From NCBI GenBank assembly GCA_021018995.1, contig CM037588.1:81999765-82063764 (forward strand): a stretch of DNA of 64,000 nt, read 5' to 3'. The position numbers and the translations under genes were made by a program. This DNA comes from Chloranthus sessilifolius. Its lineage: Eukaryota; Streptophyta; Magnoliopsida; Chloranthales; Chloranthaceae. Within the stretch, counting starts at the first letter, position 1, and each line of letters starts with the position of its first letter. Below are positions 1 through 64,000 of the stretch, one piece after another. Under the pieces are notes generated by a model. The model did not search any database. It had not been told where the DNA came from and worked only from the letters and a program-made list of their open reading frames with translations.

Positions 1-1029
1 CCTAATTCTTTTAAAGCAGATGTGGCACTGTTTCACCCCTTGGATGCATGCATCGTAATCTGTGCCTCAGGGTGCATGCCCTAGACCTAGGGAAATCCCC
101 AAAAGGTCCTTGAGTTAGGGTTGAGAAGTGGAGAGCTCGAGCTTCGCAAGGCTCGTTTCTGCATTTCACTTCTGTCGCGCAGCTTGTAGAGTCCTCACGG
201 GGTAGAGTTTGGCTTTGAATGCTACTATCTTACGTAAAAAAGCTTCAAAAACTTCATTCGTAGGATACTCGCATAGATGCCTTTGCATCTTGCTCGGTAT
301 GGAGTTAAGCTTCTAGGTGCGCGAGATCTGTGCGAGAGAACTTCTGGGCGTCTCTCTCCTCTAGAGCCACGTGAAAACTTTGCGAGTCAGCTTTGGTTCC
401 TTGTGCATGCTAGACTCGCGAAGTGCTGCGCACGGTTGCTCTAAGGCTTGATCTCCGCGAGAGCTGCGCGAGTTGCATTTCTGAAGGCTTAGTGTAAGAA
501 AGCTCCGCGAGTTTCTTCATATGATGCTTACAACTGAAGTGCGCAACTGCTATGTCAGACCTATTGTGTGATAACTCTTCCATTTGAATTGCGTGACTTT
601 TTTGCGGTCTCAATTATACTGCATGTCTTAGCTGCGCAACGGAGCTCTACTAGTGACTTAAACAATGCGAGGCTACACCTCAGCTGTTCGAGATAGGTCA
701 ATGACTCCTCTGCTGCTATGTACATAATTCTGTTGCAACTTCCTCCATTCTCTCCTAAACTTCTTTCATCTACTGGACTTCCTTGGTCTATTATGACATG
801 CAATATAGTCACCATGGTGTGTACCACATTGGTGTTCCATCACTTTCTAGTTCAGTTGTCATCTTTTGCTTGAAGTCTCTCTTCTTAGCACCAAACGCAC
901 AAACTTTGTGTTAAGCTGCATAATTTATTCCTAACAACAAAACAAGCTAAAAAGGAATTATTAGTGAGCTTCAAGGTCCAGTAAAGGCTATGTTAAGAGG
1001 TGAAAAGTGCTACATTTCAATGATTAACA
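1..1029 (-). repeat. Element A 3' LTR, partial (runs off the left edge)
   Basis: On the minus strand the LTR opens with TGTTAATCATTG right after a purine-rich tract at about 1030-1041. Positions 1-183 match 10258-10427, and 629-1029 matches the end of the second LTR near 48164. The segment 300-640 is rich in CpG motifs such as CTCGCGAAG and TGCGCGAG. The other LTR end is outside the window, so the element's target duplication cannot be checked. Confidence 0.85.
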
Positions 1030-1041
1030 CACCCCCAAATC
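1030..1041 (-). other. Element A polypurine tract (PPT)
   Basis: Read on the minus strand this is a purine run (AGATTTGGGGGTG-like) directly abutting the LTR start TGTTAATC. It is the expected primer for second-strand DNA synthesis. The same TTTGGGGGTG core precedes the 3' LTR of element E at 40611-40624, so both Athila families share it. Confidence 0.8.
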
Positions 1042-1926
1042 TAATCTTTGCTAGTCCCAGAGTAAAGAACAATTTAAACAGCTACTCTTAGAATGTAAAT
1101 GCCACTTTCCTAGGGAGCACGGATGCATTTAGCTTATGCATCAAGTCTTTTAAACCCCTGGGTGATCCCTAGTGGAGGAGTGAAGTCTCCTGAGGGCTTT
1201 CAGTGAAGATACCCACAAACTTCACCATTAAAACAATTAAAAATAGTGCAGTCAATGATAAAATGAATTTAAATAAATAAAGCTTCATTCCACACCCATT
1301 CTTAAAAAATCAGAGGGAATTACAGCAGTAATGCAGCCCTTTAAAACACAACATTAGCAGGTGTTTGCATCACCACCAATCATTTTACATCAGACATTCA
1401 AAGTATAAAAATCAGTACCAAGCTTGCCTTAAATTCAAAAATTAGGTTGGATACAACCCCAATGAAATTAAAATTCAGACCCAATCCTTACAAGGGCAAT
1501 CTCCTGACAATGAAAATAAAAAGGGTGTTCACATTCCATTAGCCCAAGAGCAGTTACAGACTCCAAATGGGTCTGCAAGCATGAGCATAGGCAAAGCTTC
1601 TAATTTTTGACATCCTCATGACTTTTCACCATAGATTTGACACTCCCTCATCTCCACATGACAGCTCAATCAATTTTCAGATCAGTATGGTCTTTTGATT
1701 GGTTTTAATGTGGCTTATGGGTGAGGTTTATAAAGAATAAAAGGACAGAATGGATCAAAATTGAGAAATCAGCAAGGTAGGAGGTGATTCATGACTTCAC
1801 CACCTCATTTCAGCACTACTTCATCTTCCTTGACATTTTTCAGATTCAAAGTGACCAGCTTCAAATCCTCATTTCCAATTTTTTCAATGAAAGGACTTCT
1901 CTTTCTCACTCTTTTGTTTGCTTTTC

Positions 1927-1961
<35 letters not shown>

Positions 1962-2921
1962 CTGGAATGCCACAGTTGCACAACTGACACACAACTGTCA
2001 TCGAATGTGCTTCCTTCTTCTTCCACCAAATGTTGAACTAGCTCCACCTTCTTCAAATTCTTCTCATTTACCTTCTGAAATCTCAGAGTGAGGGTCAGGC
2101 TGAATCAGGCCACTAAGGTTTGGGTTCAAGTACTCTGGTTTTTGTCAAAGAAAGCTTGGCTTTTAAGCTCAAATGGTGGGTACCAAGGGCAGTTCAAAGG
2201 GTAAGGATATTTTAAGCTCAAACTGTCTAAGGGATGGCCTTACTTCATGTCCTTCATGTCATGATGCTGTTAACCAATTTTGATTTAGAGGTGCCTAACT
2301 TGTAGTGAATAGTGATTGAATCAATCAGTCCTTAGAGCAGAAAAATGCCAAAAACACTCTTCAAAAGAAATTGAATAGGCCCAAATCTCACTAGGTATGG
2401 TCCTCAAATTAACTCATGGGGTGTATTTTCACCTTTTTCTCTCCTCTTAGGTTCAATAAGTACTAACTGGAAATTTTTCTGATGTTAGCTTCATGGAGGT
2501 GCAAAGATTTTAAAATTTTTAGTTTCAAAATGTCTGCAAAAATTTTAATTTTTCACAAATTTCCTCATTCTATAACAAGTTAGGTGAGAATTGACTTTAT
2601 TCATCCCAATTAAACCAACACTGCTGCACTAAAGTTAACTATTCTATTGACAGGGCTACCCTGCCACACCCCCAAACCTATGAGGAGCAGTGTCCTCACT
2701 GGTTCAAAGAGAAGAGGGTATGTGCAGTAAAAAACAAATAAAAATAACACTAAACTAAAGTAAAGAAAAGGAAGACAGAAAGCACACAAACAAACTAAAA
2801 CACACAGAAATTAGTTATGAAACAGAAATAGAAAGTAAACAAAACATAACAAAAAGAGAATTTCATTTGGAAAAGAAACGAGTGTACAAAAGGTATATCT
2901 TAACTAAGCACATGTGTACAA
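1042..2921 (-). other. Element A 3' non-coding region with a second PPT-like tract and a (TA)n run
   Basis: No gene is supported here; the short reading frames lie over a (TA)n microsatellite at 1930-1958. On the minus strand a second copy of the polypurine motif (TAGGTTTGGGGGTG) lies at 2665-2680, about 1.6 kb before the LTR. Element E has the equivalent tract at 39031-39045, similarly placed after its env-like gene. The region is otherwise AT-rich. Confidence 0.6.
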
Positions 2922-5804
2922 CTAATCATCTGAATCCTCTGCTACAGCAGGAGGGTCTTGAATTCCTTTGCCCCATGCTTGTCTCACAGTAGCAGCAGAC
3001 TGGGCCATTTTGGAAGGAGTGCTTCTTGGCTTGGAGGAGCTTTTCCTTTTGGGAGTGGACTTAGGCTTGGAAGTAGGTTCATTGAATTTGATCCCAGGCT
3101 TAACTTTGGTAGGTTTCTCAAAGGGTGCAGGAGCTATGACCAGGTGAGGTACATCAGGGTTAATTGTTTGGAAACATCCTTCGCTAACTTCCGATCACTA
3201 TGTTTAGTTAGGTTCTTCTGCAGGGCAGCAATAGTCATTCCATAGTCAAAAGCCTTGTCCTCTGCGACTCTCAAGTCTGCCTGCAATTTCTTAATTACAT
3301 CCTCCATTCCCTTAGCCCTAGTCTTTTCCTCATTGTACTGGATAATTATCTTTTGCCAGCCATGTTTGACTTTCTTCTTTTTTACTTTATGAGAGAGAAC
3401 TAGAAGTTTGATTTTCTCCAGGAAGGGTTGCTACACAGAGTGTCTAAGGTCAGCCATCCCTTTGACCACATCCCTCTTGAGGTAGACATTTTTCTGCATG
3501 GCTCGAAGGAGGGTGTAATAAGGAGGTTGAGGATTGAAAGAGGCTGGTAGTATGGGTTGGGCATCACTAAAGGAAGGGCCAGCCAGTAATAGAGAGGGAA
3601 TGGATGAAGGCATGGGTGGGGTGGGGTGGGTGGGGGACATTAAGGGCAGGCTCAGGTAGGGGTTGTAGTAGAGATGCAGGGTCTGTTTGGGTGGAGGCAT
3701 CGGTGTAGGTAATGGGGGGAATTTCTGGGATAGTTACAATGGATGTAGGAGCAGGTGGGTGTTGGGAAGGTTGGGTTAGAGTGGATAAGGTGGATTGGAT
3801 GGATTGTAAAATGGTTTGGATTGAGGCAGAGTTTGGTAGGGTGGAGTGAATGGAATAAAGGTTGGCCTCAATGGATGATTGGGTGCATATATTTGCCAAC
3901 ATATATGAATGAAGGGAGAGTAGGAGGTTCAGGATTTGGGATAATAAATCGGGTATGGTAGTGCCTGTGGGTTGGATAGGTGGAACTGGTTGAAAGCGGG
4001 AAGTGGGTCTATGAGTGAAAGTAGTGGGTTGTGGTGGTGTAGGTTCAAATTGGTGGGGTAGTAATTACTGATGTGGAGGGTCAATGTGAGGGGGGTGAGG
4101 TGAGTCCAGGAGAGGGTTATGCTCATAGTTGATGTCTCCTAGTATAGAGGACATCATAGTGGAGTACCTTTCTCTGGTGAATGGGTCATGGGCATGGGAT
4201 AAGGTCTCAAATGGAATGGATTGGTCTAAGGGTTCAACTAGGTCAGGAACAAAGGGTGTAGAAGTTTCAATAGGCCGATGTGGGGTTTCAAAGGTATGGG
4301 TTTCAGGATCAGAAGTTGTTGTTATTGGGTTTGGTATAGTTGTGGTATCAGGGAGTGGGATGGTTTGGGATATATAGGTGGGTTGGGGTTCTTTGGGGGC
4401 TTTGCTTTTGGTGGGTTTTCTTTTCTTTGTATAGGCAATTCTTACAGGTGGGTTAGTGTGGGCTAGAAAACTAGGTAAGGGTATAGTAATGAGTTAGGTG
4501 TGAGCGGTTATGGTGGTTTGTGGTGAGATTGAGGTGGTTGTGGCTGTAGCACTTGGTGAAATAGGTTAGGGTAAGGGCACTGGAATGGGCATGGACATGG
4601 GGGGTAGGATAATGGATGAGGGAGTGATGGTTGTGCTAGTTGGCACATGAGAAGTGGAGGATGCAATAGCATCAGCCATAGCAGTAACTTCTTGAATGGT
4701 GGCGGTTGCTTCTCCCAGTAACTCCTCCTTGCTCTTCTTCTTCTTTCCTATCATTGTGTCACTGATTTCCCATTGTTTCTTTCCACTCTTTTTGGGGTTC
4801 AAAGTAGCAGTCTCCTCATTTCCTTGAAAGGGGCATCCTCCAAGCTACAGCAAGGCTGTAATGAACCTGCAGTAAGGTAGTGAGTGGGGTTTCTTCTTGA
4901 TATTTATCTTCTCACAAAGGTCCTTTATCCCTTCAAAAATTAACTTGGCAGCGTCCATGTAATGGTTCTTGTGAAATGAGAAGAGGCCATCAGCAATGGG
5001 GAGCCTCCTCTCCTGCTCATGACCAGAGCAGTAAACATTTTTTCTCAACGCTCCATCCATGAATCTAAGGTTGGGGTGCAAGTCCCTCTTCCTGATTGAG
5101 ACTCTTGAGGCTGTGACTCCTCCAGTTAACTCTTTTGCAATCTCTGTGATGGTGGCTGTCAAAGGGGGACCCAAGCCCCATTCAGGGCTATACCTGGCTG
5201 GTATCCCCACCATTTCTGTAATGGTAGTCTGGTTGAACATCATTTCAAAATTATCAATTAACACCGGCAGTGCTGGGTTCCCATCATCCCTCGTTTTGAG
5301 CCTGATGTTTTGGTAAAACAATTGCACTACTCATGGGAAGACTAGCTACATTGGGGGCCTCAACAAGGGCAGGAGCTTTGCCTTGGTTAGGTATTCAATG
5401 GTGGCAGAGGTCTTAGGCAGTTCCTCGAAATAAACTTTATCAAATATGGTCTCAGCCTCTAGCTTAATTGCTACAACAAAATCAGATGGGATCCTGAGGT
5501 ATCCATTGTCTTCTTCCTCTTCATCCTCAGGGATCTCAGGGGCTAATTACTTGCCCATTTTTTGCTTCTTTTTAGGTTTTTCAAGGCTTTTGGCTGAGGG
5601 GAGCTCTCTGGGCCTCTTCTTTGGGGCTGATTTCTTTTTGGCCTATGAAATTTGGGGCTCAACATCAGGTGGATACACCTCAGAGGGCTCCAATGTGGAG
5701 GCCTCAGCAATCCTTACGAATTTTCTAGTGGCCACAGGGCTACCACTGGCAGAAAGATTCAGCATAGCAGTTAAGGTGTCTATGAATTTTTAACTCGTGG
5801 CCAT
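2922..5804 (-). pseudogene. Element A env-like gene (Athila post-pol ORF), broken
   Basis: On the minus strand an ATG at 5804 opens a frame that, ignoring stops, can be followed to a TAG at 2922-2924 (961 codons). It encodes a Lys/Pro-rich N-terminus, then a conserved block (5327-4845: LFYQN, GIPARYSPEW, RRLPIADGLFSFHKN, RFITALL) that matches the corresponding block of element E's gene (36750-37300). A Pro/Thr-rich middle containing STQTDP and a helical C-terminus follow. Stops occur at codon 5 and at several later sites, and the frame shifts near 3700. This domain is the putative plant transposon protein found after pol in Athila elements. It is often called env-like, but I see no signal peptide or membrane segment. 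Its role is unknown. Confidence 0.7.
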
Positions 5805-6860
5805 GGGTGCTCAATTCGTCCAAAATAGGGCTTGAAACTCTCAGATTATACAATGCACACTTGGTACCACAACAGCACCTAAATGTCTCCCCTCTTAACT
5901 CTAAACTAACATCCAATCAAATCAACAAAGAGAGAGATGAAGTTCTTACCACATAAAGCTAGGGTTTCACTTCACACACTACACAGATGTCCAAATCCCC
6001 CCAAACCTAGCTCATAGTGACCAGTAGGTGATGGGGAACAACAATGTATGAGGAAGCTAGCTGGGGTTGAGTGGCAATGGTATTATGGAAGAAAGAAGAA
6101 AAAAGGGAAAATTGCAAATGCGTAGAGAAAATTCGGGTAAAAAGATAGAATGAAGAAAATGGAGCAGTTCGCAAAGTTTATAGGCCTAAACTCGTGCTTC
6201 GCGTAGCTGTCGCTACGCTCTCACAGAGTACGTTCCTCGCAAAATGCACAATTAACTCTGCAAGAACTTCAATTGTGAAGAAAAGCAACACCTCGCGAAG
6301 ACAGATTTAAATGCTTCAAGACCTAGCAGGGCTCACTATCAGGCTGCAGCATAAGTCTTTGTGCTCGCGAAGCTCTCATGCGGTACAGAGTATTCATTGG
6401 AGCTCTACGAGAAAGCATTAGATGGCTCACGAGCAACACTTAAACATTGCTCTGAGCTGGTGCCCTGGCCCTTGCATGTATATGGCATGTACTCCATTTA
6501 ATCATGACAATCAAGTTACCCATTATCAATATTGCAACATCACAAATTTAGAAATCTAAAGATAAACATTCAGATCAAATTCATGCAATGTGATGTGAGA
6601 GTATTTCAACTAGCAGCAAAAATCATGAGCATCAACATTCAGATGACAACAAAACGAAACAACATCAAATCAACACACAATCAATGCATTATTATCCAAA
6701 AATCAGTACTTGAAAAAGTTCTAAACAGAACACACAGTCAATACATATGGTACACACATTTTTTTGGTTCTTTAGCACTCAACTTCTTCCCTTGTTACTC
6801 CAGTGATCACCTCAGTTGGCTTTGCCTGCTGAACCATCATCCACATGGGAAGAGGATGCA
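5805..6860 (-). other. Element A spacer between gag and env-like gene; pol absent
   Basis: About 1.06 kb with no supported coding frame, in the place where pol should be. Positions 6160-6430 hold repeated CpG motifs (CTTCGCG, CTCGCGAAG, CTCGCAAA) of the same kind as those in the element's LTR. That part may be regulatory for the env-like gene just downstream on the minus strand. The remainder is AT-rich. Confidence 0.5.
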
Positions 6861-8298
6861 TCTATAATCATGTACTGTCCCTTTGGATTGGCTAATGGTT
6901 GGCTAGGCAGTCAACCCTCCTCTCTTTTGTTCAAAGCATTGCAGATTTGGCCAAGTTGGTCCTCAATTTTCTTGATGCTTTGCCCATGAGAGTCCATAGT
7001 TTGGACTAGGCCCCCCAAATTCTGCATAGATACCAGCATTTGCTCTTTAAAAGAAGAGGATCTGGATTGTTGTGGGGGCAAGGCCAACTGGTTGGGCTGT
7101 GGGGCAGGCAACTAAAAATTTTGCCTAGGTGGGTATCCTTGGTTGAACTGGAGCTGAGGTCTATATGGAGCTACCAACTGCTACTGCTGGGTTGAGGATA
7201 ATTATCATGCCTCCACCTCAAGTTTGGGTTGTTCCTCCACGAGTACCGAGCAGGTTGCTGTCCAACTGTTTGGGCAGCATTGGCTTGCTCCATCACAAAA
7301 TCAGGGAATTGGTTGGCTGATGGACAATCCTGTAGTGAATGAATGTGATGGAGATTGGCATATCAGACATGCCTCCTCTAATTGTGCAACCATTCTAGGC
7401 TGCATCACACTCATAAATTTATCAAATTTTGAGCACAAATTGTCCACCTTCTTCTCCAACTAACTTTGCACCTTCACTTTATATGTTTCACCTCTAGGGG
7501 TGGTCTCTTTCACCAACTTAACAAAGGTCTGACTGTCATTGCGAGACAGTGACTCCTGCTGCATGGAGTTTTTCCCTATAATATCAAACATCTCCCAAGC
7601 CTCATCAGCTATTTTGTGGAGGTAGCTATCACCACATGAGGCATCCATCATATCCCTGCTCTTGGGATTAATTCCTTGATAGAATACTTGTACTAGTTGT
7701 CGCATTGGAATTTGGTGGTGGGGGCATTGTTTTAACATCTCCTGGAATCTTTCCCAAGCTTCATAAAAATCCTTAGTTGGGGAGTAAATGACAAAATACT
7801 TGTCCTCATCTGGCTGGTCTTGTTCATGAGAAATAATTTAGCCAGAAATTAGCTTTGGAGGTCACTCCATATTTGTATGTTGTTGGCTGGGAGCTTAGAG
7901 ATCCATGTGCTAGCTTTGTCCTTTAAAGAAAAAGAAAAAAGCCTCAGTTTTGTGGCTTCAGGTCCCAAGCCAGCAATATTGAAAGTGGTACAAAGTACCA
8001 AAAATTGGTCAATATGCTTGTAAGGATCTTCCTTACTAAGCCCATGAAAGAATGGCAGCATATTGATGGTGGAGGCTTTGATTTCATAGTTTCCTTCCAC
8101 TGAAAGGAATTGTATGTAGAAGGGAGAAGTGTACTCCCCAGGTGCATTATACTCTTTCAAGGTTCTTTGCCTCTCAGCCATGTTAGCTTACTTAGTTTCA
8201 GCAGTAGGGCCTTGTGTGGTGTTTCTTGGTCTGAGGATCCTTTTCACCTCAGGATTTGGAGGTTCCAACTCAGGGTTTAGGGATCTCGTCCCAAGCAT
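6861..8298 (-). pseudogene. gag: Element A gag, broken
   Basis: A minus-strand ATG at 8298 starts a frame parallel to the gag of element E (EPPNPEVKRILR, then an in-frame TAA just before 8181). The capsid region matches E closely: SPFYIQFLSVEGNYEIK, HGLSKEDPYKHIDQFL, FNIAGLGPEATKLRLF. The zinc knuckle that reads CLICQSPTHSLDQC in E is frameshifted here, near 7340-7390. The C-terminal block QSIKKIEDQLGQICNALNKREEG is at 6911-7000. The similarity to E continues for roughly 30 codons and then stops where protease should follow. Gag packages the element's RNA into virus-like particles; this copy is dead. Confidence 0.8.
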
Positions 8299-8636
8299 AC
8301 ACCACCAACTCAGCAAGTAAAGAAAATGCTTACAGCACTTAAAGAATTTCTAAACTAAAATATCAACAAAGCTACAATAACTACTAAACAAATTACACTA
8401 CATGAACTACAAGGAATTTAATATCAAGGGACTAAGTTCAGGGGAAAAGAAGTGCAAACAGAGCCAGCTAGACTCCAATTGTAGCTCTAGCTTTTCCCTT
8501 CTACTGTTGTCCAATTATGAAAAATTCATACAGAATCAATAGCACTTTTAGCCTACTATGGCACAGCTGCAAAGAGTTTTCTAAAGTATAATATAATACA
8601 ATATAATACAACTCAGGTCTACTAAAAAGATCAACA

Positions 8637-8655
8637 TTCCCCGGCAACAGTGCCA
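8637..8655 (-). other. Element A primer binding site (tRNA-Asp type)
   Basis: On the minus strand TGGCACTGTTGCCGGGGAA lies six bases after the LTR end. It differs little from TGGCGCCGTTGCCGGGGA, the complement of the plant tRNA-Asp 3' end used by Athila elements. The stretch 8299-8636 is an untranslated leader without features. Confidence 0.85.
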
Positions 8656-8661
8656 AAAACT

Positions 8662-10427
8662 TGTTGTGTGGATTTCCTTTTTATTTACCAGTGTGCTTGC
8701 TTATTGTGTGGTGAGAACAAATAATAAAAACAATGTAAAGCAAAATAAGAGATGATGGCAACAGCACAGCTAAAGAAATCCCAAGCCTGCAAAATCCAGG
8801 GCTATTGTAGCAAGTTTTGATAAGTAAGAGTTTGTCCCACAGAGCAGTTGATCTAGAACCCAAGATGGGTTATAATAGTAGGCCTTCAGATTTGACTACG
8901 GAACTGGCAATCCTAAAGAAAGGGAGTTGGGTGTCACGCCTACAGTAAATTACCTAAATAAAGGAATAAAGTACAGTCCTATCCTTAAAAAGGGTTATAA
9001 AGAAGGGGATGAAGGTGTGTTAAAATAAAAATAAAAGGGTGAGAAGTAAGCAACTTAGGTTACAGGTTCATATAGTCATGTAACTCAGATTTAGGGTTCT
9101 CTCTGTAGCAGGTCCTTGCTAACGTGTTATTACTAACCTCAACAAGATAGAAATATCCAACTTAACCCATGTCATTTGGGGTGCTCTTAAGGCTATAGCC
9201 TATCCACTCAAATGGCCACAGGTTATCCTATAGAGTCTGTCAAATCCCATTGATCAAGCCAAAAGTTGCCAATCTAATCCAGAGGAGTAAGTTGATCAAA
9301 CCTCATCCAATGGATCAAATCAGGCCATGAATATCATTGCAAACACAATCTTTTCCAGGCTATAATCTCTCTAGTACTGTGCACAGATCTGGCTGACATT
9401 CATAGGAGTTCTAACCCATAAAGCCCTCTGTGTATTATCAAGGCCAGTGGCACATTGATGCCCACACAGAGGACGAGGAACAGGTTGAATAAGGATCTAA
9501 GCACAGCTAATCATTACTATAAAAGGCCTGCAATGACTCAGCCTCCTAGTCCGCAATCACTACAGAGAAGCCAAAACTAACATATGATGGCAGTCAAGTA
9601 AAATAGAGGGGAGTCTGTTCCTACATAATCTCTCACTAAGCTACAAGTCCCAGTGCAGAGAGGAAGAATCCATCTCAGATCTGTGACCAAGTTTACCCTA
9701 GAGCTATAGTCTGTCCACTCAAATGGTCACAGGCTATCCACAGAGGCTCCCTTACCCACAAATACAAAAATAGAGCATAAAAACTACTGTCTGCCACCAT
9801 GGTCCCAGGGCATCATGCTCAAGCTTCCATGGGCCTTTCAATAAGCTCAAATCTTAAATGTATGCTATATCTGAACAGAACTACAAACAAATAGGAAAAT
9901 AACAGATTGAGTAAGCTTTCACACAAAGATTTCATTGATCTGGTGTTATTAGCAATGAAATCCCTCAAGGCAGCAACCTTGTTCATAGTAGCCCAACACC
10001 AAATCCCAATGTTCACTGAACTATTACAAAACTTACATAAAACTATACATAAATGCTTACCAAAGGTTTAGCCAGTAAGTGCTGAGCTAAGAAAGAAGAA
10101 AAAATAGAAAAATTGGTGATCAAACCCTAACCCTAACCCTAGCCTGCTTGAGCTCTCAGCCGACAGAGGTTGAAGGAGAAGGTGAATGATGGTTCGCTAA
10201 GTTACAAGCGCAGCTTATATACTTAGTCTCAATGTTGTGGCTGAGAGAAGAGTGAAACCCTAATTCTTTTAAAGTAGATGTGGCACTGTTTCATCCCTTG
10301 GATGCATGCATTGTAATCCGTGCCCTAAACCTAGGGAAATCCCTAAAAGGTCCTTGAGTTAGGGTTGAGAAGTGGAGAGCTCGAGCTTCGCGAGGCTGGT
10401 TTCTGCATTTCACTTATGTTGTGTAGC
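8662..10427 (-). repeat. Element A 5' LTR, first segment (split by B and D)
   Basis: On the minus strand the LTR ends ...CCACACAACA at 8662, next to the PBS. It is interrupted at 10427/10428 and resumes at 47274. A motif reading 'gtctgtccactcaaatggtcacagg' occurs twice, near 9200 and 9710, and also occurs in the LTRs of B and E, so it is a conserved Athila LTR feature. A TATA-like TTATATA/TATATAA lies at 10215-10221. I see no genes. Confidence 0.85.
10214..10221 (-). promoter_or_regulatory. Putative TATA box of element A LTR
   Basis: TATATAAG on the minus strand inside the 5' LTR, upstream of the U5-like part that leads to the PBS. Its position suits an LTR promoter. No start site can be verified from sequence. 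Confidence 0.45.
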
Positions 10428-12180
10428 TGTTGGTGATTCTAGTGTGCATGATTTATTTGTGTTTTGAAAATAGACTTACAAATGATGAATTGTACTGAAT
10501 TTGTAAAAATAAAAAGAATAAGAAAATATCAGCACAGAGAGAACATACTTAGCCTGCAAGATCAGGGCCAATTGTAGCATGTTTTAAATGTGAGTAAAAG
10601 ATCGTCCACAGGGAATTGATTTAAAATTTAAGATAAACCTTCAGATCTGAGCTACCAGATCTGACCTCTGATCCTATCTACAAAGCACATAAGATGGGAG
10701 GTTAAATTTGTCACATTAACTAAATGATAAAAGTAAAAGTTAAACTAAATGATCCAGATCCGAGTTGGGGGAATTTTGAGGTAAACTTATAAAAATGGAG
10801 AAGTAATATCTAACTTTGATTTGGTCCTTGAAATACAATGAGAAAGACTGCAACTCAACTAAGGGATGATCCAATCTTCATCTGGCTACCGACACAGATG
10901 TAAGAGAAATAAATCTAATTCAAGGATTAGGTTTAAGCTTATGGCTATGGTCTGTCCACTTTAATGGCCACAAACCATCCAATAGTCTTTAATCCAAATC
11001 CTTAATTTAGAACAAGAAACATCACTACAAATGCCGTGAGAGACTAGGTTACAAACACTAACTCTCACAGGATTAATGAATCAAGGAAAATTGCATGAAA
11101 AATAGTAAATCTAAAGGAGTCTAATGTAATAAGGAGATCAGAGGGAACCCTTAACATGAGTGCAATGGAGAATGCACGGTTTACAGCAACCTTTTCAAAT
11201 TCACCATTACAATTATAGAGCACAGCTTAAACAGCTCTCAGATTTGTAGTCTTGAATACAACTCTCCTTTGAATTACAGAAGTATCTCACAGCTCTCAAT
11301 TGCAAGTAAAAGTGAGACTATTACAGGGATTTCAGACAAACTATCTGATTTGGAAATGGGGGAATAGGAATGAAACTCAAAATCTGGATACCCAAATTGG
11401 GCAAATGGCTCGTCTATTTATGGTTTTCCCTAAGTCCAGCTCAGATGTGTATCAACAAATTAGAATTGGATAGATCTGTATCAACCAATAGGAGTCGAGC
11501 ACAAGGATCCAGATCTATTTTGGCCAATCAGAACTGCTTGATCTGGTTCGGCCAATCAGGTGATAGAAGCATCAATTCTGTAATATAATTCAAAAATCTG
11601 TTTGAGCTTCTAGAAGTTCCCGCCAAGTAATTTCATCTTTTGGTGTTCACATGGGGTGGAATATGCCTTTGGTTCGTGCTCAGAATCTTTCGAAATGTCC
11701 CTGGGCTTTTAAATGCATTGGGGTGCATGTAGAGATTACTGAATTGCCCTTGCAGATACTGAGAATCTTCAGGATATCATTTCGCACAGTTTGGAGAACT
11801 TTTCGCAAGGTACTGTGACTTCTGAAGCTCTTTTCGCACAGATTGGAGACCTTTTCGAAAAGAACTGTAACTTCTGGAGAGCTATTCGCAAAGATTGGAG
11901 ACCTTTTCGCAAAGAATGGGGACCTTTTCGCAAACATTGGGGACCTTTACGAATAGCATTCTGTAGTGCATTCTTCTTTTAGAATAGCTCCAAACCTCTT
12001 TCCAGGTTGAATCAGGCCTTTGTCCTCTTTATTTTAGGCATTTTGATAGCCAGTGAGGTTGTCCTTTCTCCTTCTTCCTCTAGATCAAGATGGGTCATCA
12101 TCTTTTTGGCACTTTTAAGCTACTTTTAAGGTTAAGCCTGCCTTTATTGTTAGCTGTAAAACAAACACTTAAAACACTTA
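10428..12180 (-). repeat. Element B: truncated solo LTR, Athila family of element E
   Basis: The reverse complement of this segment matches the LTRs of element E (28147-30014) from end to end. Its left edge (TGTTGGTGATTC) corresponds to E's LTR 3' end, and it shares the CATAAATA TATA motif near 11415 and the TTCGCAAAG/TTCGAAAAG array at 11780-11960. The homology stops at 12180, where E's LTR would continue for roughly 65 bases to its TGTTGAGAAC start. Beyond 12180 lies element D's LTR interior. No internal region or partner LTR is present, so this is a solo or recombined LTR with its outer end deleted. Confidence 0.85.
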
Positions 12181-12487
12181 GGATTCTATCCCCTTTTTGG
12201 CAAGAGGAAGTTATTTTCCTTTCTTTTGCTTCATTTTATTTTTAGCCATAAGTAGAGACCACATTAAGCGGGTTGATCGGGTGCCTAACACCTTCCCGAT
12301 TGATAACCGAAGCCCCTACCCAAGAGCCTTTGGTGTAGACCGGATTTAGAGTCATATTTTTAGCACTTCAGTGCTCATAAAAATGAACTAGGTTTCTCGG
12401 GACACCGAAAACTCCGAGTGGCAACTCTATATTTTTTGCAAGCGAGCGCATCACCGCGACGGGATTGTCACAAATTCCACGGTTGCA
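12181..12487 (+). repeat. Element D 5' LTR remnant (last ~307 bp only)
   Basis: Matches 46967-47273, the end of D's 3' LTR, including the phrases 'gggttgatcgggtgcctaac' and 'gagcctttggtgtagac'. It ends CACGGTTGCA just before the PBS. The first ~1.33 kb of the LTR (promoter side) is missing and is replaced by the truncated LTR B, so this copy has lost its promoter. Confidence 0.9.
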
Positions 12488-12491
12488 TAGA

Positions 12492-12509
12492 TGGCGACTC
12501 TACTGGGGA
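12492..12509 (+). other. Element D primer binding site (tRNA-Arg type)
   Basis: TGGCGACTCTACTGGGGA starts five bases after the LTR end. The near-identical TGGCGACTCTGCTGGGGA is the usual Ogre/Tat primer site, attributed to tRNA-Arg. It differs by one base (G to A). Confidence 0.8.
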
Positions 12510-13886
12510 TAGCTTGTAGAACTTCTCCTTGAAATTTGGCCCTTTATTTTTATTTTTACTAACCATTTTTGCTCTTTTTTTTATAGTTTTTTTATTTTTC
12601 TCACCCCTACTTTTTTGTCATTTAGGAGCCTTAGCCGATTGGCGGGCCTACTTGTGCTTTGTCTTTTAATTTCATTTAAATTTCCATAATTTAAAGTGCC
12701 TTAGCTGATTGGCGGGCCTACATGCGCACTCATATTCCAACAGTGGACGCCGGCCCATAGTCGCGGCACAGGATCATCACCCCCGGCCTTTGAACTAAAG
12801 AAAACTTCCAAAAAAAGGAGAAAGCTTTGAAAAATATTTAATTAAAATTGAACCAAGTTAGGGAGCTTAATCAATTTGTTTTTACAGGGTAGATTTTAAA
12901 AGGGTGGGGATTAGGCAAACACACAAACACCCGGGTCTTAGTATGGCGGCAGCCCCTAGTGGTGATGATCCAGAAAAGTCTCAGCCCACCTAGAATCTGA
13001 GAAGGCGCTTGTGCCGAAGGTATATCAGGTGGGTTCCCATTCCAAAGCTTAAAACCCTTGGAGAGAGCGCTAACGAGTTATACCGAATTCAAACCCTTTA
13101 TGTGTGGTGAGGAGAGAATCAATCACCAAAAAATAGCTTACTTTCTGGAAGCCTAGCTTCCATAAAAACAAAAAAAAAGAGACTCATTTCGGGTGTTGGT
13201 GGCTGTTGCCATCAGTTCTAGAGCATCAGTTTTTACCTAGCAAAACTATTAGTTGCACCAGTGCAAAAAAATTGGAATTTATAACTAGCGCAACTAATAG
13301 TTACGCCAGCTTCAAAATCCAAGTTTTTACCTTGGCGCAACTAATAGTTGTGCCAGTGTAAAAATGTGCCCCTGCCACCTGGGCACAGGTATTAGTTGCG
13401 CCAGGTCTGTTTAAACACCAAACCAGCCTGAATCACCTCCCGAATCCCCTGATCAGTGTGCTTAGTGCCTTGCTTTAGGCCCCACCATCTTCGACACCCA
13501 ATACGCCCCCACCAGTCAAAAGAGGGCAACTTCTTTTTGGCTCATTCCGGGGGATCGGGTTGTTTGCCTCGATTTCTATGCCTTCAATAGATCAAAGGTT
13601 CTCCTTCGATTCTTTCGAAGTGCATCAGAATCGTAGCCGCGGGACTTAAATTAGGGTACGAGTTCCATCCGAGAAGGGAATTCTAAGGCCTCGAAACCTT
13701 ATTTTTCAAAAAACTTTTTCCAAAAAAAATCAAATCAAAAAAATATTAAAAAGCAAATCAAAAACCCAAAAAAAATAGTTTGTGGTGCTGGCACAACGGC
13801 ATCATCTTGCCCTCCGCCGTCCCATAGGGGAAGAAGGAGGAGGATTTTTGGGCCTTATCCAAGGCACCCTTACCCAACCCATTCCC
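12510..13886 (+). other. Element D untranslated leader
   Basis: About 1.4 kb without a convincing gene. It contains a direct repeat of 'ccttagcygattggcgggcc' at about 12630 and 12701, a homopolymer-rich stretch at 13690-13770, and the first palindrome cluster at 13236-13406. Its composition differs from the Pro-rich coding sequence that follows. Confidence 0.55.
13236..13406. repeat. Palindrome cluster 1 of element D (four copies, ~47-bp spacing)
   Basis: Four imperfect copies of a palindrome with core GCGCAACTAATAGTTGCGC begin at about 13239, 13286, 13333 and 13382, so the spacing is 47, 47 and 49 bases. The sequence between them is not conserved. The best copy here is at 13333-13355. Each could form a hairpin or be a two-fold protein site. 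Confidence 0.85.
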
Positions 13887-14659
13887 AAAGAATGTCATGG
13901 GTAATGGACCTGGCTTACGCCGATCCCAACTCATCCCTGCCACATTCTTCAACCCACTCCCATTCGGGATACAATTTTTCCACCACCCCCCTCACCCAAC
14001 CCCCCCTTTACCGTTATCAGCCCGTTTGGTGACCCCATCTTCCCAACCGATACCTCCCAAAATATCCAAAGCCCAACCCCCATTCTCCATCTTTTGCCCA
14101 ACCCATACGCATGCTAAGTCCAACCCATTTCCCTTCCACATCCACACAAAACCCATTCTCCCAATCCACATCCATGCCCCATTTCCCATCTTCTCCCTAT
14201 AGGCCCGATCCACCCACATTCACATACACCACTTCCTCCCTATCCAACCCCCCACAAATCTACCCATCTACCCGGGTCATGGTCGTTTTTACCAGGGCCA
14301 TGCCAAAAATTTTTCAAGCATCCACCCCTAACATCTCTAATCCTTCCACATCCTTTGCCCCACCTCAACTCTGCAATCCACCCTATACCCTACCTCTTAC
14401 CATGGCCATGCCCGATCATACCAGGGCCATGCCTAATTTCCCCTCCATCCCAACTCCACCACCCACATCCAATCCTTCCTCCATGACCATGATGGAGGAG
14501 ATGTTTCAAGCCTACTCCATATGGAAGGTTTCTCAAAACACCTCCCCTCCTCCACGCCCCATGTCCCTAAACCCATCTCACATCCTAGCCAATCTCCATG
14601 CCTCACTCCTCAATGACCCCCATCAACCCCCCATAATCCACACTATCCAAACTCTCATT

Positions 14660-15160
14660 ACCCACATTCCCCAAGGCCCCATGGCCCAACCTCCCACTAC
14701 TCATACACCCCAAGGCCAAATGGCCCAATCTCCAACCTCCCACATACCCCAGGGCCCATTGGCCCAAACCCCTTGTTCCCACATATCCCAGGGCCCCATG
14801 ACCCAATACCCCACCACCCAAACCTACCCAGGGCCCATGGACAAGACCTATCAAGGACCCTTGGGCCAAACCCATCATGGGCCCATGGCCTAAACCCACC
14901 AAGGGCCCATGGCCCAAATCCACCAAGGGCCCATGGCCCAGACCCACCAAGGCCCATTGGACCAAATCCATCAAGGGCCCATGGCCCAGACCATCAAGGT
15001 CCATTGGCCCAAATATACCCAGGCCCATTGGCCCAAACCCATCAAGGGCCCATGGCCCAGACCTACCCAGGGCCCATGGCCCAAACCTACCAAGGGCTCC
15101 TAGCCCAAACCCATCAATGGCCCATAGCCCAAAATGACCAAGGCTTCATGGCCCAAACCC
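14660..15160 (+). repeat. Coding minisatellite in element D gag (39-bp then 24-bp units)
   Basis: Tandem units encode a QGPMAQ peptide. The first four have a 13-residue period (IPQGPMAQPPTTH-like, 39 bp). The following dozen or so have an 8-residue period (HQGPMAQT, 24 bp). A one-base loss near 14990 moves the repeat to another frame. The GC-rich units open long reading frames on both strands, which are artefacts. Confidence 0.85.
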
Positions 15161-16979
15161 AAACCCAACACTCATACCTGCCACATTTCACCCAACATTC
15201 ACAGCCAGGTCAAGCCCATGCCATACCCCAAACCCAATTTTTCCATGGCCCCACACCCCAAGGCCATCTCCAAACCTTTCCCCATACCCAATGGCCCCAT
15301 CAGGCCCCACCCCAAAACCAAATTTCCATCACCCAACAAACCCTCCCTCACTCCTAATGGGCTCACCCAACCCCCACTCATGTCATTCCCGTCTAACTCG
15401 TACAACAACAACAAGAAAATCCCACCCTTACTACACATTATGCCGACCAGTAGTATGAGGAGGATGAAATTAGGAATAGTAGAGCCTACGCTAGGGCATT
15501 CACCAACCTCAACCCTGCTCCCATAATTGCCCACCCCCTGGTGACCCAGAGTGAAGTCCAACTAACGAACGAGAAAGCAGCCCCTATATCAAAATAATCA
15601 GAGCAGCTGAAAGAACAGTTTGATAAAATATAGAAGCAGCTGATGAAAATGGGTGGTGCTAAAAGTTATGCCATGAACTTCACAGATTTGTGCTTGTTCG
15701 CTGAGGTCCCCCTGCCCCCCAAATTTAAAATGCCAGCTTTCGACAAATATAATGGCACGGGCAATCCTATTGTGCACTTGAAGTCGTACTGTGGGGATAT
15801 GTGCCAATACGAAGGGGACGAAAGACTACTAATAAAAGTCTTTCAGAAGAGTCTGACCGGGCCGGCTTTGAGATGATTCACATCCTTAGAACCATCCATG
15901 ATAAAAACATGGAGGGACTTGGCACACCTCTTTCAAGAATAATATGTCTACAATATAGACATTGAGTCGCAATAGTCAGACTTGGCCCGCTTGAAACAAA
16001 ACCAAAACGAGACCTCAGCGACTACTTGGGACGTTGGAGAGCCCAGGCAGCTCAGGTCAGAAATAGAATACCTGATGATGAGCAGATTGAGATGATCTCA
16101 AAGAATACTCTGCTAGTGATCTTAGACTTTTTGGTGTGCCAGCAACAGTTCAGCTTTATTGATCTGGTGAAAAATGCTAACCGATGTGACGATGCCATCA
16201 GGGAGGGTCGTCTGAGTAAGAACATGCCAAGTGGACCCAGTGGGGTTAGGAAGTTTTTAGAGCAAAGGAACGATAAGAGAACAGGGGACGATGTCCAGAA
16301 CATTTCCAATACCAGGCCCAATAACAATACTACCTCATTTAAATTTCAGGCAGCTCCACTAGCACCCATTAGGCCTGAGCAGATGTAGAGAATAGGGAAT
16401 GGGCAAGGAATGCAAATGACTCCGGAGCAGAGGAGAGCCCGCTACGATTGAGTTTTTACGCCTCTAGGGCAATCATTGAGTGTACTTTTACCTTTATTAG
16501 TGGAAAAGGGATTAGTCACTATCCGTCAACCGCAACCTCCTCCTCACCCGATCCTAAAGAACTATGACCTGAATACCCACTACAATTTTTATCAAGGTCC
16601 GGGTCACCCAATTGATCGCTGCTTCCCATTGAAGCACGCAATCCAGGATTTGATCGATACCGAGAAATCATTCCCCCTGCACCTTCTCAGCATGCTAATA
16701 TTAACCAAGTGCCACTACCCCCACATTCTGCCGGAAGAGCAGGCCCCAGACCCACCATCAGAATGATAGAAGATGAGGAGGAGTTTGAATTTAACCCATC
16801 CAATTATATCAGTGATTGGGAGAGTTATGTAGCACCATTGTCAAGAAACATGGAAGAGAGGAACATAGGGGTAATTGAACCCCTAAATTTATCAAAATAT
16901 TTCCCCAACTCGACCTCATAAATTGAACCCTTGGATCTTAGGGCATACTTTCCATCCACCACCCGTCAATTATGTACAT

Positions 16980-17370
16980 ATCAATGCATACCAACCATAC
17001 ACCACCACCCCCTGCAATTACCCGATAAGCCAACAGGCCCCCAATCCTACGCCCACACCCTCCAGTTATCAATGGGCCACACCCACCCCATTTCCCCCAG
17101 TTCAACTACCGGCAAACTCCACTGCCCCCATCAATTACCCAATAAGCCATCAGGCCCCCAATCCCACACTCGCACCCGTCAATTATCAATGGCCGGCGCC
17201 CATCCCATCACCCCAAGTGCCGCCTGCGAACTCCAACACCCCGATCAATTACCTAATGGCCCATCAGACCCCCTATCTCCCGCCAGCGTCCACCAGCTAT
17301 CAATGGCCTACTTTTACCTCCTTCCCTCCAATGCCACCACCCTCAAGCTTCACCACCCCTATCTGGCCTA
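16980..17370 (+). repeat. Pro-rich tandem repeat between gag and protease of element D
   Basis: Three units of about 38-39 codons each carry the pattern NYPISHQAPNPT ... YQWP ... PSPQVPPANS. The units have diverged but stay aligned. It forms a low-complexity linker between gag and protease. Confidence 0.75.
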
Positions 17371-17526
17371 CTTTTTCCACCCAACCCGCTATCACAGAAA
17401 TAAATCAGGTGTTGCCCACACCACCTGAGTGGACAGTGCAAGTGCCTCAAGTACCGGTAGCCATACCTTTCCAGCTCTCGGGACCAACCTATGATCCTTA
17501 TCAGGTTCCGCTAAGCTATGAGTAAA

Positions 17527-18851
17527 TAGATGTCAATACCGGCAACAGCAACAGAGAAGGAGCAGTGGACTTTGTCACATAGTCTGGGAGGATATCGAAG
17601 CAACCAGAAGCATCAGCAGCAGCACAGGCCCAACCAGAGGGGAAGAAAGACATCGCTATGAACCCCTTCGAAAAAATGAGTTGGGAACATATACTAGAGA
17701 CTCAACTGAGAAGAATGCTCGCCCATATAACCGTATGGGATCTGTTGATAACGTCCCCACTCCATTTTCAAGCATTAATGGGGCCATTATAAAATGCACA
17801 TGTATCACTCCAAGTTAGTCTAGATGAAGGGCAGATAATTGGGCAAGTGATGGCTCCAAATGCCATTTCATTCTCGAATGCTGATTTACCTGAAGAAGGG
17901 TGTAGCCACTCTAAGTCATTAAATATAATCGTTGAGTCTGGAAATATGATCATTCCCCTGGTTTTAATTGATAATGGGCCCGCATTGAGCATACGTCTGT
18001 TAGGAACTGCCGCTAAGATTGGGGTTAATCCATGCATGCTGAGGCCCACCAGAACCAGTGCAAGAGGGTTTGACAATACCAGGAGAGAAATAATGGGAGA
18101 AGTTGATCTTGAGCTATTGATAGGGCCAATGACCTTTTCCATCTTATTCCAAGTCATGGATATCAAATCTTCATTTAATCTATTGTTGGGGTGCCCGTGG
18201 TTGCACGAGGTCGGAACCATACTTTCCACTTTGCACCAGAAACTCAAGTTTGTGTTTGGGCACAAAATTATTACAATCATTAGTGAGGGGCATAGCGAGA
18301 AAGAAAAAGCCACCAATAGTGTTGAAAAACCCAATGTGCTAGATATATCGCACACCGCTGAGGACGTTGACCTCCACAATTTTGAATATGAGGTATTGGC
18401 AATACTCCCAGAGCACTTAGAGGGCATCATGCCTAAAACAAGAGGCGGTATGGTAGCGGCGATGGCTATGTTCCAAAAGTTAGGCTATCAGAAAGGTCGA
18501 GCGCTCGAGCCCCGATTATAAGGCAGAAGAGAGCCAGTTGTTGCTAAGGGGTATAAGGTCAAATTCGGGCTAGGATATAAGCCCACGGAGGAAGAGGTCC
18601 GAGAGGCCAAAGAGAAAGCCAGGGTTGCCGCAGAAGCAAGATCTCGAGGAATCAACATAGAAGAGAAACCTTGCCGCAGGCCGCACATCAAGGAATCCTT
18701 CGTCAGCGCAGGGGTCGTAAAGATCGACCGAAATGGGGTAACCCATTTGACCCCACACAAACCCATGGCCCCAATACATCCCACGTGTCCCCAGATCTCC
18801 CTTCCTAGCTTGGAGATAGATTTGGCCATGTTATCCCTTTTCGAGGAATGA
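17527..18851 (+). pseudogene. pro: Element D aspartic protease with G-patch-like tail, broken
   Basis: The retropepsin domain spans about 17850-18300: LNIIVESGNMIIPLVLIDNGPA at the active site, then FDNTRREIMGEVDLELLIGP, FQVMDIKSSFNLLLGCPWLHE and LHQKLKFVFGHK. Tat proteases normally read V(L/D)DNGSA at the catalytic aspartate. Here it is IDNGPA, so the Asp is kept and Ser has become Pro. A G-patch-like segment follows (MVAAMAMFQKLGYQKGRALEP, FGLGYKPT), interrupted by a TAA at 18519-18521. The frame then stays open to a TGA at about 18851. The protease matures gag-pol; this copy is probably inactive. Confidence 0.8.
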
Positions 18852-19274
18852 TGACCAGTACCTGAATAAACTCCCCCTGTGATAAATCACCACAAAACTA
18901 AGTTATCATTTGAGGACATCATCTCAGACGAAATGGGGATCAACATGATGGAAGTTGACTCTAATGAGCCATACCAGTCAGCACCATCCATCCCAACAGG
19001 TAAAGGAGTGGCCCCTCAGGTACGCAACTGGACATCTTTGCCCCAAACTCTGAAAGCAGGGAGTGGCTTAAATTTTGGCACATGTTTCCCAAAAAAAAAT
19101 AGCCTATAAAAAGTGAGATAAGCCCTTAGCAGGCAATACCTTGTATATATAGTAACTCGCCTTGCTAAGGGTCCGTCTTCGAAGAAAACAAAAATCTCAA
19201 AAATATGGAAACAATACAAAATCCCAAAAATATTGAAAAAATCCAAAGTTCAAAAATATCATCATTTAAAATTC

Positions 19275-20912
19275 CAGAAAAAGTCTCACAAAATGATGCC
19301 TTAACCGAAATACCCGTCCCACATAAAAATCAACCCCTTTCTTGTAGAAATACAAGAAGAGGTAGGAGTTACAAGTCTGGATGAGGATAGTCCTTTGGAG
19401 GAGCTCCCCAATGAGCTCCTTGACCGGTTCACTAACTTTGAGCATGGCCCTACCCCCATTGTCGAGGAAACTGAAGACGTCAATTTAGGAACTGAGGAGA
19501 TTCCCAGAATAACCAAAATTGGAACGTCGCTATCTCCTGAAGAAAGGAAAAGCATGATCAACTTCCTTCGGTCATACCAAGACATTTTTGCCTGGTCCTA
19601 CGAGGACATGCCTGGTCTAGACACTGATTTGGTTGAGCATGAGTTGCCTCTCTACCCTGATATGAAGTTGGTTAAACAGAAGCTGAGATATCTCCGACCC
19701 AAGTGGATGCTGAAAGTCAAGGATGAGGTCATCAAAAAGTATGATGCCGGATTTCTCATGGTATCTAAATACCTGCAGTGGCTAGCTAATATCGTGCCTA
19801 TACCAAAGAAGGATAGAAAGGTCCGCATGTGTATCAATTTTCAAAACTTGAACAAGGCGAGCCCAAAGGACGATTTCCCATTGCCACACAATGACATCTT
19901 GGTCGATAACACTGCTAAGCACGGGATGCTTTCTTTTATGGACGAATTCTCTAGATATAATCAGATAAAGATGGCAAAGGCAGATCGAGAGAAGACTGCA
20001 TTCATCACTCCGTGGGAAACCTTTTGCTACCGAGCCATGACATTTGGACTGAAAAATGCCGGTGCAACATACCAAAGGGCTATGACTGCACTGCTTCACG
20101 ACATGATGCACTAGGAAATTGAGGTATATGTCGATGATATGATAGCCAAGTTACCAGAGTGAGGCAATCACTTGGTAAACCTCCAGAAACTATTTGAGAG
20201 GTTGAGAAAGTATAGGTTACGCCTGAACCCAAAGAAGTGCGCTTTTGGTCCTATGTCAAGAAAATTGTTAGGGTTCATCGTTAGCAGGAGAGGGATCGAG
20301 GTCGACCCAGTTAAAGTAAAAGCTATCACTGAGATGCCACCACCATCTACCAAGAAAGAAGTCAGAGGGTTCCTGGGTAGAATATAATATATCAGTCGGT
20401 TCATTACACAACTAACTCCAATCTGCATGCCGATCTTCAAGCTACTAAGGAAGAACTTGCCCGTTGAATGGAACGACGACTGTCAGGCAGCGTTCGATAA
20501 AATCAAAAGCTACCTCCTTAACCCACCAATATTGGTATCACCTGGGCCGGGAAGACCACTCTTAATGTACCTCTCCACGACAGATGTTTCAATGGGATGT
20601 GTCTTAGGGCAGCATGACGAGACGGGAAGATGAGAGTAGGCCATTTACTATCTAAGCAAGAAGTTTATCGATTATGAAATATGCTATTCTCATCTAGAGA
20701 AAGCATGCCTGGCTCTTATATGGGCTACTCAGAGGCTCCGCCATTACTTACTATCTCAAGCAGTTCTACTTTTAGCCCGAATGGACCCGTTGAAATACTT
20801 GTTCGAGAAGCCTGCTCTCACTGGGCAGACTGCACCCTGGCAGCTCTTATTATCTAAGTTCGACATCACGTATGTCACTTAGAAGTTGATTAAGGGGCAG
20901 GCACTCGCCGAT
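19275..20912 (+). pseudogene. pol: Element D reverse transcriptase and RNase H, broken
   Basis: The reading frame of the protease resumes with LSPEERKSMINFLRSYQDIFAWSYEDMPGL (19540-19620) and goes through the RT fingers and palm: PIPKKDRKVRMCINFQNLNKASPKD, SFMDEFSRYNQIKM and YVDDMIAK, so the catalytic aspartates are present. Thumb and connection follow (GFIVSRRGIEVDPVKVKAI, FLGRI). The first RNase H (20540-20890) is degenerate: YLSTTDVSMGCVLGQHDETGR, then YYLSKKFIDYE and LIWATQRLRHYLL. Nonsense codons at about 20112, 20160, 20385, 20631, 20637 and 20881 sit mostly where the family has Gln, Trp or Arg. RT copies the element RNA into DNA in the cytoplasmic particle. Confidence 0.88.
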
Positions 20913-21017
20913 CATCTTGCCGACAACCCTTTGCCCGATTATGAACCTTTGAGAACTGAGTTCCCAGATGAAGATATCTTGTTCATGACGGAAGACTATA
21001 TTGAGGAGGCAGAGGAA

Positions 21018-21430
21018 TCATGGGTAATGCACATTGACGGGGCAGCAAATGTCGAGGGTCACGGAGTTGGCGCCATTATGATTTCGCCAAAAGGATCCCA
21101 TGTACCAGTCTCTATTAAGCTCAATTTTCCTTACACAAACAGCATGGCTGAGTATGAAGCTTGGGCCGCTAGTCTGTAGGCGGCTCTCGATTTGAATATA
21201 ACTCACCTCTGAGTGTTTGGCGATTCATAGTTAATCATATGTCAGATGAACAATGACTGGAAGATGAAAGATGATAAACTGATCCCCTATCGTGAACACC
21301 TCAAGGATCTGATAGCTTGCTTCCAAGACATGACATTCTCATATGTCCCCCGGTAAGGAACCGTTTTGCCGATGCACTGGCAACTTTGGCGTCAATGATA
21401 GAAATCCCATACGGTGTTGAGATGAAGCCG
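21018..21430 (+). pseudogene. Element D second, archaeal-type RNase H (aRNH), broken
   Basis: A second RNase H fold follows the gRNH: WVMHIDGAANVEGHGVGAI (catalytic Asp), TNSMAEYEAW (Glu), VFGDS (Asp), then LKDLIACFQDMTFSYVPR and FADALATLAS. Possession of both RNase H types is a known mark of the Tat lineage. Stops at 21177, 21211 and 21229 replace Gln or Arg codons, and a one-base shift near 21352 moves the frame. Confidence 0.82.
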
Positions 21431-21584
21431 ATCATGATCGAGTAGAGGAATGTGCTGGCCTTCTCCCTCCAGATTGAGAAACCTATGAAGCCTGATGATG
21501 AGCCACCTTGGTTCTCAGATGTCAAGAATTTCCTCAAGACCCTAACTTTCCCTGAGGGTACATCCAAGAAGGACCGACGAACCA

Positions 21585-22757
21585 TTCAACGTCTAGCGGC
21601 AGGCTGTCATTTGTGGGGAATGCCTGTATAAGCGGTCATATAATAACATCTTACTCAGGTGCCTTACTGAAAGTGAAATGACCAACATCATGAAGGAGAT
21701 CCATGAAGGAGTATGCAGAGCCCACGTCAGGGGTCACATGCTTGCTAAGAAAATTCTGTGGCAGGGATACTTTTGGACCACTATGGAATCAGATTGCTGC
21801 AAACATGTCCAAAATTGCTATAAGTGTGAGGAACACTCCAGTCTAATACATGCTCCTACCATTGATCTACACTGCATGACCACTCCTTAGCCATTTACTA
21901 CCTGGGCCCTTGATGTCGTCGGAATGATTAATCCAAAAGCATCGAACAGACATCAGTTCATCCTCGTTGCCATTGAATACTTCACCAAGTGGTCAGAAGC
22001 GGCATCATATGCCAACATCACGGCCAGTCACATTGAGAAGTTCCTCAAGAGTAATATTATGTGCCGATTTGGAGTACCCAAAGATTTCATCACATACAAT
22101 GGCACAAACTTTACGAATAAGCACATCCGAGCCTTCTGCGAGCAATACAAAATCAAGCACCATCACTCATCCCCCTATCGGCCTCTAACTAACGGAGCCG
22201 TGGAAGCTACGAACAAGACAGTCATCTTCATCCTAGAGAAAATGGTCGTCACTTACCGGGATTAGAGCAAAATACTATCATTTACCTTATGAGCCTACAG
22301 AACGTCGATCCGTACTCCTATAGGGGCAACACCATTCTCCCTTGTGTATGGAACTGAGGCCATCCTACTAGTTGAGGTTGAAGTACCCTCATTCCGAATC
22401 CTTATGGAATCAGGCTTACCTGAAGCAGAAAGAGAGAGATCTCACTTCGAACAATTAAACTTATTGGACGAGAAGAGACTCCTAGCCTTGTGTCACACTC
22501 AAGTTTACCAGGGGCAAACCGCATGCGCTTACAACAAACGTGTCCACGGTCGAGATGTGAAGATAGGAGACACTGTGTTAACGAAGATCTTCCCATCCCT
22601 CCATGCCGATCTGAGAGGAAAGTTCAAGCCGAACTTGGAAGGACCTTACGTCATCCGAGAAGTGCTACCAAGATATGCCATCCACCTCGCCACCATGGAC
22701 GAAGATCATCTTCCTAAGCCCATCAACACTGGATATGTCCGACGGTTCTACTCTTAG
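21585..22757 (+). pseudogene. Element D integrase, broken
   Basis: The HHCC zinc-binding region reads EIHEGVCRAHVRGHML ... NCYKCEEH. The core has TWALDVVGMI (first Asp), then FITYNGTNF where the family reads ITDNGTNF, so the second catalytic Asp has become Tyr, and NGAVEATNK (Glu). The C-terminal GPY-type module is KFKPNLEGPYVIRE, and the frame ends at TAG 22755-22757. Stops occur at about 21888 and 22263 and at the Trp of 'LWAYRTS' (about 22291). With one catalytic residue gone and several stops it cannot insert DNA. Confidence 0.88.
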
Positions 22758-24077
22758 TCTATCACGTCAAGGTAAGTATTGGTGAAACAAATACGTGACT
22801 GCTTAAGAACCACCTAAAAGAGGCCATCATTCCAAACATAGTAGCCAAAAAGCTTCCCTAAGAATAATGATATCCCTTGCTACCCCATTTGAGCTTGGGC
22901 CTTTCTTTCAATAACCCACTTTCCCAAAAAAAAATATATATGTGTACATATATAAAAAAAGGGAAGAAAAGTTACTATCATGGAGAATCACGGGACATGT
23001 ATAGTAAAACCCCCAGGGAAGGAAGTATGTCAAGAAAATTAAACCCACATCAAGGAAACCCTTTTTGCCAAGCATACCTTCAAATACTAACCTAGCCCAT
23101 GGCCAAGCTACACCCTGAAGGAAGCCCTCTTTTTAGGTTCACAAGCAGTCATAATATCTGTTAAGTCAACACAAGCCGAGTTGTGAGACTACACCAGAAC
23201 CCCATCTAGCCGGCTATGACGGAATCGACGTCTATGTCGTGGCTTTTGAAAAAATGAAAGAAAATAAATAAAATAAAATAAAAATAAAAATATAAGCTCA
23301 AAGCAAGACGGACGTGGTGAAAACCCGAAAGGGCATTACAGGTAAAAACAGTGAGTTTATGCGGACCAGGTGAAAACTCGAAAGGGCGCCTGGGGTAAGA
23401 TAGTTAAACCCATGGACGTGGTGAAAACTCGAAAGGGCGTCACGGGTAAAAAAGGAGATAAATAAAAAAAAAGGAGAAAAGAAAAGAGAAAAATTTGAAA
23501 AGGAAAGGTTTGGACTGATTGAGAAGATTGATGTTTAAAGAGCCTTACTCTCCCTGACCTCTTTTAGGGGCCGCTCATGTTAGTTCGAATCGAGTTCCGA
23601 CCAAAATTGTTTTCATAAAATTGCTTTGTCAAACGTATGACTCAAGGTAGGGAGAAAGGTTTGACTCAACCCAAGGGGATGGACGTTCCAGCCTTGGTAA
23701 GACTGTTGAAACTCTTTCAGAATCAACTAGTCAAAGAGGGGTTCGACCACGGTCAAAAGGGGACCCAGGGTTTCACAAGGTGATTAAGGCACCGCACGAA
23801 AAAAAAGATATGTATATGCACAAAACAAAAAGACCAAAAAGTCTATGTAGATGTATATAATAAACTACCTTTCATTTACAAAATGCATCGCTTACAGCAC
23901 ATCCCAAAAATATAGCCAATGTGACGACTAGAGTGCTTTCCTTTTTACAAATAAATGAAAAACAGTAAAAACATGAAGAAAATATGTATACAAAAAATGT
24001 GTGTATCTGTAAAGGGGTTTTTATGCCCCTTTTCTGTGTATCTGATCTGTGCGAAACGTTCTGTGTGCAGGAAGGAG
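22758..24077 (+). other. Element D spacer after pol, with a triple repeat
   Basis: No gene is supported. A ~51-bp unit with core GGTGAAAACYCGAAAGGGC occurs three times, at about 23311, 23363 and 23414. A-rich and pseudo-microsatellite stretches lie at 22925-22960 and 23255-23290. The region leads into the 3' end of the antisense DUF7745-like gene. Confidence 0.6.
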
Positions 24078-25548
24078 TTAGCAGCCCAGCTCGCGCTTCA
24101 ATGCGCTAATCTCAGCATGAAGGTCATCTTCCCGAACATTCCACTCAGTCAGCCAGTGACCATCCAAGCTCTTATACCTCTTCCGAGAAGAGTCGGCGGC
24201 TCCAAAAGCAAAGCTCAATGAACCCTTCAAATGGAGGACCTCGCTCTCTGCTATTTCTGCTCTACCCTTTTCATGTACCAAAAGTTCTTACAGGACCCTC
24301 TTCTCGTCCACAAGTAGCTCGATACGAGCTCGGAGTGTTGTCTCCTTTTATTGGTCAGGGGCCTCCAGTATCAATGATCTCTGCCAAATACCATCAACAA
24401 TAGGCTGCTGAGTCAACAGCCAAGCCTCGTACTCAAGAGAAGCCTGAGCCGAATCTCTCTGCTCGATATCACACATCAGCGTCGAGTGATGCATCTCCAA
24501 AAGAGCAGCAATCTGATCTATGTCTCTAGAGAACCCCTTAGAAAAGATCAAATCACATAGAGGGGGTTTGGCGTAGCAAGGCACCTGCTGAGGGCAGCCA
24601 AATTGGCACAATACCCAGAATGGGAAGTAGAAGGTACTGCCAGTCAATCCTAGGAGGGTGATGCCCTCATGGTCTCTAGAGTGAACTATTGGGAAGGTCC
24701 GGTCCAACCAAGGAAGCCTCCATGTCAGCTCGGCATCGGTCAACTAAAGTTTCAGAGCTGACACATCGCCCTGTGGAAGCAAATGGCACCTACCCAAAAA
24801 GCACTGAGCCGCCTCACCTCGAGCAATATAAAAGTGGGGCATAGGCCCCATGATAGCGAGGTGCTCACCCAACTAGACCTGAAACAACAAGGGGCACCCC
24901 CGAAGGCCCTCCACCTTGCCCAAAGCAAATGAATCAAGGCCTTGATACAGCTCGGTGAGCACCAAATGCATCATGGATTGGCCCTCCTCCAGCTCAGTCA
25001 AAATGTCATAAATTGCCAAGGAGAAGCTCTCCTCCTCGAAAAAAAAAGAGGATTTCAGAGATGAGACCGAGTGCTAGAGCTTTCACGTTGAAAATGTTCC
25101 TAATAAGCAATTTTCGAAGACTTTCATCACCGAAAAGTTCTTTGAGGAATTTTAGCAAACACCTTGTGGGCCCCCCGATGAGACTTTTCTCATACTCAAG
25201 TTTCTTCAAATCGAGAGTAAGGTGGATGGATTTGGAGTAGCCCGGCTGAGGTGTGACTCTTACATGACCCCTATGAAGCTTTAGGCCAGACAGATTGGAT
25301 ATCTCCTCGAGGGTTGGGGTTAGCTCCTGCTTCCTAAAATGGAATACATGGGAATTCACATCCCAAAATGAAGCGGCAGCGAAAAGGAGTTCCCACCATG
25401 GAGGAACCTCTAGAAAGGAAGGAAGGCGAGATAGCCCAAGGGGCTCCAAGTCGGCGTGCTCACTCTCATTCAAGCTCCCAAGCCAAGCTATTAGAAATTT
25501 GGGCCCCAGGCCCAAGGGGGGGGGAAATTGGCTCCACGCCCTCCACAT
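24078..25548 (-). pseudogene. Element D antisense gene 1: DUF7745-like protein, broken
   Basis: A minus-strand ATG at 25548 opens a frame of about 490 codons ending at TAA 24078-24080. Diagnostic blocks in order are FLEVPPWWELLFAAASFW, FHFRKQELTPTLEEISNLSG, ALALGLISEI, then (after a frameshift) LAIYDILTELEEGQSMMHL, LYQGLDSFALGKVEGLRGCP, LTDAELTWRLPW and GITLLGLTGSTFYFPFWVL. These match the plant domain I know as DUF7745, usually linked to transposons. The C-terminus is helical and charged (ALKREL, RARIELLVDEKRVL). The frameshift lies in a T9 run (A9 on the plus strand, about 25040), and there are stops near 24870, 24746 and 24347. No introns are evident. It is encoded against the direction of gag-pol. 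Function unknown. Confidence 0.72.
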
Positions 25549-26262
25549 AAGTGAGGATTAGAAAGCGGGTCCATGAACATACAAAGATCTTCTGAGAAGA
25601 CAAAAATTGATGTTTGGTGATGGACTCACCTTGGAAAAGCAAGAGCAAAAAGAACTGGTCAAAAGGGCCAAGATAAATAAAAAAGAAGTGATTTTTGGAC
25701 TAACTCGGGTATATAAGGACACACTGCTCCCCAGGTTAAACAGGGCGCAACTATTAGTCACGCCAGTGTTTTTCTCCCCCAGGTTGAGCCTGGCGCAACT
25801 ATTACTTGGACCAACACATTTTGGTCCCCATTTATGCCTGACGCAACTAATAGTTGTGCCAGTACATATTTTCTAGGATTTCAACTGTTAGTTGCGCCAC
25901 ACTACAGTCCCCCCTCTTCAGCCATCCCAGGACCCAGCTGTGGGGACTTACACCCCTTTTGTTTTTTCACACACCTTTCACTAATAGTTTGGCAATTATT
26001 TTGTTTATTTATATGCAAGATTGATCCTACATCAAAGCATATGCCCAAGGAGTCACTTTCTGAGAACATTTTGGGCAAACACATCCTGTAGAGAAATAGG
26101 TCTGATGCAAAGAGATCATGGCATAAAATCAAAGCAGAAATACTAAAAATATTTTCTAAAAATAATGATCCAAAGTATCACATCAACCATCTCCAAAATG
26201 ATTAAACAAATCCAAATCGGATTCCAAAGATTACTATGTTTTCAAAAAAAAAAACTAAAAGT
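25549..26262. other. Spacer between the two antisense genes of element D
   Basis: Non-coding. It holds palindrome cluster 2 (25740-25900) and a TATATA-like motif at about 25710-25716, about 165 bases upstream of the start of the DUF7745-like gene on the minus strand. That motif could be its promoter, but this is weak evidence. No other feature is visible. Confidence 0.5.
25738..25902. repeat. Palindrome cluster 2 of element D (four copies)
   Basis: Copies of the GCGCAACTAATAGTTGCGC-type palindrome start near 25743, 25790, 25838 and 25880, spaced about 47, 48 and 42 bases. The clearest is at 25838-25861. The cluster lies between the 3' end of the PMD gene and the 5' end of the DUF7745-like gene. 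Confidence 0.85.
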
Positions 26263-28141
26263 CTATTCCTTGCTCGCGCCCTTTGATTTCTTGCGACGGT
26301 TAGAGGAGCTCAGGAAGATCTGAATGTCCCCCACCTTGGACCATGCCTGCGAGATCCTACTGAGTAATGAACGCGACTCCTTAGCACGAGCACGCTGCAA
26401 GGCACAGTCAAAGTCAAGAGTCAGGATTAGTTAAGGGATAAATGATAATGAAATGAACGAGAGGAGTAGAGCAGCAAGGTACTCACCGTCTCCACCTCCC
26501 TAAACTCTGCAAGATGATGATGATACTCTACATATTCTATGGCCAAGTTGAAGTCCTACGTTCAGAACAATATAACATCAATTATCAAGGCAATCTTAAA
26601 GCATGTGCAATAGGAGGCTGAAATGGAAAGAGATTGGGCCGTTAGCTGACTTACCCCTGGAACCACCTCAGGAGGAGGGACATAGGCCGCCTGAACAGAA
26701 AGCTGCACTTGTCGATCCACATTCGTGTAGAGGCCCGAAAGGAAGCTGTCATCCAGGGGTCAGAAGGTTCCATAGACCACGGGCAGATCGCCACCAGGAA
26801 TACTAGCATGAGAGGTACCTGACGGACCAGCACCCGAAGAGCCCTCGCATTGAGGGACCCACACCAGAAGGGCCAACACTGGAGGGATCTTCCCCTGACA
26901 TATCATCTACACTTGTCCCGCCTTCACCATCCGAATCACCCCCTGGAGCAAACAAAATAAAGATTCGCTTAGAAGGAATGAAGGACCGAACTAAAGCATA
27001 AAGGGAACTAATCCAAGCTAAGAAGAATTACCTGACCGAGTGGGCTGTCGAACGCAAGAAAATTGGTGCTAGGTACAAAGCGCAGCAAGATAAACCGGTA
27101 TGGCAGGCACGTACAAAAGATGATAGTCCCCGGGCACATGCAGAGCATGGATGGGAAGCCCATTATTGAAGAAGGCCGCAGTAAGCTCCTCAATACTGCC
27201 AACGGGATACCAAACATCCGCCGGAGGATCCATAGGTATGGCATAATAACCCTGGAATTGGTGCACCACTCGCTCTCCCAGATAATAGAATTTTGCCCAT
27301 GCTCCATAGAAGAAAACGATGCGGCGATTGTTAAATAGGCGAGAAGCGCCTATAGCTTCTCTGTCCCACAAGGGGGATGCAAGGTACAGGTTAGGGAGTA
27401 TCTGACCAAGTAAAAAAAAAAGAATCCAAGAAGTTAGCACATCACTAAAAGGAGATTCCCAAGCTAAGAACCAACAAAGTTGAAAGAGAGTTTTACCTGC
27501 TCAGGAACCATCAAGTCGAGTTGGGACCTCAGATCCATCGCCAAGTGCTTTAAACCTACATTGCGACATCGGGCCTGATTTCAGTTGATGAGGAGGGGAT
27601 AGGTGAGGACCTCCGAGAAAGAAGCGGGCGCCCAGGGTGAAAGTGATGATATCCCCATACCTAAAAAGGGGGGCATTGCACAAGAGCGGGTCAGTAGCGT
27701 ATATGGATCATTCAAAAGGAAAAAGAAAAATGGCAAAGGCAAAGGAATGAGGAATTACCTCTAGGGTGGCCCAAAATCCAACAGTAGGCTTTGAATCCCC
27801 GGTCATGACCCAAGACAAATTGTACATCAGCCATGCATACCCTGCCCCTCCCCAATCATACCTGTGGACGTCACCCCAGTTGTCCATCGCAGTCAGCAAG
27901 GCTAGGCTGTCTCGGCCACCGCTCGCATTCCTAAAAAGGGTCTTACAAAGCAGGACTATGAGAGTGATGTGGGCTAGGACGATCGCTCGCTCTAGCGTGA
28001 TGTAGAGCACCCTGTCTGGCTGTCCCGGATCCACAAACTCATCAGGTGTATAAAGTGAGGTCAGCCAAGACATCTTGACCTCGGTACCATGTGTCTGCCC
28101 GCGAGGAGGATAGGCCCTAATCAATTGAATGATGTCATCTC
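26263..28141 (-). pseudogene. Element D antisense gene 2: plant mobile domain (PMD) gene, exons 2b-7
   Basis: The 3' part of a spliced minus-strand gene. Exons are 28141-27759 (2b), 27660-27497 (3), 27401-27032 (4), 26942-26655 (5), 26555-26487 (6) and 26394-26263 (7, ends TAG). Each intron is 89-99 bp and starts GT (GTAATTCC, GTAAAACT, GTAATTCT, GTAAGTCA, GTGAGTAC) and ends AG. Exon phases fit at every junction I could check: 2b/3 joins GFWATLE to VWGYHHFHPGRP, a typical PMD motif, and exons 6 and 7 are exactly 23 and 44 codons. Exon 4 has the PMD-like ASRLFNN and YLGERVVHQF. One-base frameshifts in exons 3 and 5 and a TGA in exon 5 break it. The tail is basic (NRRKKSKGASKE). PMD proteins of plants act in gene and transposon silencing; the role of this one is unknown. 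Confidence 0.8.
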
Positions 28142-28146
28142 GACTC
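28142..28146. other. Target-site duplication of element E, left copy (gactc)
   Basis: GACTC immediately before the LTR start TGTTGAGAAC. The identical five bases follow the second LTR at 42442-42446, proving a single insertion event. Confidence 0.95.
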
Positions 28147-30014
28147 TGTTGAGAACTAGAAAATACCATTTTCCACCATTTAACCTGGGCCTTGATAGAC
28201 CTTTGAGAGAACTAAATAAGTGTTTTAAGTGCTTGTGTTACAACTAACAATAAAGATAGGCTTAACCATGAAAGCAGCCTAAAAGTGCTAAAAAGATGAT
28301 GATCCATGTTGATCTAAAGGAAGAAAGAGAAGGGACAACCTCACGAGCTGTCAAAATGCCTAAACTAAAGAGGACAAAGGCCTGGTTGTAACCTGGAAAG
28401 AGGTGTGGAGCTATTCGAACAGAAGAATGCATTACAGAGTGCTTTTCGAAAAGAATTTGAACTTTTTGAAAAGAACTTGAACTTTGCGAAAAGAACTAAA
28501 AGCTCCAAGCTTAGTTTTCGAAGAGAACCTGAACTCTTCGAAAGGATTTCTGACCTATTCGAAAAGAAGAGAACTCCTTCTTGACGACACACGAACTATC
28601 AAAACGACTTGAAGTCACAGTACCTTGCAAAAAGTTTCCCAAACTATGCGAAATGGTATTTTGAAGATTCCTAGCATCTGTAAGGGTAATTTAGTAATCT
28701 TTTGCATGTGCCCCAATGCATTTTAAAACCCAGAGACATTCCAAAAGATTTTGAGCACGAACCAAAGGCATATTCCACCCCATGTGAGCACCCGAAGATG
28801 AAATCAATTGGCAGGAACTTCTAGAAGTTCTAACAGATTTTTGAAATACATAACAAAATTGATGCTTCTGTCATCTGATTGGCTGAACCAAATGAAGCAG
28901 TTCTGATTGGCCAAAACAGATCTGGATCCTTGTGCTCGACTCCCATTGGTTGATACAGATCTAACCAATTCTGATTGGTCGATACACATCTGAGCTAGAC
29001 TTGGGGGAAATTATAAATAGATGAACCATTTGCCCAATTTGGGCATCCAGATTTTGAGTTTCATTTCTACTGCCTCATTTCCAATTCAGATAGCTTGTCT
29101 GAAACTCCTGTAATAGCCTAACTTTTAGTTATAATTGAGAGCAGTGAGATACTTCTGTAATTCAAAAGAGAATTATATTCAAGACTACAAATCCGAGAGT
29201 TGTTTAAGCTGTGCTCTATAATTGTAATGGTGAATTTGAAAAGGTTGCTGTGAACCGTACGTTCTCAATTGGATTCGTGTTAAGGGTTCCCTATGATCTC
29301 CTTATTGCACTAGACTCCTTTAGATTTACTATTTTTTAAGCAATTTCCCATAATTCATTATCCTTGTGAGAATTTGTGTTTGTAACCTAATCTCTCACAA
29401 CATTTGTAGTGGTGTTTCTCGTTCTGAATTAAGGGTTCAGATTAAAGACTATTGGATGGTCTGTGGCCATTGAAGTGGACAGACCATAACCATAAGTTTA
29501 ACTCTAACCCTTGAGTTAGATTACTTTCTCTTGCATCTGTGCTTGTAGCCAGATGAAGATTGGATCGCATCTCATTTGATCTACGTTTATTCTCATTCTT
29601 TTTGCATCAAGGACCAAATTAAAGTTAGATATTATTTCTCCATTCTTATTAATTTACATCAAAATCTCCCCAACTCAGATCTGGATCACTTAGTTTTAAT
29701 TTTACTTTTATCATTTAGTTAATGTGACAAATTCAACCTCCCATCTTATTTGCTCTGTAGATAGGATCAGAGGCCAGATCTGGTAGCTCGGATCTGGAGG
29801 TTTATCTTACATTTTAAATAAATTCCCTGTGGATGATCTTTTACTCACTTACATTTAAAACTTGCTACAATTGGCCCTGATCTTGCAGGCTAATTAACTT
29901 CTCTCTGTGCTGATATTTTCTTATTCGTTCTAATTTTCCAAATTCAGTAGCATTCATCATTCGCAAGTATGTTTTCAACATACAAATAAATCATGCACAC
30001 TTAGAGCAGCAACA
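28147..30014 (+). repeat. Element E 5' LTR
   Basis: Starts TGTTGAGAACTAG and ends AGAGCAGCAACA. It matches 40625-42441 throughout. It carries an array of TTCGAAAAG-type motifs at 28430-28660 upstream of a TATAAATA box at 29012-29019. It contains a segment of about 56 bp (29100-29160) that the 3' LTR lacks. Confidence 0.95.
29012..29019 (+). promoter_or_regulatory. Putative TATA box of element E 5' LTR
   Basis: TATAAATA preceded by GGGGGAAAT, about 1 kb before the LTR end. The same motif is at about 41494-41501 in the 3' LTR, and CATAAATA is at the matching place in LTR B, so it is conserved in the family. Confidence 0.65.
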
Positions 30015-30183
30015 TGATTTTAAAATTGGTAGACCTAAGTTTTTATTTTATTATTGCATCAATGGTAATTGTTCTATTGTTTAAATCTGTGCAGTTATTC
30101 ATATACACTTTGAGCGTGGAACATACTTTGAAAAGAATTCTGAAGGTTTGTTGTGCATAATTTGATTCTCTGTTCTGTGTTGT
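30015..30183 (+). other. Element E leader lacking a recognisable PBS
   Basis: Directly after the LTR the sequence reads TGATTTTAAAATTGGTAGAC. Element A has the tRNA-Asp PBS at this place, followed by TTTAGTAGACCTGAG. Aligning the two shows that E has lost roughly 30 bases containing the whole PBS. The rest of the leader is AT-rich. Confidence 0.75.
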
Positions 30184-32715
30184 ATGTTTGGTAGGAGGAC
30201 TCTCAGTCCTGAGATTGTCCCTCTGAATTTAGAAGTTGAAAGGCTACTACGAACCAGACAAACATCACAGAATTTTACTGAAACAGTTACTATGGGTGAA
30301 GAACCTTGGCTTTTGAGGGATTACTTTGCACCTGGTGCATATAATTCTCCATTTTGCATTCAATTTCCTACTGTTGAAGGAAATTATGAGATCAAATCAT
30401 CAACTATCCAGATGCTTCCTTCCTTCCATGGTTTAAGTAAGGAGGATCCATACAAGCATGTGGATGAGTTCCTGTCTCTTTGTACCACATTCAACATAGC
30501 TGGACTGGGTCCAGAGGCAACCAAGCTTAGGCTCTTTCCTTTTTCATTAATGGACAAGGCCAGAGCATGGTTGTCTATGTTGGCACCAAATAGTATCACT
30601 TCTTGGAATGATTTGCAGTGTCAATTTTTAGCCAAATACTTCCCTATGTCTAAAACCAGCCAGTTTAGACAAAGTATCATTTCCTTCTCGCAATACTCAA
30701 CTGAAACTTTCCATGAAGCATGGGAAAGATTTAAAGAACTGTTAAGGTAATGTCCTCATCATCAAATTCCCCGATGGCAGCTTCTTCAAAGCTTCTATCA
30801 AGGAATTGATCAAAAGGGTAAGAATATGGTAGATGCTTCCTGTGGAGGCACCTACTTACAAAAAACAGTTGAGGAGGTCTGGGATTTATTTGAAGTAATT
30901 AGTGAAAATTCAACTCAACAAGAATCTTTGTCAAGAGACATTAAGAATCCTGCTAGGTTGAACAATCAGCAAACCACCAAAGGAAAAATTTATGAGGTGA
31001 ATGAGTTGGAAAGGAAGATGGATAATTTAACCACGAAGTTTGATAGATTGATAGACTCACTTAAAAATCCAATGGTTGCAAGAGTAGAGGAGGCATGTCT
31101 GATATGTCAGTCCCCTACGCATTCACTTGATCAATGTCCAGCTGCACCACAGTTCCCATATTTGGTGGTGGAGCAAGCGCATGCTGCCCAATCATTTGGA
31201 CAAATGCAGTCAAATGAATATGCATGGAGAGGGCACCCCAATTTAAGGTGGAGCCAGGGCAATTATCAATCACAATAGCAGCAGCAACCAAAAAACTAAT
31301 TACCTTTCAAAACTGCTCAGCCTTATCAGCAGAATTTTTATACCAAGCCAAATTTTCAGCAGCCCATTCCACAATAACCTGGACAGCAATTTGCTCCAGT
31401 TCCAACCCCTTCTAGATCCTGTTCTTTTGAAGATCAAGTTCTAAATTCACTCCAGAATTTACGGTCTTTAACTCAGACTGTAAACTTTCACAGTCAGAGC
31501 ATAAAGAAGATTGACGAAACATTGGGTCAACTTACAAATACTTTGGCCAAAAGAGAGGAAGGCAGGTTACCTAGCCAACCTTTGAACAATCCTAAAGGAC
31601 TGTTCCTGGTTGGAGAGGCTTCTGTTTCACATGAAGAAGTAAAAGCTATCACTACTTTGAGAAGTAGAAGAGTTGTAAATAACAATGTGGGTACTGAAAA
31701 GGAAGAAGAAAAAATTAAAGAAACTGCTAGAGATATGCAGCAGGAGCAGCATGATGTTAGCATTAGGGGTGCTGATGTACCTCAGAAAAATCAAAAAAAT
31801 GAAAAACAGAAAAATAAAAAATATTCTAATGATGTTTCTAAAGCTGTAAATGAAGGACTAGTTCCCCATTTGCCATTTCCCCACGCCATGAAATCTGCAT
31901 CCCCTTTTGATAAAGGGAACACAAAAATAGATGAAATGATGGAGACTTTCAAGCAAGTCAAGATAAATCTACCTTTGCTTGATGCAATCAAACAAATCCC
32001 AGCATATGTAAAATTTTTGAAAGATATTTGCACTCACAAAAGACAATCTAGGATACAGTTATCCAAGAAGGTCTTTGCTGTGGAAAGAGTTAATCAGGTT
32101 TTGTCCATTACCACACCTCCTAAATTTCATGATCCTGGAATCCCCACAATCCCTTGCATTATTGTGGAACATACCATTGAAAAGGCTTTATTAGATTTGG
32201 ATGCTAGTGTCAACATGCTTCCATATTCTGTATATGAGAAACTAGGTTTGGGAGAGTTAAAACCCACCCATGTGGTGTTACAACTAGCAGACAGATCTGA
32301 AAGAAAGCCAGCTGGGATGATTGAGGATGTGCTGGTAGGAGTAGATAAGTTTTTCTACCCTGCTGATTTTTTGATATTCGACATGGAACCTACAAAAAGC
32401 AAAACTTCCATCCCTGTCATTTTGGGGAGACCATTCCTGGCTACAGCCAATGCTTGCATTCAATGCAGATCTGGTATTATGGAAGTGTCTTTTGGAAATA
32501 TGAAGATAAAGTTAAATGTCTACAATGCAGTTACACAGCCTCAATTCAGTTCTGAGGAATGTTTTCTTATTGATTTGTTGGATGAACTGGTAGAAGAAAC
32601 TTTACCACAGTTTTTGCAGTGTGAAGATTTAACCACAGATTTTCAAGATGCTTGGAGAAATGCTGAGGAAGAAACATTTTGTACCTCAAAGTCTGAGGAA
32701 GTAAATGTTGTGTAA
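30184..32715 (+). pseudogene. gag-pro: Element E gag and protease, broken
   Basis: A single frame with in-frame stops. Gag starts MFGRRTLSPEIVPLNLEVER. Its capsid has GLSKEDPYKHVDEFLSLCTT and AGLGPEATKLRLFPFSLMDK, and the zinc knuckle CLICQSPTHSLDQC (C-X2-C-X4-H-X4-C) is intact at about 31096-31137. The C-terminal block QSIKKIDETLGQLTNTLAKREE precedes a Lys/Glu-rich linker. The retropepsin lies at 32150-32520 with ALLDLDASVNMLP; Athila proteases read DLGAS, so the Gly after the catalytic Asp is now Asp. ILGRPFLATANA is intact. TAA at 30748, TAG at 31276 and TAA soon after replace Gln or other codons. Confidence 0.88.
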
Positions 32716-34403
32716 GGAACTCATGATCAATCAGCAAGGTTCTCTTCATGGAAACCTGCTATTCTTCCCCTTCCACAAACAGCCAAGGTACCTTTGTTAC
32801 CTTCTGTTCTCAGTCCACCTGATGTAGTGCTGAAATAGTTGCCAGAAAATTTGAAATATGTGTTTTTAGGAGACCATAAAACACTGCCTGTGATTATTTC
32901 TTCCTCTCTCACTGAGGAGCAGGAGGAAGGGTTGTTGATTGTATTGAAATAGCATAAGAGGGTAATTGGCTGGACTATTGCTGATTTGGGAGGAATCAGT
33001 CCAGCTATTTGCATGCATAAAATTAATTTGGAGGAAGATGCAAAGCCTTCTAGGGAAATGCAAAGGAGGCTGAATCCTCATATGCAAGAAGTGGTCATGA
33101 AAGAGGTTGTTAAGTTGTTGGATGCAGGGGTCATTTAGCCCATTTCAGATTCAGCTTGGGTGGCACCTACACAGGTTGTACCTAAGAAATCTGGGATCAC
33201 TGTTGTAACCTCAGATTCTGGTGAGCTTATGTCAACCAGACAAACAACTGGTTGGAGGGTCTGTATTGATTACGAAAAACTAAACACAATGACCAGAAAA
33301 GACCATTTCCCTCTTCCGTTCATTGATCAAATTTTAGATAAGCTAGCAGGAAAAGTTTATTACTATTTTCTTGATGGTTACTCTGGTTACAACCAGATTC
33401 CTGTGTATCCACAAGATCAGGAAAAGACCACATTCACTTTCCCTTTTGGCACTTTATCCTATAGAAGAATGCCTTTTGGCCTTTGTAATGCTCCTGCTAC
33501 CTTTCAAAGATGCATGTACTCCATTTTCTCTGATATGATTGACCAATTTATGGAGATTTTTATGGATGATTTTTCAATATATGGAGACAGTTTTGCCCAG
33601 TATTTATATCATCTCAACTTGGTGTTACAGAGATGTGAAGAATCCAATCTAGTTTTGAGCTGGGAGAAGAGCCATTTCATGGTCACCGAAGGCATTATCC
33701 TTGGTCATGTTGTCTCCCACAAGGGCATTGAGGTGGACAGAGCAAAAATTGATTTAATTGCACATTTGCCACCTCCCAAAACTGTTAAGCAAATAGAAGT
33801 TTTCTGGGACATGCTGAATTTTACAGAAGGTTCATTAAGGACTTCAGTAAAATATCCAAGCCCCTTTGTCATTTAATGTGCCAAGATGTCCCTTTTGTTT
33901 TCTACAATGAATGCTTGAAGGCATTTGAATTCTTAAAAAATTGTTTGATTTCAGCTCCAATACTACAGTCTCCAGACTATTCACTGCCTTTTGAGCTGAT
34001 GTGTGATGCATCAGACTATGCTTTGGGAGCTGTTCTTGGGCAGAGAAAGGATAAGCTGCCTCATGTCATAGCTTATGCCAGTAGATCAATGATTGATGCA
34101 CAACTCAATTACACAACAACTGAGAAGGAGCTACTGGCAATTGTTTTTGCTTTAGAGAAATTCAGGTCATATGTTTTGGGTTCACAAAGAGTGGTGTTCA
34201 CTGACCACTCAGCCTTGAAATACCTTCTGTCTAAGAAGGAAACCAAACCAAGATTAATCAGGTGGATCCTCCTATTACAGGAGTTTGATTTGCAGATTAA
34301 AGATAAAAAGGGTGTGGAAAATGTGGTGGCTGACCACCTGTCTAGAAATCTAAATGCTGAGATTGATAGGCTGCCTATCAATGAATCTTTCCCTGATGAG
34401 TAA
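32716..34403 (+). pseudogene. pol: Element E reverse transcriptase and RNase H, broken
   Basis: RT continues the gag-pro frame: KSGITVVTSDSGEL, GWRVCIDYEKLNTMTRKDHF, FLDGYSGYNQIPV, FGLCNAPATFQRCM and the catalytic FMDDFSIYG. Near 33795 a one-base loss (family motif QIRSFLG) shifts the frame. RNase H then reads [32 protein letters not shown] and [11 protein letters not shown], and ends VVADHLSR. Stops at 32713 (TAA), 32836, 32950 and 33136 lie in the RT N-terminus. Confidence 0.9.
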
Positions 34404-35716
34404 CATTTTGCTATCAGTATACACACCCCTTGGTTTGCAAACATAGTCAACTTTTTGGCTACTAGAAAAACTCCTCAACACTAGAATAAAATGGACAAAG
34501 ATTTTTTCTTCTCAAAGGTTAAACATTTTATTTGGGAGGATCCTTATCTGTTCAAGATTTGTGCAGACCAAATAATTAGAAGATGTGTCCCTGAAGAAGA
34601 CTTTCATAGAATACTTTCCATGTGTCATGAACAGGCTTGTGGAGGCCATTTTAGTGGAAACAAAGCTGCTGCAAAGGTTTTACAGTGTGGATTTTATTGG
34701 CCTACACTTTTCAAAGATGCACTGCAGCACTGTAAGTCTTGTCAGGACTGCTAGAAATTGAGTAGCATTTCCAAGAGAAACTCAATGCCTTTATTGCCCA
34801 TTTTGGTAGTGGAATTGTTTGATATTTGGGGGATAGATTTTATTGGACCTTTTACTCCTTCAAATGGTTGTAATTTCATCTTAGTAGCTGTGGATTATGT
34901 ATCCAAATGGGTTGAAGCCACAGCTACTAAAACCAATGATCATAGAGTTGTCTTGAAATTTTTAAAAGACAACATTTTTTCCAGGTTTGGTTTCCCCAGA
35001 GCTATTATCAGTGATGGGGGAAGCCATTTTTGTAATAAGCATTTTGAAGCTTTATTGAAAAAGTACTCTGTGACTCATAGAGTAGCTACTCCATATCATC
35101 CACAGACCAGTGGACAAGTGGAGATTTCAATAGAGAAATCAAACATATCGGAAAAGCGTGAAAGAAGGACAGAAAGGATTGGTCCTTTAAGCTGAATGAT
35201 GCATTATGGGCATATAGGACAACCTATAAAACCCCAATTGGCATGTCCCCATTCAGATTGGTCTATGGCAAAGCATGCCATTTACCAGTGGAGTTAGAAT
35301 ATAAAGCCTTTTGGGCTATTAAAACCTTGAACATGGATCTTACTACTGCTGGTAATCACAGGAAATTGCAGCTTGCTGAGTTGGAAGAGATGAGGATGGA
35401 TGCAAACACTAATGCAAGATCTTACAAAGAAAAAGTTAAGGCTTTCTATGACAAAAATTTGCTGAGAAAAGAGTTCATAGCTGGTTCCAAGGTATGGTTA
35501 TTCAACTCAAAACTTAAGTTCTTTCCTGGAAAGTTGAGATCCAGATGGGAAGGGCCATATACTGTCATTCATGCATCTCCTTCTGGAGTTGTTGAAATTT
35601 TGGACCCAAGTGATGGGAGAACCTTGAAAGTAAATGGGCAGAGGCTCAAACCATGCGTTGAAAATACCCTGGAGCCTATGCTGACCATCTACCATCAAGA
35701 GCCTCCACAAATCTAA
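34404..35716 (+). pseudogene. Element E integrase, broken
   Basis: The N-terminal zinc region MCHEQACGGHFSGNKAAAKV ... HCKSCQDC is present, followed by a TAG. The catalytic core keeps [21 protein letters not shown] and SGQVEIS (Asp, Asp, Glu). A one-base loss just after (about 35125) shifts the frame until [20 protein letters not shown] (35243). The C-terminal GPY module SRWEGPYTV leads to TAA at 35714-35716. Stops at 34401 and 34482 replace Gln and Trp. No chromodomain is present, as expected for Athila. Confidence 0.9.
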
Positions 35717-36407
35717 TGTTAAACAACTGTATCATATGTATTCTACTCATGTTTGTTTTGTAGTTTTTGCATAGTTTATTCTTCTCTATTTTTAGTCATG
35801 TTTACACTAAATTCGAAAAGTTATAATATGTGAAAAATTAACTCGCAAAAGAAAAAAGTACATTTCGAAAAGTTTAATTTTCTTTTCGAAAAGGATCTGG
35901 ACCTGTAACTAACTACTCGAACAGATTGTTTTGCTTTTCGAATAGTTGTTTCTGAAGCCTTTTCCTTTTCGAAAAGTTGGTTCTGAAGCTATTTGCTTTT
36001 CGAATGGTTCTGATGCCATTCTCTTTTGTAAATAGGACTGTTTTAAACTTTTTGAAAACTTCAAAGATACCTTGTGAATATCATTTTGAGCATATTTAAA
36101 CCCTTTCGAAGCAAGGATTTCATATTCGAAAGCCTTCTCAGAGCGTCCTGTTTCACAGAAAACCCTTTTTCTTTCCTTCCTTGCGTGTTTTTAGAATTCA
36201 GCCCCAATTTTCTTCATATTTGTTCGACGGATTGCACTTGAAGAGAGGGACTTTTTGCTTCTGATTCTGGTGGACTTCATCAAGCGATCAACAAGTTCAA
36301 ACAAAACCCTAGATTTCGGTATTTTTCTGTGCGTTTCCTCTGTTTGTGTTTTGCAAATTTTAATTTGGTATCAGCATTCATTGGGGGAGATTCAAACAAA
36401 GTTTTAA
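35717..36407 (+). other. Element E spacer before the env-like gene, with TTCGAAAAG array
   Basis: Non-coding. Between 35810 and 36130 the motif TTCGAAAAG or TTCGAATAG recurs about nine times, mixed with TTCTGAAGC. The same motif fills the promoter side of the LTR (28430-28660). The region could drive or regulate the env-like gene that starts at 36408. That is inference. Confidence 0.6.
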
Positions 36408-38801
36408 ATGGGGAAAGCTGAAAAATCCTTGGCTGCAATGTTCCAAAAATCTTCTGCTAAGAAAATTAGCAAATCCACTCCAAAAGGAAAAGCAAAAACC
36501 TCAGCTAAAAGGAAACTATCGATGGATAAAGCTGACAAGATTGAGAGAGGAAATAAGGTTAGATATGAGGAACCCACCCCCACAGCTACTGCTAGTCCTG
36601 AGCCTGAGCTTCCTCCTCTGCCTTTGCATTTGGTACTGCGAAACCCATTCATTGAAGCTCAGAAGCTGATCCCAGAGTTTATTGTTGATGAGACCTTTTT
36701 CTACAACAAACCTGAATGTCAGTTATCTTTGAAATACATTAAGGATGCCTCACTGAGCAATATCCTAACTTCGCTTCCAGAGAAACTTTATCCGCAAATG
36801 GTGAGATTATGGTACCAAAACTTGGTAAAAGTGAAAGAGAAGGATGCTGATGTCCCTACTCTTGTAATTTTCATTGATGATTGCGATTTAATTGTCACTT
36901 ATGAAGACATTGGAAATGCTTTAGGGATACCATTTCAATATGATCCTGCTGGTCTGTTGGCCGCATAAGAAACAACCTCTTTTAGAGAAATGGCTGCACA
37001 TTTAACCCAAGGCATAGTTGGAACTGGACAATCCATCATGAGGAGAGACTTAGCACCTCAATTTTTGCTGATGGATTCTATTTTGAGGGGATGTTTTTAT
37101 GTCACTGGGCACAGCCAGGAAAGAAGGACACCAATTTTAGAGGCTCTTTTTCATTTCTCTAAGGGGAAATTCTTCATTGCCCCTATGTTGATTTTTGAAG
37201 TCATGGCTGATATTAGTACCAAGCTGAAAAAGGAGCAGAAGTTAGCTGGAATACCATTTGGTAGGTTGATCACAGCCCTACTAAGAGCCAAATTTGACAT
37301 TGATGAGCAAGAGCCATTTGAAGTTATATCTCCTCATGCTTTTGGGAAAAAGGCTTGGACTACAAGCCAAACCATGTTGAATAGAATGAGGGAGGAAGGC
37401 CAGCCCTCATTTGCCATTGAACACCATACAGACCACCATTACCCAAGAATCTGCTTTATCGGACCACAGGTGACCGGCTCTTTGGCACCTATTTCAAGCG
37501 GTGACATTGAACAAAATTTGTCCTTCTGGTGACCAGCTCTTGTTGCATCCATTGTTGAAGAAGTTATCATCTTACCCACTTCACCTAGCACAGCTCCTAT
37601 TCCCTCACCCATTCCAGCAGTCCCATCTCCCATAACCAACATAATCCCAATTGCAGATCCCCCCTCTACACCAACCACTCCAGCCATACTCACACTACCA
37701 ATTTCTCCCAACAATGTCCAAGATTTAGCCCCAGATTTTGTTGAACAATCTCCTAGCACTCCTCTTCTTCAAAGTTTCTCAGGATCACCTGCCCATTCAA
37801 CTCATACACCTGAAATAACTCATACCCCTGAACCTGAGATATTCACTACAGAGGCCTATTAATCATTGATGGGATCTATCTTGGAGAATATTGGGCTTGA
37901 ATCTGTACCTATACCTAACCCTCCTCATTTCACCCATTTGGCTACTTTCCCCTTCACAGCCATTTCACCCATTGCACCTCAACCATCTACTTCAATTTTA
38001 CCAGCCCCTACTCTGCATACCACACCCACACCTGAATCAATTAGCCAAATATTTACCTTTCTCCAATCCATCCAAGCCCAACTACAGATCAACACCGACA
38101 ATCAGTCTGTGACAAATTCCCTTCTCAAAACCTTAGCCTCCACATCCCAAACAACCACCTTAGCCACTGTATCTGCTGTTGCTGACCATGCTACCCAAAC
38201 AGATTCAGAGGTAATAGTTTTAGATTCACCCATCGCCGTTGTGTCTGATCATGCTACCCAATTTGAACTTGAGGCACTACCTTTGGATACACCTACACCC
38301 ATCCTTAATGTCGCTAATCAAGCCGCCCAAACAGACCCTGAGGTCATACTTTTGGACTCCTCTGCTCCCACTGCTGGCATACCTTTGGTCCCCTACCACT
38401 CCATTCTCATTCCCAGATTTGCCACTCTCAAAAGGGCTATGGAAGAGGACCCTTATATCTGTCGCGATGTACTCAAGGGGTTAGCTGATCTACAAGATTA
38501 CATTAGAACCCCTTATGAAGACCAGATTCGGAAATTGGAGTTGTTCATGAAATTTGAGAGAGAAAAGATGCAGGACCTGCTAGGTCAAACTTTTCAGATG
38601 GTTAGGAATGAGTAGCACAAGGTCACCATGTTGCAAGCACAACTTGAGCAGGAAAAATTGAGGGCTACTAGACTTGAAAAGTATATTGGCCTCACCAAAA
38701 AGATCAAATCTCAGGAATACAACGAGCTGCAAAACACAATCCAGGAGAAGGCTAAATCGAGTTCAGACTCTAATACTGATTTTAGTTACACTCGGCGATG
38801 A
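36408..38801 (+). pseudogene. Element E env-like gene (Athila post-pol ORF), broken
   Basis: One frame of 798 codons from ATG 36408 to TGA 38799-38801, interrupted by TAA 36966, TGA 37530, TAA 37859 and TAG 38613. The N-terminus is Lys-rich (KKISKSTPKGKAKTSAKRK). A conserved globular block follows (LRNPFIEAQKLIPEFIV, RLWYQNLVKVKEKDADVP, GIPFQYDP, SQERRTPILEALFHFSKGKF, FGRLITALLRAKF) that matches element A's gene. A Pro/Thr-rich middle holds three ~22-residue repeats around ATQTDSE/AAQTDPE. The C-terminus is strongly heptad-like (LQAQLEQEKLRATRLEKYI). I see no signal peptide or transmembrane segment, so a true envelope is unlikely. Function unknown. Confidence 0.75.
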
Positions 38802-40624
38802 CTCGATTCGATCCCATTGAACCAACTTATGATACAGATTTTGACCCCAGTTATTAGATTACATTGTACATGTTTGTTTTGTGGGTCTGAGATATGTACC
38901 TCTGGTTTTCTGTTAATATTTTGTTCATTAGTAATTACTATGCATTCCTTTTCTTTCTTCTCTGACATTATGCTTTTGTTTGATTGCTTCTTTGCTAATG
39001 TATTTAGGACCAGTGAGGTCACTGCTCATCTTTGGTTTGGGGGTGATGTAGCAGAATTACCAATAGTTTAGTTAAAATCAGTGCAGCTTATGATCACAAC
39101 AGAATTTTTGAAGATAAAGTAATTTTCACACCTGTTGTTTTGAAAAATGAGGAAGTTAAAATTTTTTTAAAAACTGATTTTTAGAGTAATTCCAATACCT
39201 TCATGAAGTGAATGTCAGAAAATTTTCAAAATAAAATTGATGTTTTAAGTAAACCTAAAAAGAGAGAAAACAGTGATGATATACCTCAGGAATTTGATAG
39301 AAAACTACACCTAGTGAGACTTGGGCACAATGTATTCTTTGGGTATGAATTGGCATGGCAATTTTTTCTGCTCTAGGGACTGTTGAACCTGCTTACTATC
39401 ACTAGAAGTTACACATATTCAAATTGAAATAACTTGATAGCAATCATGATATTAAAGACAGGATGCAAGGCCTCCTTTTGGACAGTTTGAACTTCAAAAA
39501 GCCCCACCTTTTGAAACTGCCTTTGATACACACCAGTTGAGCTTTATAAATCCAAGATTTCTTTGTAACCTCATCAACCAACCTAATCAACCTCATCGAG
39601 CTTAACCCTCACTTTGAAAATTCAGAAGGTAAAGGAAAGGAAGTTGAAGAAAGGAGAGTTGGGTAATAGTTTGGTAAAAGAAGAAGAAAAATAATTGAAG
39701 GCAATGATGTATCAACAAAAGAAATGTGACACTCCAGTCAATGTGCTTTGAAAAAAAAAAAAGTCAGAAAAAGTCATTTCATTGGGAATTTGAAAAAAGA
39801 AAGAGAAAAAGATGGCCACTTTGGCTCTGAAAATTCAAAGAAGAAGATGAAATTGGGCTGAAATAAAGAAGATGTGTCTACCACTTCCTTACCTTGACCG
39901 ACCTCTTAATTTTGAATTCCATTCCACCTCTTTATTCTTGATAAAGTTCACTCATAAGCCACAGTACCACCCAAGTCAAAGTCCTTACTGATCAATGATG
40001 GATTGTTTGTCACATGGAATAAGGATTTGTGTAATCTATGGTGAAAAAAGCGGTGAATTGAACTAAAAGCAATGCTTATGCTCTTGCTTACAGTCCTATT
40101 TGAGGACTGTAATTGCTCTTGAGCTGTGTGAAATAGTACAACCCTCATATTTGCATGGTGAGTGAAAACCCTGGTGAGAGTTGAGTTTAAAATCAAATTA
40201 TTTGGGGTAACATCAAAATTGAATTTTCAAATAGAAGGCAAGTTTTTCATTAATTTTTCTTATAAAAACTTTTTGACACCAACTAAGTGAATGGTAAAAG
40301 GAATTACAGCTGAATTTTAGTTTTAAACTAATGTTTTCTTGAAGATCTTTTTATAACTTGACTGATGCAGGTGTGAATAACCTGACTGGATAAAAGTCTG
40401 CTTTAACAGAACTGCATTGATATTAACTGATTTATTGGAGAAGTTTGTGGGTACCTTCACTGAAAACCCTCAGGAGACTTCACTCCTCCACTGGGGATCA
40501 CCTAGGGGTTTATAAGGCTTGTTGCATATGCTAAATGCAACTGTGTTCCCTACAAAAGTGGCTTTTTATTCTGTTTTCAATTTTGTCTTTGCTCAGGGAC
40601 TAGCAAAGCTTAGGTTTGGGGGTG
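38802..40624 (+). other. Element E 3' region with two PPT-like tracts
   Basis: Non-coding and AT-rich. The functional PPT (TAGGTTTGGGGGTG, about 40611-40624) abuts the 3' LTR. A second tract, TTTGGTTTGGGGGTG, is at about 39031-39045, 1.57 kb upstream. Element A has both, at equivalent places. Homology to A in this region is patchy. Confidence 0.7.
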
Positions 40625-42441
40625 TGTTGAGAACTAGAAAATACCATTTTCCACCCTTTAACCTGGGCCTTGATAGACCTTTGAGAAAACTAAATAAGTG
40701 TTTTAAGTGCTTGTGTTACAGCTAATAATAAAGACAGGTTTAACCATGAAAGCAGCCTAAAAGTGCCAAAAAGATGTTGATTCATGTTGATCCAAAGGAA
40801 GAAAGAGAAGGGACAACCTCACGAGCTGTCAAAATGCCTAAACTAAAGAGGACAAAGGCCTTGTTGTAACCTGGAAAGAGGTGTGGAGCTATTCGAACAG
40901 AAGAATGCATTACGGAGTGCTTTTCGAAAAGAATCTAAACTTTTGAAAAAGAACCTGAACTTTACGAAAAGAACTAAAAGCTCCAGGCTTAGTTTTTGAA
41001 GAGCACCTGAACTCTTCAAAAGGATTTCTGACCTATTCGAAAAGAAGGGAACTCCTTGCGAACAGCACCAGAACTATGCGAAAAGAGCTTCAGAAGTCAC
41101 AGTACCATGCGAAAAGTTTCCCAAACTATGTGAAATGGTATTCTAAAGATTCCTAGCATCTGCAAGGGTAATTTAGTAATCTTTTACAAGTGCCCCGATG
41201 CATTTAAAAACCCAGGGACATTCCGAAAGATTCTGAGCATGAACTAATGGTATATTCCACCCCATGTGAGCACCCGAAGATGAAATCAATTGGCGGGAAC
41301 TTTTAGAAGTTCTAACAGATTTTTGAAATACATAACAGAATTGATGCTTCTGTCATCTGATTGGTTGAACCAAATGAAGCAGTTTTGATTGGCCAAAACA
41401 GATCTGGATCCTTGTGCTCGACTCCCATTGGTTGATACAGATCTAACCAATTTTGATTGGTCGATACACATCTGAGCTAGACTTGGGGGAAATTATAAAT
41501 AGATGAACCATTTGCCCAATTTGGGCATCCAGATTTTGAGTTTCATTTCTACTGCCTCATTTCCAATTCAGATAGCTTGTCTGTAATTCAAAAGAGAATT
41601 ATATTCAAGACTACAAATCCGAGAGTTGTTTAAGCTGTGCTCTATAATTGTAATGGTGAATTTGAAAAGGTTGCTGTGAACCATACGTTCTCAATTGGAT
41701 TCGTGTTGAGGGTTCCCAGTGATCTCCTTATTGCACTAGACTCCTTTAGATTTACTATTTTTTAAGCAATTTCCCTTAATTCATTATCCCTGTGAGAATT
41801 TGTGTTTGTAACATAATCTCTCACAGAATATGTTGTGGTTTTTCTCGTTTTAGAATTAAGGGTTCAGATTAAAGACTATTGGATGGTTTGTGGCCATTGA
41901 AGTGGACAGACCATAACCATAAGTTTAACCCTAACCCTTGAGTTAGATTACTTTCTCTTGCATCTGTGCTTGAAGCCAGATGAAGATTGGATCACATCTC
42001 ATTTGATCTACATTTATTCTCATTCTTTTTGCATCAAGGACAAAATCAAAGTTAGATATTATTTCTCCATTCTTATTAATTTACATCAAAATCTCCCCAA
42101 CTCAGATCTGGATCACTTAGTTTTAATTTTACTTTTATCATTTTGTTAATGTGACAAATTCAACCTCCCATATTATTTGCTCTATAGATAGGATCAGAGG
42201 CCAGATCTGGTAGCTCGGATCTGGAGGTTTATCTTACATTTTAAATAAATTCCCTGTGGACGATCTTTTACTCACTTACATTTAAAACTTGCTACAATTG
42301 GCCCTGATCTTACAGGCTAATTAATTTCTCTCTGTGCTGATATTTCCTTATTCGTTCTAATTTTCCAAATTCAGTAACATTCATCATTCGCAAGTATGTT
42401 TTCAACATACAAATAAATCATGCACACTTAGTGCAACAACA
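40625..42441 (+). repeat. Element E 3' LTR
   Basis: Starts TGTTGAGAACTAG, ends GTGCAACAACA, and is followed by the target duplication gactc. It lacks about 56 bp present in the 5' LTR (junction at about 41583), where the ends of the missing piece share a short CTG. TATAAATA lies at about 41494-41501. Confidence 0.95.
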
Positions 42442-42446
42442 GACTC
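42442..42446. other. Target-site duplication of element E, right copy (gactc)
   Basis: GACTC immediately after the 3' LTR, identical to 28142-28146. Confidence 0.95.
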
Positions 42447-43014
42447 GGCACTGCGAGATTGGATATCGGTATCCCCCTATCCTGATGCCAGTAATCATGG
42501 CCTAATCGATGGGCATCAAAGTCATCTCCGCATACGACATGTGAAAGGTCATCGTCTCGAGGCGAAACCGTTCGATTAGAGCCTTCAGATAGGCGGCGTC
42601 AGCCCTCATGGCGAGGTAGGATAGAAACTCTCCAAAGCCCACCTGTGTCAGCAAGACCTTCACTACGGGGGGGACATAGAGGTAGAACTCATGAAAGTCA
42701 ATCCACCCCCCACGGAACACAATGTTGGGCAGGTCCTGAACTCAAGAAAATAGGCATCAAACCGCAGTGGTAAAGCAAAAACTGCATAATGGAAATAAAT
42801 TGAACCTCTCTTTTACCTTGCCCGCTATCCCGAAATTTGAAATATGGGTATGCTGTTGGTGAAGGAGGCCGACCCGGGCGGCCTCGCCCTGCATCTCGAG
42901 CCATGGGCCCACTCTTCGATCTACCCAGATGAACTGCTACCCCCGTGGGTCGTACACTATCTCAGGCCCCTCCTCGTGGCCCTCCTCAGGAATATGCTCA
43001 CCCTCGCCTGACAT
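42442..43014 (-). pseudogene. Element D antisense PMD gene, exons 1-2a
   Basis: The 5' part of the PMD gene. ATG at 43014; exon 1 is 43014-42817, exactly 66 codons, ending AAG before GTAAAAGAG. The intron is 42816-42736 (81 bp) and ends TTCAG. Exon 2 starts DLPNIVFRGGWIDFHE at 42735. Exon 1 contains VDRRVGPWLEMQGEAARVG and HQQHTHISNFG, and exon 2 contains LIERFRLETMTFHMSYAEMT, which aligns with the PMD motif 'ERWRPETHTFHLPCGEMT'. A TAG (codon 26) interrupts exon 1 and a TAG follows MPID in exon 2. Element E then splits exon 2. The two halves of exon 2 are one base out of frame even with E removed, so decay occurred elsewhere in the exon as well. Confidence 0.8.
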
Positions 43015-43481
43015 GCCGGGGTAACAAAAGGCAACCACAATAGAATAGATCAATGGTAAAGGACGGTTTTTGTGCTACATACCAAGGGAAGGTAAGTATG
43101 CTCACCCTCTCGCTATTCATTGTCAGGAAGTAAAGATGCACACATGCAGAGGCAAAAAAAAATAAAATATTAAGCACAAAAAACAAAATCCCTTTTAGGT
43201 TGAAAATGCAAAAAAAAATCCCCTCCTTTCTATCTTAGAATGTAAATAAAAAAATAATAATAAAATAAACCCCACTTTCTTTTATGTTAAAAAATAAAAA
43301 CCATTTTAAAAAAAAATCGTCATCAAAACCAAAGGGTCCTTCCTTTATGCAAAAAAAGGGGGGTTTTAGAAAAAACAAACAAAAAATCCTCTTCTTCATG
43401 GTTCATAAAAACAAAGAAAAATAATAAATAAAGCCCCTTTTCTAAGCACCAAAAAAACATAAACAAAAATTATTATTGTTT

Positions 43482-43518
<37 letters not shown>

Positions 43519-45632
43519 GCATTAATAAAACCCATAAAACCACAAATATAAGGCATTATTTAGGAAAAACCATTCACACATCATCAATCAACATGCTTAC
43601 AATGGAAATAAACTATTTTTCATCTAGGAATGCAAGATCATGATCATATTTGCAAGAAAAAGAAAGAAAAATTAAAGAACATAGGTGTTAAATGGTTACC
43701 TCTTAAAAGAAAAAGGGGTCTTTGATCTAGCGTAAGCCGACGATCGATCCACACAAGCAAAGCAACGACAATGGGGCACGGGTAGAGGCAATGTAAAGGA
43801 ATTCTAGGAGGGGGGCGGTTTTCGGTTTCAAAGAGGAAGGAGGGGGAGAAAAATTCAAAATAAAACCCCTAGCCTGAACTCGGGCTGTTCAAATTCCCCC
43901 CAGCCAAGCCTGGTGCAACTAATAGTTGCGCCAGGAAAAATGTTTCCCACCTTTTGCAATAGTTGTGCTAGGCTATTTTGAGGCCCCTAGTGGCCTGGTG
44001 CAACTAATAGTTGCGCCAGGCACTTAGGCCGGGTCATGGGCCTGGTACAAGCCAGATGGGAAGACCGGTCCCCCCACTCTTTTTGTTTGTTCTGTTACTC
44101 CCGGCATATGCACGCGCTCCCAAGGCATCACTTTGATCATCCTTCGACTTGCCAAGAAAGTTGTGCTAAAATAAAAGCATATCGAGATCAATGAGCACCC
44201 CGGTCCTACGCAGGAAAATATAAAGAAAAATCTAAAAAAATCCCCACAGAGAAGCCGAAAGTATTCACAAGAAAAATCCACATAAAATAATGGCTTCAGA
44301 ATTCAAAAAAAATCAAATAAAATGATAACTTCAAAACTCCAAAAGAATCACATAAAATAATAGTTGAAAAATGCAAAAAAATCGCATTAAATGATAGAAA
44401 AATCAAAATCAGATTTGTATTCCACAATGCAGTTGTACCATACTAAAGTCCTGAGTCGAAGGTTCGCCTTGGATTTTTGGATCCTACTTTAAGGAAGGAG
44501 CAACAATGTCGGTCCCGGTCAAACAGTCAATGTTTCGATCGAGTCGACTCCACTGCTAAATCTTTGCGATGAGCGCTTTATTTTGGATTCATATGAACTT
44601 AAGTATCTTAAGCTTTAGATTCTCTGTTGAAAAAGGCAAATCATTGGTTGAGACCAACTTGTTGAGAATGAGATTATGTGTCAATCAAACTACGTGCAAC
44701 CATGCATTCAAAAGGGTTCATTTCCCTTTTTCTTTTCTGTAGACTTAAAATCTATATGGGCAGCGATATCCCTGTAAAGTGTATGCCATGCGTCTGGGTA
44801 TTCATATGATGGTCATTGGTCCCCGTAAATTATACCCGGGAGGGTCCGGGTTGGGGCTTCCATCCCCTTTGTTGTTGCTTCTTGCCCCTGATGGGTGCAT
44901 GATTATGCATAGTTAATTGATATTTATGATCATTGTTAGCAGAGACCAGGATTGGATGTCCCTTCATGGAGATACCCAAATATTTGGTTTAATTTGTTCA
45001 AGGTAATCAAAGCTGGATGCTCTAAACCATGTTAGTCTAAGGCATTGCTTTCGAAAACGGCATGCACTCCCAAAAAGCGTTGTGACATCTATTCACTTCG
45101 CTCGGGCACTCATGCTAAATAAACTTCGGGGTCGATGGGTTCGCCCATAGACCTCGAACCCTGCTTTCAGCAGGGGCAACCGCGAACAGTCACATGGGGC
45201 CATCAAATGCCTTGTAGGATTGAACGTAAATTGTGGAGCCTTGCGTATGCTTACTTCACGCCTATCTTTTAATGTGAGTCGATCCCCCCCATTTTACTCA
45301 TGAAGCTGTTGCATTCAGAATGAATTTTAAACATCATATACCTTCAAAATCATCCTGAGAAGCAATCATCTTTCCCATCTATAGGGAGTTCGCAACTCAT
45401 TCTACTTCGAATATGCCCAGTAATGCCATTGAGTGCTTGGGAACTAATTACATAGAGAAACGAATGTTTGGCCTGACGTCCCAGGGCTTTTATTTTCTCA
45501 CCATGTTACTCATTTCATGTTTAAAGTTTGTTCTGAATACAGCGGACCCATAAGTAATGCCTTGGGCCTCTTCATATGTCTCTTTTTCTTTGGCATTCGA
45601 TCATTAGTGATTGGATACCAAAGAGGGGCATC
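43015..45632 (+). other. Element D 3' non-coding region
   Basis: 2.6 kb without a supported gene. It holds many A-runs (43160-43480), a (TA)n run at 43487-43515, palindrome cluster 3 (43909-44020), and at its end the polypurine tract AAAGAGGGGCA (45620-45630) right before the LTR start TGTAAACACC. On the minus strand it is the upstream region of the PMD gene. Confidence 0.65.
43909..44020. repeat. Palindrome cluster 3 of element D (three copies)
   Basis: Two copies (43909-43935 and 43994-44020) are almost perfect 27-bp palindromes: arms CCTGG-YGCAACTA, centre A, then TAGTTGCG-CCAGG. A decayed, shorter copy lies midway, at about 43950-43973. The cluster is about 0.9 kb upstream of the PMD start codon. 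Confidence 0.88.
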
Positions 45633-46052
45633 TGTAAACACCCACATTTAGCCCAACGCCCGATCGAAACACCTTTCAAGAGAGATGCAATTCTGAGCTT
45701 TGGATGACATGTATGGAACCTTTAGGATTCCCCCTAGAACCCTTAGGAACCTTTCCAAACCCTTAGGAATCACCCTAGATCCGTTAGGAACCTGACTCAA
45801 ATCTTTAGAAATTAATCCTAACCATTAGAACCCGTTCTGAACCTAAACCTAACCTTATGAAGCAAATGGTTGAGGAGGGGTGCACCGAAAGTAGCTACGA
45901 CCCTCTATTATGATTGAATCTCATACCATTGAAAAGTAAAGGTCGTCAGCTTTCCAACGGTCCAAGAATCACCCCAATCGGAGGTATACATCAAAAGATA
46001 TAATAAACCAAGCCTAGAGGAAAAAAGTGTAAATTAATGTGGGCCCCCTAGG

Positions 46053-46264
46053 GATTTGGAGCAACTAATTGTTGCGCCAGTTATAATTTTGCCTGGCACA
46101 AATATTAGTTGTGCCAGGCCAATTCTCCCAGATTTTAAGCCTAGCGCAACTAATAGTTGCGCCAAGGTTAAAGTCGGGCCCCACCCTCGCGAACTAACTT
46201 CTAAGCACTGTTTAAAACTATTTTACTGTACATTTGCTTGGTGTAACTATTAATTGTGCCAGGC
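46053..46264. repeat. Palindrome cluster 4 of element D (four copies, inside the LTR)
   Basis: Copies lie at about 46056-46080, 46092-46118, 46141-46164 and 46237-46263. In the second copy both arms changed together (TGGCACAA with TTGTGCCA), which keeps the pairing. The cluster is about 280 bases upstream of the TATA box, so it sits in the U3 promoter region. Confidence 0.85.
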
Positions 46265-46544
46265 ATATGAATAGTAACCTCTGGATTTTGTCCTAAAAAT
46301 CATGATTGGGGTTTGACTTGTTGACCACCTTGACCTTTGGGGTGTGTTTTGCTAGTTCTGTTGCACCCATTTCCTACCTATTTACAACCCTTCAAGTGGC
46401 TTAAGGCCTCACCCCATCATCCACCATTGGAGGACCTTCTCACACATCTCAATGCTAAAAAAACCCTAGGAATCCTTAGATGTGAGATTACCTAATTGCT
46501 AAACCCATTGAGCTCCTAAGTAATCTCCTAATCCACCCATTTCC

Positions 46545-46553
46545 TATAAATAG
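46545..46553 (+). promoter_or_regulatory. Putative TATA box of element D LTR
   Basis: CCTATAAATAGAGACCCCCA, a textbook plant TATA context, about 0.73 kb before the LTR end. The 5' LTR has lost the equivalent sequence. Confidence 0.7.
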
Positions 46554-47273
46554 AGACCCCCACCCCTTAGTTAAGGGGTTGAGAATTTCTACCTAGGAGA
46601 GAAAGAGCTTAAAGTGAGAAGATCTTTCTCCCTTTGGAGCACACTTCCCATACAAAAACTAGAATTCCAATCCTCTTCCCACCCTTGTTTTTCAGGAAAA
46701 ACCTCTAGGTTAGGTGTGTGTTCTATCCTACCACCCTCCCTCTACCTCTTAATTATCTCACTTAAAGAGCTAGAACCCATTCTCAAGCTTTACAAGCCAT
46801 CAAGAACTCATCAAAAGCAAGCCACGCAAGGCTCTCCTACGATGCTACAAGGGCCCGAGGGCTCCGGCTCTCCCCTTTCTTCTCCTATCTCTTTCTAGTT
46901 CCCTCCATCCTCCCATTTGTGTCGTTACGCCGCCGACTTTTCGGTAGGAACAGAGGGGCACAAATAGGATTCTAACCCCTTTTGGATAAGAGGAAGCTAT
47001 TTTACTTTCTTTTGCTTCATTTTATTTTTGGCCATAAGTAGAGATCGTGTTAAGTGGGTTGATCGGGTGCCTAACACCTTCCCGATCGATAACCGAAGCC
47101 TCTACCCAAGAGCCTTTGGTGTAGACTGGATTCAGAGTCATATTTTTAGCACTTCGGTGCTCATAAAAATGAACTAGGTTTCTCGAGACACCGAAAGCTC
47201 CATATGGCGACTCTATATTTTTTACATGCGAACTCATTGTCGCGACGGGATGGTCATAAATCCCACGGTTGCA

Positions 47274-48164
47274 CAGCGAGGGAGCTCTGCCAGTGACTTA
47301 AACACTGCGAAGTTGCACCTTAGCTGTGCAAGATAGGTCAATGGCTCCTCTGCTGCTATGTACATGAGTCTATTGCAGCTTCTTCCATTCTCTCCTAAAC
47401 TACTTTCATCTGCTGGACTTCCTTGGTCCATTGTGACATGCAATATAGTCACCATGGTGTTCTATCACTTTCTAGTTCAACTGTCATCTTTTGCTTGACA
47501 TTAGTGCGAGAACTTTGCGAGTTAGCTTTGGTTCCTTGGGCATGTTGGACTTGCGAGCTGCTACACGCGGTTGCTCTAAGGCTTGATCTCCGCGAGAGCT
47601 GCGCGAGCTACATTTCTGAAGGCTTAGTGCGTAAAAGCCCTGCGATTTTCTTAATATGATGCTTGTAGTTGAAGTGCATGACTGCTGCGCGAGACCTGCT
47701 CTGTGACAACTCTTCCATTTGAACTATGCGACTTCTTTGCGATCTCAGTTATACTACATGTCTTAGCTGATCGAGGGAGCTCTGCCAGTGACTTAAATAG
47801 TGCAAGGCTGCACCTCAGCTGTGCAAGATAGGTCAATGGCTCCTCTGCTACTATGTACATGATTCAGTTGCAGCTTCTTCCATTCTCTCCTAAACTACTT
47901 TCATCTGCTGGACTTCCTTGGTCTGTTGTGACATGCAATATAGTCACCATGGTGTGTACCACCATGGTGTTCCATCCCTTTCTAGTTTAGTTGCCATCTT
48001 CTGTTTGAATTCTCTCTCTTCTTAGCACCAGAAGCACAAACTTTATGTTAAGCTACACAATTTATTCCTACTACAAAACAAGCTAAAAATGAATTATTAG
48101 TGAGCTTCAACATCCAGCAAAGGCTAGGTTAAGAGGTGAAAAGTAGTACTTTTCAGTGATTAAC
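47274..48164 (-). repeat. Element A 5' LTR, second segment, with an internal tandem duplication
   Basis: Matches the left LTR copy from about 630 to 1029 and ends ...GATTAACA at 48164. It contains a partial tandem duplication: 47274-47490 and 47760-47990 are two copies of the same block (phrase 'ggagctctgccagtgactta'). The piece between them, 47500-47759, matches 378-630 of the left LTR, which has only one copy. The segment equal to 184-630 of the left LTR is missing at the D/B insertion point. Confidence 0.85.
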
Positions 48165-48517
48165 ATTCGGCCTTGGAGATTGAACTAGAATGTAATTATG
48201 TGTTGTGTAAAAGATATAGTTTTGGGAGATTTTGGTATTATTCTTTTGTGTGAGCCATGTTTCAGTAACGGACGGCCCTTACCGGTGGTTCTTTTTGGTT
48301 CTTTTCTCCATACGCACTCATAAGGAATTAGAACCGTTATTTTGAGCTTTTGAGAAATAGTTAGAGTTTCACTTTCTTATTATGGCTATGTTAGCTTGTT
48401 ATGGCTCTGCTTTGTTTCCGCTTTGCGCGTGATTAAACCAAGTGTTCCGTTCAGGGTTCGGCCTTAGCGTCGACCCGACGGCTCGGGTTTTGTGGTTAGG
48501 AAATTTGGGCTATCACA
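48165..48517 (+). repeat. Older chromovirus-type LTR fragment (3' end)
   Basis: Resembles the reverse complement of the LTR ends at 52592-52830 and 59782-60010: the blocks GCCATGTTTCAG, CCGGTGGTTCTT, GGTTAGGAAA and the terminal CTATCACA correspond. It is a different subfamily and in plus orientation. Element A is inserted at its left boundary, so the rest lies outside the window. TTCGG at 48165-48169 may be A's target duplication. Confidence 0.6.
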
Positions 48518-49299
48518 CTCTCTCTATCACGAAGCTTCTGGAAATCATGAGATTTCTAAATGAAATGAGGACAATAGCTTGAGTAGATATTCAATAGTAG
48601 AGACCATAGAACATCTAGGACCCAGTATTGACAGCATTTGGACAGGATCCCATAGAAATAATAACTATTTTAGGGTCCTCAAATGATGAAGTTAGCTAGT
48701 AAGATCAAGTTTGAATCGAATGGGTTACAAAAGAGAAGAATTCAATGGAATTCCTTTTCAGAATTTTGAGAGGGATTGGATTATGACACTTACTGCAAAA
48801 AATTTAAGAATAAAGTGAAAGAAAATTGGAATTTCCAAGGAAGAAGGCCATCAAACTTAATTTTGAGGGAAATGCATTTGAGAACCGAGAGCAGCATGGG
48901 GAGGGTGTTTGTTTCACAACCATTATGGGGAAGTTATTCAAGGCTTTTTAAGGAACGATTGGGAATAGTGATTCAAATTTTTTATAATGATTGAGAATAG
49001 AGGTATTGGCTTCAAATTTTTTATAATCACCTCAAAGGCCCTTAAGAGGTGAAAGTGGCTCGGTAAATGTTATTGGTTGGATTTGAAAGAAGATGTTGGG
49101 TGGCAAATTTTTTGAAGTGATAGTACGAGTTGAGATCTGTTTTGAATACACCAAAAGAAATGGGTAGCAAACTCTACTTAAAGAATCATTTAGGCATAAA
49201 AAAATTTGGATTGGGAAACTATCTTGGGCATCCTTGTATTGTAGCTTTACTTTTTGCATCATTTATACCTATGATTAATACAAGTGTCATTCATCTGAA

Positions 49300-49362
<63 letters not shown>

Positions 49363-50650
49363 TGCCATGGAGAAGGATCATCAAGGTAAATTTTATTATA
49401 AAACCATAACATAAACCAATAGACATCATATTGGCCCAACTAGAAAGTTTTGAATAAGCGAGTTGCCTGCATGCCCCTCAGTTTTCTTCCCTAAAATCTT
49501 GGATAAAAGAGGTAAAACATACATAAAAACCCTTTTTTTTAATAAGCAAGCTTCAATTTTTATTAGAGATGGAATTACAAGGGGCTAAGCCTGAGCCTAG
49601 CAAGAGAACCTGGCTAACTAGAGAGCTTCAACCTAGTCATTACCCTCACGCCATCCGGTAAAAACATAGCTAAGGATCATCCAAGGTAATAGAATCCCAA
49701 AAACCAAGCACATCTGAGGTGGACCAACTTGTGCAAGCAGTAGAGAAATATGTCTGCATTGTATGAAAGACAATCTTTATTTCTTTTTGTTGGAAAACAA
49801 TTCCCAATTTCTCCTGCTTATGATTTATTTCCATAGTTTATGCTTGATGGTACTCACCAACAATTTTACTGAACACTCAGGTGCACAAGTTAAAATGATC
49901 GCAACCAAGTCATTTAATTAGATATTTTTGTATCAATATTATATGTATGACTAGTTGTCAAGAAACTTCGTAGGAAATTCCAAGAACATGTAAGCAAGAG
50001 AAATGAGCTTAAATCAATTGAACCACAAAAAATAGTACAGTGAAAAATTGAAGATCATGGTAAGACGATAATAAATAGAAAACAAAATATACTAAAACCC
50101 TCAAATAAAGAACAAAAATATACAAAACAATAAATATATATATATATGATTAAATTAAAGTTGTACCATAGGTAACATTGAAAAAAACTTCGATAGCAAC
50201 GTGAGGGAACGAGGGAGTGGTGACTTATTGGGATTGGTGATATACTAACCTTCGTCCTTCTGTTGTTGCTCTGATTCGTCGACAAAACGTCGCTATCAAA
50301 GTTAGAAAAGTTGTGGAATAAAAAATAAAAATTATGGATTTGATCATAATATCTAAAAAGCTATTGAAATGTAAAATCAAATTTAGAAAACTGGAATTGA
50401 GCTACATTTAGTTCTCATACTTACATTTATTGATGGATTCGAAGCAATCTTAATCTACGATCAAGTATGGTTCAATCTTAGATCAAAACCCTAACAAATC
50501 AATAGGGGTGATTAGATCATTCACAATAACAAGAGAATCAATGCATACACGTCTGAGGTCCCTACTGATTGAAAATTGGAACTCAAATTAGAAATTGGAG
50601 GGATTTAGGGTGGAGCGAGAGGATGGGGTGGAGCGAGAGGATGGGTTATT
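48518..50650. other. Gene-free region with microsatellites
   Basis: No coding region, RNA gene or recognised element is supported apart from a (TA)n run followed by (CA)n at about 49302-49362, a short TA run at 50131-50148, and the retroposon-like tail annotated separately at 49530-49760. A direct repeat of 'ggtggagcgagaggatggg' lies at 50606-50645. Confidence 0.5.
49530..49760 (-). mobile_element. Possible non-LTR retroposon 3' end with A-tail
   Basis: Read on the minus strand, the segment ends with CTAATAAAAATTGAAGCTTG and then CTTATTAAAAAAAA, which resembles the 3' end and short A-tail of plant LINEs. No coding sequence is attached. It could be a 5'-truncated LINE, a SINE or a pseudogene tail. 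Confidence 0.3.
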
Positions 50651-50794
50651 AGTACAATCAATGATCAAAATTTCGGGTTTTGTTTAGGTTTTGGAGTGGA
50701 CCGAAACCAAAATTTTGGATCGAAATTTGAACCCCATACAAAAATGATCGAAATTTCGGTCCTTTCAGCCAAAAGTTTGATCCTTGAGTACAAT
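50651..50794. mobile_element. hAT-type MITE, copy 1 (128 bp plus 8-bp TSD)
   Basis: The element spans 50659-50786, from CAATGATCAAAATTTCGG to CCAAAAGTTTGATCCTTG. The ends are inverted repeats with few mismatches. Both sides carry the identical 8-bp duplication AGTACAAT (50651-50658 and 50787-50794). An 8-bp TSD and CA-starting ends indicate the hAT superfamily. It has no coding capacity. The internal CCGAAATTTC motifs are shared with copy 2. Confidence 0.8.
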
Positions 50795-50814
50795 TCAAGT
50801 TTACTAGACTAGAG

Positions 50815-51310
50815 CCTTTCAACTAATCTCCTTAAGAGGACGATGAAGGAGATTGAAGGTATTGTTTTTAGGTTCCTGTGGAAGGAGTGATCTCTTGGCC
50901 AATCAATGCACCTTATTAGTTGGGCCAGAGTTTGTAGACCCCAAAGAAGAAGGGGGTTTGGCTATTTGAATATTGAAAAATTGGAACTAGGGCGGAATGT
51001 CGAAACTATTTTGTAGTCTTGCGAAAGGATATTCTTTCCTTTGGGTCACTCTATGCGAGATAAATAAGTAGGAACCAATGTTTATGGACTTGCCAACTTC
51101 CTAATGACCCTTCAAGGGATGGATTGAAGACCCGTAGTTGACCCATGGGTTAATGGAAATTCACAGATCCCTCGATTTAGGAGTTATGAAAGAGGTGAAG
51201 AAAAGAAGATAAATTTTCCTTATTTAATCGAACCAGAAAGAAACTTTTGGGATTGCTGAGTCACAGATGAGATAAATATATAGGAAAGAGACTTCTGGTG
51301 TGGAAGCAAA
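50815..51310 (+). pseudogene. LINE (L1-type) reverse transcriptase C-terminal remnant
   Basis: One plus-strand frame reads MKEIEGIVFRFLWKE, then SMHLISWARVCRPQRRRGFG, YLNIEKLELGRN and later DPWVNGNSQIPRF. This matches the plant LINE pattern downstream of the RT palm (a short IEKI..FLWG block, 'KVCRPK..GGLG(I/Y)(R/L)N(I/L)', then a Trp-rich segment). Several stops interrupt it. No 5' part of RT or endonuclease is present. Confidence 0.6.
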
Positions 51311-51314
51311 AAGG

Positions 51315-51514
51315 TTTGTGACCAAGGATCAAAAGTTCTGGTTTGGTTTCGATTTTGGAGGGGACCGAAACCGAAATTTCAGCCGAAAATTTCAACCCCA
51401 TACAAAAAAGACTGAAATTTCGGTCCCAAATTATCATTTCAGTGGGGATCGAAACTGATAATTTCGGCTGAAATTTTGGTCAGTTCAGCCAAAATTTTGA
51501 TCCTTGTTTGTGAT
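51315..51514. mobile_element. hAT-type MITE, copy 2 (184 bp plus 8-bp TSD)
   Basis: The element spans 51323-51506, from CAAGGATCAAAAG to AAATTTTGATCCTTG, with terminal inverted repeats of at least 12 bp. It is flanked by TTTGTGAC and TTTGTGAT (51315-51322 and 51507-51514), an 8-bp duplication with one transition. It is richer in CCGAAATTTC and TTTCGGC motifs than copy 1 and about 56 bp longer. Confidence 0.82.
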
Positions 51515-52591
51515 GCTAAAATGGAACCTCGATACATTGGATCAAATCGGAAACAACCTTTGTTTCATACTACTATCGCGACACATAATTTCATGTTATC
51601 AAAAAACAATAAATGTCTGCTCATATCGAATTCGAAGTGTCATGCTATAATTGCTTAACTTATTACTTTGTTCATATTCCTGACGCAGAAGCCATAGTCT
51701 TCTTTGTTCTCTAAAAAAAAAAATTCACCAGTGCCAAGTGCGCGGGAATGCTAGACGTTGCACTACGTGAAAAAGCCAAAAAAATCACTACCTTAAACAG
51801 TGATTTTTTCAAAAAACGACTATCTTTGATGGTAATTTTTTTGACCAGTTGTAAACAAAACAATGGCTTTTTTTTACTACTGTACACAACAGTGGTTTAT
51901 GAATTTCAACAATGGCTGCTCTTAACAATCATAGAAATAAATATCATTGCTTTGGTCAGTCGTTTTTTATGGAATTTTAAAAAAAAAATACTATTTTTTT
52001 AATGCTTTTTTTTAAGGATCATTTCAATGCAATGTGGAGCCAGACATCATATAGAACAGACTTAGTTATTCAATGATATCTCTCTACCATGTGACTAAGT
52101 AGAGTCATGGACACCTTTAGAGTATAGGTACATTTAGAGTCAATATATCAAAGACAAGTGTATAATTGCCAGTTATACAACATAATTTACACAACACACA
52201 CTTTTCTCAAGTCGGGTTCTTTGCTATCTTTTGATCGTTTGAGATGAACTTCAACTTCTTGTACATCTCTGCTATCTTTTGTTCGTTTGAGATTCTCCCT
52301 CTCTCTCCATCACTTCGATCATGAACGGGACTAGGCTTATTCAATATGGCACCACGTCACTTCTTATTGACTATTATTCGAGCACGTTCAACACGTTTCA
52401 GGTCCTTGTGAGCATCTCTGCTCACTATGTACCAGTCCTCATCCTTCGAAACATGCATAAAGAAAAATTAGATTCAATTACAAAGCCACTAAAAAAGATA
52501 GAAATTATGATGTGCTGCTAGCTTATACCATCAACTAATCACGGTAGATTATCAACTAGATCATGATAATTGGTTCCGCACTCATACCTTG
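51515..52591. other. Gene-free region left of the chromovirus array
   Basis: AT-rich, with A and T homopolymers at 51713-51723 and 51975-52010. A direct repeat, 'gctatcttttgatcgtttgag', occurs at about 52221 and 52270. No gene is supported. Confidence 0.5.
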
Positions 52592-55110
52592 TGTGACGAC
52601 CCGATTTTTCCAATCCTCTAGGTATAGGAAAGGCCGGCTCTCCAAACTATCAATTAAACGATAAGCCAGACAAAACACAAGCAAATGTCAGAGTAAAAGC
52701 GCAACTAACTCCATTTCTATAAGGAAAGCAAAAAATTAAAGTAATGGTTCTAACCTCAGGTAAAACCATGGGCAGAAGAATCGAAAAGAACCACCGGTGA
52801 TGGCCGAGCATCACTGAAACATGATTCACAAAAAGAATAAGTATAGATATATGAATCCAAAACTAGACAAAACATAATAGGCCGGACATACCAAGCCCAA
52901 GTCTTAATCTCTCAAAAAGGTACAATAAAACAAAGCAGGATCCTAGACAAGGAAGAATTCCTCTGGAGGAATCTCAGACTCTTCCTCAGGAACGTAGTCC
53001 GGATCACTCTCATAGCCCAGCGCAATAGTGGCAAAATCAATAGCTGTGATGTATAGTCGAAGTGAGCTAACAACAAAGCTCAGTAGAAGAGACTCCTATC
53101 AATCACATTATATCCCAATAAACATGGTTTTCAAAACATACGGAATATATAATTTTCAAAGAAGATATTCAAAATAGAATAGGTAACTAAAATTCAAATA
53201 CGGTGATCAGATGCAAGTTCATATTCTAAGATTTTCCAAAACAGATTCAAGTAGATTCAGATGTACATTATGTCTTGACTCATGTATTCAAAGCTTATCA
53301 AATTCATGATTTAAAGTCTAAACTTAATCTATCTCTCAAATTACATAATAGCACGAGAGCAGGAATAATATCAATGGGAACCCCTACCTAACCATCGTCG
53401 TTCATGAACTCTTTTTTAGGAGTGCAACAAGCCCCGCACTATAAGGATAACTTGCACCAGGAATAGTCTTTAGGATTTTTAAGGGATTCGTTCAGATAAA
53501 TCATAAATCAAATGCATATTCTAATACATAATTCATATGCAGAATCTAATACATAATTCAGAGTTGCAGATTCAGGTTTAAGATTCAGAGCAGATTCGAA
53601 TTTCAGAGTTCTTATTTCGTATTCGAAATTTCTTAATCAGATTCAAGTTTACAGCTATGAGTTCTAGATGTCATGTGCAAGTTCAAAAATTATAATACAA
53701 AATATCAATGTGAATTAAAATAGAATGCAAGTGATGGTGAGATTCTCCTACCTTAAGTTCAAAGCTATTCAAAGAAATCCAACAGTCAAAATCTATGGCC
53801 TCCAACTCTCAATCTATATCATACATACGATGATGTATTAAGGACAAATTCTAAATTACTAACAAATTTGACGTATTTATATGATTTCCCAAAAACGGAC
53901 GGAAATGGGCAAGTTCATGCTAACTCAGAAATTAACCCAACTTCCACTCAATTTTAACCTTTAAACCAGTTGATTAATGAGTTGGTTAATTCATAAAAGT
54001 TATAGAACTAGTTGTCATCTTTCCAATGCTGTAATAATCGCATCAATCGGAGTTCAGAGTAAAAAGTTACGATCAAAATACCGAAGCAGTGTCGACAAGC
54101 TTAAACAAATTTGAACTTCAATTTCAAATTCAAACTTCGAATTTCTTCATAAATCAATTTTCAATTTCGAATGTCGATTTTAAATTTGAACTTCGATTTC
54201 CAAATCAAAGTTTGAATTCTTCATAAATAAACCTGTCAGAACAGAGCCAACTTCGAACTTCAATTTTCCAATTTGACATTCGATTTTCTCAAGTTCAGAA
54301 CCCTTCAGCTTCTTCCTTGCTCTATTTTTTTCTCCCAAAATTAATCCGATTTCTTCCTCTTTTCACATGCCAACCAATCTATATTTAGAGATAATTTATA
54401 CAACCATAAATCTTTAAAGAGCTCACCTTTCGAGGTCGATTCCATTGCTTATTGGAAGTGTTGCCGAACAAGAGTTTTGAAGCGAAACCGTCAGAATTCT
54501 ACGACAATTCCATAACGATTGATCTCAACAAGGCACATGATTGAATCGTCTACAATCACGGATCGATTTCTACTTCATCAAAGCGCGGTACATGATCACG
54601 AGATGATCGATTCACACTTGACCCAAATTCAAGAGTTTCCAATGGTTGGAGTGAAGCCCTCTTGGTGATCGTCGTATAGTGCATCACGATGAGTGCATAA
54701 ACCGCGGCATGATCGCGATTACGCGGTCGAAATTTCAAGAAGTGTTCCACGGTGAAGAAGCCTCCTCTCTTTCTCTCTATAATTTTAAATGGCTAACACT
54801 TAGCCTCTAAGCAACCTCCTCTCATCTCTTATAACCGAATGAAACCTAAAAATATCAAGGATATTTATTTTCTAATTTCTATCCCCTTAAGGTTCGATTA
54901 CGGTGCTAAGCGGCACACCAAGAGTTGGTGCACGACTTTTCAACTAAAGGCCCAAACAAACATTTAAACCATAATCTGATCCACACAAAGTGATCCTAAC
55001 ACTATTTAATGATTTATTATTAAATAAAAAACTATGCTGACATTGATCACCGTGCCGGACTCATGCACGAAATCAGTCAAACTCGGGATCAAAAATATCA
55101 AGATATTACA
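52592..55110 (-). repeat. Element C left LTR (3' LTR of internal region 1)
   Basis: Plus-strand edges TGTGACGACCCG and AGATATTACA, giving TGTAATATCT...GTCGTCACA on the minus strand. A PPT (AAGGAGGGGAGAA) abuts it at 55111-55123. It is 2519 bp long, about 180 bp longer than the shared LTR, mainly because of the segment 53410-53600. The region 54110-54300 is crowded with TTCGAA/AATTTCGA motifs. CTTATAA on the minus strand (about 54828-54834) may be the TATA box. Confidence 0.9.
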
Positions 55111-55814
55111 TTCTCCCCTCCTTAGGAATTTTCATCCTCGAAAATGGAAAACATACTTAAATCAGTCTATGGGTAACCCTATCCTAAAAAAAAGTCCTTA
55201 ATCAAAGCAAAATCAAACACCCCAAAATCTAAAGAGAATTGGTCATAGTGCGATGGCTTCACAAAGCACGTGAGTCAAGGGACAGGATCCGTAGTAACCT
55301 AGATGTACTGTGTGTGGCATCCCATACTGTCATAGTTGATTGCATCAGTACGTGGATGCCTACACCCCAAGTGCCACGTACCGGGAAACATACCTCACCG
55401 TGACTCAAACTTAGGGCACACATCTTGCACCCTTTGTCTTATCAGACCAACACACCCATTCTAACAGAAATTAAACAAAGTGTGGAAGCACAACAAACCA
55501 CAAAAATGGACAAAACAGGAGTTCTCATACGGATTCAAATCAAGAATTACTTATTAAAAATAGATAACGAACATATGCATGGAACCCCACACAGTGTACT
55601 ATCCACACAGGTCGAAACGAAGCACTGATGATATTTCATAATTTTAATTATGTAAAAGTAGCGGATAAAAATAGAACTATAAGGCTTTAGAAATTTTCCA
55701 GCCATGTGAACTTGCAATTTCAAGGTAAATTTTATTTGAATAAGAAAGCTTGAAACCAAATGAAGTACTTATATATCATATATTACAATCATTTACAAAA
55801 TTTAAACCATCACT
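55111..55814 (-). other. Element C 3' untranslated region and PPT, internal region 1
   Basis: Non-coding. It aligns with 62121-62820 of internal region 2 (both contain 'gtgactcaaacttagggcac' and the same block order). It begins with the purine tract next to the LTR. Confidence 0.75.
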
Positions 55815-57126
55815 CAAAAATACTCGAAAACTGCTCGCGAATCTCAGCTTCATGTTCCCAAGTGGCTTCCTCCGAAGAGTGGTTCCACCACTTGACAAGC
55901 ACTAAGGGAATCCTCTTGGTCCGTAAGATCTATTCTTTACAATCCAGGATCTATACTGGCTCCTCGACCAATATCAAACCGTCTTGTAACTCAATGGGTT
56001 GGTAGTCGAACACATGAGTTGGGTCTCTAAGATACCTCTGCAACATGGATACGTGACAAACATTGTGCATGCTAGATAGTTGCGGCGGGAAAGCTACTCG
56101 GTAAGCGACTTCACCAACTCACCCCAATATCTCAAAAGGCCAAATATAACGAGGACTCAGTTTTCCACGTTTGCCGAGTCGCATTACTCCTTTTGTAGGC
56201 GAGATACGAACAAAGTCCTTGTCACCAACCTGGAAGTCAACATGCCTCCTTTTGAGATATGCGTAGCTCTTCTGATAACTTTGAGCTATGCATAGTCTCT
56301 CACGGATCAACTGAACTGTCTCGGTCCTACTTTCCATGATCTTGGGGTCTAAAATGAGCATCTCGCGCACTTCTTCTCGGTGGAGCAGAGACATGCATCT
56401 ACATCCATACAAAGCCTCGAACGGTGCCATGCCAATGCTAGCTTGGAAGTTATTGTTATAAGCGAACTCGATCAGAGGCAAGTGTTGGTCCCATGACCCG
56501 TGGAAATCTAACATTCAAGCACGTAGCATGTCCTCAATGATCTCGTTCACCCACTCAATTTGCCCATCGGTCTGAGGGTGGAATATCGAGCTGAAGTCAA
56601 GTCGAGAACCCACGCCTTCTTAGAATCGCTGCCAAAACTAAGATGTGAACAGTGGATCTCTATCTGACGCAATACTGACTGGTATATCGTGTAGTCTTAC
56701 TATCTCTTTGAGGTAAAATGCTACAAGTTTACTGGTAGTACACATCATATTGTAAGGCAAAAAATGAGTAGACTTAGTTAACCGATCAATAATGACCCAA
56801 ATGGCATTGTTCTTCCTTAGAGTTTTCGGCAACCTCAGAATGAAGTCCATTGAAATAGCTTCTCATTTCCACTCGGGCATAGGTAATGGTTGTAACAATC
56901 CTGTAAGATTCTGATGGTCAACCTTAACCTGCTGACAGACCACACATCGCGATACGTACTCAGTGACATCCCTTTTCAAACCTCTCCACCTGAAGCTCTT
57001 CTTCAAATCCTGATATATCTTTTTACTACCAAGATGTATAACATACATCGATTTGTGAGCCTCTTCCAAAATGGTGTCCCAATGCGTAGAACTCGTTGGT
57101 ACGCATACTTGGTCGCTATACAGCAA
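55815..57126 (-). pseudogene. Element C integrase and chromodomain, internal region 1, broken
   Basis: On the minus strand: the zinc-binding part (HLGSKKIYQDLKKSFRWRG ... CVVCQQVK, 57060-56920), the catalytic core (MDFILRLPKTLRKNNAIWVI, SIASDRDPLFTS, then after stops DFHGSWDQHLPLIEFAYNNN and GMAPFEALYG), a GPY-type part (LSPRYIWPFEILG) and a chromodomain with stops (55815-55960). The first core Asp is present in MDFILRLPK and the second in SDRDPLF. Frame changes separate the parts, so it is non-functional. Confidence 0.88.
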
Positions 57127-57178
57127 GGTTCCATCTTCCTGAGTGGAGAAGTCTTATTTTGCTTCCACTAATCACATG

Positions 57179-57754
57179 TCAGCTAATCATCATAAGCTCA
57201 TCATCTGTCATCTGAAGCTTCCTGATATTCTCAAAGAGCGTAGGGCAAATCACAAGAGTAGCCACCAGTGCTCCCGAGCCTTTCACGTCAAACCTCGAGC
57301 TACATAAGGCCATATCTTCCAATAGCTTCCATCTATGTACTCTACTGATAAGGTGTGACAACAGAGCAGAAGACTTCCTACTAAGTGCATCAGCATTGAG
57401 GTTTGCCTTTTCCGGATGGTACTGGATAAAGCAATCATAATTCTTGAGGAACTCCATCCATTGTCGCTACCTCATATTCAAGTCGTTCTGGGTGAATAGG
57501 TACTTAAGGCTCTTATGATTGGTGAATATATCAAATATTTTACTATAGAGGTAATGTCTCTAGATCTTTAGAGCAATGATGACAGCTGATAACACAAGGT
57601 CATGAGTCAGATAATTCTTCTCGTGGTCCTTAAGTTGCCTAGATACATAAGCAATGACCCTCTTATTCTGATTAAGCATGCAGCCTAATCCCCTATATGA
57701 AGCATCACTGTATACTGCATATAATTTATGATCTCTGAGGATTTCTAGAGCCAC
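57179..57754 (-). pseudogene. Element C RNase H, internal region 1, broken
   Basis: [18 protein letters not shown] (first catalytic Asp), [20 protein letters not shown], then after stops [20 protein letters not shown] and [11 protein letters not shown]. The domain is joined almost directly to the RT motif region upstream, because the RT thumb and connection are missing. Stops between 57460 and 57560 break it. Confidence 0.85.
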
Positions 57755-58357
57755 TCATAGGTGTTGCTCATGTTCCTCTCACGTCTTTGAATAGATGAGG
57801 ATGTCATCTAAGAATACAACTACCGACTTGTCTAAGTGTGGTTTTAATATACGATTCATGAAATCCATAAATGACACGGGAACGTTTGTCAACCCAAATG
57901 GCATCACCAAGAACTCATAGTGTCCATATTGGGTTCCGAACGTTGTCTTCTGAATGTCTTCATATTTGACTCTCATTTGATGATAGCCTGATCTCAAGTC
58001 AAGTGGGTAACGATTCTTAATCATCAACTTGTTTAGCTAACAAAAATCGATGCAAAGTCACAATGACCCAACCTTCTGCACAAATAATAACGGTGCTCCC
58101 CAAGGAGAAACACTCGGTCTGATAAAGCCATTATCCAATAGCTCCTGAAGCTATTCCTTTAACTCTTTTAATTCAGCAGGCACCATCCAGTATGGAGCCT
58201 TGGAAAATGGTTCGGTACCCGGTGCTAACTCGATCGCAAACTCAACCTCTCCATCAGGTGGTAATCTAGGTAAATCCTCAGGGAAAACATCTGGATATTC
58301 ACATGCAACCGTGATAAGAGCGATGTCCTTCTTTTCCTCCTTGTGATCCTGCAGCAA
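57755..58357 (-). pseudogene. Element C reverse transcriptase, internal region 1, with internal deletions
   Basis: [20 protein letters not shown] and [17 protein letters not shown] mark the start. Further on are [34 protein letters not shown] and the catalytic [11 protein letters not shown]. Between RYPL and DLRSGYHQ about 19 family residues (PRIDDLFDQL-like) are missing. After LRDHKLYA the sequence jumps to VYSDAS, skipping more than 100 residues of thumb and connection. It also carries stops. It is derived from a functional chromovirus RT but cannot work. Confidence 0.85.
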
Positions 58358-58364
58358 CCGTTCT

Positions 58365-58782
58365 TCATCTTACACTCAACTCGGATAGCTAAAGTAAATA
58401 GCGCAATGTTAGATTTGATTCCACAAAATCGGAAGGATTTTCTCTTTGGAGGGCGGAAAGTCATAATATTCTGAAGATAGTCCACACTCGCATGATATGC
58501 GGACAACCAATTCATCCTGAGGATTACGTCAAACCCTTTCATACTCAATGTAATCATATCAGTTTTCATCTCGTGATCATCAATCATCACAATAACTGAT
58601 TGACACACCGTATCTATGCTCACTGAGCTTCCCATAGGAACTGATATAGCCAATATGAAAGCAAGGGGCTTTAGAATAATGCCCAACTTCTCAGAGAATA
58701 GAGGACTGATAATTGAGTGAGTAGGCTCGGGGTTTATCAATACTCGTGCTTCTGTTTTACTCTTTTCACCCTCACGACACAT
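58365..58782 (-). pseudogene. Element C aspartic protease, internal region 1, inactive
   Basis: ARVLINPEPTHSIISPLFSE occupies the place of the family active site (LxDSGATHSFIS): the catalytic Asp is now Asn and SGA is PEP. GFDVILRMNWLSAYHASVDY matches the family's DFDVILGMDWL block. The frame stays open to 58225 but drifts out of the pol frame. Confidence 0.8.
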
Positions 58783-59609
58783 GACAAGGGTACCTTTTAT
58801 TAATACAATAAATTTAATTAATTATATGAAATGAATGTAGTGTTCAAGAATTCATAATTCAAATCAATAGAAACTAATACTAAAATCAACATTTGAGCTT
58901 TAATGTTACCTTCGATCACGTCATTCGACGTTTGGGCATCTTGCACAGTCACAGCGTAGGCTCGACCCTAAACAGTAAGTCGAGAAGATTTCTACGTAGA
59001 AGCCGAGGTGGTCCTTCCCTTGTCCTCCTCAAGACAATCCTTGATCATATGTCCCACCTGACCACATTTGAAGCATGCACCAGTGTTCCTTCTATAATCC
59101 TCTGTCTTACGCTTCTTTTCGCATCTTACACACATATCAAACGTTGTGAATGAGAAGATAAGTAAGGCTTCTCGTACTGATGCTCTAGCTGTTGTTGAAT
59201 CTAAAGAGCGAGAGGATACTTGGACAACTCCTCTAGCATCCAGAGCATGCTGTGTAGAGATGGCAAGGACACGATCTTGTACCGTGGACCGAGAGGGAGC
59301 CTAAGATTTTGCAGATGTTGTCGCCTCTCTCCCCAATTGGAGACAGTCTCTTATCAGATGCCCAATTCATCCACAACTAAAGCATGCACCTATAGTCCAT
59401 CTACACTTCTTTTTTTTGTGGTGTTTTCTGCACCGTGAGCATTACTCAACTAGTGCAGATGGAGAGGTGGGTGTAGTGTCTCGTAATATAGCTGTGAGCA
59501 ATACAGTCTTTTGAGCCATCTTATTGACCATTGTTCCTAACTGCTACCTAGATTGTTCGTGATCATTGTCTCCAGTGCGTACTGTATTTGCTCTATTGCG
59601 AAACACCAT
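58783..59609 (-). pseudogene. gag: Element C gag remnant with two zinc knuckles, internal region 1
   Basis: A minus-strand ATG at 59609 (MVFRNRAN) begins 160 bases after the PBS. Only about 830 bp separate it from the protease, so most of the capsid region is missing. Two CCHC knuckles remain: CFKCGQVGHMIKDC near 59030-59075 (intact) and CFSCG-stop-IGHLIRDC near 59334-59378 (TGA inside). The Arg- and Ser-rich intervening sequence has stops. Confidence 0.7.
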
Positions 59610-59762
59610 CTTGATCTAATGAAAATGAAACAAAGGTTTCAATTAACTGATGATCTTGATGTTCTGACCAAACTCTAATACTCATAGCCTATGTTTAGAT
59701 AGCCCTAATGCCATATTCTTACACTTAGCACTATGGTTCTGAATCTCTCATAAGACCTAAAG

Positions 59763-59779
59763 CCTAAGTTTTGATACCA
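59763..59779 (-). other. Element C primer binding site (tRNA-iMet type)
   Basis: On the minus strand TGGTATCAAAACTTAGG follows the LTR end after GT. The standard site is TGGTATCAGAGC, the complement of initiator Met tRNA; two bases differ. Confidence 0.75.
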
Positions 59780-59781
59780 AC

Positions 59782-62120
59782 TGTGACGACCCGACTTTTC
59801 CAATCCTCTAGGTATAGGAAAGGCCGACTCGCCAACCTATCAATTAAATGATAAGCTGGACGAAACACAAGCAAATATTAGAGTAAAAGAACAATTAACT
59901 CAATTTCTATAAGGAAAGAGGAAAACAAAAGTAACGGTTCTAGCCCTCGAAAAAATCATGGGCAGAAGAACCGAAAAGAACCACTGGTGATGGCCGACCA
60001 TCACCAAAACATGGTTCACAAAAAGAATAAGTATAAATACAGGAATCCAAAATTAGACAAAACATAATAGGCCGGACATACCAAGCCAAAGTCTTAATCT
60101 CTCAAAAAGGTATAATAAAACACAACAGGATCCTAGACAGGGAAGAATTCCTCTGGAGGAATCTCAGACTCTTCCTCTGGAATGTAGTCTGAATCACTCT
60201 CATAACCTAGAGTAGTAGTGGCTAAATCACTACCTGCGACATATAGTTGGAGTGAGCTAACAACAAAACTCAGTAGAAGAGACTCATATCAATCACATTA
60301 TATCTCAATAAACATGGTTTTCAAAACTTATGGAATACATGATTTTCAAAGCAGATATTCAAAATAGAATAGGTAAGTGAAATTCAAATACGGTGATCAG
60401 ATGCAAGTTCATATTCTAAGTTCTTCAAAAATAGATTCAAGCAGATTCAGATGTACATTGTGTCTTGACTCATGTATGCAAAGCTTATCAAATTCATGAC
60501 TTAAAGGTTAAACTTAATATATCTCTCAAATTACATAATAGCATGAGAGCAAAAATAATACCGTTGGGAACCCCTGCCTAACCATCGTCGTTCATGAACC
60601 CTTTTTCAAAGTTGCAGATTCAGAGCAAATTTGGATTTCAGAGTTCTTATTTCGTATTTAGAATTTCTTAATCAGATTCAAGTTTACGGCTACGAGTTCT
60701 AGATGTCATGTGCAAGTTCAAAAATTATAATACAAAATACCAATGTGAATTAAAATAGAATGTAAGTGATGATGAGATTTCCTACCTTAAGTTCGGAGTC
60801 ATTCAAAGAAATCCAACAGTCTAAATCTATGGCCTCCAACTCTCAATCTATATCATACATACGATGATGTATCAAGGAAAAATTCTAAATTATTAACAAA
60901 TTTGACGTATTTATATGATTTCCCAAAAACAAGACAGAAATTGGCAAGTTCATGCTAACTCAAAATTTGACACAAATTCCCACTCAATTTTGACCTTTAA
61001 AACAATTGATTCATGAGTTCGTTAATTCATAAAAGTTGTAGAGCTAGTTTTCCTCTTTCCAACGCCGTAAGAATCGCATCAATCTAAGTTCAGAGTGAAA
61101 GTTTATGATCAAAATACCAAAGTAGTATCGGCTAGCTTTGACAAATTCGAACTTCGAATTTCTTAAGAAATCGATTTTCAATTTAGAACGTCGATTTTAA
61201 ATTCGAACTTCGATTTCCAAATCGAAGATTGAATTCTTCATAAATAAACCTGTCAGAATAGAGCCAAATTTGAACTTCGATTTTCCAATTTGACGTTCAA
61301 TTTTCTCGGGTTCAGAACCCTTCAGCTTCTTCCTTGGTCTATTTTTTTTTCCCCAAAATAAATTTGATTTCTTCCTCTTTTCACATACCAACCAATGTAT
61401 ATTTAATGATAATTTATATTACCATAAATCATTAAAGAGCCCACCTTTCGAGGTCAATTTCGTGGCTTATTTGAAGTGTTGCCCAACAAGGGTATTGAAG
61501 CGAAACTGTAAGAATTCTACGACGATTGATCACAACGCGGCATACGATTGAATCGCCTACAATCACGAATCAGTTTCTACTTCATCAAAGCGCGGTACAT
61601 GATCGCGAGATGATCGATTCACAGTTGACCCAAATTCAAGAGTTTCCAATGGTTGGAGTGATGTCCTCACGGTGATCAGCGTCAAGCGCTTCACGAAGAG
61701 TGCGTAAACCGCGGCACGATCGCGATCGTGCGGTCAAACTTTCAAGAAGATTTCCATAGTGAAGAAGCCTCCACTCTTTCTCTCTCAATAATTTCAAATG
61801 GCTAACACTTAGCCTCTAAGCAACCTCCTCTCATCTCTTATAACCGAATGAAACCCAAAAATATCAAGGATATTTATTTTCTAAATTATGTCCCCTTAAG
61901 GTTCGGTTACGGTGCTGAGCGACACACCAAGAGTTGGTGCACGACTTTTCCACTAAAGGCCCAAAAATAAACATTTAAACCATAATCCGATCCACACAAA
62001 GTGATTTAACACTATTTAATGATTTATTATTAAATAAAAAACCATGCTGACTTCGATCACTGTGTCAGACTCGTGCACGAAATCAGTCAAACTCGGGTTT
62101 AAAAATATCAGGATATTACA
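59782..62120 (-). repeat. Element C shared LTR
   Basis: 2339 bp, TGTGACGACCCG to GGATATTACA on the plus strand. On its left is a PBS and gag (it is the 5' LTR of internal region 1). On its right is a PPT and 3' region (it is also the 3' LTR of internal region 2). It lacks about 180 bp present in the left LTR near 53410-53600. A minus-strand TATAAG is at about 61838-61843. Confidence 0.9.
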
Positions 62121-62821
62121 TTCTCCCCACCTTAGAAATTTTTGTCCTCAAAAATGCAAAACAAACTTAAACCGGACTACGGGTAACCCTATCCTAAACG
62201 AATGTCCTTAATCAAAGTAAAATCAAAAACTCTGAAATCTAAAGAGAATGGGTCACAGTGCGATGGCTTCACAAAGCACGCGGGTCAAGGGACGAGATCC
62301 GTAGTAACCTAGATGTATTGCGTGTGGCATCCTATACTTTCATAGTGGATTGCATCCGTACATGGATGCCTACACCCCAGGTGCCACGTGCCGGGAAACA
62401 TACCTCACTGTGACTCAAACTTAGGGCACACATCTCGCACCCTTTGTCTTATCAGACAAACCCACCCATTCTAACAAAAAGAAATTAGAGTATGGAAGCA
62501 CAACCAACCACAAAAATGGACAAAATAGGAGTTCTCATACAGATTCAAATCGAGAATTACTTATTGAAAATAGATAACGGGCATATGCACGGAACCCCAA
62601 ATAATGTACTATCCACACAAGTAGAAACAAAGCAGTGATGATATTTCATAATTTTAATTATGTAAAAGTAGCGACTAAAAATAGAACCACAAGGCTCTAG
62701 AAATTTTCCTGCCATGTAAACTTGCAATTTCAAGGAAAATTTTATTTGAATAAGAAAGCTAGAAACCTAATGAACTATTTATATATATCATATATTACAA
62801 TCATTTACAAAATTTAAAACA
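62121..62821 (-). other. Element C 3' untranslated region and PPT, internal region 2
   Basis: Aligned with 55111-55814 throughout. The purine tract (TAAGGTGGGGAGAA on the minus strand) is one base different from the first copy. No gene is present. Confidence 0.75.
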
Positions 62822-63877
62822 TCACTCAAAAAGACTTGGAAACTGCTTGCGAATCTCAGCTTCACGTTCCCAAGTGGCTTCCTCCGAAGAGTGGTTCCGC
62901 CACTTGACAAGCACTATGGGAATCCTCTTGGTCTGTAAGATCTGCTCTTTACGATCCAGGATCTGTACTGGCTCCTCTACCAATGTTAGATCGTCTTGCA
63001 GCTCATTGGGCTTGTAGTCTAACACATGAGTCGGGTCTCTAGCATACCTCCGCAACATGGATACGTGAAACACGTTGTGCATGCTAGATAGTTGTGGTGG
63101 GAAAGCTACCCGGTAAGTGACCTCACCGACTCGACCCAATATCTTAAAAGGCCCAACATAACGAGGACTCAATTTTCCTCATTTGTTGAATCACATTACT
63201 CCTTTTATAGGTGAGATCCAAACAAAGATGTTATCACCAACATGAAAGTCAACATGCCTACTTTTGAGATCTACGTAGCTCTTCTGACGAATTTGAGCCA
63301 CATGTAGTCTCTCACGGATTAACCGAATTGTCTCGATCGTACTTTCCACAATTTTGGAGCCTAAAATGAGCTTACCCACTTCTTCCCAGTGAAGCAGAGA
63401 TCGACATCTGCGTCCGTACAAAGCTTCGAACGGTGCCATGCCAATGCTAGCTTCGAAGCTATTGTTATAAGCGAACTCGATCAGAGGCAAGTGTTGGTCC
63501 CATGACCCATGGAAATCTAATATGTAAGCACGTAGCATGTCCTCAATGATCTAGTTCACCCACTCAGTTTGCCCATCAATCTAAGGCTAGAATGCCGAGC
63601 TGAAGTCAAGTTGAGAACCCATGCCTTTTTAGAATCATTGCCATAATAGAGACGTGAACAGCAGATCTCTAACTGACACAATACTGACTGGTATACCGTG
63701 TAGTCTAACTATCTCCTTGATGTACAATGTTGCGAGTTTACTGGCCGTATATATCGTATTGTAAGGCAGGAAATGAGCGAACTTAATTAACCGATCAACA
63801 ATGACCCAGATGGCATTCTTCCTTAGAGTTTTCGACAACCCCAAAATGAAGTCCATTGAAATGGTTTCCCATTCCAC
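62822..63877 (-). pseudogene. Element C integrase with chromodomain, internal region 2, broken
   Basis: Better kept than in internal region 1. The core blocks are MEWETISMDFILGLSKTL, IPVSIVSVRDLLFTS, DFHGSWDQHLPLIEFAYNNS and SIGMAPFEALYGRRCRSL. The GPY part and chromodomain are open from 63172 to 62822: MSPRYVGPFKILGRVGEVTY, YRVAFPPQLSSMHNVFHVSM, and the chromodomain PVQILDRKEQILQTKRIP, VLVKWRNHSSEEATWERE. The second catalytic Asp region (family SDRDxxF) reads SVRDLLF, so the first Asp of that block is Val. Stops lie near 63540, 63180 and 63620. It continues beyond the window towards RT. Confidence 0.88.
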
Positions 63878-64000
63878 TCAGGCATAGGTAATGGTTGTAA
63901 TAATCCTGTAGGATTCTGATGGTCAACCTTCACCTGCTGACAGACCAAACATCGCGATACATATTCGGTGACATCCCTTTTCAAACCTCTCCACTGAAAG
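63878..64000 (-). pseudogene. Element C integrase N-terminal zinc region, internal region 2 (partial)
   Basis: Matches 56870-57000 of internal region 1. The reverse complement contains the CxxC region of the integrase zinc finger (Cys-Leu-Val-Cys-Gln-Gln at about 63940-63950). Truncated by the window edge. Confidence 0.6.

What the first reader, a model, noticed from the sequence alone, without database searches (positions are those of the whole stretch)
13236..46264. Element-specific palindrome family in four clusters, about 47 bp apart, in all non-coding parts of element D
About 15 copies of a palindrome (core GCGCAACTAATAGTTGCGC, best copies 27 bp) occur at 13236-13406, 25738-25902, 43909-44020 and 46053-46264: leader, gap between the two antisense genes, upstream of the PMD gene, and LTR U3. 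I see none in A, B, C or E. Within clusters the centres are often 47-48 bp apart while the sequence between is not conserved, and at least one copy (46092-46118) changed both arms together (GGCACAA with TTGTGCC), which suggests selection for symmetry. Established parallel: VANC proteins of VANDAL transposons bind short motifs repeated in the element's own non-coding DNA and counter silencing. Inference: these palindromes may be targets of a dimeric element-encoded protein, for example the PMD or DUF7745 product, or RNA hairpins.
Basis: partly seen in the sequence, partly recalled or inferred. Interest (0 to 1): 0.9.

Follow-up and report, generated by a model that had tools for sequence, protein, structure and literature searches.

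The report
Phased palindrome arrays in a retrotransposon
A large plant jumping-gene family repeats one private mirror-image DNA motif in strictly spaced rows in front of its genes, most likely docking sites for a paired DNA-binding protein that switches the element on, which resembles a known trick of another retrotransposon group but is a new version of it.

Summary
The palindromes are real: 13 strong copies plus one decayed copy and a half-site, in the four clusters named, far above chance. In the host genome (2.17 Gb) the 19-bp core has about 43,000 places within 2 mismatches, against 0 for the reversed pattern. In 20 fetched loci 131 of 131 palindromes lie in the same four places of D-family elements: LTR U3, leader, and upstream of each antisense gene. 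Of close neighbours, 73 of 73 are 37-38 or 46-48 bp apart. Arms are more alike between copies than spacers and flanks, firmly so in U3, less surely in the smaller samples of the other clusters. Arms do not co-vary and show no G-U bias, which favours double-stranded DNA sites over RNA hairpins. Three of the ten loci that reach the antisense genes lack both yet keep U3 palindromes. Corrections: not every non-coding part carries them; no compensatory selection. The nested E/A family has its own palindrome on a 10.4-bp lattice in U3 and before E's extra gene. Closest precedent: Sirevirus (Ty1/copia) palindromic motifs in LTR and before ENV. Most likely arrays for a dimeric DNA-binding factor; host or element-encoded (VANC-like) is open.

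The parts
12181..12487 (+). remnant of D's 5' LTR (U5 end)
   Evidence: 276/309 identity to the end of the 3' LTR
12492..12509 (+). putative primer binding site, TGGCGACTC type
   Evidence: read directly after the LTR end; Ogre-type by recall, not tested
13236..13405 (.). leader palindrome cluster, 4 copies (centres 13249, 13297, 13344, 13392)
14111..22757 (+). decayed gag-pol of D (RT PF00078, RNase H, integrase rve)
   Evidence: Pfam
22758..24080 (.). convergent pol / antisense-gene gap without palindromes
   Evidence: 0 copies
24081..25557 (-). decayed antisense gene, weak DUF7745/PMD matches
   Evidence: PMD 8.2e-05 and DUF7745 3.6e-04 and 0.014, all below Pfam cut-off
25741..25901 (.). 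palindrome cluster upstream of the antisense DUF7745-like gene (centres 25754, 25802, 25850, 25888; last decayed)
   Evidence: TATA-like TTATATACC on the minus strand near 25715
26205..28146 (-). second antisense gene, part left of nested element E
   Evidence: open frames; no Pfam match at E 0.1 for the pieces 27072-27500 and 27711-28211
42442..43074 (-). second antisense gene, N-terminal part with weak PMD match
   Evidence: PMD 2.7e-04 at 42505-42741, below cut-off; contiguous with 28146 in relatives such as L031 and L034
43909..44020 (.). palindrome cluster upstream of the PMD-like gene: two near-perfect copies (43922, 44007) and a half-site (43959)
45633..47273 (+). 3' LTR of D, start inferred from TGTAAACACC after AAAGAGGGGCATC
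   Evidence: sequence read; 3' end from alignment to the 5' LTR remnant
46055..46263 (.). LTR U3 palindrome cluster, 4 copies (46068, 46105, 46153, 46250), about 280-490 bp upstream of the TATA box
46545..46552 (+). TATA box of the LTR (CCTATAAATAGAG)
28411..28566 (.). element E left LTR: 7 copies of a different palindrome CTTTTCGAAAAG (up to 2 mismatches)
35861..36059 (.). element E, between integrase and the extra gene: 6 copies of CTTTTCGAAAAG
36408..37529 (+). element E extra gene (two pieces with a stop between), very weak Transposase_32 match; homologue in A clearer
   Evidence: E 0.013 for 36969-37529, none for 36408-36965; 2.7e-08 for A's 4848-5330; both below Pfam's cut-off
40889..41085 (.). 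element E right LTR: 6 copies of CTTTTCGAAAAG
11799..11987 (.). element A LTR: 8 copies of CTTTTCGAAAAG, spacers different from E

Best explanation
The palindromes are double-stranded DNA binding sites for a dimeric, sequence-specific protein, arranged as phased arrays at the 5' side of the element's transcription units (LTR U3, gag leader, both antisense genes). Dimers would bind in rows on fixed faces of the helix and jointly activate, or shield from silencing, the genomic promoter and the promoters of the additional genes. Shown: motif, four-place architecture across copies, quantised spacing, conservation of arms over spacers and flanks (firm in U3), absence of arm covariation and of wobble bias. 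Inferred: that a protein binds, that it is dimeric, that the effect is transcriptional or epigenetic. Unresolved: whether the protein is a host factor (slightly favoured, because Sireviruses without the ENV gene keep their LTR motifs) or element-encoded; the first rival below is therefore a sub-case of this statement and the odds overlap.
For: 131 of 131 palindromes (18/26 or better) in 20 loci map to U3 (76), leader (25), PMD upstream (18) or DUF7745 upstream (12) (with three places of L038 moved to U3 after checking). 73 of 73 neighbours under 60 bp apart are at 37-38 or 46-48 bp, classes one helical turn apart. In U3 (21 clusters) arm positions outside the CpG slots are more alike than spacers and flanks even with every perfect copy masked.813 against .679 and .726, bootstrap intervals of the differences above 0; unmasked the direction is the same at all four clusters. 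Three stretches fetched by predicted position, not by motif, held 5, 4 and 3 palindromes of 21-25/26. No covariation; G-T 62, A-C 68. The E/A family has its own palindrome with 18 spacings on a 10.4-bp lattice, R 0.97. The U3 position resembles that of Sirevirus repeated motifs upstream of TATA.
Against: No binding, expression, methylation or small-RNA data. The 20 loci were chosen through perfect-core matches, with preference for places with several hits, which favours conserved copies; with perfect copies masked the intervals include 0 for the leader (both comparisons), PMD upstream against spacers, and DUF7745 upstream against flanks, with 6-8 clusters each. The palindromes resemble one another, so alignment out of register may raise their identity. 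Spacings are partly inherited by homology, so they are not 73 independent events. Spacers show weak residual similarity in the window, so part of the register may be old tandem duplication. That four clusters avoid the convergent gap could be chance (about 0.5, or 0.3 with R-U5 included, if four clusters fell at random in the non-coding parts; my arithmetic).
Confidence: 0.6

Rival explanations
1. VANC-like self-recognition: a protein encoded by the antisense genes (PMD or DUF7745 type; in E the Transposase_32-like gene) binds its own family's palindromes and removes silencing or activates its promoters in trans.
For: Motifs private to a family and reiterated in its non-coding DNA, as VANC targets are (PMC5735166). 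The E/A array turned over fast while the LTR around it stayed alike: 155/220 identity in the array against 0.87-0.89 elsewhere. Three loci without both antisense genes keep 3-4 U3 palindromes, as trans-served derivatives should. The motif stands before the antisense genes themselves, fitting autoregulation.
Against: No DNA-binding domain shown; PMD/DUF7745 matches are weak and no structure prediction ran. Known VANC motifs are not in the palindromes: YAGTATTAY 0 places in the window, AGTTGTMC 5 places, none in a palindrome. Sireviruses lacking ENV still have LTR motifs. The three loci fit a host factor as well.
Confidence: 0.3
2. RNA or single-strand structure: hairpins in the genomic RNA for packaging, dimerisation or processing, or sources of small RNAs.
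For: The clusters should all lie in the sense RNA (inference); single-strand folds are strong, z -4.9 to -7.3 for 4 of 4 stretches; Sirevirus palindromes attract small RNAs (Bousios 2016 as cited in PMC10760457).
Against: Any palindrome folds; no compensatory changes (15 against 18.6 expected) and no G-U preference (62 against 68). Small RNAs may follow from the structure without being its purpose.
Confidence: 0.1
3. Neutral tandem-repeat turnover, or intrinsically curved, nucleosome-positioning DNA, without a specific binding protein.
For: Weak residual similarity of spacers; tandem-like spacers in the E arrays; the E motif has T- and A-tracts in phase, which could bend DNA (inference); arm conservation not established beyond U3 under the harsh masking.
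Against: D's motif has no A-tract; U3 arms exceed spacers and flanks; same motif at four places in 20 loci and nowhere else in them at 18/26.
Confidence: 0.15

Closest known systems
Sirevirus (Ty1/copia) palindromic repeated motifs (PMC2829016; sections 9 and 19 read, passages elsewhere)
   Same: Element-specific dyad-symmetric motif, at least 8 and up to 32 copies, mostly in the upper LTR upstream of the TATA box and, in elements with an extra ENV gene, upstream of it; flanking sequence diverged.
   Different: D and E have Ty3/gypsy-type reverse transcriptase (RVT_1); no CGG-CCG core; D has two antisense extra genes and a leader cluster; spacing in steps of a helical turn (the parts I read give no phasing).
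VANDAL / VANC anti-silencing system of Arabidopsis (PMC5735166, PMC10398659; passages read)
   Same: Family-private short motifs reiterated in the element's non-coding DNA, with fast turnover; here self-recognition is possible but unshown.
   Different: DNA transposon; VANC motifs are 8-9 bp and the word stem 'palindrom' does not occur in either text; VANC has DUF1985/DUF287, here PMD/DUF7745.
Tat/Retand and Ogre elements with antisense or extra genes (PMC11963269: abstract, discussion and passages; PMC6317226, PMC9289625: passages)
   Same: Long pol-3'LTR region with extra, often antisense genes; PMD reported in 57% of Ogre elements.
   Different: No passage I read describes palindrome arrays; the Retand paper reports family-specific tandem repeats of unknown function.
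Repeated cis-boxes in plant LTRs such as Tnt1 box I (named in PMC2829016; otherwise recalled)
   Same: Repeated or symmetric U3 regulatory boxes.
   Different: Here the same motif also stands at the leader and before the antisense genes.

Membership tests
Sirevirus repeated-motif elements | Ty1/copia (Pseudoviridae) element | tested here: not met
   RT pieces of D match RVT_1 PF00078, E likewise; among the best protein relatives several are named Ty3-I or Ty3-G polyprotein
Sirevirus repeated-motif elements | CGG-CCG core in the palindrome | tested here: not met
   core is GCGCAACTAWTAGTTGCGC; one of the 13 Sireviruses also lacks it
Sirevirus repeated-motif elements | palindromes in the LTR before TATA and upstream of an extra gene | tested here: met
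   for D; 62, 67, 81 for E
VANC-type anti-silencing system | short family-private motifs reiterated in non-coding DNA | tested here: met
VANC-type anti-silencing system | element-encoded protein binds the motif and causes loss of methylation | not testable with these tools
   no binding or methylation data
VANC-type anti-silencing system | DUF1985/DUF287 protein | tested here: not met
   no such Pfam match among the decayed pieces scanned; pieces, not whole genes
VANC-type anti-silencing system | known VANC21 or VANC6 target motif | tested here: not met
Tat/Ogre-like Ty3/gypsy element | Ty3/gypsy-type RT and integrase, long region with antisense genes between pol and 3' LTR | tested here: met
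Tat/Ogre-like Ty3/gypsy element | PMD-type extra gene | tested here: inconclusive
   PMD 8.2e-05 and 2.7e-04 in two antisense genes, both below Pfam's curated cut-off
Tat/Ogre-like Ty3/gypsy element | dual RNase H and placement in an RT tree | not tested
   no tree made; second RNase H not looked for

The most novel reading that the evidence does not exclude
Ty3/gypsy elements of this host each pair a private palindrome with a private PMD/DUF7745- or Transposase_32-type protein that reads it: a VANC-like self-recognition system evolved independently in LTR retrotransposons, with helically phased dimer arrays and derivatives without the genes served in trans.
Probability: 0.27. Interest if true: 0.88.

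Novelty: new variant of a known kind. Interest (0 to 1): 0.6.

Why it matters
The Retand paper calls the function of the antisense genes of such elements unknown (PMC11963269, discussion). The palindromes offer a ready DNA bait and some 43,000 natural sites in one genome, so binding, silencing and co-evolution can be tested directly. If the palindromes are read by element proteins, a second, independent sequence-specific anti-silencing system exists; if by host factors, similar palindrome arrays in copia and gypsy elements point to a common regulatory logic.

Tried and rejected
Compensatory arm selection: tested on 14 and on 131 copies, no signal. RNA wobble: no bias. Left/right asymmetry of arms: 24 against 17 non-CpG mismatches, sign-flip p 0.36. 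RNA families: no match over the clusters. Relatives in viral contigs by motif or by protein: none useful (two stretches with one place each). Prokaryote genomes: the loose core pattern gave 14 stretches, one place each, about chance (some 30 expected by my arithmetic). Protein search with a translated cluster: 2 candidates, none passing; with the DUF7745-like piece: 252 candidates, none passing. E motif in more distant E-like relatives: 0 of 2 stretches within 2 mismatches; in L048 the expected place holds other, LTR-like sequence with a different GCCGAGGCAA-type palindrome, and L049 shows no cluster; so E's motif is known only from A and E. A's region before its extra gene has no E array. Insertion-target role: PMC6911290 reports only a slight palindrome preference at insertion sites (passages). 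Structure prediction never ran. Searches of the host genome with the E pattern and with D's U5 did not complete.

The bootstraps weakened the claim of arm conservation outside U3; for that I lowered the best explanation from 0.65 to 0.60 and raised the neutral rival from 0.12 to 0.15.

Literature searches for a printed description: (open-licence PubMed Central only). No listing or passage I saw describes such arrays in Tat or Ogre elements; Bousios 2016 and the 2022 VANC paper are not held.
Full report
OBSERVATION. The palindrome was scored as the 27-mer CCTGGCGCAACTANTAGTTGCGCCAGG. Thirteen places score 21-25 of 26; in 100 dinucleotide shuffles of the window the maximum was 18. A decayed copy (25888) and a half-site (43959) belong to the same rows. 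Copies per part of D: leader 4, gap upstream of the DUF7745-like gene 4, upstream of the PMD-like gene 2 (plus the half-site), U3 4; none in gag-pol, in the convergent pol/antisense gap, in the antisense genes or in R-U5. So 'all non-coding parts' is too strong.

ELEMENT. D is a decayed Ty3/gypsy element: RT, RNase H and integrase match Pfam. Its RT has 3252 database relatives, of which the best 120 were listed; those with a species name include Vitis, Rhododendron, Trifolium, Fagus and Theobroma. Two antisense genes give weak PMD and DUF7745 matches, all below Pfam's curated cut-offs. The 5' LTR survives as 309 bp, 276/309 identical to the 3' LTR. The 3' LTR start (45633) and the primer binding site are read from sequence. 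E (about 28.2-42.4 kb) is nested in the second antisense gene: relatives run on from D42444 to D28146 without it.

HOST GENOME. The window lies in a 2.17-Gb assembly. The 19-bp core has 43,011 forward and 42,760 reverse matches within 2 mismatches (the core equals its reverse complement but for the centre, so these are largely the same places) and none for the reversed control; only the first places, about 100, all on contig C1 and without mismatch, were listed. I fetched 20 loci of 9.9 kb chosen from those, with preference for places with several hits. They hold 131 palindromes of 18/26 or better; 131 of 131 lie in or within 500 bp of D-homologous matches and belong to U3 (76), leader (25), PMD upstream (18) or DUF7745 upstream (12) (three places of L038 re-assigned to U3). 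Four of the 20 loci cover half or more of the convergent gap (L025, L030, L033, L044) and have none there.

SPACING. Of neighbours under 60 bp apart, 62 are at 46-48 and 11 at 37-38 bp, 0 elsewhere; wider ones are 96-101 (14), 123, 130, 144 and 146. The two main classes differ by one helical turn, which fits dimers held on fixed faces of DNA. Many spacings are inherited, so this is fewer independent events than 73.

SELECTION. Mean pairwise identity between relatives was taken at arm positions outside the CpG slots, at spacers and at flanks. Without correction for how the loci were chosen, arms lead at all four clusters. With all perfect copies masked, a harsh correction: U3 (21 clusters) .813 against .679 spacer and .726 flank, differences .135 [.083.191] and .088 [.036.136]; PMD upstream (7) .875 against .824 and .744, intervals [-.124.166] and [.043.227]; leader (7) .854 against .772 and .819, both intervals include 0; DUF7745 upstream (6, two of them fetched by position) .789 against .605 and .740, intervals [.057.257] and [-.089.115]. 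So constraint is firm in U3 and only indicated elsewhere. CpG slots are less alike than the other arm positions in all four clusters as correctly assigned, as methyl-C decay predicts. Three further stretches, taken by predicted position in elements already chosen, held 12 palindromes at 17/26 or better, scoring 21-25; two were the intended DUF7745-upstream gap (spacings 48,47,48 and 48,48), the third proved to be an LTR (97,48,37,47).

NO COVARIATION. In the window's 14 copies pairing is 132/182 against 133.7 after re-dealing right arms. In 131 copies it is 1415/1703 against 1413.4, compensatory cells 15 against 18.6; within region classes 1415.6 and 20.0. G-T and A-C mismatches are about equal (62 and 68, other 72, in 65 imperfect copies). 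Thus the arms vary independently, as two half-sites would, and not as a paired stem.

COPIES WITHOUT THE GENES. Ten of the 20 loci reach the antisense-gene region. Seven show antisense-gene sequence (L031, L034, L036, L037, L039, L041, L044). Three (L025, L030, L033) pass from about D23.7 kb to D44.4 kb, lacking both genes and their clusters, but keep 4, 3 and 3 U3 palindromes. This fits a factor acting in trans, of either origin.

A SECOND FAMILY. A search for any palindrome family in the window gave D's motif (14 places), then one around CTTTTCGAAAAG (13, one of them in D) and an AT-rich one (11), against a largest family of 3-7 in 25 shuffles. With up to 2 mismatches CTTTTCGAAAAG has 29 places against 5.1 expected: 27 of 29 in A's LTR (8), E's two LTRs (7, 6) and the E gap before its extra gene (6); the other two, 2864 and 46979, look like chance. 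Eighteen neighbour spacings (A LTR, E left LTR, E gap) are 20-21, 31-32 or 52 bp, period 10.45, R 0.97; a random-spacing null gave 0 of 20,000, but if only two unit lengths are independent the weight is far lower, of the order of a percent (my estimate). A and E LTRs agree at 0.87-0.89 outside the array and 155/220 inside it, with 45 gap columns, while motif and lattice persist. Arms do not co-vary here either (138/180 against 141.1). Distant E-like stretches lack the motif (0 of 2). The AT-rich family at 53.6-54.3 and 61.1-61.3 kb was not pursued.

MECHANISM. Best reading: phased double-stranded DNA sites for a dimeric factor that couples the LTR promoter and the promoters of the extra genes, by activation or by keeping silencing off. 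Binding and effect are inferred. Host factor or element product is the main open question.

KNOWN PARALLELS. Sireviruses carry palindromic motifs in the LTR (117 of 127 in the upper half) and, only in elements with ENV, in the linker, there 77 of 79 upstream of ENV (PMC2829016). That is the same kind in another superfamily. VANC proteins bind 8-9-bp motifs in VANDAL non-coding DNA and induce loss of methylation (PMC5735166); here the binder is unknown. A passage of PMC10760457 notes that TE cis-regions are often arrays of sometimes palindromic repeats and that Sirevirus palindrome regions attract small RNAs. Hence 'new variant of a known kind'.

Noticed in passing
window 30662-30767 (-) and 7710-7811 (+): Rfam snoR71 matches above threshold in the gag-side regions of E and A, antisense to each element; either a retroelement-borne snoRNA-like sequence or an Rfam family seeded from such elements.
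   Followed up: no
L025, L030, L033 (host contig C1): D-family copies sharing nearly the same junction (about D23.7 kb to D44.4 kb) that removes both antisense genes: a likely non-autonomous subfamily.
   Followed up: partly
window 14768-15197: 24-nt tandem repeats in gag of D (14 overlapping copies of a 119-nt reference at 23-24-nt steps).
   Followed up: no
L036 5448-5795: Several overlapping matches to D44272-44408, a local tandem expansion between PMD upstream and the LTR.
   Followed up: no
L048, 1901 bases, element orientation about 690-750 and 1550-1600: Another LTR-like sequence with its own palindrome of TTGCCTCGGC / GCCGAGGCAA type.
   Followed up: partly
window 53591-54268 and 61142-61265: AT-rich GAACTTCGAATTT-type palindrome rows in the repeated part of a minus-strand element.
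   Followed up: no
window 373-1029 and 47277-48165: Sequence near the window's left end and right of D is homologous and itself repeated (495-bp step), perhaps the repeat into which D inserted.
   Followed up: no
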